A stretch of 64,000 nt of DNA from Microbacterium proteolyticum (GTDB lineage Bacteria; Actinomycetota; Actinomycetes; Actinomycetales; Microbacteriaceae). Below, piece after piece: positions 1 through 64,000 of this stretch. A model generated the notes under the pieces. The model was given only the letters and a program-made list of their open reading frames with translations, searched no databases and was not told where the DNA came from. The stretch lies in the NCBI RefSeq assembly GCF_029639405.1, contig NZ_CP121274.1:124001-188000 (forward strand), given 5' to 3'. The position numbers and the translations under genes were made by a program. Every line of letters begins with the position of its first letter. The stretch's first letter is position 1.

Positions 1-1351
1 ACGCGTGGATGCGGTCGCGCTCGGCGCGCCAGCGGTCGCCGTTGTCGGGGATGTGGCCGCCGTCCGCGAGCCACTGCGCGTCGTCGAGGGCCTTCCAGCA
101 GCCCATCTTCGACGAGGTGTAGTGCTCGAGCTCGGGCAGCTCCCACATGCCGGAGTCCGCGCGCCGCCAGAGATCGCACGTGCGGTCGGCGACGTCGGCG
201 AGCAGCCGCCCCGTCTGGATGTCGAGGCGGTTTCCGGCCTCGACGTACGTGCGGCACAGGGCGATGAGGTCGCCGTAGACGCCGAGCTGCAGCTGGCCCT
301 GCGCGGGGTTGCCGGTGACCACGGGCTGGTTCCCGTTCCACCCCGGAACCTGGTGCTTCTCCAGGCCGATCTCGGCATCGCCGTCGAGGGTGTACATCAC
401 CTGCACCTCGGGACCGTTCTTTCGGATCGTGCGCAGGAGCCACGAGATCGCGGCGTGCGTCTCCTCGCGGAGGCCGAAGCCCACCCACGCGTGCGCCGTA
501 TAGGCGAGGTCGCGCACCCACGCGAAGCGGTAGTCCCAGTTCTTCCCGCCGCGGGGGTTCTCGGGGAGCGAGGTGGTGGCCGCCGCCGCGATGGCGCCGG
601 TGGGGCTGAAAAGCAGGAGCTTGAGGGCGAGCGCGCTGCGCTGCACGTCGTCTGCCCACGGGCCCCGGTACGAGAACTCGTCGGACCACATCTCCCAACC
701 GCCGATCGTGCGGTCGACCCCGCGGTCGACGTTCTGCGCGTCGGGGATGCGGAGCGGTTCGCCCTCCGTCGCGGCGATCACGAGCAGGTGGCGCGAGCCC
801 TCCGCGGTCGTGAAGCCGCCGTCGATGCTCTCGTCGCCGGCATCCGGTTCGCCGCGGAGCCCGTACTCGTGCCCGGTCACCGCGAGCGAGACGTGCCCGA
901 TGCGCATGATCGAGAAGCCGTCGATGCGCTCGGTCCAGGGCGCGGCCGAACGCAGCATCGTCCCCGGCTGCACGCACCAGGCGAACTCGACCTCGCCCGC
1001 CACTCCGTCGACGCGGCGGGCGAGCTCGGCCCAGGGCAGACGCCCGGCGATCCCCGTCACCATCGCGTCGGTGACGGTGGCGACACCGGAGGCGGTGGTG
1101 AAGGTCGTCTCGAGGACGTTGGTGCGCGGGATGTACCGTCGCGTGATCTCGTACTCCTCCACGGGCGCGAGCTGGATGCACCCCCCTGCCGACTCGTCGA
1201 CGAGCCGGGCGAAGACCGGTCGCGAGTGGATGTTGGGCAGCGGAAGCCAGTCGACGCCGCCGTCCAGCCCGATCAGCGCGACCGTCCGCCCGTCGCCGAT
1301 CGCGGCGTAGTCGCGCAGCGGGCGGGACGGCGGAGGCGGGGTCGTGAGCAC
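1..1351 (-). CDS. Glycoside hydrolase family 15 protein (glucoamylase/trehalase-like), C-terminus cut by window edge
   Basis: About 450 codons are visible, read from GTG at 1351 (VLTTPPPPSRPLRDYAAIGD) to the window edge. The N-terminal GH15 beta domain includes IGDGRTVALIGLDGGVDWLP. The catalytic barrel begins with the family signature NWDYRFAWVRD near residue 275. A second conserved block, GMWELPELEHYTSSK near residue 400, carries the expected general-acid Glu region. Actinobacterial GH15 enzymes hydrolyse alpha-glucosides; some mycobacterial members are trehalases, so the substrate is not settled. No signal peptide is seen, so it is probably cytoplasmic. The rest of the protein lies before base 1. 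No strong ribosome binding site precedes the GTG, so the start is tentative. Confidence 0.85.
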   Translation of the reverse strand, partial: MLTTPPPPSRPLRDYAAIGDGRTVALIGLDGGVDWLPLPNIHSRPVFARLVDESAGGCIQLAPVEEYEITRRYIPRTNVLETTFTTASGVATVTDAMVTGIAGRLPWAELARRVDGVAGEVEFAWCVQPGTMLRSAAPWTERIDGFSIMRIGHVSLAVTGHEYGLRGEPDAGDESIDGGFTTAEGSRHLLVIAATEGEPLRIPDAQNVDRGVDRTIGGWEMWSDEFSYRGPWADDVQRSALALKLLLFSPTGAIAAAATTSLPENPRGGKNWDYRFAWVRDLAYTAHAWVGFGLREETHAAISWLLRTIRKNGPEVQVMYTLDGDAEIGLEKHQVPGWNGNQPVVTGNPAQGQLQLGVYGDLIALCRTYVEAGNRLDIQTGRLLADVADRTCDLWRRADSGMWELPELEHYTSSKMGCWKALDDAQWLADGGHIPDNGDRWRAERDRIHA

Positions 1352-1514
1352 GATCCCACGCTAGGAACCGTCTCGCGCCGCGCTTCGGGGGTTGTCGATC
1401 GCGGGCCGAGCGGGTACGGGGCCGGTACCGCGGCACCGTCGCCCTCGCAACCCCCGACCGTCGCCGCGACGCACGACCTAACGTCGAGGGCGACAGCGAG
1501 TGAAAGGAACACGC

Positions 1515-2072
1515 ATGTCCCCCACCACGAAGGACACCCCGACCAAGAACCGCCGTCGCCCGGCCCGCGGCGGCAGCGGCCCCGAGACCACCGACGAGCA
1601 GAACGCCGAGAAGGGCTTCCAGGCTTCGGAGAAGCTCACCGACAGCCTGCAGGCCGTCCTCATCGACCTCATCGAGCTGTCGATCCAGGGCAAGCAGGCG
1701 CACTGGAACGTCGTCGGGAAGAACTTCCGCGACACCCACCTGCAGCTCGACGAGATCATCGACGCCGCACGCGAGTTCAGCGACACGGTCGCGGAGCGCA
1801 TGCGCTCGCTCCACGCCCTGCCCGACGGCCGCAGCGACACGATCGCCGAGACGACGACCCTCCCGGAGTTCCCGCAGGGCGAGGTCGACACGGCCGAGGT
1901 CGTCGACCTCATCACCGAGCGCCTCGACGCGACCGTCGGCACCGTGCGCGCCGTGCACGACGACGTCGACGAGGAAGACCCGACCAGCGCCGACATCCTG
2001 CACGGCATCCTCGAGCGTCTCGAGCAGCTGTCGTGGATGGTCAGTGCGGAGAACCGCGTCGCACGGAAGTAA
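1515..2072 (+). CDS. dps: Dps-family DNA-binding ferritin-like protein
   Basis: 185 residues. Dps proteins form dodecamers that oxidise and store iron and shield DNA in starvation or oxidative stress. The inter-subunit ferroxidase ligands are all present: H63 in QAHWN, H75 and D79 in THLQLDE, and D90 and E94 in SDTVAE, with the spacing of E. coli Dps. The N-terminal 25 residues are rich in Lys and Arg, as in Dps proteins that bind DNA through a flexible tail. The ATG at 1515 is preceded by GAAAGGA at suitable spacing; a GTG at 1500 is in frame but would place that site inside the gene. It stands alone, divergent from the GH15 gene. Confidence 0.95.
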   Translation: MSPTTKDTPTKNRRRPARGGSGPETTDEQNAEKGFQASEKLTDSLQAVLIDLIELSIQGKQAHWNVVGKNFRDTHLQLDEIIDAAREFSDTVAERMRSLHALPDGRSDTIAETTTLPEFPQGEVDTAEVVDLITERLDATVGTVRAVHDDVDEEDPTSADILHGILERLEQLSWMVSAENRVARK

Positions 2073-2138
2073 CCCCATCGGACGATGACACCGGATGCCG
2101 GGGCTCGAGGGCCTCGGCATCCGTCGTCGTCACGCGGG

Positions 2139-2576
2139 TCACGGCGTGGGCAACAGCAGCGGCGGACGCGGACCTTCGAGGCGGGCGATCGAGGCCTTGA
2201 TGTCGGCGAGGTTGACGTCGATGGTGAGCAGACGCCCGTCGATCTGACGCTCCCGCGCATTGATCAGCGCCATGCGCTCGTCGAACCGTGCATCGGCGCG
2301 GTCCATGCGGGCGTCGGCACGATCCATGCGCGCCTCGATCCGCTCGAATCGGTTGTCCACCTGCTCGAACCGTTTGTCCACCTGCTCGAAGCGCTTGTCC
2401 ACCTGCTCGAAGCGCTTGTCGACCTGCGCGAACCCCCGGTCGACCTGCGCGAAGCCCTGCTGGGTCCGCCGCTCGACGCGGTCGAGCATCCACTTCATCC
2501 CGCTCAGGATCGCCGCGGCGAAGGTCACGAAAAAGGCGGCGAGCGCGATGAGCGCTTGAGCGGTGTCGACGTTCAC
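2139..2576 (-). CDS. Small membrane-anchored coiled-coil protein with heptad repeats
   Basis: 145 residues starting at GTG 2576, with AAAGGA upstream. One membrane segment at residues about 8-27 (ALIALAAFFVTFAAAILSG) is followed by a long soluble part made of near-identical seven-residue units such as FEQVDKR, then RMDRADA units. The period of seven with hydrophobic positions implies a continuous coiled coil, probably oligomeric, projecting from the membrane. The tandem 21-bp DNA repeats at 2343-2447 encode these units. No enzymatic motif is seen. Function is unknown; a scaffold or spacer role would fit but is inference. Confidence 0.7.
   Translation of the reverse strand: MNVDTAQALIALAAFFVTFAAAILSGMKWMLDRVERRTQQGFAQVDRGFAQVDKRFEQVDKRFEQVDKRFEQVDNRFERIEARMDRADARMDRADARFDERMALINARERQIDGRLLTIDVNLADIKASIARLEGPRPPLLLPTP
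2343..2447. repeat. Tandem 21-bp repeats, five units, inside a coding region
   Basis: Five consecutive 21-bp units of the type CTCGAAnCGnTTGTCCACCTG start at 2343, 2364, 2385, 2406 and 2427. They encode the heptads of the coiled-coil gene on the minus strand. The middle units are almost identical, suggesting recent copy-number change by slippage or unequal recombination. A related but more diverged pair of 21-bp units lies just before (about 2300-2342). Confidence 0.85.
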
Positions 2577-2691
2577 GGGCGGGTCCTTTCGAGCGGGGTG
2601 TCGTCGAACCTACGCCGCCGCCGGTCGCCCTGCACGCGTACGTGCGCGAACCGTGCACAACTTCACCCCGCCGTCCACCGGGGAGGAAGGG

Positions 2692-5223
2692 TCAGAGCCG
2701 CAGCACCTCGGTGACCCGCACGATCGCCGTGCCCTCTTCCTCGGAGGCGGCGAGATCGACCTCGGCGCGGATGCGCCAGTCGTGGTCGCCGGCGGGGTCG
2801 TCGATCGTCTGCTCGACGCGCCAGATGCCGTCCGTCGCCGCGGACTCGTCGATGTCGACGAGCGCGGAAGACCGTGATGCGCCCCCGGTGCCGATGCTGT
2901 CGTGCTCGTCGAAGTAGCGGTCGAGAACGCCCGGCCAGTCGACGTCGGGATCGAGTCCGACCAGTTCGTCGTCGCGCTGGAGAGCGGCGAGCTGCACGCG
3001 GCGGAACATCTCGTTGCGTACGAGCACGACGAACGCACGGCGGTTCGTGAGGATCGACGGCGGCGCGGGGGGCACCACCGGGGCCGACGGGTCGTCGGCG
3101 GGGTTGATCAGCTGCTCCCACTCGTCCACGAGGCTCGAATCCACCTGCCGCACGAGCTCGCCGAGCCACGCGATGAGGTCGAGCAGGTCGGGCGTCTGCG
3201 CGTCGACCGGCACCGTCTGACGGATCGCGCGGTAGGCGTCGCTCAGGTAGCGCAGGACCAGCCCCTCGCTGCGGGCGAGCTGGTACAGCGAGACGTATTC
3301 ACCGAACGAGCACGCCCGCTCGAACATGTCGCGCACGACCGACTTCGGCGACAACTCGAAGTCGCGGATCCACGGCTGGCTCGACGCGAACACCTCGTAC
3401 GCCTGCGCCAGCAACGCGTCGAGGGGTTTGGGCCAGGTGATCTCCTCGAGCAGTTCCATCCGCTCGTCGTACTCGATGCCCTCGCGCTTCATCGCGGCCA
3501 CGGCCTCGCCCCGCGCGCGGAACTGCTGCTGCGACAGGATCGGACGCGGATCGTCGAGCGTCGCCTCGATCACGCTGACGACGTCGAGGGCGTAGTGCCC
3601 CGTGCCGACCGACGACGCCGGAGGCGCGGCATCCGGCCCCCTGCCGAGTTCGACGTCGGGGTCGAGCATCTCGATCGCGGCGAGCGCGAACGGCGACAGC
3701 GGCTGGTTGAGCGCGAAGTTCGGTTGCAGGTCGACGGTGAGCCGGATGCCGCCCTCCCCCGCCTCGACCACGCCCGCCTGCACCAGGGTGCGGAAGATCG
3801 CGATCGCGCGGCGGGCGAGTTCGTACTGCCGGGGGCGCGGCTCGTGATTGTCGAAGACCAGGGAGCGGACGTTGCCGAACACGTCGCCGCCGCGGGCGAT
3901 GACGTTGATGAGCATCGCGGCCGTGAGCTTCATCTGCGGCTGCAGCGGTTCGGGCTCGGCCGCCACCAGGCGGTCGTAGCTCTGCTCGGTCCAGTTGACG
4001 AACCCCTGCGGCGCCTTCTTGCGCACGATCTTCTTCTGCTTCTTCAGGTCGTCGCCGGCCTTGAGGATCTGCGCGGCGTTCTCGATCTCGTGATCGGGTG
4101 CCATGACGACGACGGTTCCCGCGGTGTCGTACCCCGCGCGGCCCGCGCGGCCGGCGATCTGGTGGAACTCGCGGGCCGACAGCTGGCGCATGCGCGTGCC
4201 GTCGTACTTCGTGAGGGCGGTCAGGAGCACGGTGCGGATGGGGACGTTGATCCCCACGCCCAGCGTGTCGGTGCCGCAGATGACCCGCAGGAGCCCGCGC
4301 TGGGCAAGGGTCTCGACGAGGCGTCGGTACCGCGGCAGCATGCCCGCGTGGTGCACGCCGATGCCCGCGCGCACATAGCGCGAGAGGGTCTTGCCGAAGC
4401 CGGTGGTGAAGCGGAATCCGCCGATCGCCTCGGCGATCTCGTCGCGCCGCTCACGGTCGATGATGCGGATCGACGACAGCGCCTGAGCCCGCTCCATCGC
4501 CGCCGCCTGGGAGAAGTGGACGACGTAGACCGGGGCCTGCTTCGTGTCGAGAAGCTCCTGCACCGTCTCGTGCACGGGGGTGCGGGCGTACTCGAAGTGC
4601 AGCGGCACGGGCCGCTCCACTCCCGTGACACGGGCGGTGGCCCGCCCGGTGCGGCGGGAGAGGTCGTCGGCGATGTCGGCGACGTCGCCGAGGGTCGCCG
4701 ACATGAGGATGAACTGCGCCCGGGTCAGCAGCAGCAGGGGCACCTGCCACGCCCACCCGCGGTCGGGTTCGCCGTAGTAGTGGAACTCGTCCATGACGAT
4801 CTGATCGACGGCCGCGTCCGATCCCTGGCGCAGAGCGAGGTTGGCGAGGATCTCCGCCGTGCAGCAGATGATCGGCGCGTCGGAGTTGACGGAGGAGTCC
4901 CCCGTCACCATGCCGACGTTCTCCGCGCCGAAGATCTCGACCAGCGCGAAGAACTTCTCACTCACGAGAGCCTTGATCGGGGCCGTGTAGTAGCTGCGGC
5001 CGCCCCGGGCGAGGGATGCCGCGTGCGCGGCGACCGCGACGAGGGACTTGCCCGTCCCCGTCGGCGTCGACAGGATCACGTTCGCACCGGAGACGATCTC
5101 GATGATCGCCTCGTCCTGGGCGGGGTAGAGCGTCAATCCGCGGCTGCTCGCCCACTCCACGAACCCGAGGTAGGCGGCATCCGGGTCGCTGCCTGCGGGC
5201 ACATGGTCGAGGAGCGAGGTCAC
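2692..5223 (-). CDS. Ski2-like DEAD/DEAH-box helicase with C-terminal DUF3516-type domain
   Basis: 843 residues from GTG 5223. Superfamily 2 helicase motifs are intact: Walker A TPTGTGKS (53-60), motif Ia PIKALVSEK, DEFH (145-148), SAT (175-177), GINVP (324-328) and QIAGRAGR (355-362). The whole second half (after about residue 380) lacks helicase motifs and matches the actinobacterial DUF3516 architecture as I know it. Relatives act as ATP-dependent RNA helicases in RNA processing or decay; the substrate is not visible here. It is cytoplasmic. GGGTGGAG lies a few bases before the start. No partner gene is adjacent. Confidence 0.9.
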   Translation of the reverse strand: MTSLLDHVPAGSDPDAAYLGFVEWASSRGLTLYPAQDEAIIEIVSGANVILSTPTGTGKSLVAVAAHAASLARGGRSYYTAPIKALVSEKFFALVEIFGAENVGMVTGDSSVNSDAPIICCTAEILANLALRQGSDAAVDQIVMDEFHYYGEPDRGWAWQVPLLLLTRAQFILMSATLGDVADIADDLSRRTGRATARVTGVERPVPLHFEYARTPVHETVQELLDTKQAPVYVVHFSQAAAMERAQALSSIRIIDRERRDEIAEAIGGFRFTTGFGKTLSRYVRAGIGVHHAGMLPRYRRLVETLAQRGLLRVICGTDTLGVGINVPIRTVLLTALTKYDGTRMRQLSAREFHQIAGRAGRAGYDTAGTVVVMAPDHEIENAAQILKAGDDLKKQKKIVRKKAPQGFVNWTEQSYDRLVAAEPEPLQPQMKLTAAMLINVIARGGDVFGNVRSLVFDNHEPRPRQYELARRAIAIFRTLVQAGVVEAGEGGIRLTVDLQPNFALNQPLSPFALAAIEMLDPDVELGRGPDAAPPASSVGTGHYALDVVSVIEATLDDPRPILSQQQFRARGEAVAAMKREGIEYDERMELLEEITWPKPLDALLAQAYEVFASSQPWIRDFELSPKSVVRDMFERACSFGEYVSLYQLARSEGLVLRYLSDAYRAIRQTVPVDAQTPDLLDLIAWLGELVRQVDSSLVDEWEQLINPADDPSAPVVPPAPPSILTNRRAFVVLVRNEMFRRVQLAALQRDDELVGLDPDVDWPGVLDRYFDEHDSIGTGGASRSSALVDIDESAATDGIWRVEQTIDDPAGDHDWRIRAEVDLAASEEEGTAIVRVTEVLRL

Positions 5224-5268
5224 TGCTCCACCCTCTCATCCCCCCGACCGCGACCCGGCCGACCGGAC

Positions 5269-6030
5269 TCACTCCACGTCGGAGAAGACCCCCACGTGGT
5301 CGCCGTCGCTCACGAACTGCAGGGAGCTGCCGACGGGGAATCGCTCCCGGAAGGCGTCGGGCAGGTCGGGCGTCACGACGAACTCGATCGTGGCGGGGAA
5401 AGCCCCCGCTCCGCACCCGCCGTACCGATACCCGATCTGCGACGCGTTGATGTCGCCCGACGCCGGGAGGGTCGACGTGTCCAGGAGGATCAGACATTCG
5501 GCCCGGGTTCCCGACGAGTCGACCTGCGTCGTTCCGGCGTAGGCGGTGAGACCGTGGAAGTCGGCGTAGACGGACACCTCCGACGAATCGAACCCCATGC
5601 TCCTCACCGGGGAGTCGTCGGCGGACGGATCGACCCGCAGCGTGTCGACCTGCGCCACGCCCGCGGTCCGCGCGACGGGAACGAACGTCGTCGCCGCGAT
5701 CGACGCGGCGCTGGCGACGGCGGCGACGGCCGCGAGCGACCCCGCCCACAGCCACAGCGTGCGGGCACGCCGCACCACCGGTCGGCTCACGGTGGGCACG
5801 CCGCCCTCGACGTCATCGTCGTCGACGACGAGCGGCGCGGCGTCCGGAGCCATCGGCGGGGTGACCGGCGGCCTGACGGCGGCCTCGACCCGCGCCTGGC
5901 GCTCGAGGTCCTCCAGTTCCTGCAGCCGCGCCACGGCGGCGGGATCGCGATCGAGGTCGGCATCCGGCCCGTAGGCCCGAGCGCGGAGGGCCTGCAGCTC
6001 GCTCCGCAGCTCGACGTCCATGTCCTGCAT
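5269..6030 (-). CDS. Single-pass membrane protein, unknown function
   Basis: 253 residues from ATG 6030 (MQDMDVELRSELQALRARAY); an ATG at 6021 is an alternative. The cytoplasmic N-terminus (1-90) is charged and probably helical, residues 91-118 form one membrane helix (LWLWAGSLAAVAAVASAAS), and residues 119-253 would be outside the cell. The outer part has three Cys residues (one in ECLILLD, two in GGCGAGAF region and nearby). I do not recognise the family. The frame stays open upstream to 6261, but that would overlap the divergent oxidoreductase gene, so the shorter start is preferred. It lies 45 bases after the helicase start region and could share its transcript. Confidence 0.65.
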   Translation of the reverse strand: MQDMDVELRSELQALRARAYGPDADLDRDPAAVARLQELEDLERQARVEAAVRPPVTPPMAPDAAPLVVDDDDVEGGVPTVSRPVVRRARTLWLWAGSLAAVAAVASAASIAATTFVPVARTAGVAQVDTLRVDPSADDSPVRSMGFDSSEVSVYADFHGLTAYAGTTQVDSSGTRAECLILLDTSTLPASGDINASQIGYRYGGCGAGAFPATIEFVVTPDLPDAFRERFPVGSSLQFVSDGDHVGVFSDVE

Positions 6031-6108
6031 CGTGCCACAGCCCGGACGCGTCGGGGCCGTCGCTTCCATTCGCGGGAATAGACCAGCGGATGCCGCGTTG
6101 CACCTGTC

Positions 6109-7143
6109 ATGCGCTCCTTCGGCACCCTCTCCTTCGGGCACTACGGCCCCCTCGGCGGCGGCCATCATCTCTCCGCCGGCGACTCGATGCTGCAGGCGAT
6201 CGACCTCGCCCAGGGCATGGACGATCTCGGCGTGAACGGCGTCTCGTTCCGCGTCCACCACTTCGCCCGACAGCAGGCCGCGCCCATGCCGCTGCTCGCC
6301 GCGATCGCGGCACGCACCTCGCGCATCGAGGTCGGCACCGGTGTCATCGACATGCGGTACGAGAACCCGCTCATGCTCGCCGAGGAGGCGGCATCCGTCG
6401 ACCTCATCAGCGGCAACCGGCTGGCCCTCGGCGTGAGCCGCGGCTCACCCGAAACCGTCCTGCGCGGCTACGAGGCGTTCGGCTACACCGGGTCCGAGGA
6501 CCCGCGCGGAGCCGACATCGCCCGCGACCACTTCGACCTGTTCCTCCGCGCGATCGACGGGGAAGGGCTCGCCGAGCGCGACCCGATGAGCCCCTTCGGC
6601 GGCGGCGCGGGGCTCCAGCGAATCGAGCCGCACTCCTCCGGCCTGCGGACGCGCATCTGGTGGGGCGCCGGCACGACGGCGACGGCCGAGTGGGCGGGGC
6701 GCACGGGCGTGAACCTGATGTCGTCGACGCTCCTCACCGAAGCCGACGGCACACCGTTCGACATCCTGCAGGCACGCCAGCTCGACGCGTTCCGCCAGGC
6801 GTGGACGCAGGCCGGACACGCCGGCGAGCCGCGCACGTCGGTGAGCCGCAGCATCTTCCCCATCGTGAGCGACGAGGACCGCCTGTACTTCGGCGGCTCG
6901 GCCGGATCCGACCAGATCGGCGTCATCGACGGCATGCGCTCCACGTTCGGCAAGACGTATGCGGCCGAGCCCGACGTCCTCATCGAGCAGCTGCAGAACG
7001 ACGCGGCCGTGATGAGTGCCGACACCCTGATGCTGACGATCCCGTCGCAGATGGGAGTGGAGTTCAATCTCCGGCTCATCGAGAACTTCGCGACGCACGT
7101 CGCGCCTGCCCTCGGCTGGCAATCGACCCTCGCGGCCGTCTGA
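6109..7143 (+). CDS. LLM-class flavin-dependent oxidoreductase (luciferase-like monooxygenase)
   Basis: 344 residues, a TIM-barrel flavin monooxygenase of the bacterial luciferase superfamily. The start MRSFGTLSFGHYGP and the blocks RIEVGTGVIDMRYENPLML and LGVSRGSPETV are typical of the FMN-binding barrel. Members use reduced FMN and oxygen (or F420) on varied small substrates; none can be named from the sequence. No signal peptide, so cytoplasmic. It is monocistronic, ends in a strong palindromic terminator, and shares a 78-bp divergent promoter region with the membrane protein gene to its left. Confidence 0.85.
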   Translation: MRSFGTLSFGHYGPLGGGHHLSAGDSMLQAIDLAQGMDDLGVNGVSFRVHHFARQQAAPMPLLAAIAARTSRIEVGTGVIDMRYENPLMLAEEAASVDLISGNRLALGVSRGSPETVLRGYEAFGYTGSEDPRGADIARDHFDLFLRAIDGEGLAERDPMSPFGGGAGLQRIEPHSSGLRTRIWWGAGTTATAEWAGRTGVNLMSSTLLTEADGTPFDILQARQLDAFRQAWTQAGHAGEPRTSVSRSIFPIVSDEDRLYFGGSAGSDQIGVIDGMRSTFGKTYAAEPDVLIEQLQNDAAVMSADTLMLTIPSQMGVEFNLRLIENFATHVAPALGWQSTLAAV

Positions 7144-7147
7144 GCGA

Positions 7148-7189
7148 ACGACAGAGCCCCGGATGCCATGGCATCCGGGGCTCTGTCGT
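7148..7189. terminator. Bidirectional terminator, 42-nt perfect palindrome containing GGATGCC/GGCATCC
   Basis: Bases 7148-7189 form a perfect palindrome with the core GGATGCCATGGCATCC, flanked by CAGAGCCCC and GGGGCTCTG. It lies between two convergent genes (oxidoreductase plus strand, YiaA-type gene minus strand), so one hairpin can end both transcripts. There is no U-tract, as is common for actinobacterial terminators. Confidence 0.85.
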
Positions 7190-7200
7190 ATGTGGGGCGA

Positions 7201-7668
7201 TCAGACGCCGGGGAATCCCGGTGTCCGCTCGACCGGCGACGGATCGGGGTGCACGACCCGGAAGGCGGCGATGTCGCGGACGTTCTTCTGCACCGCGACC
7301 ACGGCGAACAGGCTCATCGCGAAACCGATCCCGTAGAACCCCTTCTCCGACAGCAGAAGTTCGGCGTTCCACAGTCCGATCGACATGAGTGCCAGGGCCG
7401 CGAGCAGCATCGCCCACGCGACGCCCAGGTACGCGCCGGTCACGGGCACGTCCTCCGCGCGGTCGCGCACGGCCTTCTGCACGGAGATGGCGGCGAAGAG
7501 GCCGAGCAGGAAGACCGCGAGGAAGTATCCCTTCTCGGCGAGTTCCATGTGGGCGTTCGCCAGACCGATGAAATACACGGAGGCACCGAGCCCCAGCGCC
7601 ACCCACGAGGCCCCGACGAAAGCGGCGGTCGGCCGCCCGATCTCGAGGTGCGTCTGCTGATCCGTCAT
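7201..7668 (-). CDS. YiaA/YiaB-type inner membrane protein
   Basis: 155 residues. Four membrane helices are arranged as two copies of the YiaA/YiaB two-helix domain; each copy ends in a related phrase (ISVQKAVRD, VAVQKNVRD). The family is of unknown function, apparently linked to stress or stationary phase in some bacteria. ATG 7668 has GAGGAAGG just upstream, which decides the start against the in-frame ATG at 7758. It shares the 7148-7189 terminator with its convergent neighbour. Confidence 0.85.
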   Translation of the reverse strand: MTDQQTHLEIGRPTAAFVGASWVALGLGASVYFIGLANAHMELAEKGYFLAVFLLGLFAAISVQKAVRDRAEDVPVTGAYLGVAWAMLLAALALMSIGLWNAELLLSEKGFYGIGFAMSLFAVVAVQKNVRDIAAFRVVHPDPSPVERTPGFPGV

Positions 7669-7923
7669 TGGTCCAACCTTCCTCTCGGGCCTCGCGAACG
7701 AGGCATATGCGTTTCGAGGAAGGTAGCGGCCAGCGCATGCGACTACAGCCATATGCATGTCTCTCGGACCGTCTTCCCGTTCACGGGCGCGGGAGCATAG
7801 TCAGTCGATCCCCGGGGCTCAAGGGCACGCGGTCGGCGCCTCGCTCGGCCTAACGTCTCCGAGGCGCTCCACACAGCAGGAGCGCTGTGCCACACCCCGG
7901 CACCTCGCAGCAAGGAGAACATC

Positions 7924-8205
7924 ATGCTCTGGACCATCCTCGGTCTCATCATCGTCGGCCTCATCGCCGGCTTCATCGCTCGCGCCGTCATCCCCGGCAA
8001 GCAGAGCATGAGCATCCTCATGACCATCGTCCTGGGAATCGTCGGCTCGTTCGTCGGCGGGTTCCTCGGATTCCTCATCTTCGGCAGCGACCCGATGGGC
8101 GGATTCCTTCAGCCGGCGGGCATCATCGGCTCCATCATCGGCGCGATCATCGTGCTCGGGATCTACGTCTTCGCCACGCGCGGTCGCAGCGCCCGCACGC
8201 GCTGA
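7924..8205 (+). CDS. GlsB/YeaQ/YmgE-family stress membrane protein
   Basis: 93 residues, almost entirely membrane: three hydrophobic helices rich in Gly, with the family pattern GLIAGFIARAVIPGK followed by TIVLGIVGSFVGGFLG. This is the transglycosylase-associated small membrane family (PF04226), linked to general stress responses, with no proven biochemical activity. AAGGAG sits a few bases before ATG 7924. It is monocistronic and followed by a hairpin at 8218-8260. Confidence 0.92.
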   Translation: MLWTILGLIIVGLIAGFIARAVIPGKQSMSILMTIVLGIVGSFVGGFLGFLIFGSDPMGGFLQPAGIIGSIIGAIIVLGIYVFATRGRSARTR

Positions 8206-8217
8206 CACGCGTCGCCG

Positions 8218-8260
8218 GATGCCCCCGCCGCCTCGGCTCACGCCGGGCGACGGGGGCATC
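8218..8260 (+). terminator. Rho-independent-like hairpin after the GlsB-type gene
   Basis: GATGCCCCCG (8218-8227) pairs perfectly with CGGGGGCATC (8251-8260) around a 23-nt interior that can form a further short stem. It starts 12 bases after the stop codon and precedes the lipoprotein gene. No U-tract. The outer bases again read GGATGCC. Confidence 0.7.
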
Positions 8261-8328
8261 GCGCGTCTCGGACCACGGGCAGCATCCGAGTACGTGACGG
8301 TGACCGCACCGCACCCTATGCTGACGCC

Positions 8329-8814
8329 GTGAACCCGACACCTCGAACTGTTCTGCTCTCCTCCGCGCTTGTGCTGATACTGACTGCCGCCCTCAGCGGG
8401 TGCGCGGGCGGAACCACGACCGCGGATCCCGCCGCGAACTCCTCCGCCGCAGCGCCCTCCGCCTCCGCAGCCGTCGTCGAGACGCCCGCACCCGCCGACC
8501 CGAGCGCTCCGGCGGAGAACTGCATCCCCTCCGACGTCACGGCCGCCGGTATCCCCCTCGTCGACGGGACCGTCGTCTGCGACCTCGTGCGGGGCGACCT
8601 GAACGACGGGACGCTGTCGATCGTCATCCAGGTCGGCTCGGTCGACGAGGGATTCTCGCAGGCGACGAGCGCCTTGACCGCCGCGGGGTACAGCGCCGGA
8701 GTCACCTCGCCGGAAGCGTCCAACTTCACCAATGGCACGTACACGGTGCTGGTCTCCGTCACCGAACAGGACCCGTACGGGGCCGTCGTCACCTACGCGT
8801 TGTCTCCCGCGTGA
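8329..8814 (+). CDS. Small lipoprotein, unknown function
   Basis: 161 residues from GTG 8329. Residues 1-24 form a lipoprotein signal peptide with lipobox LSGC, the lipidated Cys being C25. A Ser/Ala/Pro/Thr-rich linker (about 26-60) leads to a compact domain of about 100 residues with two Cys (in NCIPSD and VVCDLV), which could form a disulfide. It would be anchored on the outer face of the membrane. I do not recognise the domain. Its stop overlaps the start of the kinase gene by the GTGA at 8811, so the two are probably translationally coupled. Confidence 0.8.
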   Translation: MNPTPRTVLLSSALVLILTAALSGCAGGTTTADPAANSSAAAPSASAAVVETPAPADPSAPAENCIPSDVTAAGIPLVDGTVVCDLVRGDLNDGTLSIVIQVGSVDEGFSQATSALTAAGYSAGVTSPEASNFTNGTYTVLVSVTEQDPYGAVVTYALSPA

Positions 8815-9494
8815 TCGCGACACCGGAGGGGCTCCGGGGCGTTCCCGACCGTCCCCCGGGCGCGACGGTCGCCGCCCTCGCCGATCGCGTCGAGCGGGCG
8901 GCATCCGGATCCCCCCGCTTCCTGCTCGGGATCGCAGGAAGCCCCGGCAGCGGCAAGACGACGCTCGCCACGGCGCTCGTCGCCGAACTGAACGCCCGGA
9001 ACCCCGGTACGGCAGCGGCATTGCCGATGGACGGCTTTCACCTCGCCAATGCCACCCTCGACCGGCTCGGCCGCCACGACCGCAAAGGTGCGATCGACAC
9101 GTTCGACGGCTGGGGCTTCCTCGCGCTTCTGCACCGGGTGCGCACCGAGACCGACCACACGGTGTTCGCGCCGAGCTTCCGCCGCGAGGCCGACGAGGGC
9201 GTCGCGGGCGAGATCGCTATCGAGCCGGACGCGCGCGTGGTCGTCGTGGAGGGCAACTACCTGCTCTTCGACGACGGTCCGTGGGCGCGCGTGCGCGACG
9301 CCCTCGACGAGGCATGGTTCTGCTCCGCGCCGAGCACTGTTCGCGAGGCGCGCCTCGTCGAGCGGCACACACGGCACGGCCGCACCATCGACGCTGCGAC
9401 GGCGTGGGCCCGGGACGTCGACGGCGTCAACGCCGCACTGATCGAAGCGACGCGCGGACGGGCGGATCTCGTCGTGTCGGGCGAGATCGTCTAG
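8811..9494 (+). CDS. Nucleoside/nucleotide kinase family protein (P-loop, uridine kinase-like)
   Basis: 227 residues from GTG 8811, overlapping the lipoprotein stop. Walker A is GSPGSGKTT (43-51); PMDGFHLAN and the later VVVEGNYLLFDDGPW are the substrate-site and Walker B blocks of the YggC/uridine kinase/pantothenate kinase-like group. Members phosphorylate sugars, nucleosides or pantothenate-like compounds; the substrate cannot be told here. Cytoplasmic. The final codons overlap the convergent gene at 9491 by four bases. Confidence 0.85.
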   Translation: MIATPEGLRGVPDRPPGATVAALADRVERAASGSPRFLLGIAGSPGSGKTTLATALVAELNARNPGTAAALPMDGFHLANATLDRLGRHDRKGAIDTFDGWGFLALLHRVRTETDHTVFAPSFRREADEGVAGEIAIEPDARVVVVEGNYLLFDDGPWARVRDALDEAWFCSAPSTVREARLVERHTRHGRTIDAATAWARDVDGVNAALIEATRGRADLVVSGEIV

Positions 9495-10180
9495 GCGACG
9501 GCGAGCGTCGACACCGCGAGGTCGAGGAACGGCAGGACGTCGCGGTCGAGGACGACCGTGCAGACGACCCGCTCGGCGACCTCGAAGCCCACGGCGTAGA
9601 CGAACGGATCGGTATCGATGTGCAGCGCCGACCGCCGCTCCCCGTCGACCACCAGCGACGCGGGCGCCACGGCCGAGTGTGCGACCTCGCCGGCGAAGTT
9701 CACGCCGATCTGAGTCGGCAGCCCGAGCTGCTCCCGGAACGAGTTCCGCAGCACATGGTTCGCGTGATGGACCAGCTGGCTCGACACCGTGGCATCCTGA
9801 CGCTCCGAGCCGTAGCGGGTGGTGCGCACCGCCTCCTGCAGCATCGGGTAGCGGAACAGCCGCGCCGTTTCGATGATCCACGCGGGGCGTGGCCACGGCG
9901 GCTCCTCCTCGATCGACCGTCGCGTGCGCTCATCGAGTTCGCGCTCGTTGCGCGGGTCTGCGTGATTCTCCGGATGCCGCCAGAAGGTATAGCTGAACGT
10001 CACCGCCCATTCCTCCTGCACGGACCCGAGTCCTCCCTCGACGAAACCGGCGATCGGTAGCCGGGAGAGCGCGGGCTGCGGCGTCAGCTCCATGACCGGG
10101 AACGGCACAGCGCGCACCCGCGCGTCCGCGGCGAGCCGCGGGTCGGGCGCATCCTCTGGGATCACGCCGACGAACTCCAT
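9491..10180 (-). CDS. Hypothetical protein, 229 residues
   Basis: Starts at ATG 10180 (MEFVGVIPEDAPDPRLAADA). It is soluble, with no signal peptide or membrane helix, and has four Trp in its first 90 residues and the phrase VTFSYTFWRHPENHAD. I do not recognise the family. The base composition and codon use match its neighbours and the frame is intact, which supports a real gene. It is convergent with the kinase gene and divergent from the GntR operon, so it may share the promoter region around 10200-10260. Confidence 0.6.
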   Translation of the reverse strand: MEFVGVIPEDAPDPRLAADARVRAVPFPVMELTPQPALSRLPIAGFVEGGLGSVQEEWAVTFSYTFWRHPENHADPRNERELDERTRRSIEEEPPWPRPAWIIETARLFRYPMLQEAVRTTRYGSERQDATVSSQLVHHANHVLRNSFREQLGLPTQIGVNFAGEVAHSAVAPASLVVDGERRSALHIDTDPFVYAVGFEVAERVVCTVVLDRDVLPFLDLAVSTLAVA

Positions 10181-10209
10181 GTGCCCAGTGTGCGGCCTCC
10201 CGCCCGGTA

Positions 10210-10257
10210 TTGACATCCCGCACGCCACCTCCTAGGTTCATTACTCAAGTAACTAAC
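10210..10257 (+). promoter_or_regulatory. Promoter and GntR/YtrA-type operator of the ABC exporter operon
   Basis: TTGACA (10210-10215), a 17-bp spacer and TAGGTT (10233-10238) form a good sigma-70-type promoter. Directly after it, TTACTCAAGTAA (10241-10252) is an inverted repeat (TTACT, CA, AGTAA) extended by GTT and AAC at the outer ends (10236-10257). The dyad covers the expected transcription start, the usual place for repression by a YtrA-subfamily GntR regulator, which is the next gene. Confidence 0.7.
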
Positions 10258-10269
10258 CCAAGGAGTCCG

Positions 10270-10632
10270 ATGCTCGACGACGGAAAGCCGATCTTCATCC
10301 AGATCGCGGAGTCCATCGCCGACGGCGTGCTCGCCGGCAGCTACCCGGAAGGCACACAGGTCCCGTCGACGAACGAGCTCGCCGCCTTCCACCGCATCAA
10401 CCCCGCGACGGTCGGCAAGGGACTCGGGCTCCTCGTCGACCGCGGCATCCTGCACAAGAGGCGCGGACTCGGCATGTTCGTCAGCGAGGGCGCCCGCCAG
10501 CGCCTCCGAGACGAACGCACCACGGCCTTCCGCGCCGGTTTCGTCGCGCCGCTGCTCGTCGAGGCGCGTTCGCTCGGCCTCGACCTCACCGACATCCATC
10601 GCATCATCGATCAGGAAGGGGCATCCTCATGA
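10270..10632 (+). CDS. GntR-family transcriptional regulator, YtrA subfamily
   Basis: 120 residues from ATG 10270, with AAGGAG eight bases upstream. The N-terminal winged helix (residues 5-75: PIFIQIAESIADGVLAGSY, QVPSTNELAAFHRINPATVG) is a GntR DNA-binding domain. The C-terminal tail is only about 40 residues, too short for a ligand domain, which is the mark of the YtrA subfamily. These repress adjacent ABC exporters and themselves. Its stop overlaps the ATPase start (ATGA at 10629), making a three-gene operon with the exporter. Confidence 0.92.
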   Translation: MLDDGKPIFIQIAESIADGVLAGSYPEGTQVPSTNELAAFHRINPATVGKGLGLLVDRGILHKRRGLGMFVSEGARQRLRDERTTAFRAGFVAPLLVEARSLGLDLTDIHRIIDQEGASS

Positions 10633-11525
10633 CGCAGCCCGCCGTCCGCCTGTCGGGGGTGTCGCGGCGCTTCCGGCGCACGCGGGCCCTCGACGACCTC
10701 ACCCTCGACATCCCCGCCGGCGCCATCACCGGACTCCTCGGTCGTAACGGCGCCGGGAAGACGACGCTCATGTCGATCATCGCCGGACACGACCGCCCGT
10801 CGACGGGATCCGTGGAGGTCTTCGGCATCGACCCGTTCGAAGACGCCCCGACGATGTCCTCCATCAGCTTCGTCCGCGACAACCAGCGCTACCCCGACGA
10901 ATTCACACTGCGGCAGGTTCTCGAAGTGGCTCCCCTGTTCCACGCGGGCTGGAGCGCCGACATCGCCGAGCACCTCGTCCACGGCTTCCGCCTCCCTCGC
11001 AAGACGGCGATCAAGAAGCTCTCCCGGGGCCAGGCCTCCTCGCTCGGGATCGTCCTGGGGCTCGCCTCGCGCGCTCCGCTGACCATCTTCGACGAGCCCT
11101 ACCTCGGACTGGATGCCACGGCCCGCCGGTTCTTCTACGACACCCTCATGCAGGACTATCTGGACCACCCGCGCACGATCCTCGTCTCCACGCACCTCAT
11201 CGACGAGATGGAACCGCTGCTCGAGCACGTCGTGATCGTCGACGAAGGACGCCTGGTCCGGACCGCCGCCGCCGACGACCTCCGCGGAAGCGCCGTCACC
11301 GCCAGCGGCCTGACCAGCGCCGTGGAGGCGCTGACTCCGGGGCACCGCGTCCTCCAGCGACGGACGATCGGTGGTCTCACCTCCGTCGTCCTCGAGACGC
11401 CCGCCGACGAGGAGCTCCGAGCCGAAGCCGGTCGTTCGGGCGTGCAGCTCACGCCCGCCACCCTGCAAGACCTCGTCGCCGCCTACGGCGTCGAGTCCGA
11501 GTCGCTGGAAGGAACGCGCGCATGA
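10629..11525 (+). CDS. ABC transporter ATP-binding protein
   Basis: 298 residues. Walker A GRNGAGKTT (38-46), signature LSRGQ (in KKLSRGQASS), Walker B LTIFDEPYLGLD and H-loop STHLIDE are all present. The last 70 residues form the variable C-terminal extension seen in exporter ATPases of the YtrB/CcmA type. It powers the permease encoded next; substrates of such GntR-controlled pairs are often peptides or antibiotics, but this is inference. Both flanking junctions are 4-nt ATGA overlaps. Confidence 0.9.
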   Translation: MTQPAVRLSGVSRRFRRTRALDDLTLDIPAGAITGLLGRNGAGKTTLMSIIAGHDRPSTGSVEVFGIDPFEDAPTMSSISFVRDNQRYPDEFTLRQVLEVAPLFHAGWSADIAEHLVHGFRLPRKTAIKKLSRGQASSLGIVLGLASRAPLTIFDEPYLGLDATARRFFYDTLMQDYLDHPRTILVSTHLIDEMEPLLEHVVIVDEGRLVRTAAADDLRGSAVTASGLTSAVEALTPGHRVLQRRTIGGLTSVVLETPADEELRAEAGRSGVQLTPATLQDLVAAYGVESESLEGTRA

Positions 11526-12250
11526 CCACCCTCACCGCCGACGCTCGGCGCGGCGCCACTCCGCTCGACGTGGTGCGCCTGCACTTCTCGCAACGCGGCC
11601 TGCTCCTGCGCACTCCGCCCCTGATCATGCTCGTCGTCTTCGTGTTGACCATCATCTTCGCGGTCATCTTCGTGCGGATGGGCTCCGTGCCCGGGAGCAG
11701 CGAGTGGATTCAGAACAGCAGGAGCAACGCCGCCGTCTTCTGGGCCCTCCCGGGGTTCTTCGGCTGGCTCGGCGTACAGACGGTCTCGTTGACCTTCCCT
11801 CTCGCGTTGTCTCTGGGAACGACCCGCCGGACGTTCGTGGTCGGCACGGTCCTGAGCCGCGTCGCGATCGCCCTGTACGTCACGGCGATGCTGCTCGTCT
11901 TGCTCGGCATCGAGCTGGCGACGGGGCACTGGTTCTTCCACATCTACATGACCGACGTCTGGCTCCTCGGTGCCGGAAATCCGTTCCAGCTCGCCGCGAC
12001 ATCGTTCCTCGCGACGCTGGCGGTCCTTTCGGTCGGCGGTTTGTTCTCCGCCGCCTGGGTGCGGTTCGGGGCGCTCGGGCCGATAGCCCTCGCCGCGGTG
12101 CTGGTGCTGATTCTGGGCTTCACCGCGATCCTGGTCATCCCGTTCGCGGCCGACGCCCAGCCCTGGTGGGCCGCACTGGCCGCGGGGATCGCCATCGCCG
12201 CCGCAGTCCTCGGGCAGTACGCGCCTCTGCGCCGCGCGTCGGTGCGCTGA
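11522..12250 (+). CDS. ABC transporter permease, exporter type
   Basis: 242 residues with about six membrane helices (for example LIMLVVFVLTIIFAVIFV and FGALGPIALAAVLVLILG). It has no signal peptide and no EAA loop, consistent with an ABC-2-like exporter permease. Its start overlaps the ATPase stop by ATGA. It closes the GntR operon; the next gene starts 55 bases further on without an obvious terminator. Confidence 0.85.
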   Translation: MTTLTADARRGATPLDVVRLHFSQRGLLLRTPPLIMLVVFVLTIIFAVIFVRMGSVPGSSEWIQNSRSNAAVFWALPGFFGWLGVQTVSLTFPLALSLGTTRRTFVVGTVLSRVAIALYVTAMLLVLLGIELATGHWFFHIYMTDVWLLGAGNPFQLAATSFLATLAVLSVGGLFSAAWVRFGALGPIALAAVLVLILGFTAILVIPFAADAQPWWAALAAGIAIAAAVLGQYAPLRRASVR

Positions 12251-12305
12251 CCGTGGCCGCATCGCTGTGGGGCTCACGTCCGGGCCCCGGTCGGAAGGCG
12301 GATCC

Positions 12306-13194
12306 GTGTCGTTGCAGCTGACGCCCCTCGCCGCCGCGGGAGCGGACCGCGACGAGCTCGTCTCGTTCCTCACCCGCAACGTCTTCCCGTTCCATGTACG
12401 TCCCCGGACCACCGCGGGACAGGCGGGTGCGGCGATCGACGCCGGGCGATGGGGCGCCGACGAGATCGAGACGTTCTGGATCGAGAACGACGAACGCGGC
12501 CGGGTCGGGTCGTCCGCCTGGACGACCTCGCCGACGCGACGGCGATGGTCGATCTGCGACTGGGCGAGCAGCACCGGGGGTTCGGTCTCGGGGCCGCCGC
12601 CCTCACCGCCGCGACGGAGCGCGTCTTCCGGGAGCACCCCGGCGTCATCCGCTTCGAGGGTCAGACGCGCGAGGACAACATCGCCATGCGCCGGACCTTC
12701 GAGCGGTGCGGGTGGGTTCACGAGGCGCACTATCGGGGCGGCTGCCGGTCGCCGACGGCGAGCCCGTGGCATCCGTCGCCTACAGCGTGCTGCGCCGCGA
12801 CTGGGCGAACGGCACGACGACACCCGTGCCGTCGTCGTCGCCCGACGATCGGGCACGGGTCATCGCCGCGGCGTGGGCCGCCGAGGAGCAGTTGCTCACG
12901 CCCGGCGTCCGCGGCGACTCGGCCGCCCTACGCCGGCTGCTCGCGGAGGACTTCGTCGAGATCGGCCAGTCCGGACGCCGCTGGACGCGGGACGACATCA
13001 TCGCCGCGCTGGTCTCCGACCCCGGCCGTGGCGGCGGTGAGCTGAGCGAGCGCGAGGCGCGACGGCTCGCGCCGGCACTGGTGCTGCTGCATTACCTGCT
13101 GCGCCTCGACGGACGGAACAGCCGCCGCACGTCGATCTGGCGCTCGGAGCCCGAACCGCGATGCGTGTTCCACCAGGGCACGCCGGTTCCGTAG
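12306..13194 (+). pseudogene. Frameshifted GNAT acetyltransferase fused to a DUF4440/SnoaL-like domain
   Basis: The frame opened by GTG 12306 encodes a GNAT N-terminus (LTPLAAAGADRDELVSFLTR, IETFWIENDERGRVG). Near 12508-12511 the sense shifts to the next frame, which carries the acetyl-CoA part (DLRLGEQHRGFGLGAAALTA, EDNIAMRRTFERCGW). Near 12742-12745 it shifts again to a frame encoding VADGEPVASVAYSVLRRDW and then a DUF4440-like domain (ARVIAAAWAAEEQLL, ending VFHQGTPVP) with stop TAG at 13194. Each break is explained by one missing base. Either the gene is dead or these are two sequencing errors in one GNAT-DUF4440 fusion. Confidence 0.75.
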
Positions 13195-13287
13195 CCCTCA
13201 CCGGGGCGGTGGCACCGGCATCGTGCCGGCGGGTGCGCCTGTGGACAGCCGCCGCGCGATGTCGGAGGTCCGTGGCAGCATGTGTGC

Positions 13288-14589
13288 ATGCCTGATCGAC
13301 CGCCCGTCTTCGACGATCGGGAGGATGCCGTCCTCACCGACGCCGTCGCCGCGCTCGTCGAGAGCGAGCGGGCGCTGGCCGAGCTCGAGGCGGCCCGGGT
13401 CGTGCAGTTCGCCGCCGCGATTCGCGTCGCGCTCGAGCGGTCGAGAAACCGCCCGCGCGCGGTGCAGGAACGCGAGATGGCGCTGCGGTCCATCGCGGCC
13501 GAGATCGGCGTGGCGCTCCGGTGGAACGACCGGACCGTCCAACGCCGCCTCGGCGAGGCTCTCCAACTGGTCGACGACTTCCCCGCGACGCTGCGGGCTC
13601 TCGCCGAGGCGCGGATCAGCGCACGCCACGTCGCCGTCATCCGCGACCTCGGAGTCGAGCTCGAAGACCGGGCGGCCCGGGCGTCGTTCGAGTCCCGCGT
13701 GGTCGAGCGCGCTGCGACCGACACCGTCGCCGGCACGCGGGCCTTCGCGCGTGCGGTCCTCGAAGAACTCCACCCGCTCTCGATCAGCGAGCGGTTCGCG
13801 CACGCCGAGCAGCAGCGCCGCGTCTGGATCGACGACGACGTCGACGGCATGGCGCGGCTCGGCGTGCTCGACGGCGCGGCGAAGATCCGCGCGATGTACG
13901 ACCGCCTCACGCGGCAAGCGCGGGCGATCCGCGCTCTTCCGCGGCCCGAGAGCATGGACGACCCGGATGCCGTGGAGGACCGCCGCGCGATCGACCAGGT
14001 CCGCGCCGACCTCCTGTGCGACCTCGTGCTCACGGGGCAGCCCGCGATCGACGCCACGACCGACACGCTCCCGGGCGGCCTGGGCGCGATCCGTGCGCAC
14101 GTCTCGGTCGTCGTCCCCGCCCTCACCGCCGCGGGGGCGAGCGACCGCGGCGCCTCGATCGACGGGCAGAGCCCCATCGACGCCGATACCGCGCGCCGGC
14201 TCCTCGCGGGGGCACCGGCGTGGGAGCGCGTCGTCACCCACCCCGTGACGGGCGCGGTGCTCGCGGTCGACCGCTACCGCCCCTCCCCCGCGATCCAGCG
14301 GTTCGTCCGAGCCCGCGACGTGCACTGTCGATTCCCGGGATGCCGTCAGCCGCCGCGGCGGTGCGACCTCGACCACAACCACGATCACGCGCGCGGCGGC
14401 CCGACCGCCGCCGACAACCTCTCGTGCCTGTGCACCCGGCATCACACGCTGAAGACCGAGACGCCCTGGACCGCCCGGCAGCGACCCGACGGCAGCATCC
14501 AATGGACGAGTCCGCTGGGGCGCAGCGTCACCGACCGCCCCGAGCGCTCCGTCGCCTTCGCGCCCGAACCGGATCCGCCGCCGTTCTGA
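13288..14589 (+). CDS. DUF222 domain protein with C-terminal HNH endonuclease motif
   Basis: 433 residues from ATG 13288 (a GTG at 13282 is an alternative, with GGAGG about 12 bases upstream). Residues 1-300 form the helical, Ala/Arg/Glu-rich DUF222 region. The C-terminal HNH nuclease motif reads CRFPGCRQPPRRCDLDHNHD, then NLSCLCTRHHTLKTE, with Zn-type Cys pairs and the DH and HH metal and catalytic positions intact. The family (also called 13E12-repeat proteins in mycobacteria) is multi-copy in Microbacteriaceae and may be mobile or DNA-processing; the role is unproven. It stands alone. Confidence 0.9.
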   Translation: MPDRPPVFDDREDAVLTDAVAALVESERALAELEAARVVQFAAAIRVALERSRNRPRAVQEREMALRSIAAEIGVALRWNDRTVQRRLGEALQLVDDFPATLRALAEARISARHVAVIRDLGVELEDRAARASFESRVVERAATDTVAGTRAFARAVLEELHPLSISERFAHAEQQRRVWIDDDVDGMARLGVLDGAAKIRAMYDRLTRQARAIRALPRPESMDDPDAVEDRRAIDQVRADLLCDLVLTGQPAIDATTDTLPGGLGAIRAHVSVVVPALTAAGASDRGASIDGQSPIDADTARRLLAGAPAWERVVTHPVTGAVLAVDRYRPSPAIQRFVRARDVHCRFPGCRQPPRRCDLDHNHDHARGGPTAADNLSCLCTRHHTLKTETPWTARQRPDGSIQWTSPLGRSVTDRPERSVAFAPEPDPPPF

Positions 14590-14604
14590 CGAACGGCCCC
14601 GGGC

Positions 14605-15171
14605 TCAGCGCCCGTTGCGGTCGGCTGCCGAACGCGGCGGAGCCGACGCGACGTCGAGCGTGTCGAGGCCGCGCAGCGACGTCCAGATCAGCTCCTCGCC
14701 CTTCGCCGCGTGCTGCGACGCGCGGACGGCGCGCTCATCGGCCCACGAGTTCAACACGTGGCCGCTGTGACCGCGCACGTGCTCGAGCACCACATCGGGC
14801 AGACCCGCCGCCCGGCGGGCGTCGCGGGCGGCGATGAGCGCCTCGAGGATGCCGCGATTGGCGACGGGCTTCTTCGCCGAGGTGACCCAGCCGCGACGAC
14901 GGTGGCCGTCCATCCACGACGAGTACGTGTCGATGGCGTACTTCGAGTCGGCCTGCACCACGAGGTCGCGGACGTTGGCGTGATCCGTGATCGCGTGCAG
15001 CAGACCGAGGAGCTCGCCGATGTTGTTCGTGCCCTCGGGGATCGATCCGGCGGCCCAGTGGCCGTCCTCGCCGACCCAGGCCCACCCGGCCGGTCCGGGG
15101 TTCCCCTTGCACGCGCCGTCGGTGGCGACGACGTAGCGGTCGGAGGACGCGGGCGCGGAGGAACTACTCAT
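14605..15171 (-). CDS. Ribonuclease H family protein
   Basis: 188 residues. RNase HI removes RNA from RNA-DNA hybrids. The catalytic acids are in place: D18 (VATDGACKGNPG), E53 (NNIGELLGL), D75 (VVQADSKYAI) and D145 (NSWADERA), plus the basic loop His H135 (HVRGHSGH). The last 35 residues (after WADERAVRASQHAAKG) are an extra tail. The ATG at 15171 was chosen because the homologous core starts within 15 residues of it. It lies 46 bases downstream of gnd on the same strand and may share its transcript. Confidence 0.9.
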   Translation of the reverse strand: MSSSSAPASSDRYVVATDGACKGNPGPAGWAWVGEDGHWAAGSIPEGTNNIGELLGLLHAITDHANVRDLVVQADSKYAIDTYSSWMDGHRRRGWVTSAKKPVANRGILEALIAARDARRAAGLPDVVLEHVRGHSGHVLNSWADERAVRASQHAAKGEELIWTSLRGLDTLDVASAPPRSAADRNGR

Positions 15172-15217
15172 CCCTCTAGTCTCCCCGACCGCGTCCGCGT
15201 CCCCGGACCGAGCACCC

Positions 15218-16279
15218 TCAGCTGCTGCTGCTGTCCGCCTTCTTGCCGCCGGCTTCGAGCACGTCGCCCGCCGGCAGCTCCTGGTGACCGCCGAACTGCA
15301 GGCGCATCGCGGAGAGCACCTGGTTGGCGAAGTGGTCCTCGCCGCGAGAGGCGAAGCGCTCGAACAGCGACGAGGCGAGCACGGGCACCGGAACACCGGT
15401 GTCGACGGCCGCCTTCACCGTCCAGCGCCCCTCGCCTGAATCGGAGACCCGCCCGGCGAGGCCGTCGAGCGTCGGGTTCTGAGCGAGAGCCGCCGCCGTG
15501 AGGTCGAGCAGCCACGACGAGATCACCGACCCGCGCCGCCACAGCTCGGACACCTTCGCCGTGTCGATGTCGAACTGGTAGAACTCCGGCTCCTCCAGCG
15601 GGGCGACCTCGGCGGAGTGCTCGCCCTGCTTGAGCCCCGCGTCGGCGTTGTTGAGGACGTTCAGTCCCTCGGCGAGCGCGGCCATGATGCCGTACTCGAT
15701 GCCGTTGTGGACCATCTTCACGAAGTGCCCCGCCCCCGACGGACCGCAGTGGAGGTAGCCGCGCTCCTCGGGGGTGTAGTCACCCGTCCGGCCGGGTGTG
15801 CGCTCGATGTCGCCGGGCCCCGGCGCGATCGTGCGCAGGACGGGCTCGAGGTGGGCGACGGCCTCGTCGTGCCCGCCCACCATGAGGCAGTAGCCGCGCT
15901 CGAGACCGAACACGCCGCCGCTGGTCCCGATGTCGACGTAGTGGATGCCGGTGTCCTGCAGCTTCGCGGCCCGACGCACGTCGTCACGGTAGTTGGAGTT
16001 GCCGCCGTCGATGATGATGTCGCCGGCCTCGAGGACCTCAGCGACCTGGTCGACAACCGAGCCGGTGAGCCCGGCGGGGATCATCAGCCAGACGGCGCGC
16101 GGCTTCTGGAGCTTGGACGCGAGGTCCGCGATGCTCGACGCACCGGTGGCGCCCTCCGCGGCCAGGGCCGCCACGGCATCCTGGTTCACGTCGTAGACCA
16201 CGCAGTCGTGGCCGTCCTTCATGAGTCTGCGGACGATGTTGGCGCCCATCCGTCCGAGTCCGACCATGGCGAGTTGCAT
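15218..16279 (-). CDS. gnd: 6-phosphogluconate dehydrogenase, decarboxylating (short GntZ/YqeC type)
   Basis: 353 residues, the short form of the enzyme. It converts 6-phosphogluconate to ribulose 5-phosphate and CO2 with NAD(P)+, in the oxidative pentose phosphate pathway, in the cytoplasm. The Rossmann motif is VGLGRMGANIV (6-16), substrate loop GTSGGVFGLERGYC (118-131) and catalytic K188, H191 and N192 in GHFVKMVHNGIEYG. Short-form enzymes often prefer NAD+, but cofactor choice is not decided here. The tail is Gly/Lys/Ser-rich (GGKKADSSSS). Confidence 0.95.
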   Translation of the reverse strand: MQLAMVGLGRMGANIVRRLMKDGHDCVVYDVNQDAVAALAAEGATGASSIADLASKLQKPRAVWLMIPAGLTGSVVDQVAEVLEAGDIIIDGGNSNYRDDVRRAAKLQDTGIHYVDIGTSGGVFGLERGYCLMVGGHDEAVAHLEPVLRTIAPGPGDIERTPGRTGDYTPEERGYLHCGPSGAGHFVKMVHNGIEYGIMAALAEGLNVLNNADAGLKQGEHSAEVAPLEEPEFYQFDIDTAKVSELWRRGSVISSWLLDLTAAALAQNPTLDGLAGRVSDSGEGRWTVKAAVDTGVPVPVLASSLFERFASRGEDHFANQVLSAMRLQFGGHQELPAGDVLEAGGKKADSSSS

Positions 16280-16357
16280 CCGTACCCCATTCGTCTGAAT
16301 CCGCCGCGACGGGCGGCACTGACGAGTCTAGGAGCGCGCGCGACCGACGCGGCCGGG

Positions 16358-16861
16358 TCACCCCTGGAAGTCGTCGGGGTCGACGTCGTCGAGGAACTTC
16401 CGGAACTCCTCGACGCGGTCGTCGTCGCCGCGCGCGTCGAACTCGACCGCTCCCTCGGGCACCCCCGCCTCGGCGAGGACCGCCTCGGCCACCGCGATCG
16501 GCGCGTCCGTCCGCGCCGCCAGGGCGATGGCATCCGAGGGTCTGGCGTCGATCACGAGCGGCCCACGGGGCGTCTGCACGTGGATCTCGGCGTAGAACGT
16601 GCCCTCGAACAGCCGCGTCACCTCGACCCGATCGACGGATGCCGACAGCGCCCGCAGCATCACGACCATCAGGTCGTGCGAGAGAGGGCGCGGCGTCACC
16701 GCACCCTCGGTCGCGACGAGGATCGACATCGCCTCCTGCGGACCGATCCACACCGGGAGGACGATCCCCTCCTCGGCGGCCGTGCCGGGCAGCGGGGAGA
16801 GGAGGATGACGTGCTGCTGGGCGGAATCCAGGGCCACGCCGAGCACGCGAACCGGGACCAT
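16358..16861 (-). CDS. Bifunctional nuclease (BFN/DUF151) family protein
   Basis: 167 residues. The BFN core spans residues 1-130, with VLPVWIGPQEAMSI, the RPLSHDLM block and RPSDAIALAARTDAPI as conserved phrases. The family is named for a plant nuclease with RNase and DNase activity; bacterial members are largely uncharacterised. The C-terminal 35 residues are acidic (DDDRVEEFRKFLDDVDPDDF), resembling the UvrB/UvrC-type tail of some members. Cytoplasmic. Its neighbours (gnd, response regulator) give no functional hint. Confidence 0.9.
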   Translation of the reverse strand: MVPVRVLGVALDSAQQHVILLSPLPGTAAEEGIVLPVWIGPQEAMSILVATEGAVTPRPLSHDLMVVMLRALSASVDRVEVTRLFEGTFYAEIHVQTPRGPLVIDARPSDAIALAARTDAPIAVAEAVLAEAGVPEGAVEFDARGDDDRVEEFRKFLDDVDPDDFQG

Positions 16862-16898
16862 GACGCCATCGTACGGGGCGGTCGACGCGGCGGAAGGG

Positions 16899-17519
16899 TC
16901 AGCGCAGGACGCCGAGGGCCCGCGCGGCGGAGACCGCGGCGGTGCGCGAGGAGACGCCGAGCTTGGAGAACACGTGGGCGAGGTGCGACTTCACCGTCGC
17001 GTCGGTGATGTGCAGTCGTGCCGCGACGTCGGCGTTGGACGCACCCCGGGCGACCAGTCGGAGCACCTCGATCTCGCGGGCCGAGAGGCTCACCCGCGGT
17101 TCACGCAATCGCGCTAGGAGTCGTCCCGCGATCGCGGGGGCCAGGGCGCTCTGCCCGGCGGCCGCGGCACGGACACCGGCGAGCAGCTCGTGCGGCGGCG
17201 CGTCCTTGAGCAGGTACCCGCTCGCCCCGGCCTCGACGGCCCCGAGGATGTCGCCGTCGGTGTCGTAGTTGGTGAGCACGAGCACGTAGGGCGGAGCCGC
17301 CAGCGCGCGGACGCGTCGGGTGGCCTCGGCCCCCGCGGCCCGGTCGCCGAACTGCAGGTCCATGAGCACCAGCTCCGGCGAGAGCTCGGCGGCCAGGGCG
17401 ACGGCGGCGTCCGGGGTCGACGCCTCGCCGACGACCTCGATGTCGGCCTCGCCCTCGAGCAGCGCCCGCACTCCGGCGCGCACGACGGGGTGGTCGTCGG
17501 CGATCACGACCCGGATCAC
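16899..17519 (-). CDS. NarL/FixJ-family response regulator
   Basis: 206 residues from GTG 17519. The receiver domain has D8, D9 and phospho-acceptor D54 (VLMDLQ), with the conserved Lys in GYLLKDAP. The LuxR-type HTH lies in the last 60 residues (LSAREIEVLRLVARGASNAD, TVKSHLAHVFSKLGV). Its GTG overlaps the stop of the histidine kinase gene by GTGA, so the two form a two-component pair. The likely target is the divergent ABC exporter at 18824-20411. Confidence 0.95.
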   Translation of the reverse strand: MIRVVIADDHPVVRAGVRALLEGEADIEVVGEASTPDAAVALAAELSPELVLMDLQFGDRAAGAEATRRVRALAAPPYVLVLTNYDTDGDILGAVEAGASGYLLKDAPPHELLAGVRAAAAGQSALAPAIAGRLLARLREPRVSLSAREIEVLRLVARGASNADVAARLHITDATVKSHLAHVFSKLGVSSRTAAVSAARALGVLR

Positions 17520-18679
17520 AGGGCGACCCCCCGCAGGGTGACCGCGACGACCGTGCCGGCCCCCGCCGCGCTGACGACCGTGAGGTCGCCGTCGAGCTGC
17601 TCGACGCGCTCGCGCATCGCCCGCAGACCGAACGAATCGGTCCCGGATGCCGTCTCCTCGGCGCTCGCGGGATCGAACCCGCGGCCGTCGTCGGCGACCG
17701 TCAGCCGCACGTCGTCGCCGTCCTGCACGAGGTCGACGCGCACCACCGTGGCGTCGGCGTGCTGGGCGACGTTGGCCAGGGCGCCCTGCGCGATGCGCAG
17801 CAGCGCCGCCTGCGCATCCATCGGCAGCGCCACTTCGCCCGGGATCTCGGTCTCGACGTCGACCCCCTCGCGCTGCGCCCAGCCCTCGGCCAGCCGCTGC
17901 AACGCGGAGCCCAGGCCCCGGTCCAGGGTCGGCGGCGCGAGCTCGCGGATGAACCGCCGCGTCTCGGCGAGACCATCAGCGGCGGTCTGCCGGGCCAGAC
18001 GGATGTGCGCGATGCCGGGGCCCGTGGCATCCGCCCGTTCCGCCGCGTGGAGCAGCATCTGGATGCTCGACAGCCCCTGGGCGACGGTGTCGTGGATCTC
18101 GCGCGCCAGCCGAGCGCGCTCCGCGAGGACGCCCTGCTCGCGCTCGGTCGCCGCGAGACGATCCCGCGTGGCGAGGAGTTCGGCCACGAGCGCCTCCCGC
18201 TCGACGCTGCGGCGCTGGAGCGCGCCGTAGCCCAGGCCGATGAGCAGTGCCACGCCCGCGCCGACGACCGGACCGACCACGCCCCCGACGGTGAGGCCGC
18301 CGTGCACCGCGAACGCCGCGATCGTGAGCCCGGTCGCCGCGACGACCGCGGCCGGCCCGACCCATCCCGGCAGCACGTGCAGATAGAGGAAGAACAGCGG
18401 GAACACGATGTACGCGGCCTCGGGCACGAGCCACATCAACGGCGCCCACACCAGCGTGAGCGCGCACACCCAGGCGATGCCGCCGGCCTTCCGCTCCCGG
18501 CGGGCGAGCCACAGCCCCGCGAGATACACCGCAGCCAGCAGCGCGGCGAGGGCGAGCGCCCACGGCGAACCGCCGGTCCAGACGACGCGGACGACGACGA
18601 GCGCGAGGAGCCCGGCGAAGAGTGCGTGGAGCCCCGCGCGCAGCCCGGTGAACACGGGAGCCAGGGTGCGATGCGGCAT
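17516..18679 (-). CDS. Sensor histidine kinase (HisKA_3/NarL-type)
   Basis: 387 residues from ATG 18679. About six membrane helices in residues 10-150 make a sensor region without a large outside domain. A coiled linker precedes the H-box LAREIHDTVAQGLSS with phospho-acceptor H196. The HATPase domain has an N-box (ALLRIAQGALANVAQHA) and G-box ADDGRGFDP, then GLRAMRERV. Kinases of this form next to ABC exporters often sense cell-envelope stress (LiaS-like), which is inference. The frame is open upstream to 18997, but that would run through the divergent ABC gene. Confidence 0.92.
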   Translation of the reverse strand: MPHRTLAPVFTGLRAGLHALFAGLLALVVVRVVWTGGSPWALALAALLAAVYLAGLWLARRERKAGGIAWVCALTLVWAPLMWLVPEAAYIVFPLFFLYLHVLPGWVGPAAVVAATGLTIAAFAVHGGLTVGGVVGPVVGAGVALLIGLGYGALQRRSVEREALVAELLATRDRLAATEREQGVLAERARLAREIHDTVAQGLSSIQMLLHAAERADATGPGIAHIRLARQTAADGLAETRRFIRELAPPTLDRGLGSALQRLAEGWAQREGVDVETEIPGEVALPMDAQAALLRIAQGALANVAQHADATVVRVDLVQDGDDVRLTVADDGRGFDPASAEETASGTDSFGLRAMRERVEQLDGDLTVVSAAGAGTVVAVTLRGVAL

Positions 18680-18823
18680 ATCGGTTCCAGCGTACGGACG
18701 CCGCCCCCGTCGCGGATCATCCGAAAGGTGGAGAGGGAGTTCGCCCGCCCCGCCGATGACCCGCCGGAGCATCCCGGGGAGGGTGGAATCACCGGCGAGA
18801 TCCGTCGGAGAAAAGGAGGCGAC

Positions 18824-19713
18824 GTGTACGTCGCATGGCGGGATCTGCGGTTCGCCCGCGGTCGATTCGCCCTCATCGGGGCGGTCGTTGCGCTCATCAC
18901 CCTGCTCGTCGGATTCCTCTCGGGACTCACCGGGGGCCTGGCCGCACAGAACGTGTCCGCGGTCCTGCAACTCCCCGGCGACCGGCTCGTGCTGCACGCC
19001 GAGGGTTCGGCGGCCGCGACCTTCGCCGACTCCACGCTCGACGCCGACACCGTCGCGACGTGGCGGGAGCGGCGATCGGCGACGACATCACCGTGGCCGG
19101 GACCACCTTCCGGGTGGCATCCATCGGGGGCGACTCCTGGTACAGCCACACGCCCGTCGTCGCGCTCACGCCGACCGCGTGGGCGGCCCTCGACACCCGC
19201 CTCGGCGGCTCGGGAGAGGCGACCGTGCTCGCCGTGAGCGGGGCGCCCGACTGGGACTCCCTCACCGCCGCGACAGCGACGACGGCGACGAGTCCGCTGG
19301 CGAGCCTGACGGCCCTGCCGACGTTCCGCTCCGAGATCGGGTCCCTGGCCCTGATGATCGCGATGCTCTTCGGGGTCTCCGCTCTCGTCGTCGGTGCCTT
19401 CTTCACCGTCTGGACCATGCAGCGCTCCGGCGACATCGCCGTGCTGAAAGCCCTCGGGGCCGGAACGGGCGCCCTCGTGCGCGATGCACTGGGTCAGGCC
19501 GTGGTCGTCCTCGTCGTCGGCGTCGGCGTCGGGATCGGTCTCACGGCGGCTCTCGGCGCGCTCGCCGGCGGCACCCTCCCGTTCATCCTGAACCCCCTCA
19601 CGACCCTCGCGCCCGCGCTGGTGATGATCGCCCTGGGCCTCCTCGGCGCCGCCGTGTCGCTGCGCACCGTCACGAAATCCGACCCCCTCACAGCCCTCGG
19701 GAGCACGCGATGA
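18824..19713 (+). pseudogene. ABC transporter permease (FtsX/DevC type) broken by internal deletion and frameshift
   Basis: GTG 18824 has a very strong AAAAGGAGG site. The first frame encodes VYVAWRDLRFARGRFALIG, the first membrane helix and the start of the outside domain up to TVATWRE, then turns to nonsense near 19062-19072 and stops at 19237. From the same point the next frame continues the permease: GAAIGDDITVAGTTFRVA, SYSHTPVVALTP, then three membrane helices and the end TKSDPLTALGSTR. The middle of the periplasmic domain (an estimated 60 residues, from family length) is absent, so this is a deletion, not only a base slip. The short repeat GCGGGA at the junction could have mediated it. 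The paired ATPase gene is intact. Confidence 0.75.
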
Positions 19714-20411
19714 TCCTTCTCGACGACGTCACCCTGACCTATCCCGACGGCGATGCCCGCGTCACCGCGGTCGACCACGTCACCCTCGAGGGCCGCCCCG
19801 GCCTCGTGACCGGGATCACGGGCCCCTCCGGCTCGGGGAAGTCGAGCCTGCTCGCCCTCGCCGCGACGCTGATCCGCCCCGACTCGGGCCGCGTGATCGT
19901 CGACGGGACGGATGCCACCGCGCTCACGCGCGCCGAAGCGACCGCGCTCCGGCGCGAGCGGATCGGCATCGTCTTCCAGCAGCCGCAGCTCCTCCCCGCG
20001 CTCACCGCCCGCGAGCAGCTGCGCGTGATGGGGGAACTCGGCGGCCGCGGGTCGCGAGCCCGGCGCGCGGCGGTGCGTTCGCGCGTGGACGAGCTGTTGG
20101 ATGCCGTCGGCCTCGGCGACCAGGCCGACCGTCGACCGGCGCAGCTCTCGGGTGGTCAGCGCCAACGAGTGGCCATCGCTCGAGCGCTCGTGCACGAGCC
20201 TCGCGTCCTGCTGGTCGACGAGCCCACGAGCGCCCTGGACCGGGAGCGCGGGGCGGCGATCATGGATCTCCTGTCGCGGCTGACCCGCGAGCGGGACACC
20301 GCGACGCTGCTCGTCACCCACGACCTCGTCCACAGCGACACGCTCGACGAGACCGTCGAGGTGATCGACGGCCGAGCCCGGGTGCGGGAGATCACCACCC
20401 GAACGCGTTGA
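19710..20411 (+). CDS. ABC transporter ATP-binding protein (LolD/MacB type)
   Basis: 233 residues. Walker A GPSGSGKSS (38-46), Q-loop QQPQLLPALT, signature LSGGQRQRVAIARAL, Walker B VLLVDEPTSALD and H-loop VTHDL are intact. It belongs to the group that powers FtsX-like permeases. The ATG overlaps the stop of the permease pseudogene (ATGA at 19710). With the permease broken, this ATPase has no obvious local partner. The last 20 bases overlap the convergent gene at 20392. Confidence 0.9.
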   Translation: MILLDDVTLTYPDGDARVTAVDHVTLEGRPGLVTGITGPSGSGKSSLLALAATLIRPDSGRVIVDGTDATALTRAEATALRRERIGIVFQQPQLLPALTAREQLRVMGELGGRGSRARRAAVRSRVDELLDAVGLGDQADRRPAQLSGGQRQRVAIARALVHEPRVLLVDEPTSALDRERGAAIMDLLSRLTRERDTATLLVTHDLVHSDTLDETVEVIDGRARVREITTRTR

Positions 20412-20754
20412 ACCACTCCCGGCGCTGGTCGGCTTCGGCCCGCGTCGGGTCACCGCGCCACGTGTCGTGCGGGCTCAGCGTCCCGTCGGCCTGCAGGGGG
20501 ACGAACGCCCAGCAGACGGGGCAGACGGCCCTCCCGCCCGGGAAGCCGTCCGGGAGGGTCGGGGCGGGTTCGGCGGGCGCTCCCGCTCCCGCGCACTCGG
20601 GCGGGTCCGCCTGCAGGTCGTTCCACAGCAGCGCACCGCCGCGCCGGTGATGGAGGCCGCGATGGCCCTTCTTACGCGTGCAGATCTCGCCCTTCCGGCG
20701 GCTCAGGCACAATCGGCGCGCCGCGCCTGGCAGAACGGCCAGCGTTCGTGTCAT
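20392..20754 (-). CDS. Small Cys-containing hypothetical protein
   Basis: 120 residues from ATG 20754, with GAAGG just before it. The N-terminal half is basic (CLSRRKGEICTRKKGHRGLH) with C-x8-C and a His cluster. The C-terminal half has CPVCWAFVPL, so a zinc site is plausible. The end DQRREWFNAFGW is compact. I do not recognise a named family. It overlaps the end of the convergent ATPase gene by 20 bases. Confidence 0.6.
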   Translation of the reverse strand: MTRTLAVLPGAARRLCLSRRKGEICTRKKGHRGLHHRRGGALLWNDLQADPPECAGAGAPAEPAPTLPDGFPGGRAVCPVCWAFVPLQADGTLSPHDTWRGDPTRAEADQRREWFNAFGW

Positions 20755-20966
20755 CCTTCGATTCTCGCGCGTGCTTACGCAGCGGGGGCAGGTGCGCGAT
20801 GCGCACGGGGCGGTGGGGTCCGGTGGGGAAAGGGTCGGCGGTCATCGTCGACCACCACCGGCGAGTCGCGGAAACATGTCGACCTCCTGGTTCTCCGACA
20901 CTGCGTCAGCACGAGGCCATGGCCGAGGGGGTTGACTCTCCCGGAGACGGTGCTACCCGCGGGGCG
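20755..20966. other. 212-bp stretch without a supported gene
   Basis: No credible protein gene. The minus strand has AGGAGGTCGAC before ATG 20877, but that frame ends after 11 codons (MFPRLAGGGRR). The plus strand has TTGACT (20932-20937) and an adjacent small dyad TCTCCCGGAGA (20937-20947), which resemble part of a MerR-type promoter but drive nothing visible. It may be the remnant of a lost gene. Confidence 0.4.
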
Positions 20967-21212
20967 TCAGCGACCGGCGCGTCGGAGAACGGTGTCGACG
21001 GCCGCGTGGAACGTCAGGTGCTGCGCGACTTCCACCGCGCGGTCGTACCGCGTGCCGCCGAGAGCGACGAACACGGCGCCGACGACCTCCACGTAACCGG
21101 CGATCCGACCCTCGCGGGCGACCTCGTAGAGGTCGAGGTCGATGCGCGTCCAGGGGATCTCGGTGACGGTGTTCGGCTGCCCCGGGCGATCGAGCGGAAT
21201 GTCCATGACCAT
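20967..21212 (-). CDS. Small hypothetical protein downstream of PadR regulator
   Basis: 81 residues starting at ATG 21212 (MVMDIPLDRPGQPNTVTEI), with AAGGAG at good spacing. Soluble, with no signal peptide; the phrase YVEVVGAVFVALGGTRYDRA suggests an alpha/beta fold. I do not recognise the family. It lies 93 bases downstream of the PadR gene on the same strand, so it is likely co-transcribed and controlled by PadR, but its job is unknown. Confidence 0.65.
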   Translation of the reverse strand: MVMDIPLDRPGQPNTVTEIPWTRIDLDLYEVAREGRIAGYVEVVGAVFVALGGTRYDRAVEVAQHLTFHAAVDTVLRRAGR

Positions 21213-21305
21213 GAGAGCTCCTTGCGTACCGGGGTGCTCTCAGGGTGCGTCGAAGGGCGGGATGCCGTGCCGGGGTTGACGGATCCGCAAAGGGGCGTTA
21301 CGTGC

Positions 21306-21857
21306 TCAGAGCGCGCTGCGAACGGGACGGCCGCGGCGGGGACGCTCGTCCGACAGGTCGAACGGCGCGGCCTCCCCCGCGAGGTGTTCGGCCTCATCGA
21401 GAAAGTGCAGTTCGGCCTCGAGCCGCGAGCGACGCGCAGCGGACACGATGGCGCGGGTCACGGCATCCGAGTTGTCGTCGTCCGGTTCGGCGGTCGCCAG
21501 CGCGTCCTGGACGGCGGCACGCTGGGCGGCGATGACGTCGGCCACGTCGACGCCGGGGAGGGTGAGCGCGAGCGCGATGCGCAGGGCGAGATCGTCGCGG
21601 CGGTCGACGATCGAGGCCGCCCGCAGCCATGCCCGCGCCTCGGCGCGGCCGGCGGTGGTCGCCCCCCACAGCACGCGGCCCTCGTCATCCACGCCGCGAT
21701 GCTCGACGAGGCCGTCGCGTTCGAGTCGTTCGAGGGTCGTGTAGACCTGACCGACGTTCACCGCGACCCCCGTGCGACGCAGGTACTCGGCGCGCAGCTG
21801 GGAACCGTAGCAATCGCCCTGATCGAGGATCGCTAGCAGGCTCTGGCGCACCGTCAT
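21306..21857 (-). CDS. PadR-family transcriptional regulator
   Basis: 183 residues. The N-terminal winged helix is PadR-like: QSLLAILDQGDCYGSQLRAE, then VNVGQVYTTLERLERDGLVE. The C-terminal half (about 85-165) is the helical Vir_act_alpha_C-type dimerisation region. PadR proteins repress detoxification or transport genes in response to small molecules. The start ATG 21857 follows GGTCGGAGGTCCCT, giving a clear ribosome binding site. A dyad over its own -10 region (21896-21907) suggests autorepression. Confidence 0.9.
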   Translation of the reverse strand: MTVRQSLLAILDQGDCYGSQLRAEYLRRTGVAVNVGQVYTTLERLERDGLVEHRGVDDEGRVLWGATTAGRAEARAWLRAASIVDRRDDLALRIALALTLPGVDVADVIAAQRAAVQDALATAEPDDDNSDAVTRAIVSAARRSRLEAELHFLDEAEHLAGEAAPFDLSDERPRRGRPVRSAL

Positions 21858-21891
21858 AGGGACCTCCGACCCACCGCGAAAAGCTTTCCCA

Positions 21892-21907
21892 AGTATATCG
21901 TTCGATA
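21892..21907 (-). promoter_or_regulatory. Putative PadR promoter -10 and operator
   Basis: On the minus strand TATACT (21897-21892) is a good -10 element 35 bases before the PadR start. TATCG-TT-CGATA (21896-21907) is a perfect inverted repeat overlapping it. Position and symmetry suit autoregulation by the adjacent PadR. No good -35 was found, so the promoter call is tentative. Confidence 0.5.
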
Positions 21908-21947
21908 CCGAATCACCCTGTTTTCCGCGCGGTGACGCGGGAGTAGC

Positions 21948-21964
21948 CTGTGGTCAGACCACAG
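21948..21964. promoter_or_regulatory. Perfect 17-nt dyad upstream of cydA
   Basis: CTGTGGTCAGACCACAG is a perfect inverted repeat with 8-bp arms and a 1-nt centre, ending 26 bases before the cydA start. TAGCCT (21944-21949) just before it could be a -10 element, which would put the dyad at the transcription start. It may be an operator for a regulator of the cytochrome bd operon, or a hairpin at the mRNA 5' end. Confidence 0.5.
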
Positions 21965-21990
21965 AGAAGACCGTCGATCGGAGACATCCC

Positions 21991-23433
21991 GTGGAGTGGC
22001 TCGACCCCCTCATGCTGGCTCGGTGGCAGTTCGGACTGACCACCCTGTACCACTTCCTCTTCGTGCCCCTCACGCTCGGCATGTCGCTGGTCGTGGCGAT
22101 CTTCCAGACCGTCTGGTACCGCACGGGCGACGTGAAGTGGCTGCACCTCACCCGCTTCTTCGGCAAGATCTTCCTGATCAACTTCGCCATGGGCGTCGTG
22201 ACCGGCATCGTGCAGGAGTTCCAGTTCGGCATGAACTGGTCGGCCTACTCCCGCTTCGTCGGCGACGTCTTCGGCGCACCCCTCGCCTTCGAGGGACTGC
22301 TGGCCTTCTTCCTCGAAGCGACGTTCATCGGCCTGTGGATCTTCGGGTGGGACAAGCTCCCGCGGGGCCTCCACCTCGCGAGCATCTGGCTGGCCAGCAT
22401 CGGCGCGACGCTGTCGGCGTACTTCATCATCGCCGCGAACGCGTTCATGCAGAACCCGGTCGGCTACCAGATGTCCGCCGACGGCCACCGTGCCGAGCTG
22501 ATCGACTTCGGGAAGCTGCTGACCAACCCCGTGGCCCTCGCCGCCTTCCCGCACACGATCTTCTCCGGCTGGATGTTCGCGGCGATGATCGTCGTGTCCG
22601 TCTCCGCGTGGCACCTGGCCCGCGGTCGCAACGTCGAGATGATGCGCGCGCCGCTGCGATTCGGCCTGTGGGCGACGGTCGTGTCCTTCGTCCTCGTCGC
22701 GATCGCCGGCGACCAGCTGAGCCTGGTGATGGTGGCCACCCAGCCGATGAAGATGGCCGCGGCGGAAGCGACCTTCAACACCGTGTGCGGGGCGAACGCC
22801 TCGTTCTCGATCTTCACGCTCGGCACCCCCGACGGAACGAGCGAACTGTTCTCGATCCGCGTGCCGTTCCTCCTCAGCATCCTGTCGACGCATTCGCTCG
22901 ACGGCTGCGTCGAGGGGATCAACGACCTCAACACCATGTACAGCCAGCAGATGTTCCCGCAGTTCGCCGACCAGGTCGACGGCAACTTCGCCCCCGTCCT
23001 GTGGGTGACGTACTGGGCCTTCCGCTGGATGATCGCGCTGGGCGGTCTCGCGACCCTCATCAGCGTCGTGGGCCTGTGGGTCACGCGCAAGAACGCCAAG
23101 CGCCCGGTCGCGCCGTGGATGTGGCGCGTGGCGATCTGGGCCGCTCCTCTGCCGCTGCTGGGCAGCCTGGTCGGCTGGGTCTTCACCGAGATGGGCCGCC
23201 AGCCCTGGATCGTGTTCGGCCTGATGCTCACGCAGGACGGGGTCTCCCCCAGTGTCCCCGGCTGGAGCGTGCTGATCTCGCTCGTCGCCTTCACCGCGAT
23301 CTACGCCACGCTCGCCGTGGTGGAGTTCGGACTCATCAAGAAGTACGCGCAGAAGGGCCCGGATCCGCTACCCGACCCGAACGCGCCGCGCGAGCCCGAC
23401 ACCGTCGAGAACACCCCGACGACCGTCTACTAG
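21991..23433 (+). CDS. cydA: Cytochrome bd ubiquinol/menaquinol oxidase subunit I
   Basis: 480 residues from GTG 21991, with GGAGA upstream. Cytochrome bd is a membrane terminal oxidase that reduces oxygen to water with quinol electrons at high oxygen affinity. CydA carries the three haems. Features seen: haem-ligand H21 in LARWQFGLTTLYHFLFVPLT, the quinol-site region with the GRQPW motif near residue 405 (EMGRQPWIVFG), and nine or so membrane helices. The length fits the short Q-loop form usual in Actinobacteria, which use menaquinol. First gene of cydABDC. Confidence 0.97.
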   Translation: MEWLDPLMLARWQFGLTTLYHFLFVPLTLGMSLVVAIFQTVWYRTGDVKWLHLTRFFGKIFLINFAMGVVTGIVQEFQFGMNWSAYSRFVGDVFGAPLAFEGLLAFFLEATFIGLWIFGWDKLPRGLHLASIWLASIGATLSAYFIIAANAFMQNPVGYQMSADGHRAELIDFGKLLTNPVALAAFPHTIFSGWMFAAMIVVSVSAWHLARGRNVEMMRAPLRFGLWATVVSFVLVAIAGDQLSLVMVATQPMKMAAAEATFNTVCGANASFSIFTLGTPDGTSELFSIRVPFLLSILSTHSLDGCVEGINDLNTMYSQQMFPQFADQVDGNFAPVLWVTYWAFRWMIALGGLATLISVVGLWVTRKNAKRPVAPWMWRVAIWAAPLPLLGSLVGWVFTEMGRQPWIVFGLMLTQDGVSPSVPGWSVLISLVAFTAIYATLAVVEFGLIKKYAQKGPDPLPDPNAPREPDTVENTPTTVY

Positions 23434-23443
23434 GAGCACAGTC

Positions 23444-24475
23444 ATGGACCTCGCATACCTCTGGTTCTGGATCGTCGGATTCCTCTTCATCGGCTACTTC
23501 GTCCTCGACGGGTTCGACTTCGGCGTCGGCATGTCGCTCCCCTTCCTCGGAAAGGACGACATCGCCCGCCGGCAGATCATCAACACCATCGGCCCCGTGT
23601 GGGACCTCAACGAGACGTGGGTGATCGTCGCCGGGGCGGCGCTGTTCGCCTCGTTCCCGGAGTGGTACGCCACGCTGTTCAGCGGGTTCTACCTCCCGCT
23701 GCTGCTGATCCTGCTGGCGCTCATCGCCCGCGGCGTCTCGTTCGAGTACCGCCACCAGCGCGATTCGCTGAAGTGGAAGCGCGGCTTCGACCGGATGATC
23801 GTCATCGGCTCCGCCGTGCCGGCGTTCCTGTGGGGCGTCGCCTTCGCGAACATCGTGCAGGGCGTGCCCCTGGATGCCGACCACGAATACGTCGGGACCC
23901 TCTTCACGCTGCTCAACCCCTACGGCATCCTCGGGGGCCTGGTGACCCTGCTGCTGTTCTTCACGCACGGCGTCTACTTCGTCGCCCTGAAGACCGACGG
24001 TCAGGTGCGGGAGGACGCCCGCGCCCTGGCGAAGAAGTCGGGCCTGGCCACGATCGTCGCGGCCGCCCTGTTCCTGGTCTGGACGATCATCCAGGCGGCG
24101 AACAATCAGGCACCGCTCCTCCTTGGCGTCGTGGCCCTCTCCGGGATCGCCGCGCTCGCGCTCATCGGGTCGTGGGTGGCGAACCTGCGCGACCGCGAGG
24201 GCACGGCCTTCACTCTCGGTGCGATCACGATCGTCACCGCGGTCGGCGCCCTGTTCTTCGCGCTCTTCCCGAACGTCATGCCCTCGACCCTCGAACCGGG
24301 TTCGGGTCTGACGATCGAGAACGCCTCCAGCACCGACTACACGCTCACGATCATGAGCTGGGCGGCGCTCGTCTTCCTCCCGCTCGTCCTGGCGTACCAG
24401 GGGTGGACCTACTGGGTGTTCCGCAAGCGCGTCACCCGCGCCCGCATCGAGAAGGCAGCCCTGGTGGCGCATTGA
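23444..24475 (+). CDS. cydB: Cytochrome bd oxidase subunit II
   Basis: 343 residues, with AGGAG before ATG 23444. CydB is the structural membrane partner of CydA. The N-terminus MDLAYLWFWIVGFLFIGYFV and the block LDGFDFGVGM are family hallmarks, and GPVWDLNETWVI near residue 52 is strongly conserved. About eight or nine membrane helices. It starts 10 bases after cydA and its stop overlaps the TTG start of cydD, so the whole operon is tightly coupled. Confidence 0.97.
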   Translation: MDLAYLWFWIVGFLFIGYFVLDGFDFGVGMSLPFLGKDDIARRQIINTIGPVWDLNETWVIVAGAALFASFPEWYATLFSGFYLPLLLILLALIARGVSFEYRHQRDSLKWKRGFDRMIVIGSAVPAFLWGVAFANIVQGVPLDADHEYVGTLFTLLNPYGILGGLVTLLLFFTHGVYFVALKTDGQVREDARALAKKSGLATIVAAALFLVWTIIQAANNQAPLLLGVVALSGIAALALIGSWVANLRDREGTAFTLGAITIVTAVGALFFALFPNVMPSTLEPGSGLTIENASSTDYTLTIMSWAALVFLPLVLAYQGWTYWVFRKRVTRARIEKAALVAH

Positions 24476-26097
24476 CCGACACGACACGGGTGCGCCCCGT
24501 CGACCCCCGACTGGTGCGGTACGCCTCCGCCTCACGCAGCTTCTTCGCGGTGAGCGCGGCGGTCGTCCTCGCCCAGACGGGGGTCGTCGTCGGGTTCGCC
24601 TGGGCTCTCACCTCCGCGCTCGTCGGCGCGATCGACGGGCGGCCGATCGGCGAGCTGACGGGCTTCGTGGCGGCCGCGGCGGCGCTGGTCGCCGTTCGGG
24701 GCCTCCTCATCGCGGCATCCGAACGCGTGTCCGCCCGGGGAGCGGCGGCCGCGTCCCTGCAACTGCGCGAGCGCCTGGTGGCCGCTGTCACGACCCTGGG
24801 TCCGGGGTGGCTCGGTCGCCGCAACGCCGCGTCGCTGTCGGTCACGGCCGGACACGGCCTGGAGGCCCTCGACGCCTACTTCGGCCGCTACCTCCCGCAG
24901 CTCGTGGCCACCGCGATCACGACCCCCATCCTCATCGGCGCGATCGCCCTCGCCGACCCCCTGTCCGGCCTCACCGTCGTGCTGACGATCCCCCTGATCC
25001 CCCTGTTCATGGTGTTGATCGGCCTCGCGACCCGCGCCGTGCAGAAGAAGCAGTACGGCACCCTCGGCCGACTCGCGGCCCGGTTCGCCGACACCGTGGA
25101 GGGTCTCGGGACGCTCAAGGCCTTCGGCCGCGAACACCGCGCCGCGGACACGATCGAGAAGGTCACGCGCGACTACAAGCGCGAGACGATGACGGTGCTG
25201 CGCGTGTCGTTCCTCTCCGGCTTCGCGCTGGAGTTCCTGGCATCCATCTCGGTCGCCATCATCGCCGTGACGATCGGCTTCCGCCTCCTCTCGGGCGACC
25301 TGAGCCTGCTGGTCGGGCTGTTCGTCCTGCTGCTCGCGCCGGAGGCGTACCTGCCGCTGCGCCAAGTGGGCGTGCAGTTCCACGCCGCGTCCGAAGGGGT
25401 CGCCGCGACGGAGGAGATCTTCGACGCCCTGGATGCCGCCCGCCTCGCGCCCACGACCGAGGCCCCCGCCCCCGCGGCAGGGACGGTGCTCGAACTGCGC
25501 GACGTCCGCGTGGACCGCGGAGCGCACCGGATGCCGACGGTCTCCCTGTCCGTGGGACCGGGCGAGGTCGTCCTGGTCACGGGCCCGAGCGGAGTGGGCA
25601 AGTCGAGTATCGTCGCCGCGCTCCTCGGCTACGCCGAGCACTCCGGCGAGATCCGCCTGGACGGACGCCCCGTGGCCCACGCCCGCGCCGCCGTCGCGTG
25701 GGCGGGCCAGCGACCCGGACTGGTGTCGGGCACCGTCGCCGAGAACGTCGCCCTCGGCGCCGACGTCGATCGCGACACCATCGCGACGGCGCTCGCCGAC
25801 GCCGGCGCCGCCGACCTCGACCCGGCGACCCCGCTGGGTGCGGGCGGCGCGGGGCTGTCAGGAGGGCAGGCGCAGCGCGTCGCCGTCGCCCGCGCCCTCT
25901 GCCGCTCGCGCACCGCCGGGGCACGGATCCTCGTCCTCGACGAACCCTCGAGCGCCCTGGATGCCGACACCGAAGCGCACGTGTGGCGCACACTCCGCCG
26001 CGAGGCCGACGCCGGCGCCGGAGTGCTGCTGGTGTCGCACCGCCCGTCGGCGCGGGAGATCGCCGACCGCGTGATCGACCTGGGGGTGCGCGCGTGA
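24472..26097 (+). CDS. cydD: Cysteine/glutathione-type ABC exporter subunit CydD
   Basis: 541 residues from TTG 24472 (TTGA overlap with the cydB stop). An N-terminal six-helix ABC exporter domain is followed by an ATPase with Walker A GPSGVGKSS, signature LSGGQAQRVAVARAL, Walker B ILVLDEPSSALD and H-loop VSHRPS. CydDC is a heterodimer needed for assembly of cytochrome bd; it exports thiols in E. coli and binds haem. Next in line with cydC, whose GTG overlaps its stop. Confidence 0.93.
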   Translation: MTDTTRVRPVDPRLVRYASASRSFFAVSAAVVLAQTGVVVGFAWALTSALVGAIDGRPIGELTGFVAAAAALVAVRGLLIAASERVSARGAAAASLQLRERLVAAVTTLGPGWLGRRNAASLSVTAGHGLEALDAYFGRYLPQLVATAITTPILIGAIALADPLSGLTVVLTIPLIPLFMVLIGLATRAVQKKQYGTLGRLAARFADTVEGLGTLKAFGREHRAADTIEKVTRDYKRETMTVLRVSFLSGFALEFLASISVAIIAVTIGFRLLSGDLSLLVGLFVLLLAPEAYLPLRQVGVQFHAASEGVAATEEIFDALDAARLAPTTEAPAPAAGTVLELRDVRVDRGAHRMPTVSLSVGPGEVVLVTGPSGVGKSSIVAALLGYAEHSGEIRLDGRPVAHARAAVAWAGQRPGLVSGTVAENVALGADVDRDTIATALADAGAADLDPATPLGAGGAGLSGGQAQRVAVARALCRSRTAGARILVLDEPSSALDADTEAHVWRTLRREADAGAGVLLVSHRPSAREIADRVIDLGVRA

Positions 26098-27788
26098 ACG
26101 GGCGGGTGCGCGGCATCCTGGCCTCCGCGATGCCGTCGCGGCGGCGATTCGCCCCGGCGGTGCTGTCGGGCTTCGGGACGGCCGGGAGCGCGGTGGCGCT
26201 CCTCGCCACGAGCGCGTGGCTGATCGCCCGGGCGGCCGAGCAGCCGCTGGTCATGTACCTCTCCGTCGCGGTCGTCGGTGTCCGGGCGTTCGCCCTCTCC
26301 CGCGGCGTCTTCCGGTACCTCGAACGCCTCGCCGGGCACGACGCGGCCCTCGAACGCCTCGCCGACGTCCGCGCCGACCTCGTGCGCGAGCTCGTGCCGC
26401 TGGCCCCCGACGGCCTCGGCCGCGCGCGCCGTGGCGGGCTGCTGTCGAGCGTGGTCGACGACGTCGAGGAGCTGCAGAACCTGCCCCTGCGGGTCGTGCT
26501 GCCCCTCTCGGTCGCGGCGCTGACCTCGCTCGCGGCGGTCGTGTTCACGGCCTTCGTGTCGTGGCCCGCGGCACTGGTCCTCCTGGCCTGCCTGGCGGCG
26601 GCGTTCGCGGTGTCGGTGGCCGCGGGGTGGGCGGCCGGGGCGCGCGCCGAGCGGGCGATCGCTCCGCTCCGAGCCGACGTCGCCGACGCCGTCCACGACC
26701 TCCTCACGAACCTCGACGTCCTGACCGCCTACGGCGCCCTCGACACCGCACGCGCGCGGGTGCGGGCGGCCGACCGGGCGCTGCGCCGCGCGGTCGTGCG
26801 ACGCGGAGCCGCCCAGGGACTCACCTCCGGCACCGTGTCGGTGCTCGCCGGACTCGCGTCGCTGTTCGCGCTCGCCGTCGCCGCGCCCGCCGTCGCGGGC
26901 GGCACCCTCTCCGGCCCCGGACTCGCGGTCGTCGTGCTGCTCCCGATGGCGGTGTTCGAGGTGTTCGGGCCCGTGCCGCTGGCGCTAGCGTCGTGGCGGC
27001 AGGTGCGCGCCGCGGCCGAGCGGATCGCCGACGCCGTCCCGTCCGAGATCCCCGAGGGTCTCCCCCGTGACGAGCCCGCCGCCACGGGAACTGCCCCCGC
27101 CCTCGGTGAGGGCATCGAGCTGCGGGACGTGCGCGCGCACTGGCCGGCCCGGTCCGACGCCGGACTCGACGACACCGGACGCATCGCCGATGTCGACCTC
27201 CGCGTCGGTGCGGGCGAGCGCGTCCTCGTCACGGGTCCGAGCGGGGCCGGGAAGACCACGCTCGCCCACGTCCTCGCGAGGTTCCTCGACTACGACGGCT
27301 CGTTCACGATCGGCGGCGTCGAAGCCCGGGACCTCGCCGGCGACGACCTCCGCCGCACGATCGGCCTCGTCGAACAGTCGCCGTACCTCTTCGACGAGTC
27401 GGTGCGTCAGAACCTGCTGTTCGCGCGCGACGACGCCGGCGACGCCGAACTGACCGCGGCGCTCGCCCGCGTCGGACTCGACGCGTGGGTCGCCGAACGC
27501 GGCGGACTGGATGCGACGGTCGGCGACCGGGGCGGCCTCGTCTCGGGGGGACAGGCCCAGCGCCTCGCGCTCGCGCGGGCCCTGCTGCGCGGGTTCCCCG
27601 TGCTCGTGCTCGACGAGCCCACCGCGGGCGTCGACCCGGCGGCATCCGACGCGCTCCTGCGCGACCTGCTCGGCGCGGTCGACCGCGGGCGCGCCGTCGT
27701 GCTCGTCTCGCACGTCGACGTGCCCGAGGAACTGGTCGACCGCACCGTACGGCTGGAGGACGGGCGGGTCGTGACCGGACTCAGCTGA
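26094..27788 (+). CDS. cydC: Thiol/haem ABC exporter subunit CydC
   Basis: 564 residues from GTG 26094 (GTGA overlap with cydD). The exporter domain covers residues about 15-310, with six helices (TSAWLIARAAEQPLVMYLSV among them). The ATPase has Walker A GPSGAGKTT, signature LVSGGQAQRLALARAL, Walker B VLVLDEPTAGVD and H-loop VSHVD. It pairs with CydD and is needed to make active cytochrome bd. The last eight bases overlap the convergent FHA-domain gene. Confidence 0.93.
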   Translation: MNGRVRGILASAMPSRRRFAPAVLSGFGTAGSAVALLATSAWLIARAAEQPLVMYLSVAVVGVRAFALSRGVFRYLERLAGHDAALERLADVRADLVRELVPLAPDGLGRARRGGLLSSVVDDVEELQNLPLRVVLPLSVAALTSLAAVVFTAFVSWPAALVLLACLAAAFAVSVAAGWAAGARAERAIAPLRADVADAVHDLLTNLDVLTAYGALDTARARVRAADRALRRAVVRRGAAQGLTSGTVSVLAGLASLFALAVAAPAVAGGTLSGPGLAVVVLLPMAVFEVFGPVPLALASWRQVRAAAERIADAVPSEIPEGLPRDEPAATGTAPALGEGIELRDVRAHWPARSDAGLDDTGRIADVDLRVGAGERVLVTGPSGAGKTTLAHVLARFLDYDGSFTIGGVEARDLAGDDLRRTIGLVEQSPYLFDESVRQNLLFARDDAGDAELTAALARVGLDAWVAERGGLDATVGDRGGLVSGGQAQRLALARALLRGFPVLVLDEPTAGVDPAASDALLRDLLGAVDRGRAVVLVSHVDVPEELVDRTVRLEDGRVVTGLS

Positions 27789-28560
27789 GCGCGCCGTCCC
27801 CCACGGGATCCGCCAGGTCGAGCAGCCGGAGATCCATGCGGGTCACGAGCCGCGCGGCGACCGCGAACTCCACGAGACGGATCCGCCGGTTGGTCGCGTA
27901 GGCCCCGACGCCCCCGCGCAGGCCCGGGACTCCGTGACGATCGAGCTTGTCGCAGACGTTGTCCAGCTTGCGGTTGAAGCGCGTCAGGGTCCACCCCAGA
28001 CGCGCCGCAGCCCGGGCACTGGTCGGGATGTCGCCCAGACCCGCGCTCTCGGAGCGCAGGAGCGGTTCGACCAGTGCGACGATCAGCTGGCGTTGCGACA
28101 GCGTGAGGACGATCTCGCCGAGCGATTCCCTCCCCGCGTGCCGGTCACGATCCGCGACGGCGGACGCGGGCGCGGAATAGATCGGGGCCGCGACGTACAC
28201 GCCGATCTCGTACGTCGTGGGGCCGGCGCGGAAGACCACGGCGGTATGGCCGAAGACCACCGGGATCCGGCAGCCCGGCGGCACCTGCGAGTGGAATCGT
28301 CCCTCTCCGTCCGCGACGGAGAGGGACGTCTGCGTACCGGTGTTCCGGAGGAACCAGATGCCGTCCACGTCGGAGAACTCCGCCAGAGCCGGGTCCAGCT
28401 CGGAGTTGTCGTCGAGCACGAGGTCCCCCGACCTCCCGACCGTGAAGGCGGCGCCCGGAGGCACCGACGTCCATTCCCCGCAGTACTCCAACTGGAGCCC
28501 TGCCGACGGGATGGACGTCGGCCCCCCGGTCTCGCCCCCGCCTGTCACATCGCCCCCCAT
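27781..28560 (-). CDS. FHA-like domain protein with C-terminal helix-turn-helix region
   Basis: 259 residues from ATG 28560 (GGAGGGG upstream; the in-frame ATG at 28611 is less likely). Residues about 25-120 look like a forkhead-associated phosphothreonine-binding domain, with VGRSGDLVLDD (41-51) and a later TGTQTSLSV strand. Residues 140-240 contain LSQRQLIVALVEPLL and ARAAARLGWTLTRFNRKLDN, which suits a winged helix. A phosphopeptide-controlled DNA-binding role is inference. It is divergent from the HTH-TM-DUF2690 gene across 125 bp that hold three palindromes. Confidence 0.7.
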   Translation of the reverse strand: MGGDVTGGGETGGPTSIPSAGLQLEYCGEWTSVPPGAAFTVGRSGDLVLDDNSELDPALAEFSDVDGIWFLRNTGTQTSLSVADGEGRFHSQVPPGCRIPVVFGHTAVVFRAGPTTYEIGVYVAAPIYSAPASAVADRDRHAGRESLGEIVLTLSQRQLIVALVEPLLRSESAGLGDIPTSARAAARLGWTLTRFNRKLDNVCDKLDRHGVPGLRGGVGAYATNRRIRLVEFAVAARLVTRMDLRLLDLADPVGDGALS

Positions 28561-28584
28561 GGGTCCCCTCCGCTTCCCCCCACG

Positions 28585-28666
28585 AAAGCGCTTTTCCCGC
28601 CGCGCCCCCATGGGGAGGATTCCCCATGTAGGTTCTCGAAAGCGTCCGGAAGGATCCGTTCCGGAC
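28585..28666. promoter_or_regulatory. Three palindromes in the divergent regulator promoter region
   Basis: Within one 125-bp divergent region: AAAGCGCTTT (28585-28594), CATGGGG-AGGATT-CCCCATG (28609-28628) and GTCCGGAA-GGATCCG-TTCCGGAC (28644-28666), all perfect. They lie between the FHA-winged-helix gene and the HTH-TM-DUF2690 gene. At least one is likely to be an operator for one of these two DNA-binding proteins. Confidence 0.55.
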
Positions 28667-28685
28667 GAACTCGGAAAAGAAGTTC

Positions 28686-29519
28686 ATGTCGTCAGGGGGA
28701 GACGCGGTGGACGAGAGCACGGAAACGACGGCATCCACGGAATCCGGCGAGGATGATCCGATCCGCGACTTCGCGGGAGAGCTGCGCCGACTGCGTCTGG
28801 ATGCGGGAAGCCCCACCCTGGTGAATCTGCAGCATCGGACCGGAATCTCGCGCAGCGTCCTGTCGGATGCGTTCGCCGGCCGCACTCTGCCGACGGAACG
28901 CACGGTGTCGGCGCTCGTGAGCGCGCTCGACGAGGATCCGGAGGCCCTCCTCCGGCGTCGACGGGCGCTCGCCCGCGCGGCCCGCGAGAGCGATGCCGCG
29001 ACGACACCCTCCGGCGAGACTCCGGCCGCGCGGACCGTCACCCGCCGCAACGCCGCGCTCCTCTCGGTCGCCGCGTTCACGGTCGGTGTCCTCGGCACCC
29101 TCGGGGGCGTCGCCGTGGTCTCCGCCGTCACCGCACCGCGGATCGGCGAGCCGCAGATCACGGTGGCGAACGGCGTGGACCCCGCTACGACGCCCTGCAT
29201 CGACGACGCGGCCGTCGCGACCTCGGACACACGAGCGGGCGACTCCCTGCTCGAGATCATCTGGTCCGACAAATGCCAGGCCGGATGGGGGCGTCTCACT
29301 CGCTACGACGCGCAGGGCGCGGGGAATACCGTGACGATCGCGATCTACCCTCTGACAGCTCCCACGGGACCCCTGCGGATGGAAGCCACCGAACACGACG
29401 TCCAGGGTGCCTACACTCCGCTGATCGTCCGTCCGACGCCGGACACCTTGCTGTGCGCGGAGGGCGATTACACGCTGAACGGACGCACCGTCGATCTGGG
29501 CGGTCCGTTGTGCATCTGA
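28686..29519 (+). CDS. HTH domain, membrane helix and DUF2690 domain protein
   Basis: 277 residues from ATG 28686 (GTG 28707, with GGGGGA upstream, is an alternative). Residues about 25-90 form a Xre-like HTH (FAGELRRLRLDAGSPTLVNL, TGISRSVLSDAFAG). Residues 122-149 are one membrane helix. The outside part (150-277) matches DUF2690: C171 (TTPCIDD), the block LLEIIWSDKCQAGWGRLTRY with C197, and two further Cys near the end. Related actinobacterial proteins are thought to be membrane-anchored regulators, with an unknown ligand. It faces the FHA gene across a palindrome-rich region. Confidence 0.75.
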   Translation: MSSGGDAVDESTETTASTESGEDDPIRDFAGELRRLRLDAGSPTLVNLQHRTGISRSVLSDAFAGRTLPTERTVSALVSALDEDPEALLRRRRALARAARESDAATTPSGETPAARTVTRRNAALLSVAAFTVGVLGTLGGVAVVSAVTAPRIGEPQITVANGVDPATTPCIDDAAVATSDTRAGDSLLEIIWSDKCQAGWGRLTRYDAQGAGNTVTIAIYPLTAPTGPLRMEATEHDVQGAYTPLIVRPTPDTLLCAEGDYTLNGRTVDLGGPLCI

Positions 29520-29538
29520 CGATGCCGTGACGCGCGCG

Positions 29539-30588
29539 TCAGGATGCCGCGACGAACCGCACGCGATCCGGCGGAATCGACAGGGTCACGACGTCTCCCG
29601 CCGCCAGGTCGGCCGCCGTCACCGCGTCGATCTCCGCGGCACCGACATCGGCGAGGAGCCGCACACCGGTCGGAGTCGGCTCCAGTCGCACCACCCGTGC
29701 GCGCCACGCGTTGACCGCGGACTCCCCCACGCGTACGTCCGCCGCCCGGAACACGGCGGCGATCGCGCGCCCGGCCTCCGCCGCGAGCGCGCGGGATCTA
29801 ACATCCGTCGACGCGAGCCGGAGGTCGCCGAGCACCCAGCTTCCGGCGGAGGCTGTGCCGTCGACGCGCTCGAGGCCGGCGATGCGTGCCGCGACCTCCG
29901 ACGCCGGTGCCGAGAGCACCTCGCGCACCGGTCCGAGCTGGGTCGCCCGTCCCGCCTCGACGATGAGCAGCCGGTCGGCGAGGATCGCGGCGTCGACGGC
30001 GTCGTGGGTGACGGCGACGGCGGTGACTCCGTCGAGGGCGTCCCGCAGCATCGTGCGGATCTCGGCGGCGGTCACGGCATCCAGCGCGACGAGCGGTTCG
30101 TCCAGGAGCACGGCCCGCGGTCGCGCGGCGAGGGCGCGGGCCACCGCCACCCGCTGCTGCTCGCCGCCGGAGAGCTCGGCCGGCCGACGGTCCCCGACCC
30201 CCGGGAGCCCGACACGGGCGAGCCACGCGTCGGCGTCCGCGCGGGCATCGGCGACCGCGACGCCGGCCGCGCGGGGACCGAAGGCGACGTTCTCGCGCAC
30301 CGAGAGGTGCGGGAAGAGCCGCGCATCCTGCCCGAGCAGCACGATGCCGCGCCGCATCGGGTCGGTGCGCACCCGCGGGGGCGCGAAACGGTCGATCACG
30401 CGTCCGTCGAGCGCGATCTCGCCGCCGTCGAGCCGCTGGAGCCCCGCGAGCGCCTCGAGCACCGTGGACTTCCCCGCGCCGCTGCGCCCCATGATGGCCA
30501 GCGTCTCTCCCGGGGCGACGTCGAACGCGACGTCCACGCGGAACGCCCGCCGCTGCACCACGACGTGCGCGGACAGCGCGGCGCTCAT
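29539..30588 (-). CDS. modC: Molybdate ABC transporter ATP-binding protein
   Basis: 349 residues from ATG 30588. The ATPase has Walker A GRSGAGKST, Q-loop LLGQDARLFPHLSV, signature LSGGEQQRVAVARAL, Walker B VLLDEPLVALD and H-loop VTHD. The C-terminal 110 residues are a TOBE/Mop-type regulatory domain, as in ModC (NAWRARVVRLEPTPTGVRLL, ending IPPDRVRF). It energises molybdate (and tungstate) import. The ATG overlaps the modB stop by ATGA; last gene of modABC. Confidence 0.95.
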   Translation of the reverse strand: MSAALSAHVVVQRRAFRVDVAFDVAPGETLAIMGRSGAGKSTVLEALAGLQRLDGGEIALDGRVIDRFAPPRVRTDPMRRGIVLLGQDARLFPHLSVRENVAFGPRAAGVAVADARADADAWLARVGLPGVGDRRPAELSGGEQQRVAVARALAARPRAVLLDEPLVALDAVTAAEIRTMLRDALDGVTAVAVTHDAVDAAILADRLLIVEAGRATQLGPVREVLSAPASEVAARIAGLERVDGTASAGSWVLGDLRLASTDVRSRALAAEAGRAIAAVFRAADVRVGESAVNAWRARVVRLEPTPTGVRLLADVGAAEIDAVTAADLAAGDVVTLSIPPDRVRFVAAS

Positions 30589-31367
30589 GACGCCCCCACG
30601 GGAGGCCGCCAGCCGCGGACGAGCAGCAGCACCGCGATCGCCGTCACCAGCAGCAGGAGCGCGAGCGCGACCGCGGTGCCCTGGCCGACGCCGCCACCGT
30701 TGAACGCGGTGTAGATCGCGAGGGGCATGGTCTGCGTGACGCCCGGCCGGTTGCCGGCGAACAGGGCGGTGGCGCCGAACTCGCCGATCGCGCGGGCGAA
30801 GCACAGCACGATGCCGGCGACGATGCCCGGTGCGGCCAGAGGCAGGGTCACCCGCCGCAGGATCGTCACCCGCGAGGCACCGAGCGAGGCCGCGGTCCGC
30901 TCGATCTCGACGCCCGTGCTGCGCAGCGCCCCCTCCACGGCGAGCACGAGGAACGGCAGCGCCACGAACACCTGCGCGAGCACGACCGCGGTCGTGGTGA
31001 ACGGCAGGCCCAGCGCGCCGAACCAGCCGTTGCGGCCGAAGAGGTAGAGGAGCGCGACGCCGCCGACCATCGGCGGGAGCACGAGCGGAACCGTCACGAG
31101 CGCCCGGAGGAGGGCCGCGGTCCGGGGGGAGCTCCGCGCGATGAGGAGGGCGAGCGGGATGCCGACAGCGGCGCACACGAGCGTCGCCACCGCCCCGGTG
31201 CCCAGGGACAGGCCGAGGGCCTGCAGCGCCGTCGGTGAGGTGACGTCGGCGATCAGCGTGGACCATTCCACCCGCGCGACGAGCGCGGTGAGCGGGACGA
31301 GGAGGAAGAGCAGCCCGATGACCGCCGGCACGATCAGCCAGCGGGGAACGTAGCCTGCCCCTTTCAC
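30585..31367 (-). CDS. modB: Molybdate ABC transporter permease
   Basis: 260 residues from GTG 31367, overlapping the modA stop (GTGA). Five to six membrane helices with the ModB cytoplasmic EAA loop TAASLGASRVTILRRVTLPL, which docks on ModC, and the conserved ARAIGEFGATALFAGN. It forms the membrane channel for molybdate delivered by ModA. Confidence 0.95.
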   Translation of the reverse strand: MKGAGYVPRWLIVPAVIGLLFLLVPLTALVARVEWSTLIADVTSPTALQALGLSLGTGAVATLVCAAVGIPLALLIARSSPRTAALLRALVTVPLVLPPMVGGVALLYLFGRNGWFGALGLPFTTTAVVLAQVFVALPFLVLAVEGALRSTGVEIERTAASLGASRVTILRRVTLPLAAPGIVAGIVLCFARAIGEFGATALFAGNRPGVTQTMPLAIYTAFNGGGVGQGTAVALALLLLVTAIAVLLLVRGWRPPVGAS

Positions 31368-32128
31368 GGAGCCCGGAACCCCGCGTCGGCGAGGATCTTC
31401 TGCCCGTCCGCCGACAGCACGAAGTCGACGAACGCGGCGGCCGCGGCGGGGTTCGGAGCATCGGCCAGCGCGGCGATCGGGTAGCGGTTGACCACGGCAT
31501 CCGCCCCCTCCGGCACGATCGACGCGACGTCGGTGCGGCCCACCACGTCGGTGGCGTACACCAGGCCCGCGTCCGCCTCGCCGGCGGCGACCTTGGTGAG
31601 CACGGCGGTGACGTTCTGCTCGGCGCTGGCCGGGGTCACGGCGACACCGGCGTTCGACAGCAACGTCTGCGATGCGGCGCCGCACGGCACCTCCGCCGCG
31701 CACAGCACCGTGGTCACGCGCGCGAGGTCGGCGAGGCTCTGCACCTTCCCGGGGTTGCCGGTGGGCACCGCGACGACCAGGGTGTTGCCCGCGAAGATCT
31801 GCGGCTCGGGGGCCCGGTCGGCGACCTTCGCCATGTTCTTCTCGTCGGCCGAGGCGAAGACGTCGGCGGGCGCTCCCTCGCCGATCTGGGTGGCCAGCGT
31901 GCTGGAGCCGTCGTACACCGCGGTCACCGTGACGCCGGGGTGCCGGGTCTCGAACGCCTGGGCGATCTGGTCGAACGACCGCTGCAGCGACGCCGCCGCG
32001 TACACCTCGACGGTGCCGGAGAGTCCGTCGGCGGATGCCGAGGGAGCGGACGAGGCGGCCGGAGCGGCGCAGCCGGCGAGCAGGGCGCCGGCGGCGAGGA
32101 GCGCGGCGAGGCGGAGGGGGCGTCGCAT
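31364..32128 (-). CDS. modA: Molybdate-binding lipoprotein of ABC transporter
   Basis: 254 residues. A lipoprotein signal peptide ends in LAGC with lipidated C20. The mature part is a type II periplasmic-binding fold: VEVYAAASLQRSFDQIAQAF, the oxyanion loop YDGSSTLATQI, GAPADVFASAD, and GLVYATDVVG, as in ModA. It captures molybdate outside the cell. ATG 32128 follows AAAGGA; the frame is open to 32218, but only this start gives a signal peptide. First gene of modABC. Confidence 0.95.
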   Translation of the reverse strand: MRRPLRLAALLAAGALLAGCAAPAASSAPSASADGLSGTVEVYAAASLQRSFDQIAQAFETRHPGVTVTAVYDGSSTLATQIGEGAPADVFASADEKNMAKVADRAPEPQIFAGNTLVVAVPTGNPGKVQSLADLARVTTVLCAAEVPCGAASQTLLSNAGVAVTPASAEQNVTAVLTKVAAGEADAGLVYATDVVGRTDVASIVPEGADAVVNRYPIAALADAPNPAAAAAFVDFVLSADGQKILADAGFRAP

Positions 32129-32219
32129 GAGAGGTCCTTTCGGCGACACCGACGGCCGCGGCATCCATTGTTCCTCATCTGCGGACCATAGGGTCGTTGT
32201 AAGCCGTATTCGCGACACC

Positions 32220-32615
32220 TCAGGCGCGGGGGGTCTCCACCGTCACGACCGTCGCCTTCACCGAGGCGACCGCCAGAGCGCCGGGCTCGAGAGCGAGCTC
32301 CTCCGCGGCTTCGGCCGACATGAGCGAGACCACGCGGTGCGGACCGCACTGCAGATCGACCTGCGCCATCACCCCGTCGACGCGCACCCGTGTGACGATG
32401 CCGACGAAGCGGTTGCGGGCGCTCGAGGACACCCCGGTGGGGTCGTCGGGCTCGTCGGCGAGGGCGACGGCGCGGGCGGCGAGAGCTTCGCCGGGGATCT
32501 CCGTGGGCGTGGCGCCGGTGGTGGGGAGGAGCCCCTGGTCGATCCAGCGGCGCACGGTGTCGTCGCTCACTCCGAGCAGCCGCGCGGCGGGCGCGATGCG
32601 GAAGGTGTTCGGCAT
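32220..32615 (-). CDS. MerR-like HTH plus TOBE domain molybdenum-responsive regulator
   Basis: 131 residues from ATG 32615. Residues 1-50 are a MerR/excisionase-like helix-turn-helix (FRIAPAARLLGVSDDTVRRW, ending DQGLLPTT). Residues 66-128 are one TOBE/Mop domain (RNRFVGIVTRVRVDGVMAQV, then ALEPGALAVASVKATVV), which binds molybdate in relatives. Gene order next to modA and moaA makes it the likely local molybdenum sensor in place of E. coli-type ModE. It lies 91 bases upstream of modA on the same strand. Confidence 0.85.
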   Translation of the reverse strand: MPNTFRIAPAARLLGVSDDTVRRWIDQGLLPTTGATPTEIPGEALAARAVALADEPDDPTGVSSSARNRFVGIVTRVRVDGVMAQVDLQCGPHRVVSLMSAEAAEELALEPGALAVASVKATVVTVETPRA

Positions 32616-32685
32616 GTCATGACGCTAGCGCCGCGACCCCTCGCACAGCGACCCCGGGCCTCCCCCACTCGCCTAGGCTCGACCC

Positions 32686-33741
32686 ATGGATGCCGTGCGC
32701 GAGACCGGAGCCCCCCGCGAGGGGGGCCTGCTGGACCGGTTCGGCCGCGTCGCCCGCGACCTGCGCGTGTCGGTGATCGACAAGTGCAACCTGCGCTGCA
32801 CGTACTGCATGCCCGCCGAGGGTCTGCCGTGGATGCCGCAGCAGCAGCTGATGACCGGCGAGGAGATCGCTCGCATCGTCCGCGTCGCCGTCCGCGCCCT
32901 CGGGGCCGAGGAGCTGCGCCTGACGGGCGGCGAACCGCTCGTGCGCAAAGACCTCGAGGACGTCATCGCCCGCATCCGCTTCGATCACCCCGATCTGCCG
33001 ATCGCGATGACGACGAACGCCGTGGGGCTCGACCGCCGTGCGCGGGCGCTCAAGGACGCCGGACTCACGCGCCTGAACGCCTCGCTCGACACGCTGCACC
33101 CCGAGACCTTCGCCGAGCTCACCCGCCGCCCGCACCTCGACAAGGTGCTCGCGGGGCTCGAGGCAGCCCAGGCCGTGGGCCTCGGGCCCATCAAGATCAA
33201 TGCGGTGCTGCTGCGCGGGATCAACGACACCGAGATCGTGCCGCTGGTGGACTGGGCGGTCACCCACGGCTACGAGATGCGCTTCATCGAGGACATGCCG
33301 CTCGACGGCGACCGGTCGTGGACCGAGACGCAGGTCGTGCCGGCCCGCGAGATCCGCGCCGCCCTCGAGGACGTGTTCGACCTCGAGGGCGACCCCCGCG
33401 GTCGGGGTGCCGCGCCGGCCGAACGCTGGGAGGTGCGACGCCGCGGAGACCGCACCCTGGCCGGGCACGTCGGCATCATCTCCTCGGTCACCGAACCGTT
33501 CTGCGCCGCGTGCACCCGCACGCGCGTCACCGCCGACGGCCGCGTCCGCTCGTGCCTCTTCTCGCACGAAGAGACCGACCTTCTCACGGCGCTGCGCGAC
33601 GGCGCGAGCGACGCCGACCTCGCACAGATCTGGCGGGATGCCATGTGGCGCAAGCCCCGCGCCCACGGTTCCGACCGCGTCGGCCTGGCGCGTGCCGACT
33701 TCGTCCAGCCGGAGCGCACGATGAGCGCGATCGGCGGATGA
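32686..33741 (+). CDS. moaA: GTP 3',8-cyclase (molybdenum cofactor biosynthesis protein A)
   Basis: 351 residues. A radical SAM enzyme that, with MoaC, turns GTP into cyclic pyranopterin monophosphate, the first step of Moco synthesis. The SAM cluster Cys are C34, C38 and C41 (DKCNLRCTYCMP). The second cluster ligands are C273, C276 and C290 (CAACTRTRV, RSCLF). The essential C-terminal double Gly is present (SAIGG). First gene of the moaA-moeB-moeA-moaC-moaD operon; its stop overlaps the next start (ATGA). Confidence 0.97.
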   Translation: MDAVRETGAPREGGLLDRFGRVARDLRVSVIDKCNLRCTYCMPAEGLPWMPQQQLMTGEEIARIVRVAVRALGAEELRLTGGEPLVRKDLEDVIARIRFDHPDLPIAMTTNAVGLDRRARALKDAGLTRLNASLDTLHPETFAELTRRPHLDKVLAGLEAAQAVGLGPIKINAVLLRGINDTEIVPLVDWAVTHGYEMRFIEDMPLDGDRSWTETQVVPAREIRAALEDVFDLEGDPRGRGAAPAERWEVRRRGDRTLAGHVGIISSVTEPFCAACTRTRVTADGRVRSCLFSHEETDLLTALRDGASDADLAQIWRDAMWRKPRAHGSDRVGLARADFVQPERTMSAIGG

Positions 33742-34508
33742 TCCCGCTCGTTGAGCCGGTGGCATCCCTCGCCCCCGAAGAACTCATCCGCACGGCCCGG
33801 CACGCCGTCCTCGCCGGGATCGGCGAAGAAGGACAGCGCCGTCTCGCGGCCGCGCGCATCGCGGTCGTCGGCGCGGGGGGACTCGGGTCACCCGTGCTGC
33901 TCGCCCTCGCCGCCGCCGGCGTCGGCGAACTGATCGTGATCGACGACGACGTCGTCGAGCGCACGAACCTGCAGCGTCAGCTGATGCACCGCGTGGACGA
34001 CATCGGCGCGCCCAAGACGTCATCCGCCGCCCGGGCGATCCGCGACCTCTCGCCCCTCACGCAGGTGCGCGAGGAGAACTCCCGCCTCACCCCCCAGAAC
34101 GCCCGGGATCTCCTCGGCGGAGCCCACGTCGTCATCGACGGCAGCGACACGTTCGACACCCGCAGCGCCGTGGCATCCGCGACCGACGAGCTCGGGATGC
34201 CGCTGGTGTGGGGCGCCGTGCAGGAGTGGTCGGCCCAGGCCACGGTGTTCTGGTCGCGGCCGCCCGAGGGGCACGCCCCTGTGACGCTCGGCGACGTGTT
34301 CCCGCCCGACTCGGTCGGTGAGCCGCCGACGTGCGCGCAGGTGGGCGTGCTCGGCGCGCTGTGCGTGCAGGTCGGCGGGCTGCTCGCGACCGAGGCGATC
34401 AAGCTGATCACCGGCGCGGGCGAACCACTCCTCGGACGCCTCGTCGTCATCGACGCCCTGCGCTCCCGCCACGACATCGTCCCGCTCGCGCCCCGGAGGA
34501 CCCCGTGA
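33738..34508 (+). CDS. moeB: MoeB/ThiF-type adenylyltransferase for MoaD
   Basis: 256 residues, an E1-like enzyme that adenylates the C-terminal Gly of MoaD for sulfur loading. The nucleotide site is [15 protein letters not shown], with [14 protein letters not shown] and [12 protein letters not shown] as further family blocks. The usual paired CxxC zinc motifs are not seen: only two well-separated Cys remain ([13 protein letters not shown]), and there is no rhodanese domain. So the core is intact but the zinc site seems lost. It overlaps moaA and moeA by 4 nt each. Confidence 0.88.
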
Positions 34509-35728
34509 CCGATCTGCTCACCGTCGAAGAGCACCGCGCGCGCGTCCTCGCCGCCGTGGAGCCTCTGCCCGTCGAGACCGTCTCGCTCGCCGAGGCTGCG
34601 GGCCGCACGCTCGCCGCGGACGTGCACGCCCGCCACGACCTCCCCGGCGACGACAACTCCTCGATGGACGGGTTCGCCGTGCGTTTCGCCGACGTCGAGG
34701 GCGCGGATGCCGATTCCCCCGTGTCACTGCGAGTGGTCGCCGACCTGCCGGCGGGATCCGACGACGATCCGGCGTTCGGCCCGGGCGAAGCGGTGCGGAT
34801 CATGACGGGTGCGCCCGTACCCACCGGCGCCGACGCCATCGTCCCGTTCGAGGACACCACGGGCGGCCTCGCCGACTCGCTCGGCACCGTCGAGGTACGG
34901 CGTGCGCCCGCCGCCGCGGGGGCGTTCATCCGCCGCCGCGGAGGCGACGTGCGCACGGGCGACGTCGTGCTGGCGGCGGGCGAGCGGCTGGGACCGTACG
35001 CGCTCGCGGCCGTCGCGGCCGCGGGTGTCGACCGCGTCGAGGTGCGCCGCCGGCCGCGGGTCGCCGTGGTGTCGACGGGAAGCGAGCTCGTGCCGCCGGG
35101 ACTCGCTCCGGGCCGCGGTCAGACGCCCGACTCGAACTCCACCCTCTTGGCCTCCCTCGTCGCGAACGCCGACGCCGAGGTCGTCCTCGTCGCGCACGTC
35201 ACCGACGAGGCCGGCACGGTCGACGGTGTCCTCGCGCGCGAGGACGGTGTCGACGTCGTCATCTTCACGGGCGGTGTGAGCGCGGGGGCGTACGAACCGG
35301 TGCGGCAGGCCCTCTCCGAGAGGATCGCCTTCGTGAAGGTCGCGATGCAGCCCGGCAAGCCGCAGGCGTTCGGCGTGCTCGACGACGGCCGCCTCGTGTT
35401 CGGGCTGCCCGGCAACCCCGTGAGCGTCGCGGTGTCGTTCGAGGTGTTCGTGCGCCCCGCCCTCCTCGCCCTGCAGGGCCGCGCGACCATCGACCGCCGT
35501 CGCGCCCGGCTCACCGCGTCCGAACCGTGGAAGACCCCGCCCGGTCGCCGCCAGTACCTCCCCGCCGCGATCGACCTCGTCGCCGGCACTGTTCGCCCCG
35601 CCACCGCGGGCGGCTCCGGCTCGCACCTCGCGGCGTCCCTCGCGCGCGCCGAGGCGTTCGCGATCGTCCCCGCCGAGGTGTCCGCCGTCGCCGTCGGCGA
35701 TCCCGTCGATGTCATGCTGATTCCATGA
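34505..35728 (+). CDS. moeA: Molybdopterin molybdenumtransferase
   Basis: 407 residues from GTG 34505. MoeA inserts molybdenum into adenylated molybdopterin. Conserved parts: NSSMDGFAV near residue 55, [17 protein letters not shown], the MPT-binding STGSEL, then [24 protein letters not shown] and GLPGNPVSV. The C-terminal beta domain ends DPVDVMLIP. Third gene of the operon, coupled on both sides by GTGA and ATGA overlaps. Confidence 0.97.
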
Positions 35729-36204
35729 CCTTCACCCACCTGGATGCCGCGGGCCACGCCCGCATGGTCGACGTCACCGCCAAGCAGCCCACCGTCCGCA
35801 CCGCCACGGCGCGCGGGTTCGTCCGGTGCGCGCCCGAGGTGGTCGCCGCCCTCCGCGACGGGACGGCACCGAAGGGCGATGTGCTGGCCGTGGCGCGGAT
35901 CTCCGGCATCCAGGCCGCGAAGTCGACGCCGACGCTCCTGCCCCTCGCGCACGTGATCGGCGTGCACCGCGCCTCGGTCGACCTGGAGATCGTCGACGAC
36001 GGTGTCGAGATCGAGGCCACCGTCGGCACCGCCGACCGCACCGGAGTCGAGATGGAGGCGCTCACGAGCGTCTCGGTCGCCGCCCTCGCCATCGTCGACA
36101 TGGTGAAGGGTCTCGACAAGGGCACGTTCATCGAGAACGTGCGCATCGTCGCCAAGACCGGCGGCAAGTCCGGCGACTGGCATCGTCCCGGGGAGCCCGC
36201 GTGA
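35725..36204 (+). CDS. moaC: Cyclic pyranopterin monophosphate synthase
   Basis: 159 residues. MoaC converts the MoaA product to cyclic pyranopterin monophosphate. Family blocks seen: [64 protein letters not shown] and the active-site KGLDKG. Length is normal for the family. ATG 35725 overlaps the moeA stop. Confidence 0.97.
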
Positions 36205-36437
36205 GCGTGCGGGTGCGCTACTTCGCCGCCGCGGCGGAGGCTGCGGGAACGGATGCCGAGGACCGCGGGGAATCCTCGCTCGCGGCGCTGCGCGCGGCGG
36301 TGCTCGCCGCCCACCCCGCGCTCGTCGGCATCCTGGACCGCTGCGCCGTGATCGTCGACGGCGAGCGCCGCGACGACGACGCGCCCCTCGCCGGGGTCGC
36401 GCACGTCGACGTTCTGCCGCCGTTCGCCGGCGGGTGA
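36201..36437 (+). CDS. moaD: Molybdopterin synthase small subunit, sulfur carrier
   Basis: 78 residues from GTG 36201. A ubiquitin-like sulfur carrier whose C-terminal Gly-Gly (LPPFAGG) becomes a thiocarboxylate and feeds Moa[15 protein letters not shown] and the central helix [17 protein letters not shown] are typical. Its start overlaps the moaC stop (GTGA). Its partner moaE is not adjacent but lies on the opposite strand at 37260-37688. Confidence 0.94.
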
Positions 36438-36511
36438 CACCCCGGGTGGCCGTGCTCACGCGTCACCCGATGTTCAGCCCGTGCCGCATGCATCAGCCGT
36501 AGCCTGCTGCC

Positions 36512-37231
36512 ATGGGGAGGATCCTCTTTCGACCGGCCGTCGATCCGCGTAGGCAGGTGAGCGCGGCCGCATTCCTGCTCGGCTCGGCTGCTCTGCAGTA
36601 CATCGCCGCAGCCGAACGATGGTTGGTCGCCCTGACGACGTGGACGCGCCGGGATCGCTGGATCGAAGACCATCTCTTCGACTACTCCTACCCCGCCGAC
36701 CCGTGGGAGAACATCGGGGCAGCCGCGCAGTGGTTCGGGGCGGGCTACCTTCTGCTGGCCGCGGGCGTGCTCGTACTCGTCGGCCGAGGGCACGGCCCCG
36801 CACACGGCCTCTCGAGGATGGCCGCGGTGTCAACGGCAGTGGGCCTCGGCCTCACCGGTGTGCACGCGCTCGCTTCCGGTGTCCTCGGGGCGCCCACGTT
36901 CCTCCAGTGGCCGATCATCCTCTTCAGTGTCGTCGCCTTCGCGGGTCTCATCGTCCTCGTCGCGGTGAGCATCCGGTCGGCGCCGGCGACCGCGCTCACC
37001 TTCGCGCTGCTGTTGATGACCACCGTGCCGGGATACTTCTTCGCCTGCTTCGTGATCGCCCCGGCCGTCGTCGGCAGCTCCTCCTACGACACCACACCGC
37101 ACACCGAGACGGTCATCGCCGTGGCCACAGCCGCCGCCGCAGCCGTCCTTCTGATCGCCTCGGCGGTCTCGGCACTCCGCCGGACGATCGCCCGACGCCC
37201 GACCGGCGGGGCCCGCCTCGCGGAGGTATGA
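36512..37231 (+). CDS. Hypothetical integral membrane protein
   Basis: 239 residues with about six membrane helices (for example ASGVLGAPTFLQWPIILFSV and TALTFALLLMTTVPGYFFA). A soluble loop of about 40 residues with several Trp (WLVALTTWTRRDRWIEDHLF) follows the first helix, and the tail is basic. The overall plan resembles DUF998-type membrane proteins, but I cannot assign it firmly. It sits between moaD and moaE without overlap and has no evident Moco role. Confidence 0.7.
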   Translation: MGRILFRPAVDPRRQVSAAAFLLGSAALQYIAAAERWLVALTTWTRRDRWIEDHLFDYSYPADPWENIGAAAQWFGAGYLLLAAGVLVLVGRGHGPAHGLSRMAAVSTAVGLGLTGVHALASGVLGAPTFLQWPIILFSVVAFAGLIVLVAVSIRSAPATALTFALLLMTTVPGYFFACFVIAPAVVGSSSYDTTPHTETVIAVATAAAAAVLLIASAVSALRRTIARRPTGGARLAEV

Positions 37232-37259
37232 CGCGCGGGCTCAGCCTCGCCGCTCGCCG

Positions 37260-37688
37260 CTACCCGCCGAGCCCCTTCCACGCCGTCGTGCCGTCGGCCT
37301 CGACCTGGCGCTTCCACACGGGGAGGTCGGTCTTGATCGTCTCGATGACGGTGCGGCACACCTCGAACGCCGCCGCGCGGTGACCCGAGGCCACCGCGAT
37401 GATGACGGCGGCATCGCCCACGCCGAGCCGGCCGACGCGGTGACTCACGGCCACGATCGCGTCGGTGCCCGCGGCGGCCTCCTCGGCGATGCGGTGAAGC
37501 GCGGCGGGCGCGTCGGGGTGCGCGCTGTACTCCAGCGCGACGACGGCATCCGTGGCATCCGGGTCGGTGTTGCGGACGCGCCCGACGAACGTCGTGACGG
37601 CCCCCGAGGCGTCGTCCTCGACGGCGCGCAGGTGCACGTCGAGATCGAGCGGTTCCTCGGACAGCTGGGCGATGCGGACGGCGCTCAT
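37260..37688 (-). CDS. moaE: Molybdopterin synthase large (catalytic) subunit
   Basis: 142 residues. MoaE transfers sulfur from MoaD to cyclic pyranopterin monophosphate to make molybdopterin. Family blocks: ASGAVTTFVGRVRNTD, VVALEYSAHP, GRLGVGDAAVIIAVASGHR, and the catalytic-Lys segment IETIKTDLPVWKRQ. Its ATG overlaps the stop of mog, so the two form a small operon opposite to moaA-moaD. Confidence 0.96.
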   Translation of the reverse strand: MSAVRIAQLSEEPLDLDVHLRAVEDDASGAVTTFVGRVRNTDPDATDAVVALEYSAHPDAPAALHRIAEEAAAGTDAIVAVSHRVGRLGVGDAAVIIAVASGHRAAAFEVCRTVIETIKTDLPVWKRQVEADGTTAWKGLGG

Positions 37689-38167
37689 GAGTGGTCTCCT
37701 CCGGAGAGTTGATCGAGGACGTGCGGGGCCAGCTCGGCGAGAACCGCGATCCCGGATGCCACGGCGCGCGTGGAGCCCGGGAGGTTGACGACGAGGGTCG
37801 CGGGGTCGACGATCCCGGCGAGGCCGCGCGAGATCACCGCGAGCGGGGTGTCGGCGAGGCCACGGCGCCGGAGCTCCTCGGCGATGCCGGGGAGTTCCCG
37901 ATCGAGGACGCGCGCGGTGCCCTCGGGGGTGCGGTCGGTGGGCGCGATGCCGGTGCCGCCGGTGGTGACGACGAGTGCGGCGCCCGTCGCGACCGCTCCG
38001 CGCACGGCGGCCTCGACGTTGTCGGCGCCGTCGGGCACGACGACGGGGTCGTCGCAGTCGAACCCCGCCTCCCGCAGCAGCGACACCGCCAGCGGTCCGC
38101 CGCGATCCTCGCGGAGCCCGGCGGCGGAGCGGTCGGAAACGGTGATCACGCGGGCGGTGTACGGCAC
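37685..38167 (-). CDS. mog: Molybdopterin adenylyltransferase (MogA/MoaB type)
   Basis: 160 residues. It adenylates molybdopterin before MoeA inserts the metal. MPT-binding motifs are intact: VITVSDRSAAG, VVVPDGADNVEAAV, TTGGTGIAPTDRTPEGT and VVNLPGSTRA. Whether the MoaB or Mog name is better cannot be told from sequence alone. It is followed directly by moaE. The next gene leftward of its start is on the same strand but 9 bases apart. Confidence 0.92.
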   Translation of the reverse strand: MPYTARVITVSDRSAAGLREDRGGPLAVSLLREAGFDCDDPVVVPDGADNVEAAVRGAVATGAALVVTTGGTGIAPTDRTPEGTARVLDRELPGIAEELRRRGLADTPLAVISRGLAGIVDPATLVVNLPGSTRAVASGIAVLAELAPHVLDQLSGGDHS

Positions 38168-38176
38168 CGTCCCAGC

Positions 38177-39799
38177 CTAGGCGCGCGTGTCGGCCGCGGA
38201 CGGGATCGTCTCGACCTCGGGGACCTCCGGCGGGATGCGCCCGGCCTTCGCCTTCGGCTCCGGATCGTCACGCTGCACCGACTCGGCGGCCGCGGTGATG
38301 CGCCGCGCCATGCCGCTGAAGATGAGCCCGTGGAACGGCAGCACCGACAGCCAGTACAGGCGCCCCGCGAGACCCGTGGGGAAGAAGAGTGCGCGCTGGT
38401 CGAACCGCGCCCCCTCGCCCTCGGGGCTCGCGCGCAGCTCGAGCCACGCACCGCCCGGGACCTTCATCTCGGCGCGGAGGCGCAGCAGGTGGCCGGGCTC
38501 GATCGCCTCGACGCGCCAGAAGTCGAGCGCGTCGCCGACGGTGACGACACTACGGCTCCGGCGCCCGCGCGCGAGTCCGACGCCGCCCACGAGGCGGTCC
38601 ATCCACCCGCGGATCGCCCACAGGAGCGGGGAGGAGTACCACCCGTTCTCGCCGCCGATGCCCTCGATGACCGACCACAGCTGCGCGGGGCTCGCGCTCG
38701 TGCGCATGGTGCGCTCGTCGGTGTACACGAGGCGCCCCGCCCATTCGGGGTCGCTGGGGAGCGGGTCACTGGGGGCGCCGGAGACCTCGGAGTCCTGCCA
38801 GCTGGTCTCGATCGCGTCGTCGTTCACGCGGCCGAGCGCGCGCCGGACGGCCTCGCGGTACGGCATCAACCCGCCCTCGGGGCGTGGCACGAGGTCGTCG
38901 ACCGAGCGGTCCTTCACGACGCAGTCGTTCTGCAGCGACTCCACGAGCGGGCGCGCGATCGACTTGGGGATGGGGGTCACGAGGTTCACCCAGTGCGACG
39001 CCAGGCGCGGCGTGAGGACGGGCAGCGACGCGATGGCGCGCTGGTGCAGCCCCGCTTCGAGGGCGTAGCCGTTCATCATCTGCCCGTAGCGCAGCACGTC
39101 GGGTCCGCCGATGTCGACGGCGCGGTTGACGTTGGGGGCCACGCGCGCGGCGCCGAGCAGGTAGTGCAGCACGTCGCGCACGGCGATCGGCTGGATGCGG
39201 TTGCGCACCCACTTCGGCGCCGGCATGTAGGGCAGGACGTCGGTGAGGTGCCGCACCATCTCGAACGACGCCGACCCCGAACCGATCACGACGCCGGCCT
39301 GCAGCACGAGCGCGGGCACGCCGCTGGCGAGCAGGATCTCGCCCACCTCGACGCGCGAGCGCAGGTGCGCCGACAGCGGCGCGTCGTCGGGGTGGAGTCC
39401 GCCCAGGTAGACGATGCGGGAGACGGATGCCGCCGCGGCGGCGTCGGCGACGGTGCGGGCCGCGCGACGGTCGGTGTCCTCGAAGTCGCGCCCGCCGCCC
39501 ATCGAGTGGATGAGGTAGTAGAGCACGTCGACGCCGTCGACGGCATGGGCGACTGCCGCCGCGTCGGTCGCGTCGCCCTCGACCGTTTCGACGTCGTGGC
39601 CCCAGGGGAACGCCTCGACGCGCCGGGCGTCGCGGGCGAGCACCCGCACCCGATATCCGGCCGAGAGGAGGCGGGGCACGAGACGCCCGCCGAGATAGCC
39701 GGTCGCGCCGAGGACGAGCGCGCGCGGCGCGGACCCGTCGGGGCGGGGGTGCGCGACGAGGGCGGGTTCACGACCGGTGGGGGCGGACAGCTCGCTCAT
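38177..39799 (-). CDS. SDR-family NAD(P)-binding protein with C-terminal DUF2867 domain
   Basis: 540 residues. The N-terminal Rossmann domain has GATGYLGGR near residue 35 and is an atypical short-chain dehydrogenase (NmrA/complex I 39-kDa-like); YLIHSMGGG replaces the usual catalytic Tyr region. From about residue 350 on lies a DUF2867 (polyketide cyclase-like) domain, with GIGGENGWYSSPLLWAIRGW as its landmark and a hydrophobic end (GLAGRLYWLSVLPFHGLIF). The fusion is common in Actinobacteria; its substrate is unknown. It stops 9 bases before the mog start region and could be co-transcribed with mog-moaE. Confidence 0.85.
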   Translation of the reverse strand: MSELSAPTGREPALVAHPRPDGSAPRALVLGATGYLGGRLVPRLLSAGYRVRVLARDARRVEAFPWGHDVETVEGDATDAAAVAHAVDGVDVLYYLIHSMGGGRDFEDTDRRAARTVADAAAAASVSRIVYLGGLHPDDAPLSAHLRSRVEVGEILLASGVPALVLQAGVVIGSGSASFEMVRHLTDVLPYMPAPKWVRNRIQPIAVRDVLHYLLGAARVAPNVNRAVDIGGPDVLRYGQMMNGYALEAGLHQRAIASLPVLTPRLASHWVNLVTPIPKSIARPLVESLQNDCVVKDRSVDDLVPRPEGGLMPYREAVRRALGRVNDDAIETSWQDSEVSGAPSDPLPSDPEWAGRLVYTDERTMRTSASPAQLWSVIEGIGGENGWYSSPLLWAIRGWMDRLVGGVGLARGRRSRSVVTVGDALDFWRVEAIEPGHLLRLRAEMKVPGGAWLELRASPEGEGARFDQRALFFPTGLAGRLYWLSVLPFHGLIFSGMARRITAAAESVQRDDPEPKAKAGRIPPEVPEVETIPSAADTRA

Positions 39800-39860
39800 G
39801 CCGAAAAGGTACGCCCGGCCCCCGACATCCGAGGGGGCTTGACGTCGATAGTGTGAGTGC

Positions 39861-40499
39861 GTGGAGACCGCGTGGGTGCGTCGCGTGCTCGTCGTGGAAG
39901 ATCAGCCGGCGATGCGTGTCCTGCTGTGCGACATGCTCGCGCACCGCGGTTTCGAGGTCACCGGCGCGGCCGACGCCGCCGAGGCGACCGGCCTCTTCAC
40001 GGACACGGATCCCGATGTGCTGGTGACCGACATCGACCTCGGGTCGCGGCCCTCCGGCGTCGAACTGGCCACGATGCTCACCGGTCTCGCCCCGCACCTC
40101 GCCGTCGTCTTCCTCAGCAGCTTCCCGGGCGCGGTCGCGGGTGCCGGACGCCCCGGCCCGACCCGCGCGGTGTTCGTGTCCAAGCTCGACGTCAGTTCCG
40201 CCGACGTCGTGGTGGATGCCATCGAGGCGGCGCTGCGCACGACGACACCGCCCGCTCCCCCGGTGCCGCAGCGCGCCTCCCCGTTGGCCGGGCTCACCCG
40301 CCGGCAGGTCGAGGTGCTCGCCCTCGTCGCGCGCGGATGGTCGAACGAGCAGATCGCGCGCGAGCGGGACACGACGACGCGCGCGGTCGAGCGCGCGGTG
40401 AGCCGCATCTTCTCGCGGCTCGGCCTCGGCGCGGCGGGGACGAACCCGCGCGTCCGGGCGAGCGCGCTCTACCTCGCCGAGTTCGGCCCCGTCGGGTGA
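39861..40499 (+). CDS. LuxR-type response regulator
   Basis: 212 residues from GTG 39861. The receiver domain has acidic residues in VVEDQPAMR, acceptor D57 (VLVTDIDL) and the conserved Lys in FVSKLD. The C-terminal LuxR HTH is LTRRQVEVLALVARGWSNEQ, then ERAVSRIFSRLGLG. The linker is Pro-rich (TTTPPAPPVPQ). Its stop overlaps the next gene, a degenerate sensor protein, by GTGA, and two more genes follow closely, so it probably controls its own four-gene operon. Confidence 0.9.
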   Translation: METAWVRRVLVVEDQPAMRVLLCDMLAHRGFEVTGAADAAEATGLFTDTDPDVLVTDIDLGSRPSGVELATMLTGLAPHLAVVFLSSFPGAVAGAGRPGPTRAVFVSKLDVSSADVVVDAIEAALRTTTPPAPPVPQRASPLAGLTRRQVEVLALVARGWSNEQIARERDTTTRAVERAVSRIFSRLGLGAAGTNPRVRASALYLAEFGPVG

Positions 40500-42211
40500 G
40501 GACGCTGCTGCGGGCGGTGGACCGCGCGCTCTCCGGCAGCCGGTTCGTCACGCGCTGGACCTTCGTCGCGATCGCCGCGGTGTCGCTGACCGTCCTGGCG
40601 CCGCTCCCCGCGGGGCTGTCGCCCGCAGAACGTGCTCTGGTCGCGACGGTGACGGCGGCGATCTCCTGCGCCGTGTGGGTCGGGGTGGGGCTGGCCGAGC
40701 GCGCCCTCGGCCGCCCGCGCGCACGAGCGTCGCTCGTCGCCGGAGCGCTCGTCGCCACCGCCCTCGGACGCCCCCTCCTGCTGGATGCGGTCTCGCACGC
40801 CGCCGGACTCGCCGTGCTGCCCCCCGCAGATGCTCCGTTGCGGGCAGCCACGAATCTCCTGGTGTGGACGATCGCCCTGGTGGCGACCGCCGTGCTCGTC
40901 GACATCGTCCGCTCGACACGCGAGACCAATGCCCTGCTCGCCCAGGTCCTCGCGCAGTGGGACGACGGCGCTGCGCGCGTGCGCCACTACACCGCCGAGG
41001 CTAGGGCCGCGGTCGCGGCCGTCGCGGACACCCTCGAGACCGCGCGACTGGACACCGTCGCGGACGTCCGAGCCCTGGCATCCGCTCTCCGCACCCACGC
41101 GCGCGACCTCTCCGCGCGCGCCGACGCGGCGCCCACGACCCCGGTCGCCGGCGGGCTCGTGGATGACCGCCCGCGGGTGCGGACGCCGCTCCCCCTGCGC
41201 CTCCCGCCCATCGGGACGACAGCGCTGCTGTACGGGGTCGCCGTCCTCCCCTACGCCCTTCGCAGCGTCGCCCCGGCGGATCTCCTGCTCGGGGTGGTCG
41301 GGGCCCTCGCGTGCGGGTCGGCGGCCGACCTCGTCGCCCGGGTGCCCCCGCTCGCTCGACGCCCGCGTGCCCGGACCCTCGTCTTCGTCGCATCCGCCGT
41401 GCTCGTCGGGCAGGCGCTCACGGCCGTCGCGATGCTGCAGGGCGTCACGCTGCCGCTCGCGGCCGTACCCGCCCTGACCTACCCGGCGCTCGCCCTCGCG
41501 CTCGCCCTGGGTCGTGGCGGACTCCACCGCCTCCGGGTGGAACGCCGGCGGCTGTCGAGTGCGATCGCGGACCGGGGACGCGCCGACGACCTCGGCACGC
41601 GCCGGGTCCGGGCGGGCCTGCACCGCGCGGCCGACCTCGTGCACGCCGACGCCCAGGGCGCGGCGGTGCACTTCACGCTGCGGCATCCGGATGCCGGCCC
41701 CGCCGAGGTGGCCGGATTCCGCGCCGGGATGCTTCCGCTCGCGGCCGCCGTGCGGAGCGTGTTCGACACCCCCGCCCCGCGCGCGACCTCCCTCGGCCCC
41801 CTGCTCCGGACCTGGGGGGCGGCGATGCCCGTCGACGGGGAGGTCGCCGACGACGCGGCCGCCGCGCTGAACGCCGACCCCGCGCTCGCCGACGATGTCA
41901 TCGACGTCGTGGCCGAGGGGCTGCTCAACGCCGCCAAGCACGCGCGCGTGCGGACCGCGCGCGTCGAGGTACGTCTCACGGCGACGGCGGCCGGTCCGCG
42001 TCTGCGCGTGCGAGTGATCTCGCCGGGCACCCCCGTCGCGGGGGCGCGCCTGAGGCCGGGCTCGCGGGCCGACCGCCTGGGCGCCCGTCTGGCGGCGCGC
42101 GGCGGCGACGCGGAGCTCGAAGCGCTCTTCCTGGTCGCCCACGACCCGGCGCCAGCGGGTTCTGTCGTGTGGACCGAACATTCCGGTGGTCGGGTCGACC
42201 GCAGCGCGTAG
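40496..42211 (+). CDS. Membrane sensor protein with a degenerate histidine-kinase ATPase domain
   Basis: 571 residues from GTG 40496. Two membrane blocks (about residues 18-140 and 235-345) are separated by a coiled-coil-like region. The end carries a recognisable ATPase N-box (VAEGLLNAAKHARVRTARVE), but I see neither an H-box with a phospho-acceptor His nor the DxGxG motif; the matching place reads VISPGTPVAG. It is therefore likely a non-canonical or inactive kinase, perhaps acting by binding the regulator encoded just before it. Confidence 0.75.
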   Translation: MRTLLRAVDRALSGSRFVTRWTFVAIAAVSLTVLAPLPAGLSPAERALVATVTAAISCAVWVGVGLAERALGRPRARASLVAGALVATALGRPLLLDAVSHAAGLAVLPPADAPLRAATNLLVWTIALVATAVLVDIVRSTRETNALLAQVLAQWDDGAARVRHYTAEARAAVAAVADTLETARLDTVADVRALASALRTHARDLSARADAAPTTPVAGGLVDDRPRVRTPLPLRLPPIGTTALLYGVAVLPYALRSVAPADLLLGVVGALACGSAADLVARVPPLARRPRARTLVFVASAVLVGQALTAVAMLQGVTLPLAAVPALTYPALALALALGRGGLHRLRVERRRLSSAIADRGRADDLGTRRVRAGLHRAADLVHADAQGAAVHFTLRHPDAGPAEVAGFRAGMLPLAAAVRSVFDTPAPRATSLGPLLRTWGAAMPVDGEVADDAAAALNADPALADDVIDVVAEGLLNAAKHARVRTARVEVRLTATAAGPRLRVRVISPGTPVAGARLRPGSRADRLGARLAARGGDAELEALFLVAHDPAPAGSVVWTEHSGGRVDRSA

Positions 42212-42222
42212 CGTCGGCCCCG

Positions 42223-42900
42223 ATGTCCGAACTCTCCTCCCTCCTGCCCCTCGCGGTCGGCATGGCGATCTCGCCGCTGCCGATCGTCGCCGTCGTCGCG
42301 ATCCTGCTCTCGGCCCGCGGCCGCACCGCTGCGCCCGCGTACACGGGCGCGTTCCTCGCCGTGACCCTCGCGGTGGTGGCCGTGGGCGCGATCACGTCCG
42401 CCGGTGCGTCCTCCGCGTCCCACGGGAGCGGCGGCAAGATCGTCGTCCTGATCCTCACGGCGCTGCTCACGGTCGGCTTCGCCGCCTTCGCCCTCGTGAG
42501 CTGGCTCGGCCGCCCGAAGCCGGGGACCCCGCCCGCGACGCCCGGGTGGCTTTCCGCGGTGGATGCCATCACTCCGGCGCGCGCAGCCGGTCTCGGCCTG
42601 CTGATGGCGGCGACCAACAGCAAGAACATCCCCCTCGAGCTCAAGGGCGGCGCGGTCCTGGGGACGGCGCACCTTCCGATGGCGGCGACGGTGCTGCTGT
42701 GCGTCGCGCTCGCTGTGGCGGGATCGCTGACGCTCATCGTCCCCACGGTGCTCGCCGCGACCGGGCTGCCCGGCATCGTTGCGGCGCTGCGCCGCCTCAA
42801 GGACGAGATGATCGCCCACAATGCCGTCATCATGACCGTGCTCTTCGCGGTCCTGGCCTCCACCGAGGCCGCCCATCTGATCCGCCAGCTCACCGTGTGA
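42223..42900 (+). CDS. GAP/Sap-type integral membrane protein
   Basis: 225 residues with six membrane helices. The start LLPLAVGMAISPLPIVAVVA and the phrase GLLMAATNSKNIPLELKGG match the GAP (Sap, sulfolipid-addressing protein-like; DUF2910) family. Mycobacterial members help move glycolipids across the membrane; the role here is unknown. It follows the sensor gene by 11 bases and precedes the esterase gene by 8, so it is inside the same operon. Confidence 0.85.
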   Translation: MSELSSLLPLAVGMAISPLPIVAVVAILLSARGRTAAPAYTGAFLAVTLAVVAVGAITSAGASSASHGSGGKIVVLILTALLTVGFAAFALVSWLGRPKPGTPPATPGWLSAVDAITPARAAGLGLLMAATNSKNIPLELKGGAVLGTAHLPMAATVLLCVALAVAGSLTLIVPTVLAATGLPGIVAALRRLKDEMIAHNAVIMTVLFAVLASTEAAHLIRQLTV

Positions 42901-42908
42901 GGACCCCC

Positions 42909-44462
42909 ATGGACGCTCCCGTCACCGTCACCGCTCCCGCCGGAACCTTCCGGGGCCTCCTCGACCGCTCGGTGCTCTCCTGGCGCGGCATCCGTTTCGC
43001 CGTCGCCCCCACGGGCGATCGCCGCTGGCGCGACCCCCTCCCCGCCCCGGATGCCGAGGGAGAAGTGGATGCCACCGCCTTCGGCCCCGTCTGTCCCCAG
43101 CCCCTGAACCCCGCCGTGCCGCTCGGCGACGCGGCCGTGGAGGACGAGGACTGCCTGTCCCTGAACGTGTGGGCACCGGCCGCCTCCGCGGAGTCGCCCC
43201 GGCCGGTCATGGTGTGGCTGCACGGCGGCGCCTACACCTTCGGGTCGTCGAGCCAGCCCCTGTACGACGCCACGTCGATGGTGTCCACGGGCGAGGTCGT
43301 CGTGGTCACGGTCAACTACCGTCTGGGCGCCCTCGGCTTCCTCGACCTCTCGGGCGCGGTGCCCGACGGCGGTTTCGACGGCAACCTGGCGCTCAAGGAC
43401 GTGCTGCTGGCTCTGCGCTGGGTGAAGCGCAACGTCGCGTCCTTCGGCGGCGACCCCGACCGGGTCACGGTGTTCGGCGAGTCGGCGGGCGGCGGGCTGG
43501 TGACCACCCTCCTGGCGACACCGTCCGCGCGGGGCCTGTTCCACCGCGCGATCGCGCAGTCGTCCCCGGCCTCGAGCGTGTACGGCACGACGCGGGCGCA
43601 GAAAGTGGCCCGCAGCTTCCTCACCCGGCTCGGCATCGACCCCGATGACGCCGGCGCGGCCTCCGCCGTCCGCTCCGCCTCGGTCGAGGCGATCGTGGCC
43701 GCGGGCAAGGCCGTGTACGCCGAGGTCCCCACCACCGACCCCGGCACCCTCGCGTTCGCGCCCGTCGTCGACGGCGATCTGCTCCCGGAGGCCCCGATCG
43801 ATGCGCTCCGCGCGGGCCGCGGCATCCCCGTGCCGGTGATGATCGGGACGAACAAGGACGAGGCCTCGTTGTTCTCGTTCATGAAGTCGCCCTTGATCCC
43901 CATCACGGGCGACCGGATCGACCAGATGTTCGCCGACATGGCGGCCGAGAACACCGGTGTCGAGCTGCCGACCCGAGAGCAGGTGCTCACCGCGTACGAG
44001 CACGTCCGTCACCGCGCGATCGGGCTGGGGGTGGCACGCGACATCGGCTTCCGGCTGCCCACGCTGTGGGTCGCCGAGGGTCATTCCACCGTCGCACCGG
44101 TGTACCTGTACCGCTTCGACCACGCCTCGCCGTTCCTGCGCCTCATCGGCCTCGGTGCCACGCACGCCACCGAGCTGCCCTACCTGTGGGGCAATCTCGT
44201 GAGCGGCCCGAAGGACCTCACCTTCCGTCTCGGCGGTCGACGGGTGGCGGAACTGATCTCGGCGCGGATGCAGGCGCGCTGGACCGCGTTCGCGCGCGGC
44301 GACGAGCCGTCGGCGCCCGATGCCCCCGCGTGGCCGGCGTTCGCCGCCGACGCGGGAGACACCCGCGCGACCCTCGTGATCGACCGCCACGATGTGGTCG
44401 TCGACGACCTCGACGGCGAGCTGCGGCGCGCGTGGGGTGACAACATCCTGTCGTTCTCTTGA
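42909..44462 (+). CDS. Carboxylesterase type B family protein
   Basis: 517 residues, an alpha/beta hydrolase. The oxyanion hole is VWLHGGAYTFGSSS, the nucleophile Ser lies in GESAGGG, and EDCLSLNVW, VVTVNYRLGALGF and NLALKDVLLALRWV are family blocks. Glu of the triad is in MIGTNKDEASLF and the His in GATHATELPYLWG. It hydrolyses carboxyl esters or lactone-like xenobiotics; the substrate is unknown. No signal peptide. It is the last gene of the regulator-sensor operon and is followed by a long hairpin repeat. Confidence 0.93.
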   Translation: MDAPVTVTAPAGTFRGLLDRSVLSWRGIRFAVAPTGDRRWRDPLPAPDAEGEVDATAFGPVCPQPLNPAVPLGDAAVEDEDCLSLNVWAPAASAESPRPVMVWLHGGAYTFGSSSQPLYDATSMVSTGEVVVVTVNYRLGALGFLDLSGAVPDGGFDGNLALKDVLLALRWVKRNVASFGGDPDRVTVFGESAGGGLVTTLLATPSARGLFHRAIAQSSPASSVYGTTRAQKVARSFLTRLGIDPDDAGAASAVRSASVEAIVAAGKAVYAEVPTTDPGTLAFAPVVDGDLLPEAPIDALRAGRGIPVPVMIGTNKDEASLFSFMKSPLIPITGDRIDQMFADMAAENTGVELPTREQVLTAYEHVRHRAIGLGVARDIGFRLPTLWVAEGHSTVAPVYLYRFDHASPFLRLIGLGATHATELPYLWGNLVSGPKDLTFRLGGRRVAELISARMQARWTAFARGDEPSAPDAPAWPAFAADAGDTRATLVIDRHDVVVDDLDGELRRAWGDNILSFS

Positions 44463-44528
44463 CGCGTGAGTCGCCAGGATTCGTCGCCTGAGGGCCGTCC
44501 TGAGCGACACATCCTGGCGACTCACGCG
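44463..44528. repeat. Palindromic intergenic repeat, copy 1 (REP-like, possible terminator)
   Basis: CGCGTGAGTCGCCAGGAT (44463-44480) pairs perfectly with the inverted copy at 44511-44528; GTCGC and GCGAC pair again inside. It starts at the base after the esterase stop. A second copy with nearly the same arms lies at 46089-46154, on the other side of the MHS transporter gene. It could act as a terminator, but its repeated nature points to a REP-type element. Confidence 0.8.
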
Positions 44529-44597
44529 GGCTAACACACCCGGGCGGCGACCGACCTCGACTGGAAATAGCGCGCCGATCCCGGTAGGGGTGGAGGT

Positions 44598-46079
44598 ATG
44601 AGCCAGCTTCCCCCCGCGGCATCCGGAACCCCCCGACTCGAGGTCGACGACGTCATCGTCGTCGACAAGAAGCGCGTGCGCACGGCCATCGGCGGCACCG
44701 TCGTCGGCAACTTCATGGAGTGGTTCGACTTCGGCATCTACGGCTACCTGGCCGTGACGTTGGCCGTGGTCTTCACCTCCGATCTGCCCGAGCCGTGGGG
44801 ACTGCTGGTGACGCTGCTGGGCTTCGCGATCTCCTTCCTTGTCCGCCCGTTCGGCGGGTTCGTGCTCGGTCCGCTGGGCGACCGCATCGGGCGGCAGAAG
44901 GTGCTGTTCCTGACGATGGCGATGATGGCCACGGCCACCGCGCTCATCGGCATTCTGCCGACCTCCTCCGCGATCGGGCTGTGGGCGATCGTGCCGCTGT
45001 ACCTGCTGAAGATGGTGCAGGGCTTCTCGACCGGCGGCGAGTACGCCGGCGCGACGACCTACGTCTCGGAGTTCTCCCCCGATCGCACGCGGGGGTTCTG
45101 GTCGTCGTGGCTGGACGTGGGCTCGTACGTCGGCTTCGCCGCGGGCGCCTCAGCGGTGGCCGCGACGACCGCCATCACCACCGCGGTCTCGGGTGAGAGT
45201 GCGATGGTCGACTACGGCTGGCGGATCCCGTTCCTTCTGGCGATCCCCCTCGGCATCGTCGCGATCTACTTCCGCCTGCGCATCCCCGAGACGCCGTCGT
45301 TCGAGCAGACGCACGCCGCCGAGGCCGTGCAGGAGGCCGGTTCCGACGACCCCATGGCCCGTCAGGGGCTCGCGGGCATCATCCGGCACCACTGGCGCGC
45401 GCTGCTCATCGGCATCGCGCTGGTCGCCGCGACCAACACCGCCGGCTACGCGCTCACGAGCTACATGCCCACGTACCTCGAGAAGGAGGTGGGCATCTCC
45501 AACCTCGGCGCGGCGGTGGCCACGGTTCCCGTCCTGCTGGTGATGTCGGCGACCCTCCCCCTCATCGGCAGGCTCAGCGACCGGATCGGACGGAAGCCCG
45601 TCTACGCGATCGCGGCCGGTTCGGCGATCGTGCTGCTCGTCCCCGCGTTCCTCATCATGCAGATCGGCGAGCTGTGGGCCGTGATGATCGCCCTGACCCT
45701 CGCGGCGGTGCCGGTGGCGTTCTACGTCGCGATCTCGGCATCCGCTCTGCCCGCCCTCTTCCCCACCGCGTCGCGCTTCGGAGCGATGGCCGTGGCGTAC
45801 AACATCGCGGTGTCCCTGTTCGGTGGCACCACGCCGCTGTTCAGCCAGGCGCTCATCGAGTGGACGGGCAACACGCTCATGCCCGCGTTCTACATCATGT
45901 TCTTCGCCGCGCTGGGCCTGGTGGCGCTGTTCGCGATGCGCGAGACCGCGCGTCGACCGCTCCTGGGCTCGGTGCCCGCCGTCGAGACGCCCGCCGAGGC
46001 GGAGGCGGTCGTGGCGCGTCAGGACGAGGACCCGCTCATCGACACCTCGACGATGCCGCTCGCCATCCGCCGCGGCTGA
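44598..46079 (+). CDS. MFS transporter, metabolite:H+ symporter (MHS/ProP-like) family
   Basis: 493 residues with 12 membrane helices. The N-terminal TVVGNFMEWFDFGIYGYLAV, the loop GPLGDRIGRQKVLF after helix 2, and FSTGGEYAGATTYVSEFSPD are diagnostic of the MHS family, whose members take up proline, betaine, citrate, ketoglutarate or similar compounds with protons. The substrate cannot be named. GGGGTGGAGG precedes ATG 44598 closely. The gene is bracketed by two copies of the same palindromic repeat. Confidence 0.92.
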   Translation: MSQLPPAASGTPRLEVDDVIVVDKKRVRTAIGGTVVGNFMEWFDFGIYGYLAVTLAVVFTSDLPEPWGLLVTLLGFAISFLVRPFGGFVLGPLGDRIGRQKVLFLTMAMMATATALIGILPTSSAIGLWAIVPLYLLKMVQGFSTGGEYAGATTYVSEFSPDRTRGFWSSWLDVGSYVGFAAGASAVAATTAITTAVSGESAMVDYGWRIPFLLAIPLGIVAIYFRLRIPETPSFEQTHAAEAVQEAGSDDPMARQGLAGIIRHHWRALLIGIALVAATNTAGYALTSYMPTYLEKEVGISNLGAAVATVPVLLVMSATLPLIGRLSDRIGRKPVYAIAAGSAIVLLVPAFLIMQIGELWAVMIALTLAAVPVAFYVAISASALPALFPTASRFGAMAVAYNIAVSLFGGTTPLFSQALIEWTGNTLMPAFYIMFFAALGLVALFAMRETARRPLLGSVPAVETPAEAEAVVARQDEDPLIDTSTMPLAIRRG

Positions 46080-46088
46080 GCCGCTCTC

Positions 46089-46154
46089 CGCGTGAGTCGC
46101 CAGGAATTGTCGCCCGCGGGGCGCCCGAAGCGACAGATCCTGGCGACTCGCGCG
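46089..46154. repeat. Palindromic intergenic repeat, copy 2 (REP-like, possible terminator)
   Basis: CGCGTGAGTCGCCAGGA (46089-46105) pairs with TCCTGGCGACTCGCGCG (46138-46154) with one G-T-type mismatch. The inner TTGTCGC and GCGACA also pair. The arms match copy 1 at 44463-44528 almost base for base, while the loop differs. It lies between the convergent MHS transporter and HerA-like genes and would fit as a shared terminator. Confidence 0.8.
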
Positions 46155-46159
46155 CGAGC

Positions 46160-48061
46160 TCAGCGACGGCGACCGGTGCCGAACAGGCCCCGGATCACGC
46201 CGTTGAGGATCGTCTTCGTCGACCCCCGGCCGAGCAGGTCGTCGAGCGGCGCGGTCGGAGCGCTGGAGCGCGAACGCGGCGCCGCGGTGCTCTTGAGCAG
46301 CCGGTCGTACTCGCGCTGCGCCTTCTTCTGAGCCTCGGCGTGCGCCTTGTCGATCGCAGCCTGCTGCTTCGCGTACTCGGCCTCGGTCGCCGCCGCCTGC
46401 TTCGCGCGCTCCGCCGCCTCGCGCGCCTCGGTCGCCGCCTGCATGCGCGCCGCCAGGATCTCGCGGGCCGACTCGCGGTCGATCGGGGTGCCGTACCGGG
46501 CGAACAGGGGGGATGCCGAGACGGCGGCGGCGAGATCGGCGGCGGGGATCGGCGACATCGAGGCCCGCGGCGCGAACAGACGCGTCCAGGCGACCGGGGT
46601 CGGGGTGCCGCGTTCGTCCATGACGGTCACGATCGCCTCGCCCGTCCCGAGCTCCTGCAGGACCCGCTCGAGGTCGTACCCCGACGCGGGATACGTCCGC
46701 ACCGACGCGCGCAACGCCGTCGCATCGTCGGGGGTGAAGGCGCGGAGGGCGTGCTGGACGCGCGACCCGAGTTGCGCGAGCACGTCGCCCGGCACGTCCT
46801 TCGGCGTCTGCGTCACGAAGAAGACGCCGACCCCCTTGGAGCGGATGAGACGGACCGTCTGCGTGATCGCCGCGAGGAAGGCCTTGGACGCGTCGCGGAA
46901 GAGCAGGTGCGCCTCGTCGAAGAAGAACACGAGCTTGGGCTTGTCGAGGTCGCCGACCTCGGGCAGCACCTCGTACAGCTCCGCGAGCAGGTACATCAGG
47001 AACGTCGAGTACAGCTCGGGACGCGAGGCGACGTTCGGCACCTCGAGGAGACTCACGACGCCCTCGCCCTCGGCGGTGGTGCGCAGGAACGCCGTCACGT
47101 CGAGCTCGGGCTCGCCGAAGAAGGTGTCGGCGCCGGCCGCCGAGAACGCGATCAGTTCGCGGAGGATGACACCCGCGGTCGCGCCGGAGAGCCCGCCGAG
47201 GTCCTTCAGCTCGCTCTTGCCCTCGTCGCTGGTGAGGAAGGTCAGCACGGACCGCAGATCCGACAGGTCGACGAGCGCGAGCCCCTTCTCGTCGGCGTAG
47301 TGGAACACGAGGCCGAGGCTGGACTCCTGCGTCGCGTTCAGACCGAGCACGCGGCTGAGCAACAACGGACCGAACCCCGACACGGTGGCCCGCACGGGAA
47401 CGCCCGAGGCCGCGTCGTCGCCGAGGGCGTAGAACTCCGTCGGGTAGGCCCGCGGCTCCCAGTCCTGCCCCAGGGCGCTCGTGCGCGCGAGGAGCTTCTC
47501 GCTCGAGACGCCGGGGGCGGCGACCCCGGAGAGATCGCCCTTGATGTCGGCCGCGAACACGGGCACCCCGTTCGCCGACAGCTGCTCGGCCAACAGCTGC
47601 AGCGTCCGCGTCTTGCCGGTTCCCGTGGCCCCCGCGACCAGCCCGTGCCGGTTGGTCATCGCGAGGGGGATCCGGACGGGGACGGATGCCACGGGCCCGC
47701 CGTTGACGAGCACCCCGAGGTCGAGGGCTGCAGCGGACCCGGCGTACCCGGCGGCGATCGTCGCGACCTGCGCGTCGGTCAGCGGCCCGGCGGCGGGCTC
47801 GGGCGCCGGCGCGGGAGGCTCAGGCGTCGCCGCGGGCTTGGGAGCAGCGGCGGGAGCGGGCACGGGTGCTGTCTCGGGAGCGGGGGCGGCCGCGGGCGTG
47901 GCGGCGACACGGGCCCGCGCGGCCGCCGCCTCCGCCGCGGCGAGATCGGCGCGAGCGCGCGCCAGCCGGAGTTCGGCCTCGGCCGCCTCGGCCTCGGCTC
48001 GGAGTCGGGCGACCTCGGGGTCGTCGGCGGGACCGGGAACGGACGGCGCGGTGTCGCTCAT
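46160..48061 (-). CDS. HerA-like helicase/DUF853 ATPase
   Basis: 633 residues. The N-terminal 100 residues are a charged coiled coil plus a long Ala/Pro/Glu linker. The ATPase core has Walker A GATGTGKT near residue 146, FAADIKGDLSG, Walker B LVFFFDEAHLLF and an arginine-rich block AFTPDDATALRASVRTYP. The C-terminus has another coiled coil (AREAAERAKQAAATEAEYAK). Family members (DUF853, HerA-like) are annotated as helicases, but the substrate is unproven. The nurA partner of archaeal herA is not adjacent. Confidence 0.9.
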   Translation of the reverse strand: MSDTAPSVPGPADDPEVARLRAEAEAAEAELRLARARADLAAAEAAAARARVAATPAAAPAPETAPVPAPAAAPKPAATPEPPAPAPEPAAGPLTDAQVATIAAGYAGSAAALDLGVLVNGGPVASVPVRIPLAMTNRHGLVAGATGTGKTRTLQLLAEQLSANGVPVFAADIKGDLSGVAAPGVSSEKLLARTSALGQDWEPRAYPTEFYALGDDAASGVPVRATVSGFGPLLLSRVLGLNATQESSLGLVFHYADEKGLALVDLSDLRSVLTFLTSDEGKSELKDLGGLSGATAGVILRELIAFSAAGADTFFGEPELDVTAFLRTTAEGEGVVSLLEVPNVASRPELYSTFLMYLLAELYEVLPEVGDLDKPKLVFFFDEAHLLFRDASKAFLAAITQTVRLIRSKGVGVFFVTQTPKDVPGDVLAQLGSRVQHALRAFTPDDATALRASVRTYPASGYDLERVLQELGTGEAIVTVMDERGTPTPVAWTRLFAPRASMSPIPAADLAAAVSASPLFARYGTPIDRESAREILAARMQAATEAREAAERAKQAAATEAEYAKQQAAIDKAHAEAQKKAQREYDRLLKSTAAPRSRSSAPTAPLDDLLGRGSTKTILNGVIRGLFGTGRRR

Positions 48062-48070
48062 GGCGTCAGC

Positions 48071-48775
48071 CTAGGACGGCGCGGAGGACGCGGCATCCGG
48101 GACCCGTCGGTTGCGTCGGAGCGTCGCCCGATCATCGTCGCGGGCCCGGAGACGGGAGAACACCACCGCGAGCACGAGGGCCGCACCCGCGCCGACGAGC
48201 GCTCCCCCGACCGTGTCGGAGAGCCAGTGGGCGTGCAGGTACGTACGGCTGAACGCCATGAGGACGATCCAGGCACCGCCCGCCACCCGCACCCACAGGG
48301 TCGGGAACACGATGGCGGCGACCACCGCGATCGTCGCGGCGTTCGCGGTGTGCCCCGAGGGGAACGAGCCGTAGTCCGCGAGGACGAGGATGTCCTCGGG
48401 GCGTGCACGGCCGAACGTGTGCTTGAGCACCTGCACGAGAAGGGCGCTCCCCGCGGACGCGGCCAGGAAGTACACCGCCGTCCACCGGCGCCCGGTGAGG
48501 AAGAGCGCGAGCGCTCCCCCCAACGGCACGATGAGGATGGCGGTGATGTAGCCGCCGATCTGGTTCATGACCAGGGCGATCGTCAGCAGCGGCTGAATCG
48601 GCGCGGAGGCGAACAGCTGGTTCCACCACACGTCGATCGCGAACGGACTCGGCCCGCGGAAGTACACCCAGGCCCCGAGCCCGCACGCGAGCGCGATCAG
48701 CACCAGACCGAGCACCGCGCGGACGCGCTCGGAGCGCACCGTCACGAACGGCGGGGGCGCGGCATCCAGGTCCAT
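48071..48775 (-). CDS. PAP2-superfamily membrane phosphatase
   Basis: 234 residues from ATG 48775. About six membrane helices and all three phosphatase motifs: KHTFGRARP, PSGHTAN and SRTYLHAHWLSD. Such proteins remove phosphate from lipid phosphates such as undecaprenyl pyrophosphate or phosphatidate at the outer membrane face. The substrate is not clear. A longer in-frame start at 48922 is unlikely because the region lacks coding character. It lies 9 bases upstream of the HerA-like gene and may share its transcript. Confidence 0.9.
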   Translation of the reverse strand: MDLDAAPPPFVTVRSERVRAVLGLVLIALACGLGAWVYFRGPSPFAIDVWWNQLFASAPIQPLLTIALVMNQIGGYITAILIVPLGGALALFLTGRRWTAVYFLAASAGSALLVQVLKHTFGRARPEDILVLADYGSFPSGHTANAATIAVVAAIVFPTLWVRVAGGAWIVLMAFSRTYLHAHWLSDTVGGALVGAGAALVLAVVFSRLRARDDDRATLRRNRRVPDAASSAPS

Positions 48776-48851
48776 CGCCCCATGATGCCGTCCCGCCGGG
48801 CCTCCCGGCATCACCGGGACGGGCGGTTCGCCCTCTGCTACTGTTCGGCCC

Positions 48852-50189
48852 TCACGGGGCGAGGCGCTCGACGGTACGCGGACGCACCAGGAGCCACAGC
48901 GCCAGCACCCCGAGGACCGCACAGCCCACCATCACGGATGCCATGGTCGTGGCGGTGATCCCCGATCCGGTGGCGAGCAGGCCCACGACGGGAGAGATGA
49001 CGCCCGCGATGCCGAAGTTCGCGGCACCGATGATCGACTGCGCGGTGCCCGCGGCCTTGCCGTGGCGGTCGAGGGCGAGCACCTGGGCGCACGGGAACGT
49101 GAAGCCGCACGAGGTCATGAACAGGAACAGCGGGATGATCGTGCCCCACAGCCCGAAACCGAGCTGGTCGAAGACGACGATCACGACGCCCCACAGCACG
49201 AGCGAGGCGGTCGAGAACGCGAGCACCCACTGCGGGCCGAAGCGCGCGGCGAGGCGCGAGGCGATCTGCACGCCGATGACGAGCCCCACGGAGTTCGCGG
49301 CGAACAGCACGCCGTACTGCTGCGCGTCGAAGCCGTAGCTCTGCTGGAAGAGGAACGAGGACGCCGACAGGTAGGAGAAGAGTCCGCTGAAGGTCATCGC
49401 CCCGATGACGAGGACACCGACGAACACCCGGTCCCGGAAGACGCTCGCGTACCGCTGCCAGACAGTGGTCGCGCCCTTGCCGCCCCGACGGGCGGCGGGC
49501 AGCGTCTCCGGCAGGAAGACGATCGCCGAGACGAGCATGACCGTGCCGTACGCCGCGAGCACCCAGAAGATGCCCCGCCACGGCATGACCGACAGGAGCA
49601 ACGACCCCGCGAGCGGCGCGAGCACCGGTGCGACACCCGAGACCAGGGCGAGGCGCGAGAGCATCACGACCAGCCGGCGACCGCCGAACAGGTCGCGCAC
49701 GATGGCGGCGGCGACGACGCCGCCCGCCGCCGCACCGGCCCCCATGAGGACGCGCGCGATCGACAGCGTGCCGAGGGTCGGGGCGAGAGCGGCGAACACG
49801 CTCGCGGCGACGTGCAGGGCCGTGACCGCCAGCAGCGGGATGCGACGACCGACCTTGTCGCTGAGCGGTCCGACGATCAGCTGGCCGAGCGCGAATCCGA
49901 TCATCGTGCCCGTGAGGGTCAGCTGGATCGCGGCGGCCGAGGTCTGGAAGTCGGCCTCGAGCACCGGGAACGCGGGCAGGTAGAGGTCGATCGTGAAGGG
50001 GCCCAGAGCCGTCAGGGCGCCCAGCAGGACGATGTAGAGGACGCGACGTCGCGCCGAGATGCTGTCGCCGGGGTGCAGCACGATCGGCGCTGTCGCCGGG
50101 TTGCTTCCGAGCGCGCGGATGGCGCCCGTCGCCGAGGGCTCGGTGCGGGCGGTCGGGGGGATCACGGGCTGGGAAGCGGTGTCGAGCAC
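48852..50189 (-). CDS. MFS transporter, Bcr/CflA drug exporter family
   Basis: 445 residues from GTG 50189 as proposed here. Twelve membrane helices; VLLGALTALGPFTIDLYLPA, GQLIVGPLSDKVGRR and the proline-glycine block in helix 5 (ALVSGVAPVLAPLAGSLLL) mark the Bcr/CflA family of proton-driven exporters (bicyclomycin, chloramphenicol and others). The start is uncertain: AAAAGGA lies 13 bases before the GTG but only 4-5 bases before an in-frame CTG at 50198, which could be a rare start. The leader has a hairpin and a dyad at 50220-50280. Confidence 0.88.
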   Translation of the reverse strand: MLDTASQPVIPPTARTEPSATGAIRALGSNPATAPIVLHPGDSISARRRVLYIVLLGALTALGPFTIDLYLPAFPVLEADFQTSAAAIQLTLTGTMIGFALGQLIVGPLSDKVGRRIPLLAVTALHVAASVFAALAPTLGTLSIARVLMGAGAAAGGVVAAAIVRDLFGGRRLVVMLSRLALVSGVAPVLAPLAGSLLLSVMPWRGIFWVLAAYGTVMLVSAIVFLPETLPAARRGGKGATTVWQRYASVFRDRVFVGVLVIGAMTFSGLFSYLSASSFLFQQSYGFDAQQYGVLFAANSVGLVIGVQIASRLAARFGPQWVLAFSTASLVLWGVVIVVFDQLGFGLWGTIIPLFLFMTSCGFTFPCAQVLALDRHGKAAGTAQSIIGAANFGIAGVISPVVGLLATGSGITATTMASVMVGCAVLGVLALWLLVRPRTVERLAP

Positions 50190-50219
50190 GTCGGTCAGAG
50201 GGTCCTTTTCGCAACACGG

Positions 50220-50280
50220 ACAGCCCGGACGATGCCGGGCTGTGAATTCGGGGGATCGTCGAACCTCGAATCGATTCGAC
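50220..50280 (-). promoter_or_regulatory. Hairpin and dyad in the leader of the Bcr/CflA transporter gene
   Basis: ACAGCCCGG (50220-50228) pairs with CCGGGCTGT (50235-50243) around a 6-nt loop, 12 or so bases upstream of the ribosome binding site of the minus-strand gene. Further out, TCGAATCGATTCGA (50266-50279) is a perfect 14-nt palindrome, with GTCGAA and TTCGAC also repeated around it. Together they suggest an operator plus a structured leader. No regulator gene is adjacent. Confidence 0.5.
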
Positions 50281-50424
50281 ATCGTCATACTATCGCGCGG
50301 TCCCGGTTCTCCACCATCCCCCCTCGCGGGTTCCTCCCAGGCCGCCACCGCATTCATCCGCATAGGCTGGGCGGGATCGGCCCGCGCCGAGCCTCCCGCC
50401 CCAGAGAGAGACAGCACAGACCGC

Positions 50425-51132
50425 ATGAGCCCCTCCCCCGACAAGCGCAAGAGCGGCAACCCCGCCACGCAGGCCGACATCGACCTGACCGTCAAGCAGC
50501 AACGCGAGCAGAAGCGACAGGACAAGCTCGCCGAGTACCAGAAGCAGATCGCGCGTCGAAAGCGCAGCAAGCTCGTCTGGTGGGTCGTCGGATCGACCGC
50601 CGCCCTCGCGGTGGTCGCGGTCGTCGTGGCATCCTTCGCGCTCGCCCCGGCTCCGGCCCCCAGCTACCAGGCCGGCAACACGACCGGTCGCGAGATCGAG
50701 GGCGTCGAGACCTTCCAGAACCGCTCCGACCACGTACAGGGTGCGGTCACGTACGAGCAGACGCCCCCCGCCGGCGGCCCGCACAACCCCTACTGGCTGA
50801 ACTGCGGCGTGTACACCGAGCCTCAGCAGAACGAGAACGCGGTGCACTCGCTCGAGCACGGGGCCATCTGGATCACCTACGACCCCGAGCGGGTCGACGC
50901 CGACGGAATCGCCGCGCTCGAGGCCGTCATGCCCTCCAGCTACGCCATCCTCTCGCCCTACCCGGGCATGGACACCCCCGTCGCCGTGAGCGCGTGGAAC
51001 CACCAGCTCAAGGTCGACGACCCCGCCGACCCCCGCATCGCCGAGTTCTTCACCGAGTACTGGCGCAGCCAGAACGCCCCCGAGCCCAACGCCGCCTGCT
51101 CGGGCGCGATCGACGGCCCCGGCAGGGCGTGA
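50425..51132 (+). CDS. DUF3105 domain membrane-anchored protein
   Basis: 235 residues from ATG 50425. A basic, coiled-coil-like N-terminus (VKQQREQKRQDKLAEYQKQI) precedes one membrane helix (about 57-78). The outside part is DUF3105, with GGPHNPYWLNCGVYTEP and NAVHSLEHGAIWITYDP holding conserved His and Cys residues that could bind metal. The family is of unknown function. The DUF305 gene follows after one base, a pairing seen repeatedly in Actinobacteria. Confidence 0.88.
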   Translation: MSPSPDKRKSGNPATQADIDLTVKQQREQKRQDKLAEYQKQIARRKRSKLVWWVVGSTAALAVVAVVVASFALAPAPAPSYQAGNTTGREIEGVETFQNRSDHVQGAVTYEQTPPAGGPHNPYWLNCGVYTEPQQNENAVHSLEHGAIWITYDPERVDADGIAALEAVMPSSYAILSPYPGMDTPVAVSAWNHQLKVDDPADPRIAEFFTEYWRSQNAPEPNAACSGAIDGPGRA

Positions 51133-51133
51133 C

Positions 51134-51805
51134 GTGACCGACGACGACACCGCGGCCCGGCCGGCCGCGCGGCGGATCGTCGTCGCGGTGGCCGTGGTCG
51201 CGCTGCTGGCCGTCGCCTTCGCGATCGGACGCTTCACCGCGTTCGGTGCGACCGCAGCCCCCGCCACCCCGTCGACCACCTCCGCCGACGCCGGCTTCGC
51301 CCGCGACATGCAGGTCCACCACACGCAGGCGGTGCTCATGGCGATGGAGATCTACCGCAAGACCTCCGACGACGAGCTGCGCACCCTCTCGTACGACATC
51401 GCCACCACCCAGGCGGGTCAGCGCGGAGAGATGTTCGGCTGGCTCGTGCAGTGGGGCCTGCCGCAGGCGTCGTCCCAGCCGCTCATGCAGTGGATGGCTC
51501 CGTCGAGCGCGCACAGCCACGGCGACACCTCCGCGCTGTCCGAGGACGACCTCCTCTCCCAGATGGGGATGGCGACGGATGCCGAGCTCGACCAGCTCCG
51601 CTCGCTCGAGGGGCAGCCCGCCGACTGCCTCTTCCTCGGCCTCATGATCCGCCACCACGAGGGCGCGATCCCCATGGCCGAGGCCGTGGTCGAGCTCGGC
51701 AGCGACCCGCGCGTGAAGGACGTGGCCCAGACGATCATCACTGGCCAGTCGGCCGAGATCGACGCGATGCGCGACATCCAGACCCGCCTGTCCTGCACCG
51801 GCTGA
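51134..51805 (+). CDS. DUF305 domain secreted or membrane-anchored protein
   Basis: 223 residues from GTG 51134. One N-terminal membrane helix or signal anchor (RIVVAVAVVALLAVAFAIGR) is followed by a ferritin-like helical DUF305 domain with two duplicated motifs, DMQVHHTQAVLMAME and MIRHHEGAIPMAEAV. The paired HH and Met residues suggest metal (copper or similar) binding. Function is unproven. It forms a two-gene operon with the DUF3105 gene and ends before a hairpin repeat. Confidence 0.88.
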   Translation: MTDDDTAARPAARRIVVAVAVVALLAVAFAIGRFTAFGATAAPATPSTTSADAGFARDMQVHHTQAVLMAMEIYRKTSDDELRTLSYDIATTQAGQRGEMFGWLVQWGLPQASSQPLMQWMAPSSAHSHGDTSALSEDDLLSQMGMATDAELDQLRSLEGQPADCLFLGLMIRHHEGAIPMAEAVVELGSDPRVKDVAQTIITGQSAEIDAMRDIQTRLSCTG

Positions 51806-51820
51806 GCCGGCTCCCTTCTT

Positions 51821-51889
51821 GCGATAAACGGCATCGACGTCGAGAAACACGGGGATGGCGCGTTTCCGGTCGCGGATGCCGTTTATCGC
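51821..51889. repeat. Intergenic palindromic repeat, second family
   Basis: GCGATAAACGGCATC (51821-51835) pairs perfectly with GATGCCGTTTATCGC (51875-51889); GAAAC (51844-51848) and GTTTC (51862-51866) pair again in the interior. It starts 16 bases after the DUF305 stop and is unlike the arms of the 44463/46089 family. AT-richer arm ends stand out in this GC-rich window. Confidence 0.7.
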
Positions 51890-51899
51890 CGGCAGCAGC

Positions 51900-51940
51900 G
51901 AAGGGGCGTGGCATCCAATCGATGGATGCCACGCCCCTTC
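51900..51940. terminator. Bidirectional terminator with GGATGCC/GGCATCC stem
   Basis: GAAGGGGCGTGGCATCC (51900-51916) pairs perfectly over 17 bp with GGATGCCACGCCCCTTC (51924-51940), loop AATCGAT. It sits between the DUF305 gene (plus) and the sugar ABC permease gene (minus) and can end both operons. Confidence 0.9.
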
Positions 51941-51956
51941 GGCGTTGGTACGGGAC

Positions 51957-52934
51957 TCAGCCCTTCGTCGCTCCGGCGAGGAGACCCCGGACGAAGAAGC
52001 GCTGCAGCAGGAAGAACACGATCAACGGAACGAGGATCGAGATGAACGTTCCGGCCGACTGCAGGAACCACTGGTCGCCCCATGTCCCCGACAGCGAGTT
52101 CAACGACTGCGTGAGCGGCAGAGACGACGACGGCGCGAAGATCGTGGCCACGAGCAGGTCGTTCCACACCCAGATGAACTCCAGTACCGCGAAGGACGCG
52201 AGGGCCGGAGCCGCGAGCGGCAGGATCAGGCGGAAGAACACCTGACCGTGCCCGGCACCGTCCACGCGCGCCGCCTCGATGACCTCGTGCGGGATCTCCG
52301 CGATGAAGTTGTGCAGCAGGAAGATCGCCAGCGGCATCGCGAAGATGACGTGGGCGATCCACACCGTCGCGAAGCTGTGCTCCACGCCACGCAGCTCGAG
52401 CCCGGGGAAGATGGTGACATCGTTGATCGTGAGACCGCGCGAGAACAGGCTCAGCAGCGGCACGAGGGCCATCTGCAGCGGCACGATCTGGAGCGCGAAG
52501 ATAAAGATGAAGAAGAAGTTGCGCCCCTTGAAGTCGATCCACGCGAACGCGTACGCGATGAGCGAGGCGATCGCCAGCGCGAACAGCACGACCGGGATCG
52601 TGATGGCCAGCGAGTTCACGAACGAGGCGGCCAGCGTCAGCGCCGTCCCACCCGACGTCAGCGCGAGACGGTAGTTCTCGAGCGTGAACGACGGATCGGT
52701 GAAGATGGTCCACCACCCGGTCGACTGCGTGTCGGAGCCGGGACGGAACGATGTGACGAGCAGACCGAACGTGGGGATGGTCCAGAAGAACGCGATCGCG
52801 ACGGCGGCGATCGTGGCCCCCTTGGAGGTGAGACGCTTGCGCGCCATCGCCTCGTGCTTGCGCGTGTCGCGGGCGACCTGACGCGCCGAACGCTTGTCGT
52901 CGGTGGGCTCGAGCACCACGGTGGAGGTGGTCAT
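51957..52934 (-). CDS. Carbohydrate ABC transporter permease, MalG type
   Basis: 325 residues from ATG 52934. Six membrane helices follow a basic cytoplasmic N-terminus of about 45 residues. The EAA loop that contacts the ATPase reads EVIEAARVDGAGHGQVFFRL. The end IVFFLLQRFFVRGLLAGATK is typical of MalG-like permeases. The ATG overlaps the stop of the MalF-type gene by ATGA. Last gene of the LacI-controlled transporter operon. No ATPase gene follows, so a shared ATPase (MsmX/UgpC type) encoded elsewhere must serve it. Confidence 0.93.
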   Translation of the reverse strand: MTTSTVVLEPTDDKRSARQVARDTRKHEAMARKRLTSKGATIAAVAIAFFWTIPTFGLLVTSFRPGSDTQSTGWWTIFTDPSFTLENYRLALTSGGTALTLAASFVNSLAITIPVVLFALAIASLIAYAFAWIDFKGRNFFFIFIFALQIVPLQMALVPLLSLFSRGLTINDVTIFPGLELRGVEHSFATVWIAHVIFAMPLAIFLLHNFIAEIPHEVIEAARVDGAGHGQVFFRLILPLAAPALASFAVLEFIWVWNDLLVATIFAPSSSLPLTQSLNSLSGTWGDQWFLQSAGTFISILVPLIVFFLLQRFFVRGLLAGATKG

Positions 52935-54286
52935 CGCACTTCCCTCTGCTTCCGGATCTGGCGCACGTTGAAGATGATCAGCGGCAGGACGAACAGGAAC
53001 AGCACCACGGCCAGCGCTGCGGAGTGCCCGTAGCTCTGGAACCGCTGCTGCTGGTTGACCATCTCGAAGGCGAGGACGGTGGAGTCGTTGCGCCCACCGG
53101 TCATGACCGCGACGATGTCGTAGATCTTCAGGGCGCCGATGGCGATGGTGGTCAGCACGACGATGAGCGACGAGCGGATGCCGGGGACGGTCACGTTGAT
53201 GAATCGCTCCCAGGCGTTGGCGCCGTCGAGTTCGGCGGCCTCCATCTGCTCCGGCGGTACCGCCTTGATCGCCGCCGACAGGATGACCATCGCCAGGCCC
53301 GTCTGGCTCCAGATGAACACGACCACCAGGAGCAGCGTGTTGATCAGCGGGGTCGCCGAGAGCCACGAGACCGGGTCGCCTCCGAACGCCGTCACGATGG
53401 CGTTCAGGATGCCGATCTGGTCGCCCTGACGGAAGTCGTAGACGAACTTCCAGATGATGCCGGCGCCGACGAACGAGATGGCGAACGGCATGAAGATGAG
53501 GACCTTGAGGAACCGCTCCCCCGCGGCGCGGTCGATGAAGACGGCGTAGGCGAGTCCGATCGCGGTGGCGAACGTCGGGGCCAGGAGCACCCAGATCAGG
53601 GTGTTGATGACCGACCAGAAGCCCTCGGGGTTGGTGAAGGTCCAGACGTAGTTGTCGAACCCGACGAAGTTCTGCCCGGTCTTGTCCAGGAACGACTGCA
53701 CCAGCGTCGACAGGGCCGGGTATACCAGACCCATCAGCAGGAGGATCGCGGCGGGAGCGGCGAAGAGGATCAGCTGGAACAGGTAGCCGGCACCCTGACG
53801 CGACCGGTAGTCGGCGTAGAACAGGATCCCGCCGAGGATCACCGCGATCGCGAGGACGTAGATCACCGCGTTCTGGTACGGGCGCAGCAGCATGAAGGCG
53901 AGCACGGGGATCGCGAAGCACGCGGTCAGGCGGATCCAGAAGTAGCGCTTGCCCGAGCGCGGCGCGTACTCGATGAGCAGCAGCAGCAGACCCACGACGG
54001 CGCCGAAGACGAGGAGCACCAGCGGGATCTGCACGAGCGGGTTCATCTCGCCGAGCGTCTTGAAGAAGCTGTTCAGCGAGAACCCGATGGTGGTGGGTTT
54101 GGTCTCGGACGGTGCCCGCGTGACCATGAACAGGAACAGCGCCACCACCGCGATGAGCGCGATGACCACGACCGTGACGGTGGTCCGATGCCTTCGTGCG
54201 AGGTTGCGGGATGCCGTCTCGGCATCCGGCGCCTCGTGTCGGGGAGATGCCGCCGGGGGCTTCTCCGCCTGCCTGATCTGAGTCAT
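52931..54286 (-). CDS. Carbohydrate ABC transporter permease, MalF type with extended N-terminus
   Basis: 451 residues from ATG 54286 (GGGAGGGAAG upstream). The first 160 residues hold three or four extra membrane helices (VTVVVIALIAVVALFLFMV and others) before the usual six-helix permease core, which includes YLFQLILFAAPAAILLLMGL and the EAA loop EQMEAAELDGANAWERFINV. This long form is common in Microbacteriaceae. It pairs with the MalG-type gene to form the membrane channel for a sugar or oligosaccharide. Confidence 0.92.
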   Translation of the reverse strand: MTQIRQAEKPPAASPRHEAPDAETASRNLARRHRTTVTVVVIALIAVVALFLFMVTRAPSETKPTTIGFSLNSFFKTLGEMNPLVQIPLVLLVFGAVVGLLLLLIEYAPRSGKRYFWIRLTACFAIPVLAFMLLRPYQNAVIYVLAIAVILGGILFYADYRSRQGAGYLFQLILFAAPAAILLLMGLVYPALSTLVQSFLDKTGQNFVGFDNYVWTFTNPEGFWSVINTLIWVLLAPTFATAIGLAYAVFIDRAAGERFLKVLIFMPFAISFVGAGIIWKFVYDFRQGDQIGILNAIVTAFGGDPVSWLSATPLINTLLLVVVFIWSQTGLAMVILSAAIKAVPPEQMEAAELDGANAWERFINVTVPGIRSSLIVVLTTIAIGALKIYDIVAVMTGGRNDSTVLAFEMVNQQQRFQSYGHSAALAVVLFLFVLPLIIFNVRQIRKQREVR

Positions 54287-54361
54287 GACTTCCCTCCCGA
54301 ACACGCCGTCGTGCTCATCGATGGACGGGCCGCGCAGCGGCACCGTGTGGGCTTACGGTAC

Positions 54362-54395
54362 CGGTGGGCCGCCCGCCGAAGCGGACGGCCCACCG
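54362..54395 (-). promoter_or_regulatory. Intercistronic hairpin between sugar-binding protein and permease genes
   Basis: CGGTGGGCCG (54362-54371) pairs with CGGCCCACCG (54386-54395) within the 124-bp gap after the binding-protein stop. There is no U-tract. Such hairpins in ABC operons partly stop transcription or protect the upstream message, giving more binding protein than permease. Confidence 0.65.
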
Positions 54396-54410
54396 ATCTT
54401 GCGGTCGGGG

Positions 54411-55742
54411 TCAGTTGTTGTAACCGGCCTGGATGTCGCTGAGCACGGTGTCGGTCGGCGTTCCGTCGATCCAGCTGACCATGCCCTTCCAGAACGACCC
54501 GGCGCCGACGGTGGCCGGCATGAGGTCGGACGCGTCGAAGCGGAGCGTGGTGTCGGGGTTCTGCACGACCTTCATGGCCTCCTGCAGGAACTCGCTGGAC
54601 GCGAGCGACGGGTCGGCACCCTTGTTGGCCGAGATCACGCCGCCGAGCTTGACGCGGGCGTCGGCGAACTCGGGGCTCGACATGAACTCCGCGACCTTCT
54701 GCACGTTCGCGTCGTCGGAGAACGTCGCGACGAATTCGCCGCCACCTTCGACCGACTGCTCGCCTTCCTTCACACCCGGGAGGAGGAACGCGTAGACGTC
54801 GCCGTCGGGAGCGACCTTGACCTCGCCGCCGGAGGCGTTCTTGACCGTGAGGAAGTTCGACGACAGGAACGAGGCCTGGTGGGTCATCGGGCAGCTGCCG
54901 TCGGCGACCTTGGCCGCGACGTCGGCGAAGGCGACCGAGTTGATGCTCTTGACGTCACCGAAGCCCGCGTTGACGTACGAGGGGTTGAGGAGGATCTCAC
55001 CCACGGCGTCGAAGGCCTGCTTGATCTGCGGGTCGGTGAACTTGACCTCGTTCGCGACCCACTTGTCGTAGACGTCGGGGCCGGACTGACGGAGGACGAG
55101 GTCCTCGATCCAGTCGGTGCCGGGCCAGCCCGACGCGTCACCGGAGGCGAAACCGGCGCACCACGGGGCGGCACCCGTCTTCTCCTGGATGGTCTTGGTC
55201 AGGGCGAGCAGTTCGTCGTAGGTCTTGGGGATCGAAACGCCCCACTCCGTGAACTTCGCCGGCGAGTACCAGACGTAGCCCTTGACGTTGGCGAGCATCG
55301 GAGCGGCGTAGAAGTCGCCGTCCACGGTGCCGTAGGACTTCCAGTCCGCGCCCCAGTACTGGTCGACGTTGGCCGAGACCGTGTCGCTGGCCTTCTTGAC
55401 GTCGCCCGTGCCGACGAGGGTCTGCAGGAGACCCGGCTGCGGGACGATCGCGATGTCGGGGGCGTCGCCACCGGTGACCTTGGTCACGATGTTGCCCTCG
55501 AAGCTCTTGTCGCCGGTGTACTCGACCTTGATGCCCGTGTCCTTCGTGAACTGGTCGAAGGACTGGTTCAGCAGGTCGGCTTCGCTACCGGTGATGCCGC
55601 CGGAGATGCGAACGGTCGTCGTACCCTCCGAGCCACTGCCGGATCCGCCCGAGTCGCCCTCGGCACAGCCCGCGAGCGCGATCGCACCGACCGCCAGCAG
55701 TCCGACGGGAGCCAGCAGGCGATACCGCTGTGACATGCCCAT
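54411..55742 (-). CDS. Sugar-binding lipoprotein of ABC transporter
   Basis: 443 residues from ATG 55742, with AGAGGAG seven bases upstream. A lipoprotein signal ends in LAGC with lipidated C26, then a Gly/Ser linker. The mature part is a family 1 extracellular solute-binding protein (VRISGGITGSEADLLNQSFD, TGGDAPDIAIVPQPG, ending DTVLSDIQAGYN). It delivers a carbohydrate to the two permeases; the ligand cannot be named. Transcription starts in the divergent region at a promoter covered by a LacI-type operator. Confidence 0.93.
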   Translation of the reverse strand: MGMSQRYRLLAPVGLLAVGAIALAGCAEGDSGGSGSGSEGTTTVRISGGITGSEADLLNQSFDQFTKDTGIKVEYTGDKSFEGNIVTKVTGGDAPDIAIVPQPGLLQTLVGTGDVKKASDTVSANVDQYWGADWKSYGTVDGDFYAAPMLANVKGYVWYSPAKFTEWGVSIPKTYDELLALTKTIQEKTGAAPWCAGFASGDASGWPGTDWIEDLVLRQSGPDVYDKWVANEVKFTDPQIKQAFDAVGEILLNPSYVNAGFGDVKSINSVAFADVAAKVADGSCPMTHQASFLSSNFLTVKNASGGEVKVAPDGDVYAFLLPGVKEGEQSVEGGGEFVATFSDDANVQKVAEFMSSPEFADARVKLGGVISANKGADPSLASSEFLQEAMKVVQNPDTTLRFDASDLMPATVGAGSFWKGMVSWIDGTPTDTVLSDIQAGYNN

Positions 55743-55786
55743 GTGATTTCTCCTCTTTGAGTTCTGTGCTGCATCGGATCCCGTCG

Positions 55787-55832
55787 GGAACCGATTCCAG
55801 ATCACCGTAGGGGACAACGACGCGTTCCGCAA
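55787..55832 (-). promoter_or_regulatory. Promoter and LacI operator of the sugar transporter operon
   Basis: On the minus strand TTGCGG (55832-55827), a 17-bp spacer and TACGGT (55809-55804) form a good promoter. GGAACCGATTCC (55787-55798) lies at the expected start point. It matches the perfect palindrome at 55896-55907 at 11 of 12 bases, and both are followed by AGAT. Repression by the divergent LacI regulator is the natural reading. Confidence 0.75.
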
Positions 55833-55895
55833 CAAACTTTGGTCACGACTCAATAACTGGCGGAATATCGCGGCATTTCACCCCGGAGACACAGA

Positions 55896-55907
55896 GGAAC
55901 CGGTTCC
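55896..55907. promoter_or_regulatory. LacI operator, perfect palindrome, upstream of the regulator gene
   Basis: GGAACCGGTTCC is a perfect 12-bp palindrome 72 bases before the regulator ATG, downstream of a weak TTGGTC/GAATAT promoter pair (from about 55838). It suggests autoregulation, and it shares sequence with the operator at 55787-55798. Confidence 0.75.
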
Positions 55908-55978
55908 AGATTCGTCAGTTGTCGGATACTCTTCATGACGTCGACACGGACGTCGAAGATCCTCGAGGAAGACGGCTC

Positions 55979-56986
55979 ATGAGCGGAATCGCCGATGTGG
56001 CACGCCTGGCAGGCGTGTCCAAGTCGACGGCGAGTCGCGCGCTGACGGGCGGCGGCTACGTCTCGGACGACACCCGCCGGCGCGTCACCGACGCGGCGGC
56101 GACTCTCGGCTACGTCCCCTCCACGAGCGCCGTCAGCCTCGCGACGGGCCGCACGCGTACGGTCGCCCTGATCGTCCCCAAGGTCAACCGCTGGTACTTC
56201 GGCGCGATCATCGAGGGCGTCGAACGCTCGCTGATCTCGCAGGGCTACGACGTCACGCTGTACGTCGCAGAACCCGGCTCGCGCGACCGCGAGAGCCTGT
56301 ACTCGAAGTACCTCGCCCGGAAGCGGTTCGACGGGATCATCGCCGTCGCCCTCGAACCCGGTGACAGCGACCTGGAGCGGCTTCTCGCCATCGACAAGCC
56401 GACCGTCTGCATCGGGAACCCCCTCCAGGGCATCCCCACCCTGGGCCTGGACAACATCGGCATCACGCGCATCACGACGCAGCACCTCATCGCGCTGGGA
56501 CACACCGACATCGCGTTCGTCGGGAGCACCCCGCCCACCGACGCTCCGGCGCGGGACGTCGACGAACGCTCGATCGGCTACCGGAACGCGATGAACGACA
56601 GCGGGCTCGCCGTGCGCATCCGCAACGTCCCCTCCACGCTGACGATCACCGACGCCTACGCCGCCGCGGCATCCTTCCTCGCCGACGCTGCTTCCCGCCC
56701 CAGCGGCGTCGTCGCGGCGTGCGACGAAGTGGCCATCGGCGTGATCATCGCGGCGCGGCGCATGGGAATCTCGGTGCCGACCGAGCTCAGCGTGGTCGGG
56801 ATCGACGGGCACGACTACGCCGAGATGTTCGCCCTCACGACCGTCGAGCAGTACCCCGAGCAACAGGGCGTCGAAGCCACGCGCCTCCTCCTCTCCATGC
56901 TGGACGGCGAGGCGCCTCCGCCGCGCACGCTCGCCCCGGCGCGCCTCGTGGTGCGCGCCTCGACCGCTCCCCCGCGCAGCGCCTGA
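55979..56986 (+). CDS. LacI-family transcriptional regulator
   Basis: 335 residues from ATG 55979 (GAGGAAG upstream). The N-terminal HTH (IADVARLAGVSKSTASRALT) and hinge are LacI-like, followed by a sugar-binding type I periplasmic fold (TRTVALIVPKVNRWYFGAII, VVAACDEVAIGVIIAARRMG, ELSVVGIDGHDYAEM). It represses the divergent sugar transporter operon until an inducer binds. Two matching operators lie in the 236-bp gap. An in-frame ATG at 55919 is less likely because HTH homology starts at 55979. Confidence 0.94.
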   Translation: MSGIADVARLAGVSKSTASRALTGGGYVSDDTRRRVTDAAATLGYVPSTSAVSLATGRTRTVALIVPKVNRWYFGAIIEGVERSLISQGYDVTLYVAEPGSRDRESLYSKYLARKRFDGIIAVALEPGDSDLERLLAIDKPTVCIGNPLQGIPTLGLDNIGITRITTQHLIALGHTDIAFVGSTPPTDAPARDVDERSIGYRNAMNDSGLAVRIRNVPSTLTITDAYAAAASFLADAASRPSGVVAACDEVAIGVIIAARRMGISVPTELSVVGIDGHDYAEMFALTTVEQYPEQQGVEATRLLLSMLDGEAPPPRTLAPARLVVRASTAPPRSA

Positions 56987-56991
56987 CGCGA

Positions 56992-57024
56992 AGGGACCCC
57001 GGATGCCAGGCATCCGGGGTCCCT
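56992..57024. terminator. Bidirectional terminator with GGATGCC/GGCATCC stem
   Basis: AGGGACCCCGGATGCC (56992-57007) pairs perfectly with GGCATCCGGGGTCCCT (57009-57024); only one base lies between them, so the top of the stem must open. It follows the LacI stop by six bases and ends 14 bases before the stop of the convergent nuclease gene, so it serves both. Confidence 0.88.
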
Positions 57025-57037
57025 CTCTCGTTCCGGG

Positions 57038-60000
57038 TCAGTCGGTCTGGCGCACCGACCGGCGGCGGACCACCACGCCCAGACCGAGCAGCGCCAGGGC
57101 TGCCAGAACGCCGGCGCCCATCCACGCACCGTCGGTGCCGGTGATCGCGAGCGCGCCGTCGCCGGCCGAGGCTCCGGCGCCCCCGCCGACCGCGGTGTCG
57201 CCCCCGCCGCCGCCGACCGTCGCGGCATCCGCGAGCCGCAGCGGGACGGTCACGAGGGTCCCCGTCGGCTGAGCGGTGAGCTGCAGCTCGATCACGTCGA
57301 GCGCGTCGGCGGGCACCGTCGCGGTAACGGTCGCCGCTCCTCCGACGACGGCGACCTCGATCGGGTCCCCCGTGCCGAACGACGCCGCGAGGGACGTGTT
57401 CTGCGGTGCACCGAGCGAGGTGAGGTCGAGGTTCGACACGGTGAGAGCGAACTCGTCCCCGGGCGTGACCTCGGCGGGAACACCCGAGACCTGCACGCCG
57501 CGCGCCGTGAAGTCGGGGGTGAGGCCGGGGTGCGCGCGGAGGTAGTCGATCCACCCGTCGCGGTCGACGAGACCGGAGTCGAGCGTGTTCGCACCCTCCG
57601 GGAAGACCGAGAAGCTGTCTCCGCCCCCGAGGAGGAAGCTGAACGATCCCACCCGGTACTCCGCCGCCGGGTCGACGGCCACACCATCGATCCAGATGCC
57701 CAGGACGCGGTCCCCCGCGGGGCGGGTGGCGTCATAGGTGTAGCGGACGTTCTCGGAGACGCCGAGAGCGAGGTTCGTCGTACCTCGACCCGAGGCGTCG
57801 CCCCACTGCTGCTCGAACATCACCCGCAGCTGCTCGCCCGTGAGGGTCGTGGTCCACAGGTTGTTCACGAACGGCAGCACCGCGTTGGCCTCGGCCAGCG
57901 TGACCACCCCGTCGGCGTCGTAGAGCAGTTCGGCCCGCAGCCCGCCCGGGTTGACCACCGCAATGTCCGCGCCGCCCCGTTCGGGATCGGCGAGGGTCTC
58001 GCGGAGCGCATCGGCCACCAGCCCGCCGAGCGCGGACTGCTTCGAGCGGTCGTCGCGCTTGCCGCCGGCGTACACGCCGTCGACGTAGCCGCCCTCCTGG
58101 AAGGCGGTCGTGATGTCGGCGGTGATCGATCCGACCGGCTCACGACCGACGACGTCCGCCTCGGCGCGAGCTGCCGTGACGATGTCGTTCACCTTCGCCA
58201 CGCGCGGATAGGTCGCGATGAGTTCCGCCTCCAGCGCGGCGCCGGCGTCCGCGTTCGGCGCCGACAGGCGAGGCACGTTGCGGGCTGTGTAGTCCACCAC
58301 GTCGCCGCCCTCGTCCACGCTCAGAACGATCTGGCCGATGTTGGCGCCGTAGCTGCCGGTCTGCAGGATCGGGCGAGTGCCGTCGCCGCCGGGGATCGGC
58401 GCATCCCACACGTACTCGGCGTGCGTGTGGCCGGTGAAGATGGCATCCACCGCCGGGTCGGTGTCGTTCACGATCTCCGCGAACGCACCGCCCTGGGCGA
58501 CGGCCTGCTCGAGCGTGGCGGCCGAGCCGCTGAGCTCGGTGCCCTCGTGGTACTGGGCCACGATGACGTCGACCTGATCGTCGATCTCGGCCACGACACG
58601 GTTGACCTCCGTCACGGGGTCACGGAACTCGATGCCCTGGATGCCCTCCTTCGACACGAGCGTCGGCGTCTGCTGCGTGACCGCCCCGATCACACCGACG
58701 CGCACACCGCCGACCTCGAAGACGGCGTAGCCGGGCAGCAGCGGCTGTCCGTCCTTGAAGACGTTGGCCGCGAGGTAGGGGAAGTCGGCGCGATCCGACA
58801 CGCGCCCCGTCAGGTCGGCCACACCCTTGTCGAACTCGTGGTTCCCGGTGCCCGAGGCGGCCAGTTCGAGCGCGTTCAGCACGTCGATCGTGGGCTCGTC
58901 CTGGAACAGCGAGGAGGCGAACAGGGAGGCGCCGATGTTGTCGCCGTTGGAGAGGAACAGCGTGCTGTCGTCGCCGTACTCCGCCCGCAGCTGCTCGACC
59001 GTGCCCGCGAACTTCACGGTGTTGGCGTCGATCCGTCCGTGGAAGTCGTTGATGCCGAGCAGGTTGATGTCGGTCGTCGACGACAGGTCGAGGCCCACGA
59101 TCACCGGGTCGTGGTCGCTCGAACGGTAGGGCGAGGTCTCGTAGAAGTTCAGCGCGTTGTAGTTGTAGCGGCTGTACTCGAGAGCCAGCGCCTCCACGGC
59201 GTTGATGTTCCAGATGTCGGTTCCCGTGACCAGTTCCCGTGCCGACGGCGACGCGAGGACGTGGTCGAGCGAACCGGACTGCCCGTCGTACGAATACGAG
59301 TACTTGCCCGTTCCGGTCTCGAGCGGCTCGAAGCCGAACGAGCGGAGCTTCTCGATCGGGTCCTCCTGCGTGTAGGAGTTGAAGTCGCCGAGCAGGAACA
59401 CGTCGTCGGTGCCGAGCGCCGCCGACCGCTCCTCCGCGAAGTTCCCGAGGGCCTCCGCCTGGCGGACACGGTCGCCGTTGAAGGCCCCCTGGATGCCGTC
59501 GGCGTTGTCGCCCGTGGCCTTCGGGTCGCTGTCGCCCTTCGACTTGAAGTGGTTCACGATCGCCAGGATCGCGGCATCCGTGTCGCCGACCGGGGCGAAG
59601 GCCTGCGCGAGGGGCTGTCGGGCGTTCGTGAACGCGGGGTCGTCGAGGATGACGCTGTCACCGACCGGCTCCACGACGGCCTTCTTGTAGATGAAGGCCG
59701 TGCGGATGACGTCCTCCGACGCCGGGAGCGCGGCCGGCGACGGCACGAACGCCCACTGCTCGGACGCGAGGGCGTCGTTGAGGGCCGCCACGAGCGTCGA
59801 CAGGGCAGCGTCGCGGCCCTTCCCGAACTTCGCCGAGTTCTCGATCTCCTCGAGCGAGACGACATCGGCGCCGAGGCCGTTGATCGCCGCGACGATCTTC
59901 GCCTGCTGACGCTCGAGATTCTCGTCGTTCGCCGCGCCTCGCGGACCGTTGTCGGGGCAGGAGCGCGCCGTGATGGGGTTGCCCTCACGATCGTCGTAGG

Positions 60001-61618
60001 TCGACGTGCAGCCGACGCTCTCCGCCGTGGTGGTGAAGTAGTTCAGCACGTTGAAGCTGGAGATCTTGACGTTGCCGCCGACCGGCTCGGGAGCGCTCTT
60101 CCGGGTGTTCTCGAAAGACGCCGGCTGCACGGTGTCGGCGTTGTCGACGGTGAGCTGCTCGGTGGGCTGGAACGTCCACACGTCGTTGCGGAAGTCGAGG
60201 ATCACCGGGGTCTCGAACGTCACGGCCGCGCCCACGCGCACGGGGTTCTCGAGCGACACGTACGGCAGCGGGTCGTTCTTGCCCGTGGTGAGGTAGTTCA
60301 GGGAAGCACCGTCGTCGAGCACCACGCCGCGCGCCTCGTTGTCGGCCACGGCGTCGTCGTATTGCGTCGTGCCGGGGCGGGCGACGTCCGTGGGGCTGCG
60401 CAGCGGCGTCGTTCCGGACGCCAGACCGAGGACGGCATAGCGGTTGGTGTCGTAGTTGTTCGTGACGGTGAACTCGCCCGTCGGCGCGAGGAGCATCCCC
60501 TCGAACGACTCGCGGTCCTCTTCGCCCGCCGGCCACGCGATCGCGGCGGGCTGGACCGCCGCGGCCACCTCATCGAGCACGCGCACGCCGTCCGCGGGCG
60601 CGGAGATTTCCGTGAGGGAGTTGTACTCGGACACGACGCCGGTGACCTCGACGAAGTCACCCTTCTGCACCTTCGCCGTCGCGGCGGACCCGAAGACGAA
60701 GATCGCGTCGGATGCGGTGTGGGCCGCGACGTCGATGTCGCCGCCGGTCCCCGGCGTCTGGATGTAGAAGCCGTTGTATCCGCCGGTCGGGTAGGCCGCC
60801 GTGACGACGCCGCGGGTCGTCACCGTGGTCCCCACGAGCGGCGAGGACTCGCCGGTCCCCTGGATGTCGCGGATGGCGACGGCCTCTCCCGGCGTCGGCG
60901 CCGGTGTCGTCGGCTCCGTCGTCGGCGTGACGGGCGGCTCCGGTTCCGGTTCGGCGCCCGAGGAGTTCCGCGGGGTGACCGTCGTCGCGTTGGTGAAGTC
61001 CGCCGAGTTGTCCCCCGTGTCGGTGAAGTCCGTCCGCACGAGAGAGTTGGGGGTCCCGTTGGGACCGTCGACCACGGCCGGCGCCGTCTCGAAGGCCGCG
61101 GCGCTCCCGTAGCCGAGGAAGTCCACGACGCGGGGGTCGTCGACGTCGCCCGCCGGGAGGGCGAGCGACTCGGCGACGTTCGCCAGGAAGAGCTGCCCGT
61201 TCGTCCCCGAAGGGTTCAGCCCGGTGCTCGTGGCATCCGGGGTCGGCAGGTCGGCGCCGGTGTCCCCGTTCCCGCGGATGGAGACGAGGTAGTACCCGCC
61301 GGGGGCGATGGAGCCGCTCAGCGCCTGCGTGTTCGCCGCGGACGGCACGTCGGTGCTCGCCGCCGGGCGGTACTGCAGCGACCACCCGGTGAGGTCCTGC
61401 GCGGTGTCGCCGGCGTTGTGGAGCTCGACGAACTTGTCGTTGAAGGGCGCTCCGGCGCTGCCGCCCTTGAGGTACGCCTCGTTGATCACCACCCGGGGGC
61501 CGTCGGCGGCGTACGCCGCAGCGGGAACGAGGGCGGATCCGAACAGCGCGGCGCCCAGGACGGCACTGAGGGTCGTGGTGAATCGGCGCGCGGACGCGCG
61601 GGAGGGTGCGTGATGCAT
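57038..61618 (-). CDS. Secreted multidomain nuclease / 5'-nucleotidase with LAITG cell-wall sorting signal
   Basis: 1526 residues from ATG 61618. Residues 1-38 are a signal peptide ending AAAYAADG. Then a lamin-tail domain (about 40-215), a Pro/Thr linker, an OB-like region (245-500), an ExeM-type endonuclease/exonuclease/phosphatase domain (517-845: ISSFNVLNYF, SLEEIENS, LLGDFNSY, SSDHDPVI), a metallophosphatase (852-1090: INDFHGRID, NGDNIGA, GTGNHEFD, FTGHTHAEY) and a 5'-nucleotidase C domain (1130-1310, NPGGLRAELL). The tail has LAITG, a hydrophobic helix and RRRSVR, a sortase class E-like signal. It can degrade extracellular DNA and release phosphate and nucleosides. Confidence 0.93.
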   Translation of the reverse strand: MHHAPSRASARRFTTTLSAVLGAALFGSALVPAAAYAADGPRVVINEAYLKGGSAGAPFNDKFVELHNAGDTAQDLTGWSLQYRPAASTDVPSAANTQALSGSIAPGGYYLVSIRGNGDTGADLPTPDATSTGLNPSGTNGQLFLANVAESLALPAGDVDDPRVVDFLGYGSAAAFETAPAVVDGPNGTPNSLVRTDFTDTGDNSADFTNATTVTPRNSSGAEPEPEPPVTPTTEPTTPAPTPGEAVAIRDIQGTGESSPLVGTTVTTRGVVTAAYPTGGYNGFYIQTPGTGGDIDVAAHTASDAIFVFGSAATAKVQKGDFVEVTGVVSEYNSLTEISAPADGVRVLDEVAAAVQPAAIAWPAGEEDRESFEGMLLAPTGEFTVTNNYDTNRYAVLGLASGTTPLRSPTDVARPGTTQYDDAVADNEARGVVLDDGASLNYLTTGKNDPLPYVSLENPVRVGAAVTFETPVILDFRNDVWTFQPTEQLTVDNADTVQPASFENTRKSAPEPVGGNVKISSFNVLNYFTTTAESVGCTSTYDDREGNPITARSCPDNGPRGAANDENLERQQAKIVAAINGLGADVVSLEEIENSAKFGKGRDAALSTLVAALNDALASEQWAFVPSPAALPASEDVIRTAFIYKKAVVEPVGDSVILDDPAFTNARQPLAQAFAPVGDTDAAILAIVNHFKSKGDSDPKATGDNADGIQGAFNGDRVRQAEALGNFAEERSAALGTDDVFLLGDFNSYTQEDPIEKLRSFGFEPLETGTGKYSYSYDGQSGSLDHVLASPSARELVTGTDIWNINAVEALALEYSRYNYNALNFYETSPYRSSDHDPVIVGLDLSSTTDINLLGINDFHGRIDANTVKFAGTVEQLRAEYGDDSTLFLSNGDNIGASLFASSLFQDEPTIDVLNALELAASGTGNHEFDKGVADLTGRVSDRADFPYLAANVFKDGQPLLPGYAVFEVGGVRVGVIGAVTQQTPTLVSKEGIQGIEFRDPVTEVNRVVAEIDDQVDVIVAQYHEGTELSGSAATLEQAVAQGGAFAEIVNDTDPAVDAIFTGHTHAEYVWDAPIPGGDGTRPILQTGSYGANIGQIVLSVDEGGDVVDYTARNVPRLSAPNADAGAALEAELIATYPRVAKVNDIVTAARAEADVVGREPVGSITADITTAFQEGGYVDGVYAGGKRDDRSKQSALGGLVADALRETLADPERGGADIAVVNPGGLRAELLYDADGVVTLAEANAVLPFVNNLWTTTLTGEQLRVMFEQQWGDASGRGTTNLALGVSENVRYTYDATRPAGDRVLGIWIDGVAVDPAAEYRVGSFSFLLGGGDSFSVFPEGANTLDSGLVDRDGWIDYLRAHPGLTPDFTARGVQVSGVPAEVTPGDEFALTVSNLDLTSLGAPQNTSLAASFGTGDPIEVAVVGGAATVTATVPADALDVIELQLTAQPTGTLVTVPLRLADAATVGGGGGDTAVGGGAGASAGDGALAITGTDGAWMGAGVLAALALLGLGVVVRRRSVRQTD

Positions 61619-61719
61619 GGGTCTCCAAGTACCGACGCACGCAACGAAGCGACGCCGGATGGGGGGATCGACGGGGGGTCCCTTAGACCGTAAACGAAGA
61701 CATATCGATTTCCCAGACT

Positions 61720-61746
61720 CCGATGTTTCGAATCGGTGAACATCGG
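61720..61746 (-). promoter_or_regulatory. Inverted repeat upstream of the secreted nuclease gene
   Basis: CCGATGTT (61720-61727) and AACATCGG (61739-61746) form a perfect 8-bp inverted repeat about 100 bases before the nuclease start. On the minus strand it includes GTTCACCGATT, which resembles one unit of an actinobacterial PHO box. With only one unit the match is weak. Confidence 0.35.
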
Positions 61747-61786
61747 TGTCACCCACGCCGGTACGCGGTGTCATCACGCGGGAACG

Positions 61787-61822
61787 ACGAAGGCCCGGAT
61801 GCCGTGGCATCCGAGCCTTCGT
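61787..61822 (-). terminator. Terminator after rplL, GGATGCC/GGCATCC stem
   Basis: ACGAAGGCCCGGATGCC (61787-61803) pairs with GGCATCCGAGCCTTCGT (61806-61822) with one mismatch and a 2-nt centre. It lies 21 bases after the rplL stop, in the direction of rplJL transcription. No U-tract follows. Confidence 0.85.
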
Positions 61823-61843
61823 GTACCGCGAAGGTGAACTGAA

Positions 61844-62230
61844 TTACTTCAGGGTCACCGAAGCGCCGGCCTCCTCGAGGGCAGCCTTCGCCTTCTCGGC
61901 GGTCTCCTTGTTCGCGCCCTCGAGCACGGCCTTGGGGGCACCGTCGACGACGGCCTTGGCCTCGCCGAGGCCGAGCGAGGTGAGCTCGCGCACGACCTTG
62001 ATGACCTGGATCTTCTTGTCGCCGGCGGCCTCGAGAACGACGTCGAACGAGTCCTTCTCCTCGACCTCTTCGGCGGGGGCGCCACCGGCGGGGCCGGCAG
62101 CGGCCACGGCCACGGGGGCGGCGGCGGTGACGTCGAACGTCTCCTCGAACGCCTTCACGAACTCGGAGAGCTCGATGAGGGTGAGCTCCTTGAACGCGTC
62201 GAGCAGCTCTTCGGTGCTGAGCTTAGCCAT
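61844..62230 (-). CDS. rplL: 50S ribosomal protein L7/L12
   Basis: 128 residues. L7/L12 dimers form the ribosomal stalk that recruits translation GTPases. The N-terminal dimer domain ([20 protein letters not shown]), the Ala/Gly/Pro hinge (about 35-54) and the C-terminal domain ([40 protein letters not shown]) are all normal. It follows rplJ after 38 bases with GGAGA before the ATG. Confidence 0.98.
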
Positions 62231-62268
62231 TGTGTTTCTCCTTGATCGGGATTGTCATCCGGGCCGGG

Positions 62269-62784
62269 TCAGGCCGCGGTGTCCTGCTTCTCGCGCAGCG
62301 CGTCGACCGTGCGAACGGCCTTCGACGGAAGCGCCTGGAAGACGTATGCCGCCTTGGTCATCGTCGCCTTCATCGCACCGGCGAGCTTCGCCAGCAGGAC
62401 TTCACGGCTTTCGAGATCGGCGAGCTTGTTGACCTCATCCGCGGTGAGAGCGGCGCCATCGAAGTAGCCGCCCTTCACCACGAGCTGAGGGTTAGCCTTG
62501 GCGAAGGCACGCAGGCTCTTCGCGACGGCGACAGGGTCGCCGTGCACGAACGCGATGGCAGACGGGCCCTTGAGCTCGTCGTCCAGTCCCGAGACCCCCG
62601 CGTTGGCGGCGGCGATCTTGGTCAGCGTGTTCTTCACCACGGCGTACTCCGCGTCCTGACGGATGTCGTTGCGCAGCTGCTTGAGCTGGGCAACCGTCAG
62701 ACCGCGGTACTCGGTCAGCAGAACGGCAGTCGAGTTCTCGAAGTGCTTCGTGAGCTCGGCGACCGATGCGTCCTTCTGCGCCAT
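62269..62784 (-). CDS. rplJ: 50S ribosomal protein L10
   Basis: 171 residues from ATG 62784, with AAGGAGTGG upstream. L10 anchors the L7/L12 dimers on the ribosome and, in many bacteria, represses its own operon by binding the leader RNA. Family blocks: [40 protein letters not shown] and [20 protein letters not shown]. The C-terminal helix ([20 protein letters not shown]) is the L7/L12 docking part. The in-frame ATG at 62880 lies inside the attenuator and is rejected. Confidence 0.98.
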
Positions 62785-62850
62785 GGCCACTCCTTGTGTG
62801 TACGAGGCGCTCCGCGGAAGCGGGGCGCCGGCCAAGACACCGGGCGACGG

Positions 62851-62887
62851 CAAAAAAGAAGAGCTCCGGCGCAGGCGCACGGAGCTC
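62851..62887 (-). terminator. Intrinsic terminator/attenuator in the rplJ leader
   Basis: On the minus strand GAGCTCCG and CGGAGCTC (62887-62880 and 62868-62861) form a hairpin followed directly by TTCTTTTTTG, a rare strong U-tract in this GC-rich genome. It lies 67 bases before the rplJ start, between promoter and gene, so it must act as an attenuator rather than an end-of-operon terminator. Confidence 0.8.
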
Positions 62888-62960
62888 GGAATCCCGATCG
62901 GGAAGAGTTACGTATACCTGCGCAGGTCCTCTGCCTTTCGGCAGACGCTTCGATCTTCGT
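62888..62960 (-). ncRNA. L10 leader RNA (autoregulatory structure)
   Basis: In the transcribed leader of rplJ, TCTGCC-GAAA-GGCAGA (62945-62930, minus strand) is a stable GNRA-type hairpin, followed after two bases by ACCTGCGCAGGT (62927-62916) and then CCCGATCGGG (62902-62893). The order of an internal GA-rich hairpin and a neighbouring GACCTGC segment resembles the L10-binding leader known from many bacteria. The terminator at 62851-62887 follows it. Confidence 0.6.
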
Positions 62961-62999
62961 GCACGCACGACGATGACCGGCGGTCTTTGGCTTGCCCCC

Positions 63000-63029
63000 A
63001 CTGTACCAAGCCCCGACACTGTGCGCCAA
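63000..63029 (-). promoter_or_regulatory. Promoter of the rplJL operon
   Basis: On the minus strand TTGGCG (63029-63024), an 18-bp spacer and TACAGT (63005-63000) give a good housekeeping promoter. It would produce a leader of about 210 bases before rplJ, holding the L10-type structure and the attenuator. Confidence 0.6.
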
Positions 63030-63073
63030 ATCCTCGCGGCCCCGTGTCCGCGGCCGCCCGCGCGCGCCGCGCC

Positions 63074-63093
63074 GCCCCGCCCCGCCCCGCCCC
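63074..63093. repeat. Short tandem repeat (GCCCC)x4
   Basis: Four exact copies of GCCCC in a row, within a stretch of almost pure G/C (63046-63098). It is a simple repeat just beside the long hairpin at 63099-63176 and has no coding role. Confidence 0.8.
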
Positions 63094-63098
63094 ACCGC

Positions 63099-63176
63099 CG
63101 AGGGCCCACGATCCGGTCGAGTGCCCACGTTCCGGTCGACTCATTCGTGGGCGCTCGACCGGATCGTGGGCCCTCG
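63099..63176. repeat. 78-nt intergenic hairpin with direct and inverted repeat units
   Basis: The arms 63099-63129 and 63146-63176 pair over 31 bp with one G-T-type mismatch around a 16-nt loop. The left arm plus loop holds two direct 19-nt units starting with GCCCACG and continuing TCCGGTCGA (63104-63122 and 63123-63141); the right arm holds the inverted unit. It lies between the rplJ promoter region and the end of the defence-like gene (stop at 63201) and could end that gene's transcript. Confidence 0.75.
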
Positions 63177-63200
63177 CCGTCCGACACGATGCCCGCAAGC

Positions 63201-64000
63201 TCACGGCGGGAGGCGGACACCGAACGAACGCAGGCGCTCGGCAAGCGTTTCCGGGGTGGCGATGTCGCGGAAGCCGCCGCGACACACGCGCCACTGAGTG
63301 GTTCCGCGAATCCAGTCCTCTCGACGCTTCTCTGCCAAGACGACGTCATCGATCGACCTCCCCGCCCGCAGATCCCGATCGCGATACTTTCCCTCACCAT
63401 CGAACTCCCAGAACGTGCGGACCTGGGGCAACCCGATGTCGGCGAAATACATCGAGCCCGACGGTCCCGCGATCGCCACCTGCACGTCCATATCGCGGAA
63501 TCCGAGCCGGAACAGTTGGAGTCGACTGACGCTTTCCCCCGGCAACTCGGCGCGCGCATCAGCGAACTCGATCAGCCATCGGGCCGCGGTGACACCGCGC
63601 CGGCCGGCCGACCGCGCCGCACGTTCTCGCATCCGGTCCCGCCAGGCCTCTTGCCTCGCCCCGTCCACGCCGTGGCCCTCACCCGCCACGCGTCGGACGG
63701 CGGCATCCGCACACGAGACCGACACTTCGAGCCCGCAGGTCCGCGCGACATCGAAAACCGTCCTCTCGAGCGAGGTGCACCGGATACCGTCGATCTCGAC
63801 GACATCACCCTCGTCGAGCCGGTCACGACGTCGGCGAACGCCCGGGCGACTCGAGCCGCGGGAACCGGGCGCCAGAGTGAGCTCCACGGGCTGAGCCATG
63901 AAGCGGTACTGCGGTAGATCGTGCAGAACCGCAGCGGAGAGGTGCGAGACGACGGCACCCCCATCCCGCATACGCGCGACGACCGCCAGCGTGTCGAGCC
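63201..64000 (-). CDS. AbiEi/DUF559-like protein, N-terminus cut by window edge
   Basis: The frame runs from the window edge to the stop at 63201. An internal ATG lies at 63971, but coding sense continues upstream (LDTLAVVARMRDGGAVVSHL), so the true start is probably outside. The first half resembles the AbiEi-antitoxin-like and 'transcriptional regulator' group common in Actinobacteria (VVEIDGIRCTSLERTVFDVA). The C-terminal part resembles a DUF559/VSR-type nuclease fold: FADIGLPQVRTFWEFDGEGK, then VVLAEKRREDWIRG. Function is unknown. No toxin partner is visible on this side. Confidence 0.7.
   Translation of the reverse strand, partial: LDTLAVVARMRDGGAVVSHLSAAVLHDLPQYRFMAQPVELTLAPGSRGSSRPGVRRRRDRLDEGDVVEIDGIRCTSLERTVFDVARTCGLEVSVSCADAAVRRVAGEGHGVDGARQEAWRDRMRERAARSAGRRGVTAARWLIEFADARAELPGESVSRLQLFRLGFRDMDVQVAIAGPSGSMYFADIGLPQVRTFWEFDGEGKYRDRDLRAGRSIDDVVLAEKRREDWIRGTTQWRVCRGGFRDIATPETLAERLRSFGVRLPP

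Follow-up and report, generated by a model that had tools for sequence, protein, structure and literature searches.

To our knowledge, few short words are repeated densely over whole genomes, be it for an unknown purpose, as with HIP1, or for a known one, as with uptake sequences. HIP1 (GCGATCGC) and the alternate HIPs of cyanobacteria occur about once per 1,000 bases and accompany methylases able to act on them, and some HIP1-rich genomes have no CGATCG methylase, according to Elhai (2015, PMC4390886). The word described here, GGATGCC, resembles HIP1 in its frequency of about one per kb, in its replacement by other words in certain lineages, in having a candidate methylase that may act on it, in the existence of word-rich genomes without the methylase, and in that the function is only a candidate one in both systems. 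It differs from HIP1 in that three of the four words found here are asymmetric, with neighbors that tend to alternate in orientation, and that the probable recognition part of one orthologous enzyme varies along with the word. The modified base is here probably m6A, and the host is an actinobacterium. The uptake sequences of Neisseriaceae (DUS) and Pasteurellaceae (USS) are, like GGATGCC, short words over-represented on both strands, with inverted pairs at terminators and with dialects that share a core (PMC3630211). Unlike them, the present words have six to eight letters, their orientation tends to alternate, and the gene that covaries with them encodes a methylase. Among the matches listed in searches of the open-licence literature, no report of a dense genome-wide word in Actinobacteria was found, and the matches listed for GGCATCC were primer-type noise.

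In the window, by which we mean the whole stretch of 64,000 bases analyzed, GGATGCC was found 52 times and GGCATCC 53 times, giving 105 copies or about 1.6 per kb. The initial annotation had estimated about 50 of each against some 15 expected, and 100 dinucleotide shuffles of the window bore this out, with a mean of 14.21 (SD, 3.80; largest, 29). The over-representation of GGATGCC is confirmed. The word ranked first among the 7-mers of the window by z score under an order-1 model (105 versus 14.4); it was absent from the top 25 under a maximal-order model because its own six-letter subwords carry the excess. The preceding base was C in 56 copies, T in 24, A in 14 and G in 11, and the base directly 3' was G in 72, A in 28, C in 4 and T in 1 (n = 105 for both). 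Over 404 kb of the chromosome, GGATGCC was the top 7-mer in an order-2 ranking (689 versus 105.3). In the whole genome (3.97 Mb), GGATGCCR occurred 3,239 and 3,181 times on the two strands, versus 142 and 133 for the reversed control, and CGGATGCCG occurred 901 and 877 times versus 51 and 53. Eight inverted pairs with starts at most 25 bases apart lay in the window, several of them inside genes. Three folded as hairpins, two of these between convergent genes. The main features are as follows.

1..64000, 52 on the plus and 53 on the minus strand: GGATGCC set with positions and flanks, extended consensus YGGATGCCR.
7161..7176, no strand assigned: inverted pair, perfect terminator-like hairpin between convergent called genes ending at 7143 and 7201 (RNA fold, -38.4 kcal/mol; z, -8.7).
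57001..57015, no strand assigned: inverted pair, terminator-like hairpin between convergent called genes ending at 56986 and 57038 (RNA fold, -33.2 kcal/mol; z, -6.5).
51910..51930, no strand assigned: inverted pair, long hairpin about 100 bases past the called gene 51134-51805 or, alternatively, where an uncalled ORF, 51855-53033, starts (RNA fold, -42.4 kcal/mol; z, -7.9).
61797..61812, no strand assigned: inverted pair at the start of a 1590-aa gene, 57038-61810 (minus strand).
41682..41695, no strand assigned: inverted pair within the called gene 40469-42181 (minus strand).
54209..54227, no strand assigned: inverted pair within the called gene 52931-54343 (minus strand).

The three hairpin pairs near gene ends (7161-7176, 57001-57015 and 51910-51930) agree with an earlier remark that copies are paired in terminators.

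A bias of codon pairs or of mutation, without function, could in principle produce such an excess. When synonymous codons were shuffled within genes, GGATGCC was observed 73 times versus 20.3 expected in the 52 called genes of the window (SD, 3.2; maximum, 28 in 100 shuffles) and 1,055 times versus 284.5 in a genome sample of 549 genes (SD, 12.5; maximum, 315 of 100 shuffles), so that the excess persisted under the codon-preserving null. Control words also left this null, up to about 1.8-fold (CGAGCAG, 524 versus 342; TCGCCGA, 1,084 versus 600; GGACGCC, 332 versus 531), which is the point in favor of such a bias; they stayed within a factor of 1.9, versus 3.7 for GGATGCC. Rare synonyms were preferred within the word in four of the five coding frames tested. 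GAT made up 84% of the Asp codons in G-GAY-GCC-R versus 17% overall, and the corresponding shares were 85% versus 11% for GGA, 94% versus 13% for CAT and 79% versus 5% for GCA. The word was equally dense outside called genes (2.0 per kb), did not rise above background in samples of the plasmid and of low-GC stretches from the same cell, and was kept in place more often than words of the same composition (0.80 versus 0.55, at 88 to 95% identity); in relatives it is replaced by other words. A bias without function is already disfavored by these observations, and we give it almost no credence. The view that the pressure acts on the DNA word rather than on the protein therefore held. As for the codon pairs named with it, GAT-GCC (27) and GCA-TCC (18) were indeed common, but GGC-ATC-C (17) was common too. 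In loci of Arthrobacter, Nocardioides, Aeromicrobium, Sanguibacter and Knoellia, no codon shift toward the word was found.

The excess was confined to the exact word. Scanned singly, none of the one-letter neighbors of GGATGCC shared it, and their sum was 924 versus 924 (order 2) or 1,013 (order 3) expected. Individual neighbors ranged from 0.47 to 2.2 of the order-3 expectation; the excess of the word itself amounts to about 530 to 550 copies, and no neighbor was depleted to a comparable extent. The sites of a restriction-modification target are avoided or neutral in the host; here, a severalfold excess was found instead.

Comparison across Microbacteriaceae revealed that the phenomenon is family-wide, with about one copy per kb genome-wide and another word substituting in some lineages. 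The dialects are GGATGCC(R), GGATCC, CGGAACCA and, more weakly, GGAGGCGC, with GGA common to all. Of 17 Microbacterium genomes examined that are poor in GGATGCC, 10 had GGATCC in its place, and YGGATCCR sites numbered 1,558 to 4,186 per genome in GGATCC genomes versus 144 to 681 in nine GGATGCC genomes examined. The CGGAACCA dialect was present in G411 and G448 (185 versus 10.3 in 200 kb), and GGAGGCGC in all six g36 genomes (1,278 to 1,532 per strand versus 55 to 698 in 10 others), at just 2.1 to 3.6 times its reversed control, with one non-g36 genome at 2.05. Only GGATCC is a palindrome, as expected of a HIP-type word; GGATGCC, GGAACCA and GGAGGCGC lack this symmetry. GGATGCC and GGATCC have one A per strand; in GGAACCA and GGAGGCGC, A is on the GGA strand alone, and marking of one strand would therefore be natural. 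Across a large family, the word is spelled in three or more clear dialects plus a fourth, less marked one, and on two independent occasions a candidate gene changed along with it. The dialects form a natural experiment in how thousands of sites of a genome come to be rewritten as a DNA-binding specificity changes.

That candidate gene adjoins lplA and encodes a methyltransferase (MTase); in the source genome it lies outside the window, at C2:606131-607096. The MTase has the catalytic motifs DPPFN and FAGSG and is related to M.RsrI (E = 1e-33), CcrM and MboIIA, of the beta class; from this kinship to m6A enzymes it is probably adenine specific. Its target appears to differ from theirs and to change between close relatives, and its putative sites are strongly over-represented. 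CcrM is an orphan methylase, and the MTase beside lplA shares this state: a Pfam scan of 10 called neighbors in 18 kb of G000, the single genome scanned and with small or doubtful called ORFs left out, found no restriction-type domain. The neighbors matched a binding protein, heme oxygenase, DUF2470, lipoyl ligase, a hydrolase, MarR, two MFS proteins, a LuxR-type protein and an FMN dehydrogenase. An orthologue was found in most genomes of the genus and family searched. In the MTase, both GGATCC clades were set apart from 17 GGATGCC sequences by 7 of 299 alignment columns, versus 0 of 352 in LplA; for the MTase the overlap expected was 2.0 (P = 0.0016, with the columns picked out after the fact and assumed independent). 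The branches leading to both GGATCC clades were long in the MTase (0.60 and 0.69) and short in LplA (0.076 and 0.064), and the starred branches of the two trees place the origin of GGATCC at least twice. Within the genus, the MTase changes with the dialect, twice independently. A single residue (K/R versus S/T in DYGAK..) as the sole determinant was rejected on account of G296. Mobile spread was likewise rejected: among 50,697 phage and 72,556 plasmid records, no matching record reached 60% identity at its best place, and the best 80 of 270 viral-contig loci reached at most 61%. An m5C methylase (PF00145) as the writer was rejected too, as it occurred in just 15 of 32 genomes and had no link to the dialects.

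On balance, we consider it probable that GGATGCC(R) is the target of this chromosomal orphan, an RsrI/CcrM-like adenine methylase of the beta class that marks one strand per site, the sites being kept dense. This reading builds on what was observed directly, namely the word with its dialects, the conservation of its sites in place, its alternating orientation and its covariation with the enzyme within the genus; we infer that the enzyme recognizes and methylates the word, as well as the base concerned and the need of the cell for the mark. The methylase would modify the A of the shared GGA, at asymmetric sites on a single strand, and a long-term pressure would hold sites at about 1 to 3 per kb on both strands, such that both daughter duplexes would be locally marked after replication. 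If the target recognition part of the enzyme shifted, the genome word would slowly be rewritten (GGATGCC, GGATCC, CGGAACCA, GGAGGCGC). The mark may allow repair, replication or defense to tell strands apart or to recognize self.

Several genomes count against the methylase reading. In eight genomes without a strong MTase match whose lplA neighborhood was readable, no MTase was found there, yet GGATGCCR was still dense in four of them, at 33.3 (G393, the highest ratio noted in the genus), 15.8 (G439), 15.2 (G414) and 11.6 (G354) times the control; the remaining four had 4.1 to 5.6 times. A recent loss of the MTase is possible in the dense ones, but it fails to explain the looser flanks of the word in G393. 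G220 and G281 were also word-rich without a strong match, and G382 and G045 had the MTase without a clear word. In favor of the reading, no word stood out in 60 kb each of G455 and G476, both without the methylase. Among 85 genus representatives, a GGATGCC ratio of at least 5 was found in 39 of 79 with the MTase and 1 of 6 without, a weak link (P = 0.014). The word may in truth be read by the product of a different gene that covaries with it, since only four gene families (ComEC, m5C MTase, N6/N4 MTase and NucS) were searched across genomes besides the MTase alignment and the LplA query.

The initial annotation had likened the word to uptake sequences. On such a reading, a competence surface receptor would prefer word-bearing DNA and recombination would enrich the word, as with DUS and USS and their dialects. 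The exact word at about 1 to 1.6 per kb on both strands, the inverted pairs near gene ends, and the background level on the plasmid and low-GC stretches would fit, as would the three-letter core of the dialects, since eight DUS dialects of Neisseriaceae share CTG (PMC3630211). ComEC was present in 58 of 58 genomes tested, equally with and without the word; it fits an uptake system but does not discriminate, and as far as ComEC goes, uptake machinery as the discriminator was rejected. The gene found to covary was instead the orphan adenine methyltransferase, and the one-letter neighbors together had no excess. Alternating orientation would not be expected if a double-stranded receptor accepts either orientation, and a literature search with combined terms on competence in Microbacterium returned no paper. 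Uptake is thus rather unlikely, and the initial interpretation as a whole is partly supported.

Neither replication strand was favored (GGATGCC, 701 on the G-rich and 668 on the C-rich strand), in line with the previous statement that both orientations are equally common, unlike KOPS. Strand counts per genome were even more equal than chance, with a variance of 0.49 of the binomial in 59 word-rich genomes. Chi and KOPS are usually strand-skewed. A Chi-like or replication-linked word guiding recombination or chromosome processing, for which the exactness and density of the word would speak, is therefore very unlikely, and a replication-guiding word was rejected on the lack of strand skew. In G000, same-strand pairs were depleted within a few hundred bases, a strand-specific short-range repulsion that would suit a Chi-like word. 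The same depletion would also suit a HIP1-like bias, as modeled for cyanobacteria by Elhai (2015), in which a methylase and mismatch correction give rise to the word and maintain it, either as a by-product or to mark DNA for repair. Density, word replacement, a covarying methylase and rich genomes without it are alike here, and the strand choice of NucS repair is listed as open in PMC8228993. However, NucS was found in 36 of 36 genomes, whether or not these have the methylase and the word, which rejects it as a co-lost partner. Directed single-base correction might leave a neighbor word depleted about as strongly as GGATGCC is enriched; no such depletion was found, and Vsr-like conversion was rejected on this ground. 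The methylase is moreover of the adenine type, whereas the model has one of the GmeC type. We regard this bias as improbable. The methylase reading may be carried further, though only tentatively and with considerable doubt, to strand marking in actinobacteria: the orphan methylase would mark one strand of an asymmetric word, dense alternating words would mark each daughter duplex after replication, the mark would tell repair (e.g., NucS) or defense which DNA is old or self, and changes of the enzyme would force rewriting into dialects. MutS and MutL are absent in Actinobacteria (PMC8228993), and the system offers a direct test of the purpose of orphan methylation in bacteria without MutSL repair.

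Neighboring asymmetric words tend to alternate in orientation. Opposite-orientation neighbors made up 60%, 54% and 55% in three GGATGCC genomes, versus 45 to 49% for seven control words; G393 and G106 showed less alternation than G000. It was weak for GGAACC, with 54% opposite neighbors versus 44 to 48% for its three control words. Apart from a deficit at 40 to 80 bases (25 versus 45.7), the gaps between GGATGCC copies came close to a Poisson distribution (CV, 1.00), which ruled out a regular total spacing; orientation is therefore more structured than spacing. Gaps between GGATCC copies in G164 had a CV of 1.04.

GGATGCC was found 52 times in the window and its reverse complement GGCATCC 53 times, against 14.2 expected, so the over-representation claimed in the initial annotation was real. 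The window spans positions 124001-188000 of contig C2 in a genome of 3.97 Mb. In 404 kb of the source genome's own chromosome, GGATGCC was the top over-represented 7-mer (689 versus 105, order-2 model), and its flanks gave the extended consensus YGGATGCCR. The flank was R in the source genome (G000), mostly G in a relative, G106, and looser in another, G393. Relatives of one window protein were encoded at 40 named loci, the closest of them (96%) in Microbacterium sp. CSI-V, which places the source in Microbacterium. The excess was present in all 12 Microbacterium loci L009-L020 (25-48 copies versus 3.1-5.8 expected) and smaller in a 13th, L025 (18 versus 6.0); loci from other genera showed no excess, the highest ratio being 9 versus 4.1. 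On the second contig of G000 (136 kb), three sampled stretches of 20 kb had the word at 0.15-0.35 per kb, as did the low-GC chromosomal stretches L052 and L061; density was 0.7 per kb in L059 and L068, and 1.3-3.2 per kb in the remaining sampled stretches. The chromosomal stretches L052, L061 and L059 had a GC content of 0.63-0.66, with the word at 0.3, 0.35 and 0.7 per kb, respectively. They are probably recent arrivals, and the word could flag genomic islands.

We examined codon choice in 243 called genes at positions where the protein sequence permits the word. The rare synonyms that make the word were favored, GAT at 185 of 220 positions, GGA at 17 of 20, CAT at 16 of 17 and GCA at 111 of 141, compared with an overall use of 17%, 11%, 13% and 5%. 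No shift towards word-making codons was found in outgroup loci (GAT, 4/42; GCA, 3/33). The fifth frame, GGC-ATC-C, proves little (109/115) because the outgroups were high too (19/21). Codon-preserving (synonymous) shuffling, proposed earlier as a check, predicted 284.5 copies, and 1055 were observed. These results bear out the earlier suggestion that the pressure acts on the DNA word rather than on the protein. In G000, the word stood at 2.0 per kb both within called genes and in the remaining sequence. The 23 one-letter neighbors showed no joint excess (924 versus 924, order-2 expectation), single ones lying at 0.47-2.2 of the order-3 expectation. In 156 ordered, nonindependent pairs from 13 aligned loci, the word was kept in place at rates of 0.80, 0.70, 0.585 and 0.48 at 88-95, 84-88, 80-84 and <80% identity, versus 0.55, 0.41, 0.32 and 0.30 for same-composition words. 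Above 95% identity (2 ordered pairs), the difference was small (0.88 versus 0.85).

The comparison was extended across the family, as had been suggested. YGGATGCCR ranged from below 1 to more than 20 times the reversed control word in 299 family genomes, with 40 of 85 genera (one genome each) at a ratio of at least 5; across 198 Microbacterium genomes, the ratio of GGATGCCR to its control lay between about 1.5 and 33. GGATCC was the top 6-mer of the GGATGCC-poor genome G164 (656 versus 179, both strands counted). Among 17 GGATGCC-poor Microbacterium genomes hand-picked for a GGATCC count, 10 were rich in YGGATCCR (1558-4186 sites), and the other seven had 128-750. Five of these seven were read for words (G330 and G336 were left out): G411 and G448 had CGGAACCA (185 versus 10.3), and no clear word was found in 60 kb each of G382, G455 and G476. 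All six genomes of genus g36 carried GGAGGCGC at 1278-1532 copies per strand (2.1-3.6 times reversed control; 47 versus 10 in 60 kb), compared with 55-698 per strand (0.5-2.05 times control) in 10 genomes outside g36. GGATCC reached 84 versus 47.5 in one 20-kb stretch of G034 (genus g35; both strands counted). GGA is common to all dialect words, and in GGAACCA and GGAGGCGC the opposite strand lacks A. Two genomes of genus g52, G051 and G121, had YGGATGCCR below control (26/24 versus 71/73 and 30/27 versus 72/59) and no strong match to the methylase described below. The 8-mers prominent in 140 kb of G045 (genus g46), among them CTCGATAC, CGATACGC and GATCAGCA, bore no resemblance to the GGA words.

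As initially noted, both orientations were about equally common, unlike strand-biased KOPS; there was no skew towards either replication strand. Of 103 genomes, the 59 that had at least 3500 copies showed forward and reverse counts tighter than binomial (variance, 0.49); the variance was 1.1 and 2.2 in word-poorer groups of 33 and 11 genomes. For pairs 1-20, 20-40, 40-80, 80-160 and 160-320 bases apart in 724 kb of G000, observed/expected ratios were 0.40, 0.23, 0.42, 0.63 and 0.79 on the same strand and 1.40, 1.33, 0.99, 1.25 and 1.05 on opposite strands. The same-strand ratios were 0.63, 0.60, 0.96, 0.96 and 0.97 in G393 and 0.34, 1.41, 1.24, 0.70 and 1.06 in G106; four control words showed no comparable same-strand depletion. 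Neighboring copies were oppositely oriented in 60% (G000), 54% (G393) and 55% (G106) of cases, compared with 45-49% for seven control words, and GGAACC in G411 and G448 gave 54% (three controls, 44-48%). Alternation is thus strong in G000 but modest in the other genomes.

Among the families tested, C5 methylases (15/32 genomes), ComEC (58/58) and NucS (36/36) were rejected because they do not discriminate. A methylase of the PF01555 family, some 300-400 residues long, was found in 28 of 32 genus genomes, and a five-sequence alignment used as the query gave strong matches in most of the 299 family and 198 genus genomes. Its gene adjoins lplA in G000, where 10 scanned methylase neighbors had no restriction-type domain. 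Its structurally solved kin are the adenine methylases RsrI, CcrM and MboIIA, and several of the listed homologues are named adenine-specific DNA-methyltransferase. At least two separate GGATCC origins were forced by the LplA and methylase trees alike. Seven of 299 methylase columns split the 17 sequences with GGATGCC from each of the two GGATCC clades, which had 6 and 3 members, with 2.0 expected from chance overlap (P = 0.0016, columns treated as independent), and five of the seven fell within one 17-column stretch; no LplA column (0/352) did so. The methylase of G411 and G448 was very divergent (branch, 2.06) and did not adjoin lplA. Among the matches listed, uncultivated viral contigs (L262-L276) encoded methylases 46-61% identical to this family, possibly a phage mimicry of the host mark.

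The link between enzyme presence and the word was weak at the family level, where a ratio of at least 5 was found in 39 of 79 genomes with the enzyme versus 1 of 6 without it (P = 0.014). G220 and G281, plus the incomplete G113 and G225, were word-rich without a strong methylase match. Within the genus, a match was missing in 9 of 198 genomes (two only 44% and 76% complete) and weak in four more. The lplA slot held neither methylase nor recognizable remnant in the eight such genomes where lplA was found. Despite the empty slot, the word was dense in G393, G439, G414 and G354 (33.3, 15.8, 15.2 and 11.6 times control); G324, G435, G476 and G455 ranged from 5.6 to 4.1. The gap in G488, a GGATCC genome, may be an assembly gap because the lplA match was missing too. 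G382 and G045 had the enzyme and lacked a clear word. Therefore, enzyme presence is neither strictly needed nor sufficient. The repeated co-change of part of the methylase sequence with the word is stronger evidence than presence.

The best reading is that the word would be the target of this predicted orphan adenine methylase, mostly vertically inherited; the enzyme would mark one strand of each site, and pressure would keep marks locally on both strands. Such a target would account for the exactness of the word, the fixed-GGA dialects, the alternation and the absence from newly arrived DNA. As for a possible role, strand choice in mismatch repair is proposed in Elhai's HIP model (PMC4390886), and strand discrimination in NucS repair is given as an open question in a review (PMC8228993). 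Competence DNA uptake (PMC3630211), the comparison drawn in the initial annotation, would explain the dialects and terminator pairs equally well; however, nothing in the analysis connects the word with uptake.

Two window genes were recorded alongside, the first probably encoding a secreted nuclease/nucleotidase:
57038-61810, minus strand: 1590-aa protein with lamin-tail, exonuclease/endonuclease/phosphatase, metallophosphatase and 5'-nucleotidase C-terminal domains
2692-5223, minus strand: DEAD-box helicase whose C-terminal half is DUF3516
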